Shown piece after piece: positions 1-35,717 of a stretch of 35,717 nt of DNA. The notes below the pieces were generated by a model. It was not told the DNA's origin. It made no database searches and saw only the letters and a list, made by a program, of their open reading frames with translations. Each line of letters opens with the position of its first letter. Position 1 is the stretch's first letter. The position numbers and the translations under genes are program-made. The stretch comes from Oscillospiraceae bacterium (GTDB lineage Bacteria > Bacillota > Clostridia > Oscillospirales > Ruminococcaceae). Location of the stretch: assembly GCA_018434245.1 (NCBI GenBank), contig JAHDPQ010000061.1:1-35717 (forward strand), in the 5' to 3' direction.

Positions 1-50
1 ACTGCCTTCTAAGCAGTAGGCCCGGGGTTCGAGTCCCTGCTGGCGCGCCA
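1..50 (+). tRNA. tRNA-Arg(TCT), 5' truncated by window edge
   Basis: The 3' part of a tRNA is visible: anticodon stem ACTGC/GCAGT closing the loop CTTCTAA (anticodon TCT), a T arm with TTCGAGT loop, the acceptor 3' strand CTGGCGC, discriminator G and an encoded CCA at 48-50. The 5' acceptor and D arm lie outside the window. It is followed closely by tRNA-His and tRNA-Gln, so this is a tRNA cluster. Confidence 0.9.
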
Positions 51-56
51 GATGTG

Positions 57-133
57 GTGGATATAGCTCAGTTGGTTAGAGCGCCAGATTGTGGCTCTGG
101 AGGTCGTGAGTTCGACTCTCATTATCCACCCCA
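57..133 (+). tRNA. tRNA-His(GTG)
   Basis: Complete cloverleaf: acceptor GTGGATA (57-63) pairs with TATCCAC (123-129). The anticodon stem CCAGA/TCTGG closes the loop TTGTGGC with anticodon GTG. The T loop is TTCGACT and CCA is encoded at 131-133. The G at 56 can pair with discriminator C130, matching the extra G-1 that is the identity element of histidine tRNAs. Confidence 0.95.
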
Positions 134-190
134 ACAAAAAGCGGATAGAAGTCAGCGTTTTATGACACTGTCTTCTATCCACTCTCATAT

Positions 191-265
191 TGGGCTGTAG
201 CCAAGCGGTAAGGCAACGGACTTTGACTCCGTCATGCGTGTGTTCGAATCCCACCAGCCCAGCCA
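191..265 (+). tRNA. tRNA-Gln(TTG)
   Basis: Acceptor TGGGCTG (191-197) pairs with CAGCCCA (255-261). The anticodon stem ACGGA/TCCGT closes the loop CTTTGAC with anticodon TTG. The T loop is TTCGAAT, the discriminator is G262 and CCA is encoded at 263-265. It is the last tRNA of the cluster and is followed by a terminator. Confidence 0.95.
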
Positions 266-275
266 TCATTATACT

Positions 276-312
276 ACAAAAGAGTCTATGTTTCATAGGC
301 TCTTTTGTGTTT
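276..312 (+). terminator. Terminator of the tRNA cluster
   Basis: A 15-bp inverted repeat (276-290 with 294-308, one G-T pair, TTT loop) lies directly behind tRNA-Gln. The descending arm ends in CTCTTTTGTGTTTT, so the stem and T tract overlap as in intrinsic terminators. Confidence 0.8.
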
Positions 313-610
313 TGACAAGTCTATCAAGGAAATCATGCCGTGCTCGAACACCCTACCTACAATTATATTATATAAAATCATAACTACCATACCTCTATTG
401 CCTAATAAGCATTCGGTGTATGTGCAATCACACTATCTTCTTTTCCGAAATAGTAGTATACTAAAAAATAAGAAAGCGTAGAAAGGGTAGAACAAACAAC
501 CATTATGCATCTCAACTATAAATAATAGATAGACAGGTACCATTATTCTATTTTGGGATATCGAAGTCAAAAGATTTTGATATTTTTTAAATAAAGAAGG
601 AGAGATATCC
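313..610. other. AT-rich spacer without a gene
   Basis: No credible coding frame, RNA fold or repeat was found. The only clear element is the ribosome site AAGGAG just before the hemolysin-III gene. No promoter with both good -35 and -10 boxes could be chosen. Confidence 0.5.
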
Positions 611-1300
611 ATGGAATTACAGAGAAAGAGGATCGGAGGCACAGACATCCTGCTGCGTGATTCAAAAAGTCTTACCAGTGCTGCTCTGCATTTCTCCGGT
701 GTACTGCTGGCCTTTTGGGGATTGATTTTGCTTATGGCATCTGCTGGAAACCAGGCTGAGGATTTATTGGAAATCATATCCTATCTTGTTTTTGGGGTCA
801 GCCTAATCGCTCTTTACGGCGCTTCCACGGCCTATCATGTATTCTATATTTCAGAACCGGTTCACAACATTTTACGAAAGCTCGATCACATCATGATTTT
901 CTTTCTGATTGCCGGAACTTATACGCCCCTTTGCTTGATCACCCTCCAGGGTCCCATTGGCTGGGTTTTGTTCGGTCTCGTGTGGGGAATATCGATTGTG
1001 GGAACAATCATGAAGGTATTTTGGATCGCCGCTCCCCGCTGGCTGTCGGCACTCATTTACGTATTACTGGGATGGATGATTGTATTCGCCTTTGTGCCGC
1101 TTTCTCGCTCGCTGCCTACCGGTGGAATCATTAGCTTAGTAACAGGCGGTATCATTTACACGATAGGTGCTATTCTCTACGCTAAAAAAGTAGAGTTGTT
1201 TTCTTCTAAGTGGTTTGGCAACCACGAGTTGTTTCATATATTTGTATTATTGGGTTCTTGTTGCCATTACTGGATGGTATTACGCTATGTATCGGTATGA
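611..1300 (+). CDS. Hemolysin III / PAQR-family membrane protein
   Basis: A 229-residue, very hydrophobic protein with about seven membrane segments. It carries the family motifs: STAYHVF near residue 82, KLDHIMIFF near residue 98 followed by AGTYTPLCL, and GNHELFHIFV near residue 204 followed by CCHYW. The spaced Ser, Asp and His residues are the putative metal site of the hemolysin III/TrhA/YqfA group, relatives of the adiponectin receptors. These are inner-membrane proteins linked to membrane-lipid or energetics homeostasis; the name hemolysin is historical. The start is fixed by AAGGAGAGATATCC before ATG. It stands alone between the tRNA cluster and a gene remnant, so the context says nothing about its role. 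Confidence 0.88.
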   Translation: MELQRKRIGGTDILLRDSKSLTSAALHFSGVLLAFWGLILLMASAGNQAEDLLEIISYLVFGVSLIALYGASTAYHVFYISEPVHNILRKLDHIMIFFLIAGTYTPLCLITLQGPIGWVLFGLVWGISIVGTIMKVFWIAAPRWLSALIYVLLGWMIVFAFVPLSRSLPTGGIISLVTGGIIYTIGAILYAKKVELFSSKWFGNHELFHIFVLLGSCCHYWMVLRYVSV

Positions 1301-1397
1301 TGCAGACGTAATCCTATAGAATGTTGGCAGTAGATTGAAAAGCTCTTGGGCAGCAAACTTTCCCCGCTTCTGGGTAGGCTCCGGCTCCACCACCTCC

Positions 1398-1831
1398 AAC
1401 AACCACTGCCATTGGCAATGCGGTGGTAAGCCCCAGTGAATACCTGCCCCATCTCTTTCGCTTGGGGGGCAGCCTCTTTGACGACAGCGGGCGGATGTGT
1501 CTGGTCACTCCCTCGGCGGCAACCGCTCTGGAAAATTATATTGATAGTTACAACTATTCAGACAAAACCGTTTACCAGTGGTGGAAAGGAGCCCTAGAGG
1601 GTTTTGCCAATGGCTCGGCCGCCATGACAGTGGTGTTTATGAACTACGCCTCGGACATTGTCAATTCCCAAAATGCCAGCATTGCAGGCAAAATCGGTTA
1701 TGCTACCGTTCCCGGCAACAAACCCCTGCTGGGGGGCGGCGTAGTGGGAATTACCCGCAGACTCTGCAACGGGCTCAGCGGAAAAGTGACAAAACATTTA
1801 TTCCCCGGAAGGCATAAGACCCTCCGGGGAA
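1398..1831 (+). pseudogene. Truncated, internally deleted copy of the LacI-SBP regulator gene
   Basis: This stretch repeats the 3' third of the gene at 8293-10461 with only a handful of substitutions. Bases 1398-1760 match 9757-10118. The copy then jumps directly to the equivalent of 10406, losing about 286 bases and shifting the frame, and it runs on through the old stop codon region. There is no start codon context, DNA-binding region or ribosome site. The segment encodes the C-terminal part of the solute-binding domain (residues around LENYIDSYNYSDKTVYQWW). It is a dead duplicate in the same orientation as the parent, about 8.4 kb away. Confidence 0.9.
1801..1831. terminator. Hairpin at the end of the regulator copy
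   Basis: TTCCCCGGA (1801-1809) pairs with TCCGGGGAA (1823-1831). The matching position in the full-length gene (around 10440-10470) has lost the second arm. The copy therefore seems to preserve the ancestral 3' end. It could also stop transcription coming from the minus-strand gene to the right. No long T run follows, so terminator activity is moderate at best. Confidence 0.45.
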
Positions 1832-1882
1832 TATGGTTGATGTACCTATAAGGTTGGAGAATACCAAGCCTGGTATCGAGTG

Positions 1883-2919
1883 CTAAATGTTCCAGCCGTT
1901 GCAGCGGGACTCTCGGTTGATAACATGCATTTCGATGGAGTATACCTCCAGATTTCCCTGGGAATTGGCAGCGATGCAGGCGGCGTATTTAAAGCGAGGA
2001 CCGCTGCCGTTGCGATAAAAATGCACCTGGTTGACATACCGAGCCGGAGTAGTAGTATGCAGTCCGGTAATACGGTTGGTGGCAGCGTCACTGGAATCAT
2101 AGATAAACTGAAGTTCGTGGAGCCACATCTTGTCGTGGTTGCTGCCACCGTCCGGTTCACCAAATACATACACCTTGTTTTCATCGCTGAGCAAAAGATT
2201 AATTCCCTGAAACTCTTTGATCTGGTTGTTGTCACCATACAAAATGGGGGGTCCTAGAGGTTGGAAACTGCCCTGGCCGATCTGGCTCTGGTTATTGATA
2301 TACAGCTCTAGGCGGCCTGCAGCGCGGATAGCCAAAATCCACTGGCCGTTACGCTTGGTAAGACCCAATGCCGAAGCAATCATCTTGTCTCCCCAGCGGC
2401 CAAAGCTCCACTGGGTAATCTCTTGGATGTTGCTTTCATCGGAGATATCATAAAATCGCACCAAAGATCGGTCGGAACGAACCGTCGGCACACCGGTCTG
2501 ATAATCTTCCATCCCCACAGCCAGAACGTTTTCAGCTACCTGAATTCCATCCGGGTGAGTCATGACACGGCGGTCGTTGTTGTCAATTTTATCTGGCATC
2601 AGAGGGTTTTGCTCGTTTTTGATTTGGTAGTAGTCCAAGCCTTGTACCGCCTTGGAGCCTTGATTGTTTTTTATGACATAGAAATAGGGGCGATCGGAAC
2701 TGGTGCTGCTTTGGTTAAACACACTGCCGGAAACAATAAATTCGCCGTTTCCATCAGCTTGCACATTCCCTGATGGTGGGAAATAAGGTCGGCGGATTGC
2801 CCCGAACCGGGTGCGCGGTCAATATTGGTCAGCTTAAAAGCCTTTCCATTGCCAGCCACATGACTAAGATCGGCAAATTTCTGTTCGAGATTGGAAACCC
2901 TGTGTACCGTAGCAAACAT
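1883..2919 (-). pseudogene. Protein of unknown function, broken by one frameshift
   Basis: Two frames read as one protein. The first starts at ATG 2919 behind a strong site (AAGGAGATTACT) and runs through MFATVHRVSNLEQKFADL to SADLISHHQG. The second continues as VQADGNGEFIVSGSVF to the stop at 1883. They join around 2765-2770, where one missing base would restore QGNVQADG. The restored product is about 345 residues, soluble, without signal peptide or membrane segment. It is rich in Gly, Asp, Asn and aromatic residues in repeated beta-strand-like blocks (for example VRFYDISDE, WILAIRAAGRLELYI, KVYVFGEPDGG), which suggests a beta-propeller-like fold. No family was recognised. It is last in the minus-strand cluster but has its own promoter. 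The frameshift could be real decay or a sequencing error. Confidence 0.6.
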
Positions 2920-2990
2920 AGTAATCTCCTTTCGATTGCGGTTGACAAACCAATGTCCTAAAGCCTCTTACGCGCTAAATACCTATAGAG

Positions 2991-3019
2991 ATAATAAGCA
3001 AAGATTTACGAATTTCAAT
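2991..3019 (-). promoter_or_regulatory. Putative promoter of the frameshifted 1883-2919 gene
   Basis: On the minus strand TTGAAA (3019-3014), a 17-base spacer and TATTAT (2996-2991) lie in an AT-rich gap between the metallo-beta-lactamase-like gene and the gene starting at 2919. The match is good but the region is generally AT-rich, so chance is possible. Confidence 0.45.
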
Positions 3020-3050
3020 TTATTTTTTATATAATTTTCAAATAATTCAA

Positions 3051-4112
3051 TCATTTTGTATGATAGTGTAAGCATGATTGCGAAGAATTAGCTAAGCTCG
3101 GATTTATCAAAACTTCTTGCTTGGCTGGTTGACCGGACTGCGTCTTAGAAATATCGGCACCGCATGGGCGATCCCCAACTCTCGGTTTGCCCTCCAATAG
3201 AAAGCGCACGGAAGGATGATGCAACTCATTGTCTTTCCACAGGAGCGCATCGGTAAAAAGCACCTTGCAACCTTGGCCTTGCAGCAATGCAAGTACCTCG
3301 TGGCTGGGGCAGTTATCGGTTCTATCATTGGAAACGCAAATGACCGTACTGACAGGCGAGAGCTGTTTTAACAGGTCAGGGGTAAGGCATTGCCGGTGAC
3401 CATGATGGGGCAGCTTGAGAATATCGCAAGGACCCGGCTCGGTTCCCTGCCAGTGAGTCGTTCCCAAATCACCGGGCAGTTCAATTTCCCAGCCCTTCCA
3501 AGAAAGTCGTATGCGGATACTGGTATCGTTAATCCAACTATCCAGATCGGCAAGGGAGCTGCTTTCCATCCCGGACCGGATGGTGCTTTGCCAGATGGCA
3601 TCCTGTTTGGCACACAGGGCGCTGTCCCCGGAAAAAACGCTTGCCTGCAGATTTCCTGACCCAAGAAGATTCTCGCCTTGGGATTGATGGATCCGGCGGA
3701 TGATGGTACCTTTGGCCTTCAGCTGCTTCAGGCTCTTACTGAAGATGTTGTATGCGGTGCAGAGATTTTCCGCCCCGGGTGAAAGGGAGCGCCGGCCCAT
3801 GAGCTGCTTACCCCAAAAGCTCTCGGGTGGGAGGTGGTTACACCACACTTGGCCGATGGTACAATGCTCCATCACTTGGGCTAGCCCCCCTACATGATCT
3901 AGATGGAGGTGGGTGATCACCACCAGATCGAGATGCTCCACCTTCTCCATTTGTAAAAAGCCTGCGGCACTGATGCGGGCGGAACCTTCCGGTACAGGGA
4001 TATGAACATCGCCGCAATCCACCAGCATGGCAAAGATAGTGCGCTTCCCCTCCAACTCCCGGACTAAAATGCAGTCCCCATATCCCACGTTGACAAAATC
4101 AATCAGGAGCAT
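3051..4112 (-). CDS. Metallo-beta-lactamase-fold hydrolase, ComEC/Rec2-like domain
   Basis: A soluble protein of about 353 residues with the metal-binding signature THLHLDHVGG near residue 65. It opens with LIDFVNVGYGDCILV and continues with LVDCGD, as in the stand-alone metallo-beta-lactamase domains related to the ComEC C-terminal domain. Further metal-site candidates are LPGDLG and LKLPHHGH downstream. Such proteins hydrolyse phosphodiester or other ester substrates; the substrate here is unknown. I prefer the ATG at 4112, nine bases after AAAGG, over the ATG at 4121, which has no usable spacing. The start overlaps the end of the transporter ATPase gene by 14 bases, so the two are translationally coupled. 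Its job in the importer operon cannot be read from sequence. Confidence 0.8.
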   Translation of the reverse strand: MLLIDFVNVGYGDCILVRELEGKRTIFAMLVDCGDVHIPVPEGSARISAAGFLQMEKVEHLDLVVITHLHLDHVGGLAQVMEHCTIGQVWCNHLPPESFWGKQLMGRRSLSPGAENLCTAYNIFSKSLKQLKAKGTIIRRIHQSQGENLLGSGNLQASVFSGDSALCAKQDAIWQSTIRSGMESSSLADLDSWINDTSIRIRLSWKGWEIELPGDLGTTHWQGTEPGPCDILKLPHHGHRQCLTPDLLKQLSPVSTVICVSNDRTDNCPSHEVLALLQGQGCKVLFTDALLWKDNELHHPSVRFLLEGKPRVGDRPCGADISKTQSGQPAKQEVLINPSLANSSQSCLHYHTK

Positions 4113-5178
4113 TTCCCTCATCCTTTAACACATGGAGTTTCGGCAGATCCAGATGAATGCGCACCTTGCCGGAGATGGCTCCGGTTAAACCGGGGTTGGA
4201 GTCGTCTACAATGAGAGTGTGGTTGTTGCACCTAACAAAATAGCGAATGTAGCGTCCCAAAAAGCTGTAGTTTTCAATTTCGCCTGTTAGCTGCCCCTCT
4301 CCGGAACCCTCCTCGCGAACGGTCATGCATTCGGGCCGGACCATAACAATGCAGCGGTCTCCTTCATCAAGATTCACCTTTGTATCAAAGGTAAGGGGCT
4401 GATTGTGGTACCCAACCGTCATCGTCTTTCCGTTGTAAGATTGCACCACACCGGGAAGGAAGTTGACCGTGCCTACAAAATCGGCCACAAAGCGGTTAAC
4501 CGGGCGAAAGTAGATGTCCCAAGGGGTTCCCAGCTGTTCGATCCGCCCCTTGCGCATGACAGCAATGATATCCGACATGGAAAGAGCCTCGTCCTGATCA
4601 TGGGTGACATACATGGCGGTGATTTGGAGCCGCTGCTGAATCTGCCGCAGCTCGGTGCGCACCTCCACCCGCAGCTTGGCGTCCAGATTGGAAAGGGGTT
4701 CATCCAGCAGAAGAATTTCCTGCCCCATAATTAGCGCCCGGGCAAAGGCCACCCGCTGCTGCTGCCCCCCGGAAAGCTGCTTGGGAAAGCGTTTTTCCAG
4801 ACCGGTAAGGTTAAACATTTCCAGCATCTCGGCCACCCGGCGGTCCCTTTCTTCCTTGGGGGTTTTCTGCAGCTTGAGGCCGTAGGAGATATTCTCGTAC
4901 ACCGTCATGTGAGGAAAGAGGGCGTATTCCTGAAACACCAGCGGGGTGTTCCTCTTAAAAGGTGGCAGACCATTCATCCTCTGACCGTCAATGAACACGT
5001 CCCCTTCTTCCGGCTCCGAAAAACCGGCCAGCTGGCGCATCAGGGTGGTTTTTCCACAGCCCGACGGCCCCAGCAGGGTGACAAAACTCCCCTTGGGAAT
5101 ACACAGAGAGATGTTGTCCAGTGCCACAAAATCGTCAAAGCACTTGGTAACGTTTCGAAATTCGATAAAGTTTTCCAT
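4099..5178 (-). CDS. ABC transporter ATP-binding protein, Fe(3+)/AEP/polyamine type
   Basis: About 359 residues. Walker A GPSGCGKTT lies near residue 40, followed by the Q-loop region around VFQEYALFPHMTV. The signature LSGGQQQRVAFARAL, Walker B ILLLDEPLSNLDAKLR and switch histidine in YVTHDQDEALS follow. A C-terminal extension of roughly 120 residues (after RPVNRFVADFVGTVNFLPG) is a TOBE-type regulatory domain as in FbpC and PotA relatives. It energises the two-domain permease encoded just upstream (13-base gap). The start at 5178 is set by AGGAGGGAGAGAGAC before ATG; reading further upstream would run into the permease gene. The general class is certain, the substrate is not. Confidence 0.93.
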   Translation of the reverse strand: MENFIEFRNVTKCFDDFVALDNISLCIPKGSFVTLLGPSGCGKTTLMRQLAGFSEPEEGDVFIDGQRMNGLPPFKRNTPLVFQEYALFPHMTVYENISYGLKLQKTPKEERDRRVAEMLEMFNLTGLEKRFPKQLSGGQQQRVAFARALIMGQEILLLDEPLSNLDAKLRVEVRTELRQIQQRLQITAMYVTHDQDEALSMSDIIAVMRKGRIEQLGTPWDIYFRPVNRFVADFVGTVNFLPGVVQSYNGKTMTVGYHNQPLTFDTKVNLDEGDRCIVMVRPECMTVREEGSGEGQLTGEIENYSFLGRYIRYFVRCNNHTLIVDDSNPGLTGAISGKVRIHLDLPKLHVLKDEGNAPD

Positions 5179-5191
5179 GTCTCTCTCCCTC

Positions 5192-6841
5192 CTATAGCTC
5201 CAGCCGGATGCCCTGCCGCCGAAGCACAGCCTGCGAGACCTTGAGTACCGTAAAGGCGATGGCAATCAGGGTGATGGTAAAGGCGGCGGCACTGCCCCAC
5301 TGGCCGGTTTCCACCAGACCCATAATGGAGATGGTGCCCACAATGGTGCGGGGAGCGTACAGAAAGATCACCACGCTCAGGCAGGTGACCGACCGCAGAA
5401 AGCTCAGCACAAAACCGGACATAAAAGGCCCCTTGAGCAAAGGCAAAATTACATCCCGAAAGCTTAGAAAGCTGCTGGCCCCCAGATTGAGGGCGGCGTC
5501 CTCCACCGAAGCGCCGATCTGCTGTAGTCCGGCGGTACAGGCGCTGTAGCAGGTGGGGATATTCCAAAACAGCAGGGCCAGCACCATAATGGCGGCGGTT
5601 CCGGTCAACTCCAACGGGGGCTCGTTAAAGGCCATGACAAAGCCGATGCCCAGAAAGATGCCCGGAATGGCTCCCGGCAGAATGGCCAGAAAATCTAGCA
5701 GACGATTGACCCCCACCTGCTTCTTCTGGACGATGTAGGCCAGCACCATAGCCAGCAGGGAGGCCCCCAAAGAGGCCAGCAGGCCAAACTTGATGCTGTT
5801 CCAGATCTGCCCGCCTTTCTGAAGGACATACTGCATGTTCTGCAGAGTCAGACTCCAATCGTATCCCCACGCTTTGGTGAAGGCCCCCAGAGCTAGAGAG
5901 CCGTAGACCAGCAGCACAAAGAGAGAAACCGCCATGGTCAGGGAAAAGAGTCCCCACTTGACCCAGGCCGGGGTCCTTAGGGGAACCAGGGAGATTTCCT
6001 TGCCGGTGATGGTGACGTAGGAGCGCTTGCCCACCCAGAACCGGTTGATGATGAAAATCCCCAGAGCCGGAACCAGCAGGGCACAGGCCAGCACCGCCGC
6101 GGTGTTCATGTCGTACCAGCCGGAAATCTGCATGTAGGCCTCGGTGGGCAGCAGAGCCATATCCCCGCCAATCATCATAGGGTTGCCAAAGTCGCAGAGC
6201 ACGTTGACCGCCGCGATCAGGGCTCCCCCCGCCACTCCCGGGCGGCACAGGGGCCAGAACACATCCCGGAACACCTGCCAACGGCTGGCTCCCATATTGT
6301 AGGCGGCGTACTCCAGATTGGGGGATATTTTTTGCAGCACACCCAAAATCACCGAGTAAGCGTAGGGGAAAAAGGTAACCGTTTGAACGATCCAAAGTCC
6401 CAGCTTGCCATAAATATCCACGTGGAGTCCCAGAAGCCCCTTGGTGATAATCCCCTGAATCCCAAACAGCAGAATGTAGCTGAGAGCCACAATAAAGGGA
6501 GGCGACACAATGGGCAACAGTGCCACAAAGCGAAATAAGCCCTTGCAGGGCACATCCAGACGGGCCACCACATAGGCAAACAGGAAGGCCACCGCCGTAC
6601 AGGACAGGGTGGAGACAAGGGTCATAAACAGGCTGTTTTTTAGGGCGCTGATCCAGCGCCGCTTAACAAAGAGCTGGATGAAATCCGATGCCTGAGGCAC
6701 TGTGATTACCTTGATGACCGGCCAGACGGTGAAATAGCTCACCAGTAATATAATGAACACGATTGCCACCAGCAACAGAGGTTCATTTTTCAACCGCTTT
6801 ATTTCCTTGATTGATTCGCGCAGGGTTGTACCTGCCGCCAT
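5192..6841 (-). CDS. ABC transporter permease, two fused permease domains
   Basis: A 549-residue integral membrane protein with about twelve membrane segments. Two homologous binding-protein-dependent permease halves are seen: the first carries the EAA loop region around YAAYNMGASRWQVFRDVFWPL, the second around DAALNLGASSFLSFRDVILPL. This double-length layout is typical of the ferric-iron (FbpB/AfuB) and 2-aminoethylphosphonate permease group, so one polypeptide forms the whole channel. The start at 6841 follows GGAGAGGTGAGCAT; an upstream in-frame extension has no ribosome site and would overlap the intergenic hairpin. It lies between the binding protein and the ATPase genes. Confidence 0.93.
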   Translation of the reverse strand: MAAGTTLRESIKEIKRLKNEPLLLVAIVFIILLVSYFTVWPVIKVITVPQASDFIQLFVKRRWISALKNSLFMTLVSTLSCTAVAFLFAYVVARLDVPCKGLFRFVALLPIVSPPFIVALSYILLFGIQGIITKGLLGLHVDIYGKLGLWIVQTVTFFPYAYSVILGVLQKISPNLEYAAYNMGASRWQVFRDVFWPLCRPGVAGGALIAAVNVLCDFGNPMMIGGDMALLPTEAYMQISGWYDMNTAAVLACALLVPALGIFIINRFWVGKRSYVTITGKEISLVPLRTPAWVKWGLFSLTMAVSLFVLLVYGSLALGAFTKAWGYDWSLTLQNMQYVLQKGGQIWNSIKFGLLASLGASLLAMVLAYIVQKKQVGVNRLLDFLAILPGAIPGIFLGIGFVMAFNEPPLELTGTAAIMVLALLFWNIPTCYSACTAGLQQIGASVEDAALNLGASSFLSFRDVILPLLKGPFMSGFVLSFLRSVTCLSVVIFLYAPRTIVGTISIMGLVETGQWGSAAAFTITLIAIAFTVLKVSQAVLRRQGIRLEL

Positions 6842-6863
6842 ATGCTCACCTCTCCTTATATAG

Positions 6864-6898
6864 GGAAAACTCCCCGCCCACGGGGGTGGGGAGTTTCC
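6864..6898 (-). terminator. Intergenic hairpin between binding-protein and permease genes
   Basis: Bases 6864-6879 pair with 6884-6898 (GGGGAGTTT and CCCC cores, one bulge), a GC-rich stem directly behind the binding-protein stop codon and before the permease start. There is no T tract, so it more likely attenuates transcription or protects the mRNA 3' end, giving more binding protein than permease. Confidence 0.6.
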
Positions 6899-6917
6899 GA
6901 TGTTGGTATCGCCGTGT

Positions 6918-8033
6918 TTAGCCGCGGTTGGCGGTGATTTCATTTTCGAACCACTCCACCACAGAGGGCTTCATCTCCCCGGCTTTGGCCCGGTTGTAAT
7001 CCACCAGATCCACCTCGTCAATGGTGGGCAAGCCCTCGGGAGCAGCCACATCCTCCCGCACCGAGTAGCGGTTGGCAATATCCCGGTTCAGCTCCCCGGC
7101 CTCTTTGGTCAGCAACCAATCGATGAAAGCCTTCCCGTTTTCCGGGTTGGGGCCGCCTTTGACCAGTGCCGCTCCGCCAATTTCGAAGGCAGTCTTTTCG
7201 GGGATGACAATCTCCATGGGGTAGCCCTGCTTCTGGGTTTTAAAGATGTCGTGAACCCAGGACATTCCCACGATGAATTCTCCGGTGGCCACAGGGCTGA
7301 TGCAGTCGCCCGCGCCCTTGTAGTAGTGGTGAACCACCTGATCCAGCTTCTTCAGATACTCTTTGCCGGCGTCCTCGCCCAGACGGAAGATTTGGTTGGC
7401 GCAGAAAATGTAGCCGCCTCCCGCTGTCGCCGGGTTGGAGGTGACAAAGACATCCTTGTAGCGTGCATCCAGCAGATCGTCCCAGGTTTTGGGCCGTTCC
7501 AAACCCTTGGGGGCCAACTCGGCATCAAAGCGGTCGGTGTTGATGACGATGCCCAGAACCCCCATGTACCAGCCGTTCCAGTAGCCGTTTGGGTCTGTAA
7601 ACATGGGGTCGATGTCGGCCATGTTGGGAGAGGTGTACGGATCAAAGGCGCCCACTACGCCCAAGGGATCGTACAAGTCGACCGAGCCGCCCACCATCAC
7701 GTCCGCCTTGGGATTGGCCATCTCTGCCTGCACTCTGGCAGCCAGATCTCCGCCGCCAAGACGAATATACTCGATCTCTATGCCGGTCTGCGCTTTGTAC
7801 TCCTTCTGGATGGCAAGGATATCGTCCTCGTTGAGGGCGGTGTAAACCACCAGATTTTTGCTGCCGGATGCGGGCTCGGCAGGTGCGGGGGCTGCGGGGG
7901 CGGGAGCCGATTGGCCGGCGGAAGATGCCGGCGGGGGAGTTTCGTCCGGACTGGCCGCACCACCTCCGCACGCGGTCAGGCCAAGTACCAATACGAACAT
8001 CATCAGGATAGACAGAATTTTTGTGTTACGCAT
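6918..8033 (-). CDS. Extracellular solute-binding lipoprotein, ferric-iron/AEP importer type
   Basis: A 371-residue protein with a lipoprotein signal peptide (LVLGLTAC then GGG) and a Pro/Ala/Ser-rich linker at residues 28-57. The mature domain begins NLVVYTALNEDDILAIQKEY, the family start for type-2 periplasmic proteins of the Fe(3+)/thiamine/phosphonate group. Internal landmarks are ADVMVGGSVDLYDPL and GYWNGWYMGVLGIVINTD. It should be anchored outside the membrane and deliver substrate to the permease encoded next. The classical paired tyrosine iron ligands are not obvious, so iron is not assured; organophosphonates or a phosphorylated sugar remain possible. The ribosome site is AAGGAGAGC, and a consensus promoter lies upstream. 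Confidence 0.9.
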   Translation of the reverse strand: MRNTKILSILMMFVLVLGLTACGGGAASPDETPPPASSAGQSAPAPAAPAPAEPASGSKNLVVYTALNEDDILAIQKEYKAQTGIEIEYIRLGGGDLAARVQAEMANPKADVMVGGSVDLYDPLGVVGAFDPYTSPNMADIDPMFTDPNGYWNGWYMGVLGIVINTDRFDAELAPKGLERPKTWDDLLDARYKDVFVTSNPATAGGGYIFCANQIFRLGEDAGKEYLKKLDQVVHHYYKGAGDCISPVATGEFIVGMSWVHDIFKTQKQGYPMEIVIPEKTAFEIGGAALVKGGPNPENGKAFIDWLLTKEAGELNRDIANRYSVREDVAAPEGLPTIDEVDLVDYNRAKAGEMKPSVVEWFENEITANRG

Positions 8034-8061
8034 ATGTGTATCGCTCTCCTTTCAGTGTGTT

Positions 8062-8093
8062 AGGTAGCCTTGGATTTCCAGGATTTGCTACCT
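8062..8093. promoter_or_regulatory. Inverted repeat at the importer transcription start
   Basis: AGGTAGC (8062-8068) and GCTACCT (8087-8093) form seven-base perfect arms overlapping the predicted +1 (about 8089) of the importer promoter. A smaller TGGA-TT-TCCA repeat sits inside. It could be a repressor operator or a 5' mRNA stem-loop. Confidence 0.4.
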
Positions 8094-8095
8094 CC

Positions 8096-8124
8096 AGTAT
8101 AGAGAGTAAATTTGAACGTGTCAA
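8096..8124 (-). promoter_or_regulatory. Sigma-A promoter of the ABC importer operon
   Basis: On the minus strand a perfect -35 TTGACA (8124-8119), a 17-base spacer and -10 TATACT (8101-8096), about 60 bases before the binding-protein start. This near-consensus promoter would need a repressor, which the divergent LacI-type gene may supply. Confidence 0.8.
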
Positions 8125-8223
8125 TAGTTTTAACCAAATTTTAAGTCTTTTTGGATATATTGCTGCGATTGACCACTGCTCCATTGTCAAATAACACAAA
8201 TTTATTTAGTTTTGTCTAATCTA

Positions 8224-8252
8224 TTGTCAAACGTATCAAATCCATGTAAACT
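8224..8252 (+). promoter_or_regulatory. Promoter of the LacI-SBP regulator gene
   Basis: TTGTCA (8224-8229), 17-base spacer, TAAACT (8247-8252), about 40 bases before the GTG start. The spacer begins with AACGTATCAA. A near copy, AACGTGTCAA (8115-8124), overlaps the -35 of the divergent importer promoter, so the two may be shared operator half-sites. Confidence 0.6.
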
Positions 8253-8292
8253 AAGGATAGAATATAGGACGCACCAAAAAGGAGGCAGGAGG

Positions 8293-10461
8293 GTGAAAGC
8301 ACCAACCATCAAGGACATTGCCCGAGAGGCAGGGGTGTCTCATGGCACGGTATCCAATGTGCTGAACGGAAAAGGCAATGTAAGCGTGGAGAAAATTCAT
8401 CTGGTGGAACATGCCGCTGCCCGTCTAGGATACCGAATCAATGCCAAGGCTCAGCTTTTGCGCAAAGGTACCGGAAATACCCTATCCCTGATTATTCCCA
8501 GCACCCTTTTTCCCCAGTATGCCGATCTGTACGAATCCCTTCAGCAGGAAGCTAAGGGATATGGGCTGACGGTGCAGGTTTACAGCACCAACTCGTTGCA
8601 GGAGGAGGAGGAAGAGGCGATTGATCTGGCCATGCGCTCCCGCACTGCGGCCATTGTGGCGGTGATCGGATTGGAACCTGGAAATAGCCGGCTACAGATG
8701 GCGGCCAAACAGATTCCCATCGTGCTGGTTGATAATCACCTTTCCGCTTGTGAGAAAGTTTTTCCGGCCGGTTTTGACTGGGGACAAGCCGGGCGGGAAA
8801 TTGCTTTGACATTGAGCCGATGCAAAACGATCGGCCTGTTTACCGGAAGCCAAAAGGCCACCCATATGTGGGATTTTTGTACTGGTTTTTTGGGCGCTTT
8901 TCCGGGGAAGGTGCACCATGTAGAAAGCACCGACCAGTTGATTCAGGTACAGGCGTTTTCTCTTTTTGAGGGGAATTTTGATCTTGACTGCATTGTCTGC
9001 ACCGACAGCTACCGCAGTCAGGCAGTCTTGCAAGCCGCTTCCTTTAGCCACAGAGATCCCTGTCCGGAGGTTGTGTCGGTGGTTTCCCACCGGGCCATTG
9101 GAAGAAGCGGCAGCCTGTGCTACGGATTGGACTACAAAAATCTAGGGCGCAACATTGTTCGCCGCCTCTTCGGCGAGGAACGACAGCTAAAACTGATCCT
9201 GCCTTGTGAAGGATTTTCCACCTCCATCCCTCATGTCAAGTTGTCCGGCGGGTCCCTGGAGTTTCTCACCGTCAATTCTCCTTCTTCGGTGGCTCTTTCC
9301 CGACTTCTTCCCCACTTTCGCAAACAAACGGGCTTAGAGGTCAACCTGACGGTGGTGGCGCTGGACGCCATCTACGATCTGGCCTGCGCCATGTCGGAGG
9401 CGTCCAAATTTGACCTGATTCGGATGGATATGGCCTGGATTTCCGAGTTGGCCCCCTCTGTTTATCGGCCACTAGATGAGATGCCCTTTCCCTGGGAGCA
9501 GTTAATCAACAAAATGCTGCCGGTGTTTCAACAGGATTATACCTCTGTCAGCCAGACCCGATTTTGCCTGCCCTACGACCCCAGCACCCAAATATTTTTT
9601 TATCGTAAGGATCTTTTGAACGATCCAACTATGAAGCGGATGTACTATGAGATGACCCGCAGCGAATTGGAGGTTCCGGCCACCTTTGAGGAGTATAATC
9701 GGGTGGCGCAGTTCTTTACCAAAGCTTATAACCCGGATTCCCCTATTTGGTACGGCACAACCATTGCCATTGGCAATGCGGTGGTAAGCCCCAGTGAATA
9801 CCTGCCCCGTCTCTTTGGCTTGGGGGGCAGCCTCTTTGACGACAGCGGGCGGGTATGTCTGGTCACTCCCGCGGCGGTAACCGCTCTGGAAAATTATATT
9901 GATAGTTACAATTATTCAGACAAAACCGTTTACCAGTGGTGGAAAGGAGCCCTAGAGGGTTTTGCCAATGGCTCGGCCGCCATGACAGTGGTGTTTATGA
10001 ACTACGCCTCGGACATTGTCAATTCCCAACATGCCAGCATTGCAGGCAAAATCGGTTATGCTACCGTTCCCGGCAACAAACCCCTGCTGGGGGGCGGCGT
10101 GGTGGGAATTACCCGCAGCAGCACAAGAACGGAGCAGGCCTATACCTTTTTAAAGTGGCTGTACAGCGAGGAAATTGCCCCTATTTTCACCATGTTGGGA
10201 GGGCTTTCTCCCTGCAGGACCGTGTATAAAAACCAGGATGTATTGGGTCTTTACCCCTGGCTTTCGGCCGCCTTGGAAAGCTTTCCCATCGGGCAACGAC
10301 GCCTGCACAACAACCTTTATGTTAATTTTAGCGAAAAAAAGCTGGAGGAAATTATCAGCACTCAGGTCAAAAACGCCATGTTTGGGCTACTCTCACCTCT
10401 GGAGGCTCTGCAACGGGCTCAGCGGGAAAGCGAAAAGACATTTATTCCCCGAAAGGCATAA
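8293..10461 (+). CDS. LacI-type repressor fused to a cytoplasmic solute-binding domain
   Basis: A 722-residue protein. Residues 1-50 are a LacI/GalR helix-turn-helix with hinge (TIKDIAREAGVSHGTVSNVLN, LGYRINAKAQ). Residues about 60-320 are a LacI-type sugar-binding core (LSLIIPSTLFPQYADLYESL, then AIVAVIG and IPIVLVDNH). From about residue 323 a second ligand-binding domain starts (LEFLTVNSP, LLPHFRKQTGLEVN), resembling MalE-type family-1 solute-binding proteins, and runs to the end. There is no signal peptide, so both ligand domains are cytoplasmic. The GTG at 8293, eight bases after AAGGAGG, is preferred to the upstream ATG at 8212, which lies before the promoter. It is divergent from the ABC importer and probably represses it and itself. 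A partial copy lies at 1398-1831. Confidence 0.88.
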   Translation: MKAPTIKDIAREAGVSHGTVSNVLNGKGNVSVEKIHLVEHAAARLGYRINAKAQLLRKGTGNTLSLIIPSTLFPQYADLYESLQQEAKGYGLTVQVYSTNSLQEEEEEAIDLAMRSRTAAIVAVIGLEPGNSRLQMAAKQIPIVLVDNHLSACEKVFPAGFDWGQAGREIALTLSRCKTIGLFTGSQKATHMWDFCTGFLGAFPGKVHHVESTDQLIQVQAFSLFEGNFDLDCIVCTDSYRSQAVLQAASFSHRDPCPEVVSVVSHRAIGRSGSLCYGLDYKNLGRNIVRRLFGEERQLKLILPCEGFSTSIPHVKLSGGSLEFLTVNSPSSVALSRLLPHFRKQTGLEVNLTVVALDAIYDLACAMSEASKFDLIRMDMAWISELAPSVYRPLDEMPFPWEQLINKMLPVFQQDYTSVSQTRFCLPYDPSTQIFFYRKDLLNDPTMKRMYYEMTRSELEVPATFEEYNRVAQFFTKAYNPDSPIWYGTTIAIGNAVVSPSEYLPRLFGLGGSLFDDSGRVCLVTPAAVTALENYIDSYNYSDKTVYQWWKGALEGFANGSAAMTVVFMNYASDIVNSQHASIAGKIGYATVPGNKPLLGGGVVGITRSSTRTEQAYTFLKWLYSEEIAPIFTMLGGLSPCRTVYKNQDVLGLYPWLSAALESFPIGQRRLHNNLYVNFSEKKLEEIISTQVKNAMFGLLSPLEALQRAQRESEKTFIPRKA

Positions 10462-10634
10462 GGCCCTCCAATCCGTGGGTCTGAAAGCACCATTTTGGGA
10501 AACCACTGCACAATACCGAAAAAAGTTTCCAATTGGTATCAAGAAGCCAGTCAGAGTACAAGCCAAGAAAAAATGGCTAAGGTGCTTAAATTACTCCTAT
10601 AGATTATTATGATAGGGTCTTTTTCATATACAAG

Positions 10635-10667
10635 AAATCCTCTCACTTCTTATGTGTGAGGATTTTT
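10635..10667 (+). terminator. Terminator behind the LacI-SBP gene
   Basis: AAATCCTCTCAC (10635-10646) pairs with GTGTGAGGATTT (10654-10665) with one mismatch and a seven-base loop, and continues into a T run. It is about 170 bases behind the regulator stop codon. Confidence 0.75.
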
Positions 10668-11281
10668 GCATGCCTTGAGAAAAAGAATTTTAGTTCCTTT
10701 TCTTGATACTCTGTACGAGCAAGGTTGGTAGCCCAGACTGCGAAGGGCTTACTTTATCCAGCTGGGCCATTGCCTTATAGGGCCACCAAGGAGGGGATAG
10801 CCTGGCTTCAGCAGTAGAGAAGGTACACATCCTTGATGTCTTTCAGGCATTGTTACGCTGCCAACCACAGTTCCTCATAGTCCAGAGAGTGGGCCAACTC
10901 CTGTTCCTACTGTCTGCGCCATTCGTCATCCCGTTCTTTTTGAAGCAGTGTCCCCGCAGAGCTTTTAGTTGTTCAGCAAAACCGAACCTTCTTGTGTATG
11001 ATCTTGAGGCATGTAAAAAGATACGGAAACCAGTGGACCAATCTTATATTACGAAATTGGTGTCACTGATGTTTGCTCGTCCCCGCATATGCGATACCTT
11101 CCTATACAAAAAATAAAGAACTACTCTACGGTTAAGTGGTTATCAAAACCTCTTGCCGTGGAGCAGCTCTTTTATGAAAGGGAGATTTGGTGGATGAAAA
11201 GCAGACCCAAAGCTTATTGCCCTACCTTGGTAAAGGCTGGCAGTTCTTTGGCTTCACAGGAATTCAGAGTCCGGCAGCTGC
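10668..11281. other. Non-coding stretch with possible gene debris
   Basis: No intact gene is visible. On the minus strand about 10830-10990 reads like decayed coding sequence: AEQLKALRG, then in another frame LLQKERDDEWRRQ, EQELAHSLDYEELWLAA and QCLKDIKDVY, separated by stop codons. The origin is not recognised. The rest, up to the tctA stop, shows nothing I can support. Confidence 0.35.
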
Positions 11282-12808
11282 CTAAGCCATGGTTGCTTTA
11301 GGCGTTGTGATTCTCTTTTTCAGACGCTGTACCAGCGGCCAAATCAGGAAGAGTACCGACAGAATCAGCAGGACCAGACTAATGGGGCGTTGCACAAACA
11401 CAATGGGAGAATGATCGGCATAAACCATACTGGACACCCAATTGCTCTCCATCATGCCTCCCAATATGGTAGAGAGAATTAACGGTGCTTGGGGAATGTC
11501 AAATTTCCAAAAGAGGTACCCAATGACACCAAACACTACCATAACACCTATATGAAAAGGGTTGTTCATATAAGCATAAGAGCCTGTGACACAGAGCATG
11601 ATAACCCCTGCAGCCAGCACCTGGGGATTGAGCTTCAATACCGGGGCGGCCAGATGTTTACAGAACATCAGGCTCATGGGAAGCATGGCAAGGTTGGCAA
11701 GAACAAAGCCCATAATAATCATATATGCCATATCGGGATAATCGTTGAACAACGTAGGGCCGGTGCGCATCCCCTGAATGGTCAGTGCACCCAAAAACAA
11801 GGCGGAAGTTCCGTTGCCCGGAATACCCAGGGAGAGCAAAGGCACCATGGAGCTTGCCACTACGGCATTGTTGGCAGATTCCGGAGCCGCAACACCTTCG
11901 GGGACACCGGTGCCAAACTCCAAGTGTGGATTCGCCTTTTTTGCCTGGTCATATGCCAGAAAAATAGCCATTGTCATTCCAGCACCCGGGATAATTCCGA
12001 GAACATTTCCAATAAAGCTGGATTTCAGCCAGGTTGGAAGCAAGCGCTTGCACATGGCCCGATCAGGCAGGCCAATGCGGTCGTCGGTGCAGTGGGCTGC
12101 ATTTTCGGATGCAATGGCAGCATCTGTTTTCTTTCTGCCTACCGCATCAAACATTTTAAGTAAGGAAAGGACTCCAAACAGCCCGATCATACGTGGGATG
12201 AGGGGAATGCCATCCATCAGGCTTACAGTACCAAAGGTAAAGCGTGCCATACCGGTTGTAGGACTCATACCAATGCAGGCAAGCCAAAGTCCGATCCCCA
12301 TGGAAAGAAAGTTTTTGGTGATGTTCTTTCCTGCCATACCGATGACGGTGCTCATGCCCAGAATAGCAAGCATAAAGTATTCCGGCGGCCCAAATTTAAG
12401 GGCCCACTGTGCCAGAATAGGGGCAAAAAACAGCAGTACCATAGCACTGGTTATGCCGCCAAAAAAAGAACTGGTCATACAAAGGCTCAGTGCCTGCTTG
12501 CATTTGCCTTTGAGTGTCATGGGATACCCGTCCCATGCGGTTACCATAGCAGAGGCAGTTCCCGGAATCTCCAACAGCACCGCAGGGATGGAACCGCCGC
12601 AGGCAGAAGCGCAGTAAATGCCCACCAGCAACGAAAGGGCTACATGGGGGTCCATTCCAAAGGTAACGGGAATCAGTACCGCTATGGTGATGCTGTCATT
12701 TAGTCCAGGCAGTGCACCGACAATCAAGCCTAACAGCGTTCCGGCCATTAGGGCCAAAAAGACCATCGGATTCAAAAATTGCTGAAGTCCTATCAGGATA
12801 TTCTCCAT
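11282..12808 (-). CDS. tctA: Tripartite tricarboxylate transporter, large permease TctA
   Basis: A 508-residue membrane protein with about twelve segments and the TctA signatures: GTLLGLIVGALPGL near residue 22, CASACGGSIPAVLLEIPGTASA near residue 66, and the repeat-related SLGIPGNGTSALFLGAL in the second half. TctA is the main translocation subunit of secondary, binding-protein-dependent carriers for citrate and related tricarboxylates. It is the last gene of the unit patB-like, tctC, tctB, tctA. The ATG at 12808 follows AGAAGGAG at a rather long distance. Neighbouring citrate-lyase genes support a tricarboxylate substrate. Confidence 0.95.
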   Translation of the reverse strand: MENILIGLQQFLNPMVFLALMAGTLLGLIVGALPGLNDSITIAVLIPVTFGMDPHVALSLLVGIYCASACGGSIPAVLLEIPGTASAMVTAWDGYPMTLKGKCKQALSLCMTSSFFGGITSAMVLLFFAPILAQWALKFGPPEYFMLAILGMSTVIGMAGKNITKNFLSMGIGLWLACIGMSPTTGMARFTFGTVSLMDGIPLIPRMIGLFGVLSLLKMFDAVGRKKTDAAIASENAAHCTDDRIGLPDRAMCKRLLPTWLKSSFIGNVLGIIPGAGMTMAIFLAYDQAKKANPHLEFGTGVPEGVAAPESANNAVVASSMVPLLSLGIPGNGTSALFLGALTIQGMRTGPTLFNDYPDMAYMIIMGFVLANLAMLPMSLMFCKHLAAPVLKLNPQVLAAGVIMLCVTGSYAYMNNPFHIGVMVVFGVIGYLFWKFDIPQAPLILSTILGGMMESNWVSSMVYADHSPIVFVQRPISLVLLILSVLFLIWPLVQRLKKRITTPKATMA

Positions 12809-12859
12809 AACGACTTAAGCTCCTTCTTGTAAAGTTATCGTTTGTTTACCGGTACACCA

Positions 12860-13297
12860 TTAAAAGTCAAAAAACGCCATGGGCAGCGAAACACGCAGTA
12901 ATACTTTAAAGATAAAAAAGATAATCAGTGTTAGTATCACCGCCACCGGAACCGCTACTTTTATTTTTCGGTATCCCAAAGCAAACATGGTGTAAAACGA
13001 CAGCAAAATAGTATCGATTACATAGCCAATTTTTTTCATAAGAAATATATAGAGAAACAAAACCGCCGTAGCTTCCAGCACCTTGAGAACATTGCAACCT
13101 TGAAACTTATCCTTATGATCTTTTTTCTTTATATCAAAATAAAACTGAAAACATGATACCACCAGAGAAAATACGCCAACCATTCTCGGAAATACCGCTT
13201 CGGTTGGTGCCATGCTGGTAGTGGCATAAACGACCAATGCAAAAAAGACAATAAAGAAAGCGGGCATTGTCAAGTTAATCAGCTTGCTTTTATTCAA
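12860..13297 (-). CDS. tctB: Tripartite tricarboxylate transporter, small permease TctB
   Basis: A 145-residue protein with four membrane segments (PAFFIVFFALVVYA, VFSLVVSCFQFYF, AVLFLYIFLMKKIG, VAVILTLIIFFIF). These proteins diverge strongly, but size, topology, the MAPTEAVFPRMVG stretch after the first helix and the position between tctC and tctA identify it. It is the small membrane subunit supporting TctA. The start is TTG at 13297, directed by a perfect AGGAGGTG site. Confidence 0.88.
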   Translation of the reverse strand: MNKSKLINLTMPAFFIVFFALVVYATTSMAPTEAVFPRMVGVFSLVVSCFQFYFDIKKKDHKDKFQGCNVLKVLEATAVLFLYIFLMKKIGYVIDTILLSFYTMFALGYRKIKVAVPVAVILTLIIFFIFKVLLRVSLPMAFFDF

Positions 13298-13326
13298 CTC
13301 TACACCTCCTATATAACATAAACAAA

Positions 13327-13357
13327 AGCCGGCCGCACAGCCGATGTACAGCCGGCT
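13327..13357 (-). terminator. Intergenic hairpin between tctC and tctB
   Basis: AGCCGGC (13327-13333) pairs with GCCGGCT (13351-13357), directly behind the tctC stop. Without a T tract it is more likely an attenuating or mRNA-stabilising stem than a full stop, allowing more TctC than TctB/TctA. The ABC importer has a hairpin in the equivalent place. Confidence 0.55.
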
Positions 13358-13377
13358 TCTGTTACTTGGTCATAGCG

Positions 13378-14447
13378 TTAGCTTTGAAGTTCAGGCTTAA
13401 GAGCTTCAATTCCTTCTGCTGTAAAATCAATATAGTTTTGATATTCTTCGGGTGTTTGTGCACCGGGAGTTGCACCAGCTTTTATCATAGCATCGACATA
13501 GGCGTCGGAAGTACAGATCTTCTGGAATTCGGATACCAGATACTGATAAATATCATCCGGAACGTCGACCCTGCAAGCAATACCCCGGTTGGCTCCGTCG
13601 ATCCATCCTTTGTATCCTTCTTCCAAGAAGGTCGGTACGTCGGGCAGAGCAGGGTCTCTTTCGACAGCCATAACGCCAAGTCCCACAGCCTTGCCGTCTA
13701 GGATGGTTCCGGCTGCTTCGGAAACCGTCATAAATGCAACGTCGCAATGGCCGCCCATCAATCCAGAAAGCTGCATCGCAGCACTGTCGTTATGAATATA
13801 CTCAAAGTTTAGTCCCATCAGACGAGCCATGTTCATCGCGCGAATATGGTGCCCCGAGGAGTGACCGGGAGTTGCCACTTTAATGGTCTGGGTTTTGGCA
13901 GCTTTAAACAAATCCTCCAAAGACTTGTAAGGCGAATCCACGGGAACCGCAACGATTTCCGCATCGGGATTGCAGCCGATAATGGGCTTAAAGTCCTTAT
14001 AGGAGTATGTAACGTCCTTAAGGAGCGTGTTGTTGATGATGGAACTGGTATACACCACTACGGTGTAGCATCGGCTTCGGCCGTTTTGGCAGCATAGGTC
14101 TGACCAATGACTCCACCGCCACCGCCCATGTTTTCAACAATCAGGGAATGTCCGCCAAAGTAGTCCTTGCCCGCCGCACTGGCAACCATACGGGCCATGG
14201 TGTCGGTACCGCCGCCGGCAGCAAAGGGAACAATAAATTTAATATCTTTTGTGGGATAGCCTTCCAGAGCAGATACTTCTTCCGGAGACTGGGATTCGGT
14301 AGGCGCTTCGACAGAGGAAGCAGCATCTACGGACGGGGCAGTCGGTTCCGATGGACCTGGAGCCGCAGGAGCCTGAGATGAGTTTCCACAACCGGTTACT
14401 GCTAGTGCCATCAATAAAGCACAAGCCAATGCAAGGATTCTTTTCAT
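13378..14447 (-). pseudogene. tctC: Tricarboxylate-binding lipoprotein TctC with a one-base frameshift
   Basis: The N-terminal frame has a lipoprotein signal (ALLMALAVTGC), a low-complexity linker and the TctC start TKDIKFIVPFAAGGGTDTMAR, then VENMGGGGGVIGQTYAAKTAEAD. There it hits a stop within four codons. The other frame continues exactly as family members do: VVYTSSIINNTLL, TPGHSSGHHIRAM, DVPTFLEEGYKGW, to the stop at 13378. One missing base near 14069 (GATGCTAC where GATGGCTAC would give DGYTVV) explains the break. The start at 14447 follows GGGAGGAATTG. TctC is the extracellular receptor required by TctAB, so the transporter is inactive unless the base is a sequencing error, is suppressed, or another receptor substitutes. 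Confidence 0.9.
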
Positions 14448-14480
14448 TTTACAATTCCTCCCATATTTCAACTATTTTAA

Positions 14481-14497
14481 GATCACGAATGGTGATC
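14481..14497. repeat. Small inverted repeat between patB-like gene and tctC
   Basis: GATCAC (14481-14486) and GTGATC (14492-14497) flank five bases in the short gap before tctC. It may be a minor mRNA stem or an operator; no function can be assigned. Confidence 0.35.
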
Positions 14498-14517
14498 ATG
14501 TTGGGCATCTGCTGTTG

Positions 14518-15696
14518 CTAAAATTGCTTCCGGTACTGTTCTAATATCTGCTGAAGTCCCTCTTCCAGAGTAGTGCGGGGGCATCCAATATTCAGGCGTA
14601 CAAAGTCTGCTCCCTGGGGACCGAACCCATCCCCCCGGCTGACAGCTACTTTGCTCTCCTGTACAAAAAAGTGAGCAAGCGCATCCCCGGACAGTCCTGT
14701 CTCTGAACAATCCAACCACATAAGATAGGTGGCTTCCGGCGCAACCAGCTTGATTTTGGGCATATGGCTTTTTAGAAACTGCTCCAAATAGGTTGCGTTA
14801 TCTTCTAAATAGGGCAGAAGCTGTTCCAAATAATCTTCGCATTCTTCATACGCCGCCACATAGGCCGGTACCGCAAACACATTTTGCTGAATGCTGCGAT
14901 TGCGCTTGAACTGGGCCTCTAGCTTTTTGCGTATTTCCGGATTCGGAACTACAATCCCGGAACCCCTCAGCCCTGCAATATTAAAGGTTTTAGACGGTGC
15001 ATAGCAGGTTACGGTATTCATTTGATACCGCTCATCCAGCGAAGAGATTGGGATATGGCGGTGGCCAAACAGCACTAGGTCGGAGTGAATTTCATCGCTA
15101 ATCATAATAATTTGATGTTTGAGGCAAATTTCGGCCATTTTGCGCAGTTCTTCTCCTGTCCAGACCCGCCCCACCGGATTGTGGGGATTGCACAGGAAGA
15201 ACAGCTTTGCCTTGGAATTGGCCGCGCGGCGCTCCAGATCCTCAAAATCCACTGTGTAGCGCCCATCCCGATAAATCAAGCTGTTATCGCTAATCACGCG
15301 GTCATTGTCCTCAATGGCATATCCAAAGGGATGGTAGACAGGCCGCTGAATGATCACCTCATCCCCCGGTCGGGTAAAAGCCTGTACCATGGTGTTAAAA
15401 ACCGGCACAATACCGGTTGCAAATACCACCCAGTTGGGATCAATCTCCCACCCATGCCGCTTTTTCACCCAATTGGTTGTTGCAGTGCGAAATTCCGGCA
15501 CGACAAAGGGATAACCATAAACTGCGTGCTCTGCCCGAGCCTTGACGACATCCACCACCGGCTGGGGGCACCGAAAGTCCGTATCCGCCACCCACATGGG
15601 CAGGGCATCCGAATTTCCGACACGAGCACCCACGTTATCCCATTTGGAGCTTTGGGTATGGCGTCTGTTGATGATCTCATCAAAATTATACTGCAT
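14518..15696 (-). CDS. PatB/MalY-family PLP-dependent C-S lyase or aminotransferase
   Basis: A 392-residue fold-type I PLP enzyme. The N-terminus FDEIINRRHTQSSKWD, LPMWVADTDF near residue 34, NPHNPVGRVW near residue 169, SDEIHSDLVL near residue 198 and the PLP-lysine motif APSKTFNIAGLRGS near residue 233 are those of the MalY/PatB group. Members split cystathionine or related C-S bonds; some act as aminotransferases or regulators. The start follows GGGAGGATAAAG. It is the first gene of the transcript carrying tctCBA (71-base gap) and has a LysR box at -65. Why such an enzyme is co-expressed with a tricarboxylate carrier is not evident; an amino- or thio-tricarboxylate substrate is one speculation. 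Confidence 0.9.
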   Translation of the reverse strand: MQYNFDEIINRRHTQSSKWDNVGARVGNSDALPMWVADTDFRCPQPVVDVVKARAEHAVYGYPFVVPEFRTATTNWVKKRHGWEIDPNWVVFATGIVPVFNTMVQAFTRPGDEVIIQRPVYHPFGYAIEDNDRVISDNSLIYRDGRYTVDFEDLERRAANSKAKLFFLCNPHNPVGRVWTGEELRKMAEICLKHQIIMISDEIHSDLVLFGHRHIPISSLDERYQMNTVTCYAPSKTFNIAGLRGSGIVVPNPEIRKKLEAQFKRNRSIQQNVFAVPAYVAAYEECEDYLEQLLPYLEDNATYLEQFLKSHMPKIKLVAPEATYLMWLDCSETGLSGDALAHFFVQESKVAVSRGDGFGPQGADFVRLNIGCPRTTLEEGLQQILEQYRKQF

Positions 15697-15783
15697 CTTT
15701 ATCCTCCCAGCAGACTATTTGGCAATATTACAAATTGGTAATTTTTACAAAAAAATAATTGTATCATTGCGATTACTGATCAA

Positions 15784-15812
15784 ATAGTACCATACTCCAC
15801 ATCATCTGTAAA
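15784..15812 (-). promoter_or_regulatory. Promoter of the patB-like/tctCBA unit
   Basis: On the minus strand TTTACA (15812-15807), 17-base spacer, TACTAT (15789-15784). The predicted +1 is about 15777, which places the upstream LysR box centre at -65. The leader is about 80 bases. Confidence 0.65.
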
Positions 15813-15831
15813 ATTGATTGTTGCAATATAA

Positions 15832-15852
15832 AATATAGGATCGTCCTATATT
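15832..15852. promoter_or_regulatory. LysR-type regulator box 1 (patB-like/tct unit)
   Basis: AATATAGG-ATCGT-CCTATATT is an eight-base perfect inverted repeat around a five-base centre, containing ATAGG-N5-CCTAT and the T-N11-A pattern of LysR sites. It lies between the citXG stop and the promoter at 15784-15812. The same box occurs at 21120, 22277 (one mismatch) and 30785. Confidence 0.75.
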
Positions 15853-15863
15853 CTTACCTCAGT

Positions 15864-17285
15864 TCATTGCGTTTGGCTGTCCTGTTTCCGCAAATCATTG
15901 GTATAAAAAAGGAGAAAAAAAGCCACCGCAAGCAAATCCGCAGAGCCACCGGGACTGGCCCAAAGCTCCACCAATTCCCGATTCATCTCCTCCAACCCAT
16001 TGATATAGCGATTGGGATGGGCCTGCTTAAGCAATTCTACCGCCTTTTTTTGAACCATATGGAGCCCGTCCGGCCCGTTGCGATGCAATAGGTTGGTATC
16101 CTCAACACAGGCAAGCAAATGCAACAGGGCTAGACACCCGCTATCATTCGGATGCTCTTCGTCTAAAAAAGGAAGCGCGTGTTCTACAGCGTCCCGAAAA
16201 CCAGTGGCTGCCTGACCACGGGCACCCAGTACTCCATAGCACTGAAAAGCCCGTTCTCCATGGGATGAGGAAACGGTAAGATTCTGTTTTTCTAAATCGG
16301 TTAGAGCAAATGCTCCCAGCTGGGAACAACATTGAAGCAGGGAAGCTAGACTTAACTCCTGCCCGTCCAAACACTCCTTGTTCACCCGCAAAGTCTTCGC
16401 ATACAGGCAACCGGCTGCCACACAAAGCAGCCCCAAGGAAAAGACTAAGCCTTTGTGAGTGTTGACACCTCCTGTGGCGTCAAACATCATATCTTCTGCC
16501 ATCTGCCCTTGGTATCTTGCTTTTTGGAACAAGAGTCGGGGCGGTGTATCACAATGATTGCTCCCCAACAGGCAAAGCGTGCGAAACTGTGATGCCAGTA
16601 CAGATGTGCTGTCCAAAAAGGTATAGAAGTCCATGTCCTTGTGAGCACCGTTCCCCATGCGGTCAACCAGTCCAGGTTTTGGCGTGACCGAAACTTCGTA
16701 TAACAAAGCCCGGACGGCAAAAGATGCTATTTTCTCGGCATGCTGCTGGTAAAAATAACATTGCATCCATTCTACCGTATGCCGTTGCAGCTCATCCACC
16801 GAATGGGAGCGGCTTCGCCCACAGTCTGCCGCCGCCTTTTTGCAGATTAGGCAGGAACGTTCCGGCAGCCCCAGCTGTGTGCGGGAAATCTTTCGTCCAC
16901 CGCAATCCAGCAAATCAAGATCAAAAAAGCGCCCCAGCGGACAGTTTTCCTCCATTTCACAGAGGATGCGTTTTATATGCCGTGCATTGCCGCCAACCAC
17001 AAAGTAAGCAGTCTCTCCGGTTTTAGGCCCTTCTGTTTCGGAAGCCGAAACGGCTATGCCGGCCCTGTTTAGGCGAAGCATCAGCAGCTTGCAGCCTTCC
17101 ATGAACGTGTTTTTCGCCAAAGGGAATACCTTGTGCGGACCAGCGATATTCAGAGAAAAGCTGATTAGGTGCATCCCTGGGAAGCGATCCAGAAGCTCTT
17201 GCTGTTTGTTTGCACGATGTTCCCTTGCCGCCAGCATTTCCCCCAAACTAACCGAGTTGCTGCCCAAAAACTCCGCCTGATTCAT
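15864..17285 (-). CDS. citXG: CitX-CitG fusion: apo-citrate lyase transferase plus triphosphoribosyl-dephospho-CoA synthase
   Basis: A 473-residue bifunctional protein. Residues 1-170 are CitX: LDRFPGMHLISFSLNIAGP and HKVFPLAKNTFMEG, then LGRFFDLDLLD and CLICKKAAADCGRSRSH. Residues about 185-465 are CitG: ALLYEVSVTPKPGLVDRMGNGAHKDMDFYTFLDS and FDATGGVNTHKGLVFSLGLL. CitG makes 2'-(5''-triphosphoribosyl)-3'-dephospho-CoA from ATP and dephospho-CoA; CitX transfers it to the serine of CitD. The fused form is known from other bacteria. The start at 17285 follows GGAGGGGG and overlaps citC by four bases (ATGA). It is the last gene of the citrate-lyase unit. Confidence 0.94.
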   Translation of the reverse strand: MNQAEFLGSNSVSLGEMLAAREHRANKQQELLDRFPGMHLISFSLNIAGPHKVFPLAKNTFMEGCKLLMLRLNRAGIAVSASETEGPKTGETAYFVVGGNARHIKRILCEMEENCPLGRFFDLDLLDCGGRKISRTQLGLPERSCLICKKAAADCGRSRSHSVDELQRHTVEWMQCYFYQQHAEKIASFAVRALLYEVSVTPKPGLVDRMGNGAHKDMDFYTFLDSTSVLASQFRTLCLLGSNHCDTPPRLLFQKARYQGQMAEDMMFDATGGVNTHKGLVFSLGLLCVAAGCLYAKTLRVNKECLDGQELSLASLLQCCSQLGAFALTDLEKQNLTVSSSHGERAFQCYGVLGARGQAATGFRDAVEHALPFLDEEHPNDSGCLALLHLLACVEDTNLLHRNGPDGLHMVQKKAVELLKQAHPNRYINGLEEMNRELVELWASPGGSADLLAVAFFLLFYTNDLRKQDSQTQ

Positions 17286-18265
17286 TGGCCACCCCCTCCC
17301 TGCAAAAAGCGAAAGGTGCAATCGGGTACCAGCGGGCGAAGTTCCGCCATCCGCCCCTGCGAAAATAAAAGACGCACTCTGCTGGCACTGACAGCCTGGC
17401 TATCCACAACAAACCGCGGGCGTTCTATCACCTCAATGCCACGAGCCGGCAGGTATTCCTTCATTTGCTGATGATATCGGCGGGTTACGGGGCAAAAGGG
17501 TTCGCTTCCGATATAGCGTCTGGTAATTCCAAGGGGATGGGCAAAATGTTCTGCAAAAACCTGCAGATCCAGCTCGCTGTTAAAGGCAGCAGCCTGCTTC
17601 TTCTCTTTGATAAAATAGGTGGGAAATGTTGCGGAGGAGATCAGGTAATCCCCAGTGGGATGCACACAAAGATTGGATAAATGCATGGTTCCTTCTCGAA
17701 CCAGCCGCAAGCGGTCCCCAGACGAAAAAGTGCTTTTTTCTTCTGACACTACCAATATATATATATATCCACACTCTTTGGCGGCAGATTCTATCAGACG
17801 AAGATGTCCCATGGTAAAGGGATTGCAGTTAACCACCATGGCACCCACAGGTTTTGCCCGGGTTTTGGGAATTGCCGAGACAAATCTTGCGATGCCGTCC
17901 CGTTCATCTTCCATCAGTAAAACATGGTCTGTCTGAGCCACTGGATAAAAACCCAGGGAGCCAAAACGCCTGCGCTGTTCCGGCTTGGTATATAAGAAGA
18001 GATGGGATCTTCCCCGCCTGACACCTTCCATCTTGAGCTCCGTGACCAGCCTGGCTGCCAGCCCCTCACCCTGACAATGATCGGACACCGCAATGCACTT
18101 TAGCACATTGTCCTGCAGGGAACCGCTGGCAACGATCCTGTCCTGTTCCAGAAAATTAACGGTATATTCAGCGCCGGTGTCGTATTCCAACTCCATGGAC
18201 TGAAGAAAGGCTTTGGTTGCGTCCAACCTGCTCCCCCTCATGGGAGCACCACATTCCATTTCCAT
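17282..18265 (-). CDS. citC: Citrate lyase ligase CitC (acetate:SH-citrate lyase ligase)
   Basis: A 327-residue protein that acetylates the thiol of the CitD prosthetic group with ATP and acetate, activating citrate lyase. Residues about 30-130 form a GNAT-like domain (IAVSDHCQGEGLAARLV, FLYTKPEQRRRFGSLGFYPVA). The rest is a nucleotidyltransferase domain starting at AMVVNCNPFTMGHLRLIE, where the MGH is the nucleotide motif, then ILVVSEEKSTFSSGDRLRLV and ISSATFPTYFIKE. The end VSASRVRLLFSQG is also typical. The ATG at 18265 is preceded by a weak GGCGGCGG-type site, 21 bases after the citF stop. Confidence 0.93.
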   Translation of the reverse strand: MEMECGAPMRGSRLDATKAFLQSMELEYDTGAEYTVNFLEQDRIVASGSLQDNVLKCIAVSDHCQGEGLAARLVTELKMEGVRRGRSHLFLYTKPEQRRRFGSLGFYPVAQTDHVLLMEDERDGIARFVSAIPKTRAKPVGAMVVNCNPFTMGHLRLIESAAKECGYIYILVVSEEKSTFSSGDRLRLVREGTMHLSNLCVHPTGDYLISSATFPTYFIKEKKQAAAFNSELDLQVFAEHFAHPLGITRRYIGSEPFCPVTRRYHQQMKEYLPARGIEVIERPRFVVDSQAVSASRVRLLFSQGRMAELRPLVPDCTFRFLQGGGGQ

Positions 18266-18286
18266 ACCACCGCCGCCTTTCCTCGG

Positions 18287-19822
18287 TTAGTCGCAAACCT
18301 GCCGAATTAGATCGATCATGGAACCATCCCGGTAGGTGACGATCCCAACCACCTTGTCGGTATATTCAATGGGATCGGGGATACCCACAATGGCCTCCGC
18401 TTTTTTCTGCAATTCTTCAATGGTATAGACGGGGATCCCCGCTTCCTGAATGCGGCGGCAGAGATTTTTTCTTCGCGGATTAACGGCAACCCCCTGATCG
18501 GTCACCACCACATCCACTACCTTGCCGGGCGTTACAACGGTGTTCACCTGACGCACCACACAGGGAATTCTCCCTCGTGTCAGGGGGCATACCACAATGG
18601 CTACCGATGCGCCATAAGCCGTGTCCGGATGCCCGCCGATGGCCCCGCGAATGACGCCATCCGACCCGGTAAGTACATTGACATTAAAGTCACAGTCTAT
18701 TTCCAGTGCGGAAAGGACAACAATATCAAGCTGATTGACGGCGGTGCCTTCGCTGGAGGGGCTGGCATAACAGGAGGCGGAAATCTGCTGGTGAAAACGA
18801 TTGTTCTTCAAAGATTCAGCAGCCCTCAAGTCAAAGGATTGCACATCCAGTATTTTTTGGATCAACCCTTCCTCATACAAATCCACAATGGAGCCGGTGA
18901 TGCCCCCTAACGCAAAGCTGGCTGTGATTTGATCTCTCAGCATTTTTTCCCGCAAAAAACGGGCAACTGCCAAGGAGGCTCCTCCAGAACCCATTTGAAT
19001 GGAAAATCCATCCTGAAAATGGCCGCTGGCTTCAATCACATTGGCGGCGGTTTGGGCAATGAGCAGTTCCTTTGGGTTTTTGGTAAAGCGGGTGGCCCCG
19101 GACATAATGCCTGCCGGGTCTCCAATTTCCGGCACTTTTACGATATAATCCACATCCGATTCTGGAATTCCAAAGGGTGCATTGGGATAGGAGACAATAT
19201 GGTTGTTTAGAATAATGGTCTTGTTTGCGTATTGTGCGTCACACTTGGCATAACCCATGGAACCGCACATAATGCCGCCTTCCACATCCCGGCTGTATCC
19301 GTTGGCATTGCCGTAAGGGTCACAGGACGGTGCCCCTAAGAATGCCACATCAATGGGCAGCTCACCGGTTTCAATGGCATAGGCGCGCCCCCCGTGGCTG
19401 CGAAAAACAACCGGAACCTCCATCAGACCGTGGGAAATTTCCCGGGCCAGTTCTCCCCGCAGGCCACTGGTTTCGATGCGGCGGATCACTCCGTTTTGAA
19501 TATGCTTGATGAGCGGCGCATGACAATCCGAAAGAGAGGAGGCTGCCAGTACCAGGTCACGAAACCCCATTTCTGCCAGCTTGTCCACAACCATATTGAC
19601 AATATAATCTCCATTGCGAAAATGGTGGTGAAAAGAAATCGTCATGCCGCTTTTCAGGCCGGTCAAACGGACCGCTTCTTCCAGGCTGGGGATAATTTTA
19701 TTGTGTAATTTTTCGCGTTCTGCCAGAGTGTGGGAGTTTTTGTTGAGGCTATCCGGATGAAAAACCTTATGTATATTTCCAATCTCCTCCAGATACGGAA
19801 CGTCCTGTAACTGTATTGCCAT
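18287..19822 (-). CDS. citF: Citrate lyase alpha subunit (citrate:acetyl-ACP transferase)
   Basis: A 511-residue protein of full family length. It exchanges acetyl for citryl on the CitD prosthetic group. Recognisable stretches are GLKSGMTISFHHHFRNGDYIVN near residue 57, FLGAPSCDPYGNANGY, FSIQMGSGGASLAVARFL and GGHPDTAYGASVAIVVCPLTRGRIPCVV near residue 415, ending with a CoA-transferase-like region VVVTDQGVAVNP. The ATG overlaps the citE stop by one base (TGATG) and follows GGGGGAGAG, indicating coupled synthesis of equal amounts. Confidence 0.96.
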   Translation of the reverse strand: MAIQLQDVPYLEEIGNIHKVFHPDSLNKNSHTLAEREKLHNKIIPSLEEAVRLTGLKSGMTISFHHHFRNGDYIVNMVVDKLAEMGFRDLVLAASSLSDCHAPLIKHIQNGVIRRIETSGLRGELAREISHGLMEVPVVFRSHGGRAYAIETGELPIDVAFLGAPSCDPYGNANGYSRDVEGGIMCGSMGYAKCDAQYANKTIILNNHIVSYPNAPFGIPESDVDYIVKVPEIGDPAGIMSGATRFTKNPKELLIAQTAANVIEASGHFQDGFSIQMGSGGASLAVARFLREKMLRDQITASFALGGITGSIVDLYEEGLIQKILDVQSFDLRAAESLKNNRFHQQISASCYASPSSEGTAVNQLDIVVLSALEIDCDFNVNVLTGSDGVIRGAIGGHPDTAYGASVAIVVCPLTRGRIPCVVRQVNTVVTPGKVVDVVVTDQGVAVNPRRKNLCRRIQEAGIPVYTIEELQKKAEAIVGIPDPIEYTDKVVGIVTYRDGSMIDLIRQVCD

Positions 19823-20715
19823 CAGATCTCTCCCCCTTCTCTGAGCACGCCCACGGCCCGTGCCAAATCCAGCGTGCGCTGTGCCCGTGCCACAACGGGC
19901 TTATCGATCATTTTGCCGTTGAGTGCAATTACGCCAGATCCTTTGCGATGAGCTTCTTCTATGGCATCCACAATATCCAACGCCTTTTGAATATCCTTTT
20001 GAGAAGGGGTATACACTTCATGAACGGTCTTAATCTGGCGTGGGTTGATGATGGATTTTCCATCAAAGCCCAGCTGGTGAATCAGCTCCACCTCTTGGCG
20101 AAACCCTTCTTCGTTGTTGATATCGCTATACACCGTATCAATGGCATCAATGCCGGCTGCTCTGGCCGCCAGAAGAATCATACTGCGCCCAAACAGCAGC
20201 TCGATCCCGTCGGGAGAGCGCCTGGTTTTGAGGTCGGTCACATAATCTTCGGCCCCAAGTGCAATGCCCACCAGCCGTTTGCTGGAACATGCAATCTCTT
20301 TTGCATTGAGCACTCCTGCTGCACTTTCAATTGCTGCCATCATCTTGGTGGAGCCTGCCGGTATTCCGTTTTCTGCTTCAATGCGCTCAACTTCCTGTTG
20401 GCAGACCAGTACATCCTGAGCATTTTCCGTTTTAGGCAGACGGATAATTGCTTTTTGTGTCCGCACGATGGCTTCCAAATCATCGATTCCACATTTGGTT
20501 GTGGGGTCATTTACCCGCACTACCAGCTCCTTGCTGCCATAATCTATGGAGCACAGGGCCTGATACACAAGGAAGCGAGCTGCGTCTTTTTCCAGAACGG
20601 AAACAGAGTCCTCCAGATCAAACATGATACTGTCCTGATCGTATATACCCGCATCTTTGATCATACCAGGCTGGTTTCCTGGTACAAATAGCATAGTTCT
20701 GCGCAATTGTCTCAT
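19822..20715 (-). CDS. citE: Citrate lyase beta subunit (citryl-ACP lyase)
   Basis: About 297 residues of the HpcH/HpaI-CitE TIM-barrel family. It cleaves citryl-ACP to oxaloacetate and acetyl-ACP. Landmarks are RRTMLFVPGNQPGMI at the start, SIMFDLEDSVSVLEKDAAR near residue 32 (metal-binding acid), LVVRVNDP, GLALGAEDYVTDL-like residues (VGIALGAEDYVTDLKTRR) and FDGKSIINPRQI near the end. The start at 20715 gives an ATGA overlap with citD and a GGGGAG site; the upstream ATG at 20733 would lie inside citD. Confidence 0.95.
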   Translation of the reverse strand: MRQLRRTMLFVPGNQPGMIKDAGIYDQDSIMFDLEDSVSVLEKDAARFLVYQALCSIDYGSKELVVRVNDPTTKCGIDDLEAIVRTQKAIIRLPKTENAQDVLVCQQEVERIEAENGIPAGSTKMMAAIESAAGVLNAKEIACSSKRLVGIALGAEDYVTDLKTRRSPDGIELLFGRSMILLAARAAGIDAIDTVYSDINNEEGFRQEVELIHQLGFDGKSIINPRQIKTVHEVYTPSQKDIQKALDIVDAIEEAHRKGSGVIALNGKMIDKPVVARAQRTLDLARAVGVLREGGEI

Positions 20716-21011
20716 TTTACCGCGTCTCCCCACCGGTAGGCCTGTTCACCACTGGCGCGGTAGGCCGCCGCTTTTACCCGCGCCTGAATGGCACAATCCA
20801 GTGCCCCCTTATCCACCGCACGAACTCGTGCATGACAAATCTCCAGTTCCTTGAGAGTATCCTCAATGGTTTTTCGAATCGCCTTGCCGTATTGTTTTTC
20901 CACCGTACTGTCCAAGTCAATCTCCATTCCCTTGCCGTCGTTGGGTGATATCGTCACCATGATATCGCTGGATTCCATGGTTCCCGCCACCGCGGTTTGT
21001 TGGATTTCCAT
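20712..21011 (-). CDS. citD: Citrate lyase acyl carrier protein (gamma subunit)
   Basis: A 99-residue carrier protein. The motif AVAGTMESSDIMVTI contains Ser14, the family's attachment point for the phosphoribosyl-dephospho-CoA group added by CitX and charged by CitC. FVENYGKAIRKT-like residues (VEKQYGKAIRKTIEDTL) and ALDCAIQARVKAAAYRA follow as usual. The ATG at 21011, about nine bases after AGAGAGGA, is chosen; a GTG at 21017 is an alternative with tighter spacing. It is the first gene of the citrate-lyase unit. Confidence 0.94.
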   Translation of the reverse strand: MEIQQTAVAGTMESSDIMVTISPNDGKGMEIDLDSTVEKQYGKAIRKTIEDTLKELEICHARVRAVDKGALDCAIQARVKAAAYRASGEQAYRWGDAVK

Positions 21012-21068
21012 TGCCACGAATCCTCTCTTTCTATATGTAATTCCTTTTTGGAGTTCGTCCTATTTTCC

Positions 21069-21097
21069 ATTCTATGTGGGTAGAAGTCATATGTCAA
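21069..21097 (-). promoter_or_regulatory. Promoter of citDEF-citC-citXG
   Basis: On the minus strand a perfect TTGACA (21097-21092), 17-base spacer and TAGAAT (21074-21069). The predicted +1 near 21062 gives a leader of about 50 bases and puts the LysR box centre (21127) at -65. A further half-site, ATAGG (21063-21059), overlaps the +1. Confidence 0.75.
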
Positions 21098-21119
21098 ATT
21101 GATATTGTAAATAAAAATT

Positions 21120-21134
21120 ATAGGTTTTTCCTAT
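21120..21134. promoter_or_regulatory. LysR-type regulator box 2 (citrate-lyase operon)
   Basis: Perfect ATAGG-TTTTT-CCTAT, centred at 21127, 65 bases upstream of the predicted start of the cit operon. It fits the T-N11-A rule. Confidence 0.75.
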
Positions 21135-21171
21135 TTTTTTAATCGACACTGTATCAAATAACTCCAAAGAA

Positions 21172-21203
21172 AGCGGTGCGTTTTCCTCTATAAACGCACC
21201 GCT
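21172..21203 (-). terminator. Terminator of the LysR gene
   Basis: AGCGGTGCGTTT (21172-21183) and AAACGCACCGCT (21192-21203) form a perfect 12-bp stem with an eight-base loop, about 50 bases past the LysR stop codon. On the minus strand TTCTTTGG follows. It separates lysR from the cit promoter. Confidence 0.8.
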
Positions 21204-21253
21204 CTCTTTATAATTTATATTTTATCCATATTAGATGAACCTTTATTTTCTCG

Positions 21254-22198
21254 TTATCCCAAGTGTGTCAGCTGAAGATCAGTGTACAACTCTTCCAAAA
21301 TTTCCAAAAAGCTTTTGGCTGAGGAAGAAAGATAACCACTATTCAGATATGCGATTCCAATGAGCCATGGAACCTCCTGTTCCGGCTCCAAATAAAAATA
21401 TTCGGCGGAAAGCTTCTCTAGATCTTTGGGGAGATAAATTTCAGGAACCAATGCAATTCCAACTCCTGTGGCCGCAATTCGCTGGATGGTCTCAATATTT
21501 TTGGATTGCAATGCGATACAGGGAGTGATGCCTGCTTTGCGAAAAATGGCTTCTGCGCTTCTGCGGATGGATTGCCCCTGATTGCCAACGATAAAATCCT
21601 GCTTATCCGCATTGCGCAAATCAAAGTACCGTTTGCCATCTTTCTTGGTGTAGGCCAACTTGGCCAGCGGATGATTGCGCGAAACCAGCATCACCATTTT
21701 ACCGCTGAAAAAAGTCTTGGTATAAAGGCCGACACTTTCTACCGGCAGGGGCATAATAGCCAGATCAATGATTCCATTGAGGACCATATTTTCCAGCTCG
21801 CGGGAATTAGATTCATACAGTTGCAGCTTAATCCCCGGATAAAGCGCTTTGTAACGGGTCACGGCCTTGGGTACAAACACCGCCCCCAAATGATACGGCA
21901 TTCCCAAAGAAAGTGTTCCGCCCCTGAGCTGCTCGATATCTAGAATGCTGTTTTCCAGATCTCGCATGGCCTTCATAATTTTTTGGCCGGTTTCCAGAAA
22001 CATTTCCCCGGATTGGGTCAACTGCATACGATTTTTTACCCGATAAAAAAGGGAAGTGCCCATTTCCTCCTCAATTTTTTTAAGCGCCTGGCTGAGAGAA
22101 GGCTGAGCAATATAGAGTTGTTGGGCCGCTCTGGTAATATTCCCCTCTTCCGCAATGGTCAAAATATAATGAATTTCCCGCAGGCTAAGGTTCTTCAA
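21254..22198 (-). CDS. LysR-family transcriptional regulator of the tricarboxylate locus
   Basis: A 314-residue LTTR. Residues 1-60 hold the winged HTH (YILTIAEEGNITRAAQQLY, AQPSLSQALKKIEEEMG, LFYRVKNRMQLTQSG). The effector domain starts near residue 90 (GTLSLGMPYHLGAVFVP) with ELENMVLNGIIDLAIMPLP. The start is TTG at 22198 after GGAGAGGG. It lies between the citrate-lyase unit and the divergent prpD/leuCD/ybhJ operon. Its box overlaps its own upstream region (centre about -51), suggesting autorepression. It is presumably activated by a tricarboxylate, as CcpC-like and other citrate-linked LTTRs are; that is inference. Confidence 0.92.
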   Translation of the reverse strand: MKNLSLREIHYILTIAEEGNITRAAQQLYIAQPSLSQALKKIEEEMGTSLFYRVKNRMQLTQSGEMFLETGQKIMKAMRDLENSILDIEQLRGGTLSLGMPYHLGAVFVPKAVTRYKALYPGIKLQLYESNSRELENMVLNGIIDLAIMPLPVESVGLYTKTFFSGKMVMLVSRNHPLAKLAYTKKDGKRYFDLRNADKQDFIVGNQGQSIRRSAEAIFRKAGITPCIALQSKNIETIQRIAATGVGIALVPEIYLPKDLEKLSAEYFYLEPEQEVPWLIGIAYLNSGYLSSSAKSFLEILEELYTDLQLTHLG

Positions 22199-22239
22199 CC
22201 GCTTTCCCTCTCCTTGTATTCCATATTTGGCTTGTACTT

Positions 22240-22268
22240 ATTATAGCACCTTCTAAAGTTTGCTACAA
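22240..22268 (-). promoter_or_regulatory. Promoter of lysR
   Basis: On the minus strand TTGTAG (22268-22263), 17-base spacer, perfect TATAAT (22245-22240), predicted +1 near 22233. The LysR box at 22277-22291 lies just upstream. Confidence 0.65.
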
Positions 22269-22276
22269 GACAAATT

Positions 22277-22291
22277 ATAGAAAAAACCTAT
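22277..22291. promoter_or_regulatory. LysR-type regulator box 3 (lysR / prpD intergenic)
   Basis: ATAGA-AAAAA-CCTAT, one mismatch from the consensus ATAGG-N5-CCTAT. Its centre (22284) is 65 bases upstream of the predicted prpD start and about 51 upstream of the predicted lysR start, the classical shared divergent LTTR arrangement. Confidence 0.7.
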
Positions 22292-22313
22292 ATTGAATAT
22301 CAAAGCTATGTAT

Positions 22314-22342
22314 TAGACAAATAGTATTGCAGCTTTTATAAT
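22314..22342 (+). promoter_or_regulatory. Promoter of the prpD-leuCD-prpD-ybhJ operon
   Basis: TAGACA (22314-22319), 17-base spacer, perfect TATAAT (22337-22342), predicted +1 near 22349, leader of about 37 bases. The imperfect -35 suits activator dependence. Confidence 0.7.
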
Positions 22343-22385
22343 GAATTTGAAACTTTAAAACAAGTGGATAAAGGAGCATTGACGA

Positions 22386-23783
22386 GTGGATAACACGAAA
22401 TCTCTTTCCGAGCAAATTGCAGATTTTACACTGAATCTGCGTTTGGAACAAATTCCACCCGATGTGGTGAGCTTTGCAAAATGGCTGCTGTTTGACTCCA
22501 TTGGTGTGGCAATGTCCTGTCAGAATATGAAGCATGCAATTGCAGTGCGCCGGGCTGTTTTGGAAACAAATTCTCAGCCGGAATGCACCCTTTGGGGCAC
22601 CAGTAGCAAAGTACAGCTTGCCGATGCCGTTTTATATAACAGCTGTCTGATTCACGGTGCAGATTACGACGATACCCATGTGGGTGGCATTGTACATCCC
22701 AGTGCCGCTGTGATGAGTACAGCGATTACTGTCGGTGAAAAAGTGCAGGCCAGCGGGGCTCAGATGATGGAAGCCATGGTCGCTGGTTGGGAAGTAATCG
22801 TGCGCCTTGCATTGGCAGCAAAGGGGCGTTTTCACGATGTAGGCTATCACGGCTCAGGAATTGTTGCTCCTTTTGCCGCAGCCTGTGTAGCTGCAAAGCT
22901 ATTGGGGTTACCAAAAGAAACCTTAGTAAATGCTCTGGGCATTTGCGGAAGCCAGTCCGCTGCCTTGCAGGAGTTTTTGCATGACGGTACCTGGGTGAAA
23001 AAGATTCATCCCGGCTGGGGAGCCCACAGCGCCATTTATGCCCTAAACATGGCAAAGCACGGATTTACAGGCCCTCTGCGGGTATTTGAAGGCGAATTTG
23101 GCCTATGGAAAACTCACTTGGGTGCAACAGACGGGCTGGAGGAAGCCTTCCGCAATTTGGGCACAGTATGGCACACAACCGAAATTTCTTTCAAGATGTA
23201 TCCTGTTTGCCATATGACTCATTCGTTTATTGACTGCACCATTGATCTACTGCAGGAGCTTGGGTTGCCCGCGGACGAAATCGCTTCCATTGAATGCCGT
23301 GTTGATCCGCGCTACTATCCCATTGTCTGTGAACCTCGAAAGGCAAAGATTCGGCCCCAAACCGATTATATGATGCGGTTCAGTCTGCCCTATGTGGTTG
23401 CGGTTGCCGCTTACCAGCACAAGGTCAGTCCCTTTGAAGTGGATATGAAATATGCTCAGGACCCAAGCATCCTCTCCTTAATGAAGCGAATCCACTGCAT
23501 TTCCGATATGGAACAGCGCAATCCCGGCCATTTCCCGGGGTGGATCCAGCTGACCACACAGGACGGAAGAACTTATACCAGAGAGCAGCGGTACGAAATA
23601 GGCGCCTCGGAAAACCCGGTCAGTGAAGAAGCGGTCCGCATTAAGTTCCAAAATAATCTTTCTGCCTACTATTCTGAGGAAAAACGCCGAAAGCTGGTGG
23701 ATAAGATTTACGCATTCGACACACTGGCGCAAGCAGAGGAGCTATTGAATTGCTTAACAGCAGATCGGAAGATGGAGGAATAA
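22386..23783 (+). CDS. MmgE/PrpD-family protein 1 (2-methylcitrate dehydratase / aconitate decarboxylase-like)
   Basis: A 465-residue soluble enzyme of the MmgE/PrpD family, which includes 2-methylcitrate dehydratase and cis-aconitate decarboxylase. The active-site block IHGADYDDTHVGGIVHPSAAV at residues 89-109 keeps the paired Asp and the HPS; GYHGSGIVAPFAAACVAAKLL and KKIHPGWGAHSAIYAL supply further His/Lys candidates, and YPVCHMTHSFIDC follows. The start is GTG at 22386, nine bases after AAAGGAG. It is the first gene of a LysR-box operon and is separated by four bases from the LeuC-like gene. A dehydratase, isomerase or decarboxylase acting on a tricarboxylate is expected; the exact reaction cannot be told. 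Confidence 0.9.
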   Translation: MDNTKSLSEQIADFTLNLRLEQIPPDVVSFAKWLLFDSIGVAMSCQNMKHAIAVRRAVLETNSQPECTLWGTSSKVQLADAVLYNSCLIHGADYDDTHVGGIVHPSAAVMSTAITVGEKVQASGAQMMEAMVAGWEVIVRLALAAKGRFHDVGYHGSGIVAPFAAACVAAKLLGLPKETLVNALGICGSQSAALQEFLHDGTWVKKIHPGWGAHSAIYALNMAKHGFTGPLRVFEGEFGLWKTHLGATDGLEEAFRNLGTVWHTTEISFKMYPVCHMTHSFIDCTIDLLQELGLPADEIASIECRVDPRYYPIVCEPRKAKIRPQTDYMMRFSLPYVVAVAAYQHKVSPFEVDMKYAQDPSILSLMKRIHCISDMEQRNPGHFPGWIQLTTQDGRTYTREQRYEIGASENPVSEEAVRIKFQNNLSAYYSEEKRRKLVDKIYAFDTLAQAEELLNCLTADRKMEE

Positions 23784-23787
23784 TGCG

Positions 23788-25047
23788 ATGGGACAAACGT
23801 TAGTAGAAAAGATTCTCAGTGAAAAAATGCAACGGCAAGTCAAGGCAGGGGAAACCATTGTAGTTGATGTTGATTTTGCGGCTTTGCACGATGGTTCCGG
23901 TCCGTTGCTGGTACGCCTGATGAAGGAGCGCGGTTACGACGGCGACCCGGTATTTGACGCTTCCCGTGTTTTGTTCGCCAATGAATTCGGCCCTGTACCC
24001 ACCCGGGAGATTGCAAACGAACATGCTCTTTGCCGCAGTTACGCAGCCGAAAAAGGTTGCCACTGGCAGGAAGGAGGCACCGGCCATGTACACGCCCACG
24101 TTTACGAGACTCATCTCAAATGTGGTTCTGTCTGTATTGTAGGAGATTCCCATACTACGATACACGGTGCCTTCGGTTGTTTTGCTACAGGCTGCGGTTC
24201 CACCGATATGGTTGCCGTAACCCGCTTTGGAAAAACATGGGTCAAGGTACCGGAGACCTTTCGAATCAATGTAACAGGAAAACTGCAGGAAGGCGTTTAC
24301 TCCAAAGATATTATGCTAAAGCTGGCCAGCATTATCAAATCGGATCAGGCAATTTATAAATCCCTGGAATTCCGGGGAGACACCATCTCTTCTTTGAGCA
24401 TGGACGGGCGACTTACCATTACCAGTATGGGGGTTGATGTCGGTGCCAAATGCGCCATTATGGAAACCGATAACCATACCCTGCAATTCTTACAGCAGAT
24501 GGGCCGCCCCCATGATTACCGTGAAATCCGTGGAGATGAAGACGCCCATTACGAGCGCGTGATTGATATTGACGCCACCAAGCTGGAAGCGCTGGTCTCC
24601 ATGCCTCACTATATGGAAAATGTAGAGCTTGCCAAAAATTGCAGCCAGCAAAAGGTCAACATGGTTTTTATCGGAAGCTGCACCAATGGCCGTGTAGAAG
24701 ATATGCACATTGCCGCCGAAATCCTGAAAGGTAAAAAGGTAGCTCCCGGCGTGCGTCTGCTGGTTATCCCCAACTCTACTTATGTATATAAGGAATGTAT
24801 GCGCGACGGCACACTGCTCGCTCTTGCCGAAGCCGGCGCCATTATCGAAGCCCCCAACTGCGGCCCCTGCATGGGTGTGCATCAGGGAATTCCCGGTGAC
24901 GGCGAGGTGGTGCTTGCTACACAAAACCGCAACTTTAAGGGCCGTATGGGTAACCCCAGCGCCAGCATCTACCTGTCCAGCCCGGCAACAGCAGCTGCAA
25001 CCGCACTGACCGGATATATTACAGATCCCTGCGAGGTTATGGGGTAA
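23788..25047 (+). CDS. LeuC/homoaconitase-type dehydratase large subunit
   Basis: A 419-residue aconitase-superfamily protein. GDSHTTIHGAFG lies at 119-130. The [4Fe-4S] cysteines are Cys298 (IGSCTNGR), Cys358 and Cys361 (NCGPCMG). QNRNFKGRMGNP near residue 380 is the C-terminal signature. Where LeuC proteins have the active-site dyad in FDHNVP, this protein has FANEFGPVP (residues 63-71), so a substrate other than isopropylmalate is likely. It works with the small subunit encoded next (25082-25588) to move water on a citrate-, aconitate-, citramalate- or homocitrate-like acid. The start has GGAGGAAT upstream. Confidence 0.92.
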   Translation: MGQTLVEKILSEKMQRQVKAGETIVVDVDFAALHDGSGPLLVRLMKERGYDGDPVFDASRVLFANEFGPVPTREIANEHALCRSYAAEKGCHWQEGGTGHVHAHVYETHLKCGSVCIVGDSHTTIHGAFGCFATGCGSTDMVAVTRFGKTWVKVPETFRINVTGKLQEGVYSKDIMLKLASIIKSDQAIYKSLEFRGDTISSLSMDGRLTITSMGVDVGAKCAIMETDNHTLQFLQQMGRPHDYREIRGDEDAHYERVIDIDATKLEALVSMPHYMENVELAKNCSQQKVNMVFIGSCTNGRVEDMHIAAEILKGKKVAPGVRLLVIPNSTYVYKECMRDGTLLALAEAGAIIEAPNCGPCMGVHQGIPGDGEVVLATQNRNFKGRMGNPSASIYLSSPATAAATALTGYITDPCEVMG

Positions 25048-25081
25048 GGCAGGCTGATATTATAGAAAGGGAGCTGAAAAT

Positions 25082-25588
25082 ATGATTCGTGACCATATCA
25101 CAGGGAAAGCATGGAAATTCGGCAGCAATGTCAGCACCGATTCCATCGCACCGGGACGCCTGATCTCTCTGCGCGCCAACCCGAAGGAATACGCAAAGCA
25201 TGTGCTGGAGGATGCTCGCCCGGAGTTTGCCAAAGAAGTACAGATCGATGACTTTATTGTGGCCGACCGAAATTTCGGTTGTGGCTCCAGCCGGGAGATT
25301 GCACCGATTATCATTAAACTGGCGGGGGTGGGCGCTGTTCTCTCCAAATCCTTCGGGCGCATTTTTTACCGCAACGCCATCAACAATGGAATGTTGTTGA
25401 TCGAGTGTGATACCGATCAGATCGCGGAAGGGGACACGCTATTCATTGACCTGAAGAAATGCGTAATCCAAAAGAAAAACGACCCTGCCTTTTCGATGCC
25501 TTTTACCCTTTCGGAAAAAGAAATTAAAATTGTCAGCGAAGGCGGACTTTTAAACTACATCGAAAAATACAAATCCCTTGATATTTAG
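25082..25588 (+). CDS. LeuD/homoaconitase-type dehydratase small subunit
   Basis: A 168-residue swivel domain. The substrate loop NVSTDSIAPGR lies at 16-26 and the catalytic FGCGSSREIA at 65-74 (LeuD usually has SREHA). KSFGRIFYRNAINNGML near residue 98 is the other signature. It completes the active site of the large subunit encoded 34 bases upstream. The loop differs from true LeuD (DTD.I.P), again suggesting a non-leucine role. The ATG follows GGGAG. Confidence 0.93.
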   Translation: MIRDHITGKAWKFGSNVSTDSIAPGRLISLRANPKEYAKHVLEDARPEFAKEVQIDDFIVADRNFGCGSSREIAPIIIKLAGVGAVLSKSFGRIFYRNAINNGMLLIECDTDQIAEGDTLFIDLKKCVIQKKNDPAFSMPFTLSEKEIKIVSEGGLLNYIEKYKSLDI

Positions 25589-25609
25589 TTGTTGGTATTA
25601 CCACTCTCA

Positions 25610-25639
25610 GATTCCTGCCGGAACATTCCGGCAGGAATC
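25610..25639 (+). terminator. Strong intergenic hairpin inside the operon
   Basis: A perfect 13-bp inverted repeat (GATTCCTGCCGGA / TCCGGCAGGAATC) with an ACAT loop lies behind the small-subunit stop and before the second prpD gene. No T tract follows, so partial attenuation or mRNA 3'-end protection is more likely than full termination. Confidence 0.65.
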
Positions 25640-25669
25640 ATCATTCTAAAGGCAAAGGAGCAGATACGA

Positions 25670-27034
25670 TTGCACGATCTGGAAAAACTGGCTCGGTTTT
25701 CTTCTTCCCTGCGTCTTTCCGCTGTTCCGCAGAACACCCTGGGCGCTGCCCGATTATGCGTACTCGACACCATTGGCTCCGCATTGGGTGCTGCAAACTA
25801 CGAAGAGATTCCCTGTCTTTTTCAGGAGCTTCAACACTGGGATGGCGCCTGCTCCCTGTCTGCTTGGGTGTGGGGGCACAGGGAGCAGGCAGGGGCTTTT
25901 CCTGCTATGTTGTTAAACGGTATTATGGCCCACGCCCTGGAGCTGGATGACGTCCACACTGGTTCCAAATCTCACATTGGGGCCGTTGTGGTTCCCGCTG
26001 CCTGGACCATGGCAGATGCGCTTGGGCGGTCCGGCGCAGCGTTTTTGGAGGCTGTCATTGCAGGTTACGAAGTGATGGCCCGCATTGGAATGGGGATGGA
26101 TGTCTCCAGCAACCGTAAGCGCGGGTGGCATACCACCGGCATTATTGGAACCTTTGGCGCAGCGGCGGCAGCCTGCCATCTGCTCCGGCTGGACTGGCAA
26201 AAAACCCTCTCGGCTTTTGGGATGGCAGGCACTCAGTCTTCGGGGTTATGGGCCTTTTTGGCGGAGGGTTCCACCTGTAAAAAACTGCATCCTGCACGGG
26301 CAGCTGTCAACGGGGCCATTTCGGCTGTTTTGGCAAAAGGCGGCATGACCGGACCTGCCGGTATTCTGGATGCTCAGGACGGCGGGCTTTACCCTGCCGT
26401 CAGCGACTCATTTCAAATGAGCAAGGTGTCTGCCGGCCTTGGAGAAACCTGGGAGATCATGTATATTGATAAAAAGCCTTATCCCTGTTGCCGAACCACC
26501 CACCATGCCATCGACGCGGCTTTATCTCTGCGCAATACCCATGACTTCCGCCTTGAAGATGTTACTTCTATTTTGGTGGAAACTTACGAGGTAGGCGTTC
26601 TGCAGTGCGGATTTGAAAAGTATCCGGAAAGCCCTGTGGAAGCCAAATTCAGCATTCCTTTTACCTGTGCAGCCGCTCTCGTACACGGCAAGATCACCCA
26701 GGAAGAGTTTATGGAGGATGTGATTGCCGATCCATTGGTGAAAAAACTGGCCCAGTCTACCAAAGTGGTTGCAGACCCCCTGTTTAACAACCGGTATCCC
26801 ACACGCTGGGGAAGCAGGATGCATCTTATATTACAAGACGGCAAGGAGCTTATGTGCCAAGTGGATGATATGTCCGGAAGTATCAGGGCTCCTTTGAGCC
26901 AGCAGCAGGAAAAAGACAAATTCATGGGATTGGTAAAAGGGAATCTACCCGACACTCAGGCCAGCCAGTTGCTGCAGGACATTCTAACCATCGAAACCTT
27001 GCCCCGTCTTCCCGAGCTGCGTCGAAACGACTGA
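25670..27034 (+). CDS. MmgE/PrpD-family protein 2
   Basis: About 454 residues from TTG at 25670, nine bases after AAAGGAG; the longer upstream reading begins inside the hairpin region and is not supported. Family features are ARLCVLDTIGSALGAANYEE, MAHALELDDVHTGSKSHIGAVV, GWHTTGIIGTFGAAAAACHLL, KKLHPARAAVNGAISAVLA and YPCCRTTHHAIDAAL. Compared with PrpD protein 1, HPSAAV is replaced by HIGAVV after the Asp pair, so the two copies probably have different substrates or steps. It sits 16 bases before the ybhJ-like gene and is part of the same operon. Confidence 0.88.
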   Translation: MHDLEKLARFSSSLRLSAVPQNTLGAARLCVLDTIGSALGAANYEEIPCLFQELQHWDGACSLSAWVWGHREQAGAFPAMLLNGIMAHALELDDVHTGSKSHIGAVVVPAAWTMADALGRSGAAFLEAVIAGYEVMARIGMGMDVSSNRKRGWHTTGIIGTFGAAAAACHLLRLDWQKTLSAFGMAGTQSSGLWAFLAEGSTCKKLHPARAAVNGAISAVLAKGGMTGPAGILDAQDGGLYPAVSDSFQMSKVSAGLGETWEIMYIDKKPYPCCRTTHHAIDAALSLRNTHDFRLEDVTSILVETYEVGVLQCGFEKYPESPVEAKFSIPFTCAAALVHGKITQEEFMEDVIADPLVKKLAQSTKVVADPLFNNRYPTRWGSRMHLILQDGKELMCQVDDMSGSIRAPLSQQQEKDKFMGLVKGNLPDTQASQLLQDILTIETLPRLPELRRND

Positions 27035-27050
27035 AACAGGAGGTTTTTAC

Positions 27051-29339
27051 ATGATTCGTCTGATCGATTCTCCCCTTTGCTATGACCCTACAGGGACACT
27101 CGTCCCTATGCAAAGCAATCACACTCATCTGCAGGACGCCGTAATTGCAGGACGCGAAAACACCATGGCTTATCGCATTCTGCGCAAGCACAATACCGCT
27201 TCCGGCCCACAGATGCGGTTGAAGTTCGATTCCCTTATTTCCCACGATCTGACCTATGTAGGTGTTATTCAAACGGCTCGAGCAAGCGGCTTGCAGGAAT
27301 TCCCCCTTCCCTACGTCCTGACCAATTGCCACAACAGCCTTTGCGCTGTGGGCGGTACTATCAACCGGGACGACCACATGTTTGGGATGTCGGCCTGCAA
27401 AAAGTATGGCGGTATTTTTGTCCCGGCCAATCAGTCCATCATCCATTCCTATGCGCGGGAAATGCTCAGCGGCTGTGGCCGCATGGTGCTGGGGTCGGAC
27501 AGCCATACGCGATATGGCGCCCTGGGCACTCTGGGCATTGGAGAAGGTGGCGGAGAACTGGTCAAGCAGCTGCTTTGCCGCACCTATGATATAGAGCCGC
27601 CCAAGGTGGTGGCCGTCTGGGTAGAGGGAAGCCCCAAACACGGTGTAGGCCCTCAGGATGTGGCCCTTGCTCTGGTGAAAGCAGTGTTTGCAAACGGGTT
27701 TGTCAAAAACAAAATCTTAGAATTTATCGGCCCGGGAATTGCAAACCTTTCCATGGACTTCCGCAATGGCATTGATGTGATGACCACGGAAACCACCTGT
27801 CTTTCCTCCATCTGGGTCACCGACGAAAAAACCAAAAACTATTTTGCTGCTCATGGGCGGCTGGATGCTTATGCCCCGTTGTCTCCCGAAACGGGAGCCT
27901 GCTATGATAGTGGAGTGGTGCTGAATCTCAGTTCCATCGAGCCGATGATCGCGCTCCCCTTTCATCCCAGCAACGCTTTTTCCATACGGGAATTTCAGGA
28001 AAATGCTGCGGACATTTTGGCGGATGTGGAGCAAAAGGCACAGAAGCAAATCGAGCATCCTTCCCTGCATCTTGATCTGCGCTCCAAGTTGCACGGCGGT
28101 GCTCTGCGGGTGGATCAGGCAGAAATTGCGGGGTGCTCCGGCGGCAGTTTTGAGAATTTGATCAGTGCGGCACGGATTCTAAAAGGCAAAAGCATTCCCA
28201 ACGAGTTTTTTAGCATGAGCGTTTATCCGGCAAGCAACCCGGTTCTCATGGAGCTGGTAAAAAACGGAGCGGCACAGACTCTGATGGAGGCTGGCGTGGT
28301 TCTGAAGCCGTCATTTTGCGGGCCGTGCTTTGGCGCGGGGGATGTGCCCGCCAATGGCGCTCTTGCCATACGGCACACCACCAGGAATTTCCCCAATCGG
28401 GAAGGCTCCAAGCCAAAGGAACTGCAACTGGCCTCTGTTGCATTGATGGATGCCCGCTCCATTGCCGCCACGGCAGCAAACGGCGGATCCCTCACCTCCG
28501 CGGCAGACGTGGATTACGATGATTCCGAGCCAGTTTATCATTTTGATGGTACCCTTTACCGCAACAGTGTGTACAACGGCTTTGGGCAACCCACTCCCCA
28601 AGCCCCCCTTCACTTTGGCCCCAACATTACCGACTGGCCGGAAATGATTGCCCTGCCAGACAATATACTGTTGAAGGTTTGCTCGGTAATTGATGATCCC
28701 GTCACCACCACAGACGAGCTAATCCCTTCTGGGGATGCGGCTTCCTACCGCTCCAACCCAAAACGCATGGCCAATTTTACTCTGTCCCGCCGGGATCCTC
28801 AATATGTGGATGAGGCTCAGGCCTTTTGGCGGCTGGAACAGTTGCGGCAGGCCGGAACCTATACCGGGGAGTTGCTGGCCCTCTCCAAACTGGTTATCTC
28901 CGCTTTAGATAGCGTGGAAGAAATAGAGCGCTTCTTGCAATGCACAGGCCTTGGCAGTGTCATTTACGCCAACAGACCGGGGGATGGTTCTGCGAGAGAG
29001 CAGGCAGCCTCCTGTCAGCGGGTGTTGGGCGGCCTTGCCAATATCAGTGTAGAATACGCCACCAAGCGATACCGCTCCAATCTGATCAACTGGGGTATGC
29101 TTCCCTTCCTTGGGGATCAGGCGTTGGCTTACCTGTTACAAGCCGGCGATCTGCTGTTTTTGCCCAATATTCGACAGGCAGTTCTTTCCGAGCGCCAGCA
29201 GATAGAGGCCATTCTGATCCGAGACGGGGAAAAACAGCAGACCCTCACCCTGTCCCTTGATACACTTTCTGAGGAAGAAGCCTCTATCATTTTATCAGGA
29301 AGCTTGATTAACTATTACGCAAGCGCTTCTCAGGCATAA
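27051..29339 (+). CDS. YbhJ-like hydratase, aconitase superfamily
   Basis: A 762-residue single-chain protein combining the three catalytic domains and a C-terminal swivel domain, like E. coli YbhJ. GSDSHTRYGALGTLGIGEGG lies at 148-167. The cluster ligands are Cys362 in AGCSGGSFEN (instead of the SCTNGR form) and Cys423/Cys426 in FCGPCFGAGD. ALMDARSIAATAANGG near residue 468 and YRSNLINWGMLPF near residue 675 are also characteristic. YbhJ proteins are uncharacterised putative hydratases. Last gene of the LysR-box operon; the ATG follows GGAGG. It probably acts on a tricarboxylate related to that handled by the LeuC/LeuD-like pair. Confidence 0.9.
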   Translation: MIRLIDSPLCYDPTGTLVPMQSNHTHLQDAVIAGRENTMAYRILRKHNTASGPQMRLKFDSLISHDLTYVGVIQTARASGLQEFPLPYVLTNCHNSLCAVGGTINRDDHMFGMSACKKYGGIFVPANQSIIHSYAREMLSGCGRMVLGSDSHTRYGALGTLGIGEGGGELVKQLLCRTYDIEPPKVVAVWVEGSPKHGVGPQDVALALVKAVFANGFVKNKILEFIGPGIANLSMDFRNGIDVMTTETTCLSSIWVTDEKTKNYFAAHGRLDAYAPLSPETGACYDSGVVLNLSSIEPMIALPFHPSNAFSIREFQENAADILADVEQKAQKQIEHPSLHLDLRSKLHGGALRVDQAEIAGCSGGSFENLISAARILKGKSIPNEFFSMSVYPASNPVLMELVKNGAAQTLMEAGVVLKPSFCGPCFGAGDVPANGALAIRHTTRNFPNREGSKPKELQLASVALMDARSIAATAANGGSLTSAADVDYDDSEPVYHFDGTLYRNSVYNGFGQPTPQAPLHFGPNITDWPEMIALPDNILLKVCSVIDDPVTTTDELIPSGDAASYRSNPKRMANFTLSRRDPQYVDEAQAFWRLEQLRQAGTYTGELLALSKLVISALDSVEEIERFLQCTGLGSVIYANRPGDGSAREQAASCQRVLGGLANISVEYATKRYRSNLINWGMLPFLGDQALAYLLQAGDLLFLPNIRQAVLSERQQIEAILIRDGEKQQTLTLSLDTLSEEEASIILSGSLINYYASASQA

Positions 29340-29389
29340 CGATAGTCATATTTCGTTTTCCGTGACAAGGTATTCTGTTTACCTAATCA

Positions 29390-29423
29390 GGGGGGCACTG
29401 TTCCATCAAGTGCCCCCCTTTCT
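29390..29423 (+). terminator. Terminator of the prpD-leuCD-prpD-ybhJ operon
   Basis: GGGGGGCACT (29390-29399) pairs perfectly with AGTGCCCCCC (29409-29418), followed by TTTCT, 50 bases after the ybhJ-like stop codon. Confidence 0.9.
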
Positions 29424-29436
29424 AATTCCAGATAGT

Positions 29437-29504
29437 ACAAAAAGCCCTCTTGATGCAAATTGCAGCGGTAGTAACTGCAATGATAAAGCAATCAAAGAGG
29501 GCTT
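29437..29504 (-). terminator. Terminator of the AbrB-family gene
   Basis: AAGCCCTCTTGAT (29442-29454) pairs with ATCAAAGAGGGCTT (29491-29504) with one bulge, enclosing a smaller TTGCAG/CTGCAA stem. On the minus strand the stem runs into TTTTTGT, so it terminates the gene at 29537-30595. Confidence 0.75.
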
Positions 29505-29536
29505 GGGTATAATCAAAAATATTATGCCTATCCTTT

Positions 29537-30595
29537 TCAGACAAATGGATAAATTCCCGCAAACAGTTGAATCATGGTGGGCATAAAGGCCATGACGCAT
29601 ACATACCGAACGAGCTGCAACAGCATGACCGTGGAAGCATCTCCTCCCAATTCCAGAGAAATCAGCGCCATATCGGAAAGCCCGGCCGGAATGGAAGCAA
29701 ACAAGCTGGTAGGCAGGTCCAAAGAATTGGTCTTGTAAATAAAAAAGGCAAGGACATAGTGCATCACGACACAATTCAAAGCCACAAGTAATACCGGAAG
29801 CAACAGTGTATGGAGCTGACTAACATCCTCCATAGAGACGCCTGTTCCAATTACCGCCCCCGCACAAGCCTGCGCAAGCAAACGAAGGGATTTGGGAAGA
29901 TAGGCCTTGCCTGTTTTGATATGAAAGGCGGCGACAGCAAACATGGAAAACAGGATGGCTCCGGCGGGAAACCCCACAAGCTGTCCAATACCCCCGGATA
30001 TTGCGGCAATCAGCAAAGTTATGATAACGTTTTTGGAGGTATAAGCATCAGGTGGTTTTTCCGGGAGCGATTTCTCCTTAACCGGTATGGTTGTATCCTC
30101 CTTTTGCTTCGCCTTCCCGCAAATTCGGGCAGCCAGCTGCGGCAGCAGTAAAATGGCAATGAAGTAGCGAACCAGCTGAAGTGCTGTGGATTGAGTTGGA
30201 TTTGCCCCTACATCCAAGCTAATCATGGCAATATCGGACATCCCCCCCGGTACAGAGGAAAGAAGCGCTGTCGCAATATCCACCTCAGACACCATATTGA
30301 TGGTAATGCCGGTTAGAAAGCTAAAAAACACTATGCCCAAAAAGAGCTGTAAGGAGGGTTTTATCGTTCTTTTCAAGCCTTTTAAATCACTTTTGTTCAT
30401 TCTCTGTCCAATAAATCCACCGGCTACGGCTTGCACCCCAATCCTGATCCATCGGGGAAAATATCCAATTCCTGTCGTGATTTGGAACACTGCACTGAAT
30501 ATAAGGGATCCCACCATGGCTCCGGCAGGTATATTGCATGTATAAAATAGAAAGGAGCCGGTAAATGCAATAAGAACCGTAAGTAAACAATTCAT
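29537..30595 (-). CDS. AbrB-family membrane protein (putative transporter)
   Basis: A 352-residue membrane protein with about ten segments and an internal duplication: GVQAVAGGFIGQRMN and ALLSSVPGGMSDIAMISLDVG in the first half, LLAQACAGAVIGTGVS and SLFASIPAGLSDMALISLELGGD in the second. This is the AbrB (formerly ammonia monooxygenase) family of unknown transport function, not the DNA-binding AbrB. The start has only weak ribosome sites (AAAGAG ten bases away). A LysR box at 30785-30799 lies 66 bases before the predicted transcription start, tying it to the tricarboxylate genes; an exporter or alternative carrier for a pathway acid is a reasonable guess. Confidence 0.85.
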   Translation of the reverse strand: MNCLLTVLIAFTGSFLFYTCNIPAGAMVGSLIFSAVFQITTGIGYFPRWIRIGVQAVAGGFIGQRMNKSDLKGLKRTIKPSLQLFLGIVFFSFLTGITINMVSEVDIATALLSSVPGGMSDIAMISLDVGANPTQSTALQLVRYFIAILLLPQLAARICGKAKQKEDTTIPVKEKSLPEKPPDAYTSKNVIITLLIAAISGGIGQLVGFPAGAILFSMFAVAAFHIKTGKAYLPKSLRLLAQACAGAVIGTGVSMEDVSQLHTLLLPVLLVALNCVVMHYVLAFFIYKTNSLDLPTSLFASIPAGLSDMALISLELGGDASTVMLLQLVRYVCVMAFMPTMIQLFAGIYPFV

Positions 30596-30732
30596 TCCCC
30601 ATCAACTCTTTAAGATGCTGTAAAAGATACTGCATCCGCTTTATCCCAACGCAAAAAGAGCTGTCTTCTTCACCGCCTTCTCTGTATTTCCATCCGAAAA
30701 TATAATTTCAGCCGCTATTATGCTATAACGTT

Positions 30733-30762
30733 ATTATAGATGTAAGCACAGGGAGCTGTCCA
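30733..30762 (-). promoter_or_regulatory. Promoter of the AbrB-family gene
   Basis: On the minus strand TGGACA (30762-30757), 18-base spacer, perfect TATAAT (30738-30733), predicted +1 near 30726 and a long leader of about 130 bases in which no further element was recognised. Confidence 0.6.
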
Positions 30763-30784
30763 ATAGATAACATGCATACCCTTA

Positions 30785-30799
30785 ATAGGAGGAACCTAT
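30785..30799. promoter_or_regulatory. LysR-type regulator box 4 (AbrB-family gene)
   Basis: Perfect ATAGG-AGGAA-CCTAT centred at 30792, about -66 relative to the predicted start of the AbrB-family gene. The AGGAGG inside the box looks like a ribosome site on the plus strand, but no open frame follows it. Confidence 0.7.
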
Positions 30800-30832
30800 C
30801 GGCGGGACTTTGATACGGATTCTGCCAACCGA

Positions 30833-30873
30833 ATAAAGACTACCGGATACGCATTGAATCCGGTAGTCTTTAT
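30833..30873. terminator. Bidirectional terminator-like perfect hairpin
   Basis: ATAAAGACTACCGGAT (30833-30848) and ATCCGGTAGTCTTTAT (30858-30873) form a perfect 16-bp stem with a nine-base loop and A/T flanks on both sides. No intact gene ends here; it may mark the end of a lost gene. Confidence 0.6.
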
Positions 30874-31062
30874 ATTCAAATCGGTTTTAGCCGATAAGCA
30901 AATTTTTCCCCTTCCATCATAAGGCGATGGAATGCCAGCCCCTATTCACTTCGGTGCAAATAAGACTCGGGCAGTGTTTTTTTCATCCAATAGGCAGATC
31001 GCAGCGGCGGGGGCTTGCGTCAATACAGCTCAACCATCCGCTTTTCCTGATAGGGAATGTGG

Positions 31063-31590
31063 TTTTGCTCCTACTGCAAGATGGTAACCGACAGGCTCAA
31101 GGGAATGCTGGAAAAAGCCATCCCGATTGGGAGATTGTACATACGGCAGCCAATATGGACCCCAGTATTCAGCTGGAGCAAGTCCAGTCTTTTATTGCCC
31201 GGAAGGTTGATTTGATCGTTATTACAGCGGCAGATGCAAACGGTTCCGTTTCCTCCATTGACGCTGCCAACGATGCAGGCATCCCTATCATCACCTTTGT
31301 CAACCCCGTTGATGCCCCCGTCGAAGATCGGATCTTTGTGGGAGCTTCCAACATTCTGTGCGATGAAGGAATTGCCAACTTCCTGCTGGAGCGTTTGCCC
31401 GAAAATGCTAAGGTCTGCATCATGGAAGGCACTCCCGGCCACATCAACGGTGGAGATCGGGTAACCGGCTTTACCAGAGTGAGGACGGAAAAAGCGGCCT
31501 GACGTTGGGACAAGCGCTATGAGTGGATTATTAACATATTCGGACTGGACATGGAATTAATATCGCAGGTAATCCAACAGCTAGAATAAA
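31063..31590 (+). pseudogene. Remnant of a sugar-type (RbsB-like) solute-binding protein gene
   Basis: The best-preserved stretch reads HPDWEIVHTAANMDP, IQLEQVQSFIARKVDLIVI, IDAANDAGIPIITFVNP, RIFVGASNILCDEGIANFLL and KVCIMEGTPGHINGGDRVTGF, the central part of a type-1 periplasmic binding protein. Upstream MVTDRLKGMLEKA fits in another frame. After a frameshift near 31490 SGLTLGQA and YSDWTWN follow with stops, and QVIQQLE ends the homology. There is no signal peptide, start or ribosome site, and no permease or ATPase genes nearby. The remnant is decayed and truncated. Confidence 0.75.
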
Positions 31591-31686
31591 TACGCACAAG
31601 CTCTACGAATAGAAAAAGATTCGAGTGGCTTGGGGGCATTTTCTCCCAGGGCTAGATGTGTACAACTAAGACGCAAGTCTAACAGG

Positions 31687-32001
31687 TTAAGCGAATTGTA
31701 GGATGGTATTATAAGGTCGTTTGCCTTGGTTCCTGTAGCCCTTGTGAGGGCGCTCGGTATTGTGCAGAGCTCGACGCTTTCGTAGAAGTTCTCGCAAAAA
31801 GCTACTCTGAAGAACTCATCCGAGCAGTTTTATTAAACCACTCAATAATCTGTTGGTCTGGGACGACTTGACCTTCATCTGGCGATGCCCAATATCGTTG
31901 GGGGCAAAATAAAGCTCAAGGGGGATGGTTGTGCCGCAGAACTCACGCCCGTTAGCCGTGAGGATGGCACCAACCATAAGCCCGTGCTCCTCGTAGAAGA
32001 C
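31687..32001 (-). mobile_element. Decayed IS transposase fragment (integrase-core, IS481/IS3-like)
   Basis: Minus-strand pieces join into the C-terminal half of a DDE transposase: VFYEEHGLMVGAILTANGRE, ELYFAPNDIGHRQMKVKSSQTN, then in shifted frames EWFNKTAR and DEFFRVAFCENFYESVE, a short deletion, and LHNTERPHKGYRN followed by QGKRPYNTILQFA and a stop at 31687. Several frameshifts and missing residues show it is inactive. The N-terminal half and both IS ends are absent. Confidence 0.7.
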
Positions 32002-32049
32002 AGCACATCATTGTGTATGAGGGCAACCGAATGGCAATGCCATGCCATT

Positions 32050-32361
32050 TTACTCCAGAAACCCCGCACGGCCAAATTGGCGGCGCAAAATTCCAATGGC
32101 CTTTTTCTCGATCCGGGAGACGTAGGAGCGGCTGATGTTTAGCTCCTTGGCCACCTCCCGCTGGGTCATAGGCCTGCGGCAGAACAGACCGTACCGCATC
32201 ACCAGAATCTTCTGCTCCCGGGGAGTGAGATTCTTCTCGATAAAATGGTACATCTTCTCGCTTTTCAGCCGCAGGTCGATATGGTCGAAGATGTTGTCGT
32301 CGTCCGACATAATATCCTGCAGGGTCAGGCTGTTGCCTTCCTTATCGGTGTCGATGGGGTC
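32050..32361 (-). pseudogene. sigK: 3' half of a sigK-like sporulation sigma factor gene
   Basis: The minus-strand frame reads DPIDTDKEGNSLTLQDIM at its upstream end, then SEKMYHFIEKNLTPREQKILVMRYGL and the region-4 helix-turn-helix TQREVAKELNISRSYVSRIEKKAIGILRR. This matches sigma-K from just after region 2.4 to the C-terminus. Upstream the frame meets a stop at 32362-32364, exactly where similarity to sigma-K ends and unrelated sequence begins. In several Bacilli and Clostridia sigK is split by an excisable skin element, so this may be one half of an interrupted gene rather than debris. Regions 1-2 are not in the window. Debris is equally possible because neighbours are remnants. Confidence 0.75.
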
Positions 32362-32460
32362 TCATATGATACGAAATTTCGTCAAACTGATTATGACCGG
32401 ATTTTTGCACCAGTGCTGTATATTCAAATGGATGGCGCACCCGAAAAAGGGACAAGCTGA
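32362..32460 (+). pseudogene. 3' end of an unidentified gene abutting the sigK fragment
   Basis: A plus-strand frame reads SYDTKFRQTDYDRIF then APVLYIQMDGAPEKGTS and a stop at 32458-32460. It looks like a genuine protein C-terminus, but it has no start: leftwards the frame runs into antisense sigma-factor sequence. I do not recognise the family. The junction at 32361/32362 is therefore a recombination point. Confidence 0.45.
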
Positions 32461-32494
32461 TGCCCTTCCACGATATTGGGAGCATATACAGCAA

Positions 32495-32527
32495 ACCCCC
32501 TCCGCATAAATGTCATGCGGAGGGGGT
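32495..32527. terminator. Perfect GC-rich hairpin
   Basis: ACCCCCTCCGCAT (32495-32507) and ATGCGGAGGGGGT (32515-32527) form a perfect 13-bp stem with a seven-base loop, located between two converging 3' ends (the gene end at 32460 and the stop at 32545). It probably serves as terminator, though T runs are lacking. Confidence 0.6.
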
Positions 32528-32544
32528 GAAGGTTGAATGGCCAG

Positions 32545-32880
32545 TTACGTCCAATTCTTAAGGTAGCAGTTTTTTAAACGGAGTAAAATTTCATCACTTG
32601 TTGAGCCGTTGGACTTGTTGTCGAAACAAAGGGTGATGTACATTTTGCTGGCTTCATCATAACGAGAAAGCTGGATCGGCTCATTTTTTTCATCCATGAC
32701 AGCCTCGTATACTCTGCCGTCAAGTTCCATTTTAAGCACATTACCACCGCCTTGCTCTGTGGTAAATGTATATGCGGCGGAGGCTTGCTCGTTGTCTGTC
32801 CTGCGGGAAATACTGCTGAAATCGAGAGCTTGAGCAAACAGGATGATAATTTGTTGCGTTGAAGCGGTTGTTGGAAACAT
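32545..32880 (-). CDS. Small hypothetical protein of mobile-element type
   Basis: A 111-residue protein from ATG 32880, seven bases after GAGGTG. It is acidic and soluble, with KMELDGRVYEAVMDEKNEPI, LSRYDEASKMYITLCFDN and DEILLRLKNCYLKNWT. I do not recognise a characterised family. Upstream, in a different frame, LGLAKSEVPYVSNNRFNATNY also looks protein-like, so a longer ancestral gene starting near 32974 with a frameshift around 32845 is possible. It lies in the mobile right arm. Confidence 0.5.
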   Translation of the reverse strand: MFPTTASTQQIIILFAQALDFSSISRRTDNEQASAAYTFTTEQGGGNVLKMELDGRVYEAVMDEKNEPIQLSRYDEASKMYITLCFDNKSNGSTSDEILLRLKNCYLKNWT

Positions 32881-33096
32881 AAGGCACCTCGCTTTTCGCA
32901 AGGCCAAGATTCGTGTTGGCCGTCACGCGCTGGGCATTCGACTGATACAAAGAAGGTGGCTCTGTTGCGAGCAAGCATATGGATTTTCTTTTTCATACCC
33001 GTTGGGGGCGTTCGTGACGGACACTATCTTTATTCACGGGGGCCGTATCAGCCGAAGCGGAGCGACTGCCCATCGTCAGCCGCTCTACCTTTTGTC

Positions 33097-33122
33097 AGCG
33101 CCGAGGGCGCTTTCTCTATTTT
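33097..33122 (+). terminator. Short intrinsic terminator
   Basis: AGCGCC-GAG-GGCGCT (33097-33111) followed by TTCTCTATTTT. No plus-strand gene is seen immediately before it. Confidence 0.5.
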
Positions 33123-33151
33123 AGCTGGCCACACAGGTGGCTTTTACCAAA

Positions 33152-33192
33152 AAGGGAGCAGGCATCCTTAATTAAGGACGCACTGCTCCCTT
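33152..33192. repeat. Large interrupted palindrome
   Basis: AAGGGAGCAG (33152-33161) pairs with CTGCTCCCTT (33183-33192); between them lies a second perfect palindrome, TCCTTAATTAAGGA (33165-33178). The 41-base structure could be a terminator, a cruciform or a recombination site of the mobile element. Confidence 0.6.
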
Positions 33193-33563
33193 GGCGTATC
33201 TTAACATCACACCCAACTTCGGTGCAATGCACCGAGCTGAATAATTCTTACAAGAGTAATGATAACATGGAAAAACGGCTTTGTAAAGCCGAAAATTGCG
33301 GAGCTTGCAATTGGAATGTAAAACATTTATGAACACGAAATTGCACCAGTTAAGTAATGCGATTTCATTATGAATTGATGATTATTTCAGCCTCATTCGC
33401 TTTTGCTACTTGGGTTTGGTATAATTGATGCCAGACATATTATTATTGCTACGTTGGTGTTTGCATATAATGGCTCCGGCGAATGCTACGGTTGTTGATA
33501 TTGATTTGAGATAGTAGGCCAATTCGCATAGAATAACACAGCAAGAAGGTAAGAGTTATAAAT
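33193..33563. other. AT-rich spacer before the acetyltransferase gene
   Basis: No gene was found. Small inverted repeats CGGTGCA-A-TGCACCG and CGGCTTT-G-TAAAGCCG occur near 33219-33300. A TATAAT near 33420 could be a -10 box, but no matching -35 is evident. Confidence 0.4.
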
Positions 33564-34175
33564 ATGGATATTGTCATAAAGCAGTTGAGAAAAAAAGATT
33601 TCAATGCCGCGAGAAAGTTTGCGATTGAGGGGATGCACCTAACTTGGTACACAAGCAATAATCTTGAATTGTATCTTTACAGCAAATACTTTTGGTACTT
33701 GGAAATATCCAGAGCAACAAGAGCTTTGGGCGCGTATATGGGCGATACTTTGGTAGGTGTTTTGTTGGTAGACATAAACAATCAGCCTAAAAAATTTCCG
33801 TCATTTTGGTACAGGGCTTTTGTTCGATTTGCCTCCTTTATCATTAACCTTGGATATAAAGACGCTTCAAGTACCTATGATGACGCTAATAAGGAAATAC
33901 TGGCGGCCTACAAAAAGAATCATAAACCGGACGGCGAACTTAATTTTTTCGCTGTTGACCCGAACATTACGGGAAAAGGGCTTGGCACATTGTTGTTAAA
34001 TGAATTGGAAAAGCGGGAAAAGGGAAAGCACATCTATTTATTTACTGATACGGGCTCTACCTACCAATTCTATTCCCACCGTGGATTTGATGAAGTAGGA
34101 AGAAAAGATATTTCTCTTGAAATACACGGCAAAAATCTTCCATTAACTTGTTTGTTGTTCAGTAAACAATTTTAA
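33564..34175 (+). CDS. GNAT-family N-acetyltransferase
   Basis: A 203-residue acyl-CoA-dependent acetyltransferase. The motif A region is NFFAVDPNITGKGLGTLLLNELEK (residues about 127-150), with the Q/RxxGxG/A-type turn present as GKGLG. The C-terminal FTDTGSTYQFYSHRGFDEVGRKD is also typical. The substrate is unknown. The DNA is distinctly more AT-rich than the metabolic genes to the left, consistent with arrival on the mobile segment. The ATG at 33564 has AAGAAGG about 14 bases upstream, a weak site. Confidence 0.85.
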   Translation: MDIVIKQLRKKDFNAARKFAIEGMHLTWYTSNNLELYLYSKYFWYLEISRATRALGAYMGDTLVGVLLVDINNQPKKFPSFWYRAFVRFASFIINLGYKDASSTYDDANKEILAAYKKNHKPDGELNFFAVDPNITGKGLGTLLLNELEKREKGKHIYLFTDTGSTYQFYSHRGFDEVGRKDISLEIHGKNLPLTCLLFSKQF

Positions 34176-34299
34176 TTTATACAGTAGTACCGCGCTGCTG
34201 CAATCTCCTCCTCGTTCATATCGACATACAAATATGTATTGCTAAATGAGCAAAATAAGGCTCCCTCGCCAAGAAGAAAATGGGTACGAAAATAAATTT
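34172..34299 (-). pseudogene. Possible 3' end of a lost gene
   Basis: A minus-strand frame of about 42 codons reads LLGEGALFCSFSNTYLYV then DMNEEEIAAARYYCIN and a stop at 34172-34174, tail to tail with the acetyltransferase. It has protein-like composition but no start codon. No family was recognised. Confidence 0.3.
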
Positions 34300-34450
34300 T
34301 CACTGATTTGCCTGCCTTTTGAGGCCCTTACTTTATCTTCGTATTTTGCATAGAGCGTACCGACTTTTTGGAGGTTCAAACGCACTGTTTATGCGGGCCG
34401 GCCAAAAAATGGGTACGAAAACTTCAAAAAGCGTACCCATTTCGTACCCA
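34277..34450. repeat. Cluster of GGGTACG direct and inverted repeats near the integrase
   Basis: The 16-mer AAAATGGGTACGAAAA occurs twice in direct orientation (34277-34292 and 34406-34421). The core is repeated inverted as CGTACCCATTT (34432-34442) and TTTCGTACCCA (34440-34450), with a partial copy GCGTACC near 34355. Such an array beside a tyrosine recombinase gene fits arm or core binding sites of an attachment region, or iterons. Confidence 0.6.
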
Positions 34451-34546
34451 ATTCGCATTTTATTCAGTCCCAAATCGGGTCATTTTACGAAGAAAGAGCA
34501 GCACGCGAAATTCGCAAATGGTGATTACATATTATGAAGAACCCCA

Positions 34547-34580
34547 AAGAGGAAGCCGCGCGGATCGTGCGGCCTCCTCT
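34547..34580 (-). terminator. Terminator of the tyrosine recombinase gene
   Basis: AGAGGAAGCCGC at the left pairs with GCGGCCTCCTCT at the right across a short loop (two internal mismatched bases). On the minus strand it follows the recombinase stop codon by 15 bases and ends in CTCTTTGG. Confidence 0.65.
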
Positions 34581-34595
34581 AATGTAAAACGACGA

Positions 34596-35552
34596 TTATT
34601 CTCCCAACACATAAACTTTGTAAAGGTTCAAGCGGTTTTCGCCATGACCCAGCTCGGCAGAAAGGATATCAAACGCCTTCATTTCTGCTTTTGTGTCCTT
34701 AAGAGGAACCGGGCCGCGCAGTTCTTCCATCCGCTCCTGTGCGTACATTTTGCGAACAGCATGCAGCGTTGTATCCTCATATTTGTTATCCAGCCCCAGT
34801 TTTTTCATGTGCCGACGAATGGTGCTGTTAATGCTGTCTTCTTTCAGAACCTTACCGTTTTTCATGCGGAAGATACGGTCTTCCGGTGTGCGCTCCTTGA
34901 GCCAGGTGAAGAACTCGCGGTCTTTCGGGCGAATGGAGATGGTTCTCGCCCGTCCGTTTTTTGCTCCTTTTTTGGTGACGCGGACGGTCCAGTTTTGCAG
35001 GTCGATGTCTTTTCCGCACATCCAATGGCACCCCTTTACTCGTATACCCACGCGGAAGGTGATTTCCATTGCAATCCATGCGTCACTGCGCCCTGTTTTC
35101 ATTATGCTGTTCCGGATAGCGTAAAAATCCTCCCGCGTCATAACTACGCTTCGAAGCTTCTTAGTGTCAGGCGGAGCCACATTTACAGTACCCCAGCTCT
35201 CAGGATTCCGGCACTTGCCATACGTGGCCTCGCAGCTCTCTTGAAGCTTAGAAAGCCGGGAGCGGTATTCGTCAAAGCTCTCCTTGTCAATTCGACCGGC
35301 TTCTACCATGGACTTTAACCAAGCGGTGCTGTGCTCATTTGTAATATCCTTTATTTGTCTGATTTCAGGAAAGTCCTTTTGAACGTATGTCATAAACTGG
35401 TCGCTGACATTTCTGACGCCGTCGCAACGGGCGAAGCTATAATACCGTTCAGCCTTGTTCTTATCCGATGCCGCGTGCTTCTTTTCTCCAAATGCCTTGT
35501 TCTGGCAGATGGCATAACGTGCCTGTTGTTTTAAAGTTCTATATTTTCCCAT
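34596..35552 (-). CDS. Tyrosine-type site-specific recombinase (phage/ICE-like integrase)
   Basis: A 318-residue integrase. Residues about 45-110 form a SAM-like core-binding domain (VSDQFMTYVQKDFPEI, STAWLKSMVEAG). The catalytic domain begins near residue 130. The first arginine is in FRVGIRVKGCHW, followed by a lysine hairpin around VRVTKKGAKNGRA. The HxxR box is LHAVRKMYAQERM, the later histidine is in LGHGENR and the nucleophile tyrosine is in NLYKVYV. The start at 35552 follows a perfect AGGAGG. It would insert or excise a mobile element; the neighbouring repeat array is the obvious candidate attachment region. Confidence 0.85.
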   Translation of the reverse strand: MGKYRTLKQQARYAICQNKAFGEKKHAASDKNKAERYYSFARCDGVRNVSDQFMTYVQKDFPEIRQIKDITNEHSTAWLKSMVEAGRIDKESFDEYRSRLSKLQESCEATYGKCRNPESWGTVNVAPPDTKKLRSVVMTREDFYAIRNSIMKTGRSDAWIAMEITFRVGIRVKGCHWMCGKDIDLQNWTVRVTKKGAKNGRARTISIRPKDREFFTWLKERTPEDRIFRMKNGKVLKEDSINSTIRRHMKKLGLDNKYEDTTLHAVRKMYAQERMEELRGPVPLKDTKAEMKAFDILSAELGHGENRLNLYKVYVLGE

Positions 35553-35602
35553 AATAAATCCTCCTGATTTTTCTCTCCGTATTGTAAAGTTAAATGAAAG
35601 TT

Positions 35603-35687
35603 GAGAACCCCTCAAGCCTTTTGGTACAATGGTTTCACCACAAAACCCATGTACTCCCAAAAAGAAAGAGAGGTTCTCATGGTGAAA
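35603..35687. repeat. Nested inverted repeats at the start of a probable IS element
   Basis: GAGAACCCCTC (35603-35613) pairs with GAGAGGTTCTC (35668-35678), 10 of 11 matching. Inside and overlapping, TTTCACCA (35633-35640) pairs with TGGTGAAA (35680-35687), which covers the start codon of the partial gene. They resemble an IS end with a fold that could hide the translation start. Confidence 0.5.
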
Positions 35688-35717
35688 GTATATCAAATAA
35701 GCTGTCCGAAGTGCAAC
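35679..35717 (+). CDS. N-terminus of a probable transposase, truncated by window edge
   Basis: Thirteen codons, MVKVYQISCPKCN, start at ATG 35679 after GAGAGG. The CPKC knuckle directly behind the start is typical of zinc-ribbon transposase N-termini. Everything beyond is outside the window, so the call rests on this motif and the flanking inverted repeats. Confidence 0.4.
   Translation, partial: MVKVYQISCPKCN

Follow-up and report, generated by a model that had tools for sequence, protein, structure and literature searches.

A shared LysR-type operator at four promoters of a citrate-lyase/aconitase gene cluster from an Oscillospiraceae bacterium: a probable tricarboxylate regulon

The same LysR-type element stands at the same place in four promoters around a citrate-lyase/aconitase gene cluster and is conserved in relatives, which makes it very probable that the cluster forms a single co-regulated system, of a kind that is well known. 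The cluster lies in the window (i.e., the whole 35,717-nucleotide stretch of DNA that was analysed) and comprises the following genes:

11282 to 15696, minus strand: PatB-like PLP enzyme with tctC, tctB and tctA, a tripartite tricarboxylate transporter (patB, tctA and tctC from family scans, tctB from position and by eye)
15864 to 21017, minus strand: citD, citE, citF, citC and a citXG fusion, the citrate lyase operon (citF, citC and citXG from family scans, citD and citE by eye)
21254 to 22198, minus strand: LysR-type regulator of 314 aa, the probable box binder (Pfam HTH_1 and LysR_substrate)
22386 to 29339, plus strand: prpD1, leuC-like, leuD-like, prpD2 and a ybhJ-like hydratase (family scans)
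29537 to 30595, minus strand: AbrB-duplication membrane protein (PF05145/TIGR03082; family scans), a putative transporter

The tctC reading frame is split in the window. The name ybhJ is taken over from an earlier note on this DNA; the model matched by the ybhJ-like gene is "hydratase" PRK11413.

The box and its distance from the promoter

A window scan for ATAGG-N5-CCTAT (ATAGGNNNNNCCTAT) returned exact matches at 15835, 21120 and 30785 and a copy with one mismatch at 22277, just as the earlier note had claimed. The four boxes, referred to below as IR1, are:

15835 to 15849, minus strand: ATAGGACGATCCTAT, patB-tct promoter, directly 3' of the citXG stop
21120 to 21134, minus strand: ATAGGAAAAACCTAT, citD promoter
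22277 to 22291, plus strand: ATAGAAAAAACCTAT, prpD promoter, also upstream of lysR
30785 to 30799, minus strand: ATAGGTTCCTCCTAT, abrB promoter, with a counterpart before the Marasmitruncus massiliensis ortholog

Markov-resampled windows (n = 2000) contained a mean of 0.0225 exact copies versus the three seen here, and none of the 2000 reached three. When two mismatches are allowed, 14 matches are found in the window versus 12.7 expected, so that only exact or near-exact boxes, together with their context, count as evidence. The earlier statement that the window holds no other copy stands for promoter-linked boxes but not for the pattern as such: one-mismatch copies also occur at 14094 (in tctC) and 29900 (in abrB), both of which were rejected as operators because they are coding sequence and lack a good promoter 22 nt away. 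Across the whole assembly (3.11 Mb) there are five exact copies versus four for a reversed control pattern, and the genome-wide total of exact boxes is therefore not enriched; three of the five are intergenic and inside this single cluster. The genome scan proposed in the earlier note turned up only two further exact copies (C17:3586 and C61:26064), which were discarded as operators because each is internal to an open reading frame (72 and 83 aa). In a genome profile scan that scored 150 of the 253 first-look candidates and had the four window sites in its training set, these four sites reached 46–57 bits versus 18.9 for the next place.

The predicted promoters are:

15784 to 15812, minus strand: patB promoter TTTACA-17-TACTAT, with TG preceding the -10
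21069 to 21097, minus strand: citD promoter TTGACA-17-TAGAAT, driving citD-citE-citF-citC-citXG
22240 to 22268, minus strand: possible lysR promoter TTGTAG-17-TATAAT, box centre at about -51
22314 to 22342, plus strand: prpD promoter TAGACA-17-TATAAT, driving prpD-leuC-leuD-prpD-ybhJ
30733 to 30762, minus strand: abrB promoter TGGACA-18-TATAAT, driving the abrB-type membrane gene

The gap from box to -35 hexamer is exactly 22 nt at all four target promoters, with spacers of 17–18, and the citD promoter has 11 of the 12 consensus bases. With +1 predicted from sequence, 7 nt past the -10, the box centre falls at -65 at citD, prpD and patB and at -66 at abrB, which reproduces the positions given previously. 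A composite box-plus-promoter scan of the window returned exactly these four sites versus a mean of 0.0225 over 400 resampled windows. A T-N11-A dyad near -65 of the predicted start and a divergent regulator gene, the classical features of a LysR-type operator to which the earlier note had pointed, are thus both present.

The 22277 box sits 8 nt upstream of the possible lysR promoter, in agreement with the suggestion that it also lies upstream of lysR. The -35 of this promoter has three of six consensus bases, and M. massiliensis lysR has a comparable candidate, TTGCTA-18-TATAAT. A promoter scan also gave an alternative on the lysR promoter strand, TTGATA-18-TATAAT at 22303-22274, which would contain the box; no TATAAT matching it was seen at the counterpart position in M. 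massiliensis.

Conservation in relatives

Comparison of related loci, suggested in the earlier note, found the box in two relatives. In M. massiliensis, whose LysR is 80% identical to that of the window, it is present at all four counterparts (citD, patB, prpD/lysR and abrB); two of these boxes are exact and the others differ at one base, among them the counterpart of the 22277 box (L036:9903); the genome has two exact boxes, both within the equivalent cluster. In the window and in M. massiliensis alike, lysR adjoins a box and stands between two operons. A further one-mismatch copy at 10832 of L036 is within the lysR gene and was rejected as an operator for that reason. In the second relative, G800, patB and citD are each preceded by a box, and another stands beside its closest LysR gene at a contig end; its citD and tctC promoters each have an adjoining LysR of their own (52% and 38%), and its abrB gene is found within a leuCD-prpD-abrB-ybhJ gene row. 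Untrained profile matches reached 24.4 bits before the M. massiliensis abrB ortholog and 31.3 (patB-tct) and 22.8 bits (citD) in G800, versus 21.7 for the best match in 60 other genomes; the G800 tctC site (15.8 bits) is under this control maximum. A site in G763, with two mismatches, ranked low (9.2 bits).

The gap is 22 nt in all three M. massiliensis sites found first and in 13/13 tabulated sites from four genomes, with one further site, outside the table, at 23; it should be noted that sites beyond the first seven came from a profile or scan favouring the 22-nt spacing. At the TRAP site of M. massiliensis the gap comes to 23 when counted by eye. Elsewhere, the composite scan gave one stray match (L040, gap 21) and none in a second M. 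massiliensis cluster (L089), and it missed the one-mismatch M. massiliensis prpD site. LysR promoters in general may share the 22-nt spacing, with ATAGG as the specific part, and spacing alone cannot name the binder.

Searches for homologs of the regulator in partly overlapping samples from the order (394 genomes; E down to 1e-55), the class (391, 1e-50), the G763 family (22, 1e-45) and the phylum (398, 1e-55), each including the window genome or G763, add only G469 (LysR 35%) and G763 (32%), and 149 genomes around M. massiliensis, itself included, add G800 (1e-45). In 40 relatives the best-scoring LysR homolog is 28% identical, with none above 39% among the matches listed, and the best 20 of 42 plasmid records are all ≤29.8%. 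The G469 LysR gene is cut off from its neighbours on one side by a contig end; in the 20 kb on its other side no further window gene was found, and the locus has no box at ≤1 mismatch. Tct genes are present at a Synergistaceae locus (L037; LysR 24%), but again no box at ≤1 mismatch. The earlier linking of four units on both strands into one system is supported by the shared box, the fixed gap and the conservation, the control itself being a prediction from sequence; neither many equally good copies elsewhere nor a lack of conservation, two of the grounds against it named in the earlier note, was observed.

Downstream dyads and known LysR operators

The box is followed downstream, at offsets of 22 and 31 bp, by two weaker 15-bp dyads, IR2 and IR3. 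Both are new relative to the earlier note, which overlooked them:

15804 to 15827, minus strand: IR2 15813-15827 and IR3 15804-15818, patB promoter
21089 to 21112, minus strand: IR2 21098-21112 and IR3 21089-21103, citD promoter
22299 to 22322, plus strand: IR2 22299-22313 and IR3 22308-22322 (overlapping, weak), prpD promoter
30754 to 30777, minus strand: IR2 30763-30777 and IR3 30754-30768, abrB promoter

IR2 ends at the -35 hexamer and IR3 covers it. Taking related sites as independent, none of 5000 shuffles was as high as IR2 (mean 5.23 of 8 matches versus 2.51) or as IR3 (4.08 of 8 versus 2.29; 12 sites); offset +13, with a mean of 4.00, is about level with IR3 at +31.

The closest published parallel in layout is the OxyR operator of oxyS (PMC5002191), with dyads at -66, -44 and -35 and grouped there with IlvY and CynR. 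Both systems have 15-bp ATAG-N7-CTAT repeats, a divergent regulator gene and three dyads at equal offsets, here +22 and +31 (+13 scoring nearly as well as +31). In the OxyR group, IR1 and IR3 are most conserved and IR2 least, with IR3 stronger than IR2 (PMC5002191), whereas here IR2 exceeds IR3, and the operator is therefore alike in layout without being classed as a member of that group. The regulators differ as well, that of the window falling below both the OxyR and the CynR cut-offs and having no conserved Cys pair, as do the targets, with one operator reused at four operons.

Escherichia coli YbhD offers a further likeness, in that a gene for a LysR regulator and one for a ybhJ-type hydratase are neighbours; the locus differs in that citrate lyase and tct genes are not known there. 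A table row for YbhD lists ybhH and ybhI (PMC9068703). E. coli CitR (YbdO), likened here by description, is a LysR-type regulator linked with citCDEF; it differs in that its ChIP-exo peak is reported upstream of citR-ybdNM and that it represses ybdNM (PMC9068703). Bacillus CcpC is a citrate-responsive regulator of LysR type that uses a dyad at -66 to control the gene of a tricarboxylate enzyme (PMC8514465), but its boxes are ATAA/TTAT, and citB is its target instead of citrate lyase and tct transport. The proposed regulon is itself new, and its kind of LysR control is already known.

The regulator and its proposed action

The window regulator is of LysR type, with an N-terminal HTH_1 (PF00126, 70.2 bits) and a C-terminal LysR_substrate domain (PF03466, 128.6 bits). 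It was rejected as CynR (139.7 bits versus an NF008416 cut-off of 277), CidR (182.2 versus 415, NF047520) and GltC (171.5 versus 350, NF053705).

We consider it likely that this local LysR binds IR1-based operators at the four promoters and its own and that an inducer of the tricarboxylate type does the switching; the binding and the sign of control are inferences, and the identity of the inducer is a guess. The four boxes would be IR1, the strong recognition site (ATAG-N7-CTAT, centre at -65/-66) of a repeated LysR-type operator, one copy of which also faces lysR, and LysR (21254-22198) may bind each operator as two dimers. By the OxyR-group operator model, LysR would without inducer occupy IR1 and IR3, covering the -35 and keeping transcription low, and would with a tricarboxylate-type inducer shift to IR1 and IR2 and activate. 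The box beside the lysR promoter could provide lysR autoregulation. The predicted regulon would comprise patB-tctCBA uptake, aconitase-, LeuCD- and PrpD-type enzymes, citrate lyase and the AbrB-type membrane protein.

The alternative closest to this reading agrees with it except in sign: the regulator might be mainly a citrate-relieved repressor like Bacillus CcpC. The near-consensus citD promoter (11/12) would suit repression, and CcpC, which uses a dyad at -66, represses citB until citrate is present (PMC8514465). The window LysR, however, scores 96.4 bits as CcpC versus a cut-off of 400 (NCBIfam NF058504), all four sites carry ATAG...CTAT rather than the CcpC-type ATAA...TTAT, and IR2 abuts the -35, the activation position in the OxyR-group model; we regard a repressor as somewhat unlikely. 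Less probable still is that the operators serve one or more other LysR paralogs, with the local LysR limited to the prpD/lysR region. The assembly has nine LysR matches, that of the window included, so that a paralog could bind the boxes; profile matches of the same kind adjoin other LysR genes, and the G800 citD and tctC promoters have LysR neighbours of their own. Against this stands the position of lysR next to a box and between two operons, which the window shares with M. massiliensis; moreover, the assembly's next best LysR match (C179) faces a different box, ATAGC-N5-ACTAT.

An OxyR-type peroxide regulator that tunes Fe-S hydratase genes in oxidative stress is suggested by the OxyR motif, a tandem ATAG-N7-CTAT (PMC8787470, PMC5002191). 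It is very improbable: the local LysR reaches 105.9 bits versus the OxyR cut-off of 329 (NF008361), the conserved sensor-domain Cys pair is absent, with a single Cys in the whole protein (227 in the window LysR, 51 in the 80% M. massiliensis ortholog), and the genes behind the boxes encode citrate lyase, a transporter and PrpD enzymes. That the boxes are chance palindromes of AT-rich intergenic DNA, as the chance-level frequency of the two-mismatch pattern and the five exact copies near the control's four might suggest, is scarcely credible; chance was rejected on the clustering of three of the five exact copies here, the fixed promoter spacing, the resampling and the conservation in relatives, which speaks strongly against it.

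Beyond the activation by the local LysR favoured above, we tentatively raise a wider possibility, itself doubtful. One LysR operator with a fixed 22-bp rule and four operons might mark a module for tricarboxylate fermentation, so far undescribed, whose citrate lyase would be fed by two PrpD-family enzymes and the LeuCD-type and YbhJ-type hydratases. The AbrB-type protein (PF05145) and the PatB-type enzyme would be working parts, and the regulator would sense a module substrate (aconitate, tricarballylate or a methylcitrate-like acid) rather than citrate. Among the matches listed for the LysR, citrate lyase, tricarboxylate, CcpC and OxyR-motif literature, judged by title and the opening of the abstract and with most subscription papers outside the scope, we found no published account of this regulon.

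What had been a loose gene neighbourhood becomes a single testable regulon. Since M. massiliensis, an isolated strain according to the abstract of PMC9584879, has the box at all four counterparts, the prediction can be tested in an actual strain. The order of dyad, 22 nt, -35 and weaker dyads downstream of the box gives a sequence rule for finding operators in related Clostridia, and the regulon would tie PF05145, a membrane family about which little is understood, and paralogs of the PrpD family to tricarboxylate use.

A box shared by four promoters of the window

A pattern search of the window with the 15-bp inverted repeat ATAGGNNNNNCCTAT (the box, or IR1) returned exact copies at 15835, 21120 and 30785 and a one-mismatch copy at 22277, as the earlier note had claimed, and the observation of a box shared by four promoters is real. 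Two additional one-mismatch copies (14094 and 29900) both lie within coding sequence, and a tolerance of two mismatches gives 14 matches in the window where 12.7 are expected by chance, which is no enrichment. Against the three exact copies observed, 2000 Markov-resampled windows averaged 0.0225, and not one of them reached three. Over the whole assembly (3,112,904 bases, 185 contigs) the exact box occurs at five places versus four for the reversed control pattern; the total is thus not enriched, and the enriched feature is the clustering of exact boxes. Both exact boxes outside the window fall within open reading frames, of 72 and 83 aa; an integrase-like gene is close to one box and a radical-SAM-like gene to the other (named by eye).

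At all four promoters exactly 22 nt separate the box from the predicted -35 hexamer, and the box centre therefore falls at -65 or -66 of the predicted starts, in agreement with the previously proposed position of about -65.

Box promoters and candidate lysR promoters of the window
15835, patB-tct: box-22-TTTACA-17-TACTAT
21120, citD: box-22-TTGACA-17-TAGAAT
22277, prpD: box-22-TAGACA-17-TATAAT
30785, abrB: box-22-TGGACA-18-TATAAT
Possible lysR promoter: TTGTAG-17-TATAAT, box 22277 sitting 8 nt before it; -35 matches 3/6 of consensus
22303-22274, lysR strand: second candidate lysR promoter from a promoter scan, TTGATA-18-TATAAT, box within

Either candidate would fit autoregulation of lysR; in Marasmitruncus massiliensis the counterpart of the first (TTGCTA-18-TATAAT) lies at an equal distance from the box. 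A composite scan (ATA-N9-TAT, 21-23 nt, sigma-A promoter) returned exactly the four box promoters from the window, compared with a mean of 0.0225 and a maximum of 1 in 400 resampled windows. Because the composite rule was devised after the sites were known, a fair test of it has to come from related genomes. Hairpins at 21165-21210 (terminator scan; between lysR and the citD box) and 30838-30876 (by eye; flanking the abrB box, opposite the gene) would insulate the boxes from adjacent transcription.

Gene content of the window

Family scans identified the PatB-like PLP enzyme, CitC, CitF, TctA, TctC, two MmgE/PrpD proteins, LeuC/LeuD-type subunits, an AbrB-duplication membrane protein and a YbhJ-type hydratase (1157 bits, cut-off 641); in the CitX-CitG fusion, CitG scored 264.9 bits, slightly below its cut-off of 272.3. 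The solved structures nearest to the first PrpD are IDS-epimerase and cis-aconitate decarboxylase, and the label "prpD" is therefore not to be taken to mean methylcitrate dehydratase. The local LysR fell under the cut-off of each of the 25 NCBIfam models listed out of 55.

Other features of the window
1399-1760: gene fragment, 97.2% identical to a 362-base stretch (9757-10118) of the LacI-SBP gene 8 kb away
8212-10461 (+): unusual regulator fusion in one frame, a LacI-type DNA-binding regulator plus a domain of an extracellular solute-binding protein (Pfam LacI, Peripla_BP, SBP_bac_1)
13378-14471 (-): tctC in two frames, 14058-14471 and 13378-14058
30927-31502 (+): periplasmic binding protein gene piece, apparently truncated
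34596-35717 (-): phage-integrase-family frame at the contig end

The split of tctC reflects an error in assembly or sequencing, or else the gene is broken; the M. massiliensis counterpart is one 384-aa frame (L036:17714-18868). The contig-end integrase and the patchy occurrence of this LysR among the sampled relatives may point to gene transfer.

Counterparts in relatives

M. massiliensis (NZ_FYDE01000004.1, locus L036) has an 80% identical LysR and the gene order of the window, with exact citD and patB boxes, a one-mismatch prpD/lysR box and a 22-nt gap at all three. Its whole genome holds two exact boxes, both in this cluster (control pattern, three). A sequence-only profile, R1, built from these three sites and the four of the window, was run over four genomes, scoring 150 first-look candidates each of 253 (the window's genome), 644 (M. 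massiliensis), 2198 (G763) and 864 (G469). Among those scored in the window's genome, the training sites reached 46-57 bits, the best score elsewhere being 18.9; among those in M. massiliensis, two untrained sites adjoin the cluster. In G800, a genome found among relatives of M. massiliensis by a search that showed four LysR homologs in it (64, 52, 38 and 32%), 150/158 candidates were scored.

Sites in relatives
M. massiliensis 787187: ATAGGGAATTTCTAT-22-TAGACA-17-TATAAT, upstream of the abrB ortholog (67% identical), 24.4 bits
M. massiliensis 789536: ATAGGAAAATCCAAT, gap 23 by eye count, 22.2 bits, before a TRAP-type permease gene
G800, upstream of patB-tct: ATAGGAATTTCCTAT, 31.3 bits
G800, upstream of citD: ATAGGTGTGGTCTAT, 22.8 bits, facing another LysR (52%)
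G800, upstream of tctC: ATAAAAAAAACTTAT, 15.8 bits, facing another LysR (38%)
G800, contig end beside the 64% LysR: exact box, 22 nt, TAGACG; contig stops before any target gene
G763, upstream of prpD: ATAGAAAAAAGCTAT (two mismatches)-22-TTGGTA-18-TATAAT, low R1 rank, 9.2 bits

M. massiliensis thus carries the box at all four counterparts, and the expectation of conservation in relatives held. At its TRAP site (L074:6524-9617) a second LysR (38%), adjoining the cluster, is divergent from the TRAP-type gene, and contig C148 of G800 has a similar LysR-TRAP pair. In G800, abrB lies between prpD and ybhJ in a single gene row with leuCD, which fits abrB having its own box where it stands alone. The G763 contig (LysR 32%) carries prpD, two prpF-like genes (by eye), ybhJ, abrB and citC. 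A second M. massiliensis cluster (L089:1-10400) combines a LysR (34%) with abrB-like, tct, citDEF and ybhJ genes; the composite scan found no box of this type there.

The gap is 22 in 13/13 tabulated sites (four each from the window, M. massiliensis and G800, one from G763), a table that leaves out the TRAP site and whose sites beyond the first seven came from a profile or scan favouring that spacing. Across ten fetched loci, the composite scan recovered seven expected sites and, in L040, one stray with a gap of 21; L085, L088 and L089 gave no hit, and the prpD site of M. massiliensis, whose box ends in AAT, escaped it.

LysR proteins at 80, 62 and 51% identity pair with ATAGG-type boxes, their recognition helices being alike by eye; a 39% homolog also faces such a box (gap 23), and a 37% homolog faces ATAA-N7-TTAT. 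Elsewhere in the window's genome (L075, G000:C179:29368-29432), a related box, ATAGC-N5-ACTAT, lies in the promoter region from which another LysR gene and a dehydrogenase-like gene (by eye) diverge. With R1 run as a control over 60 other genomes of the family (stricter filters, at most 79 candidates scored per genome), 12 had a match at E<=0.05, the best at 21.7 bits. A LysR gene was adjacent at five of the 15 loci inspected for the 17 matches, three aligning through the box and two over its downstream part only, and the layout may therefore be common to LysR promoters generally. Against this best control score, the M. massiliensis TRAP and G800 citD sites are barely higher and the G800 tctC site is lower; the weight of all three comes from their position.

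A putative three-dyad operator

When ATAG-N7-CTAT was slid along the 13 tabulated sites, mean matches out of eight were 7.77 at the box (a product of site selection), 5.23 at +22 (IR2), 4.08 at +31 (IR3) and 4.00 at +13, with all remaining printed offsets at or below 3.77. IR2 exceeded its shuffled mean of 2.51, and IR3 its mean of 2.29 with the -35 held fixed (n=12 sites), in each case with 0/5000 shuffles reaching the observed value, a significance that is overstated because the sites are related; the shuffles cover +22 and +31, though +13 scores close to +31. Within the promoter spacer, conservation is confined to positions 2 and 3 counted from the -35 (A and T, 12/13 each), in agreement with what IR3 would require.

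The OxyR motif is described as two tandem ATAG-N7-CTAT elements (PMC8787470), and the dyad positions here equal those reported for OxyR at oxyS, at -66, -44 and -35, each ATAG-n7-CTAT (PMC5002191). In the operator group of that study IR3 is reported to be stronger than IR2 (PMC5002191), whereas here IR2 is the stronger. By analogy with the OxyR-group model, LysR would occupy IR1 and IR3 without inducer and IR1 and IR2 with it. Given that CcpC, a LysR protein with a dyad at -66, is described as a citrate-relieved repressor (PMC8514465), control here may be by activation or by repression. The predicted regulon is a new one of a familiar type, and its operator is largely standard; what the analysis adds is the downstream dyads, the 22-bp rule, the box at all four M. 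massiliensis counterparts and the place of abrB.
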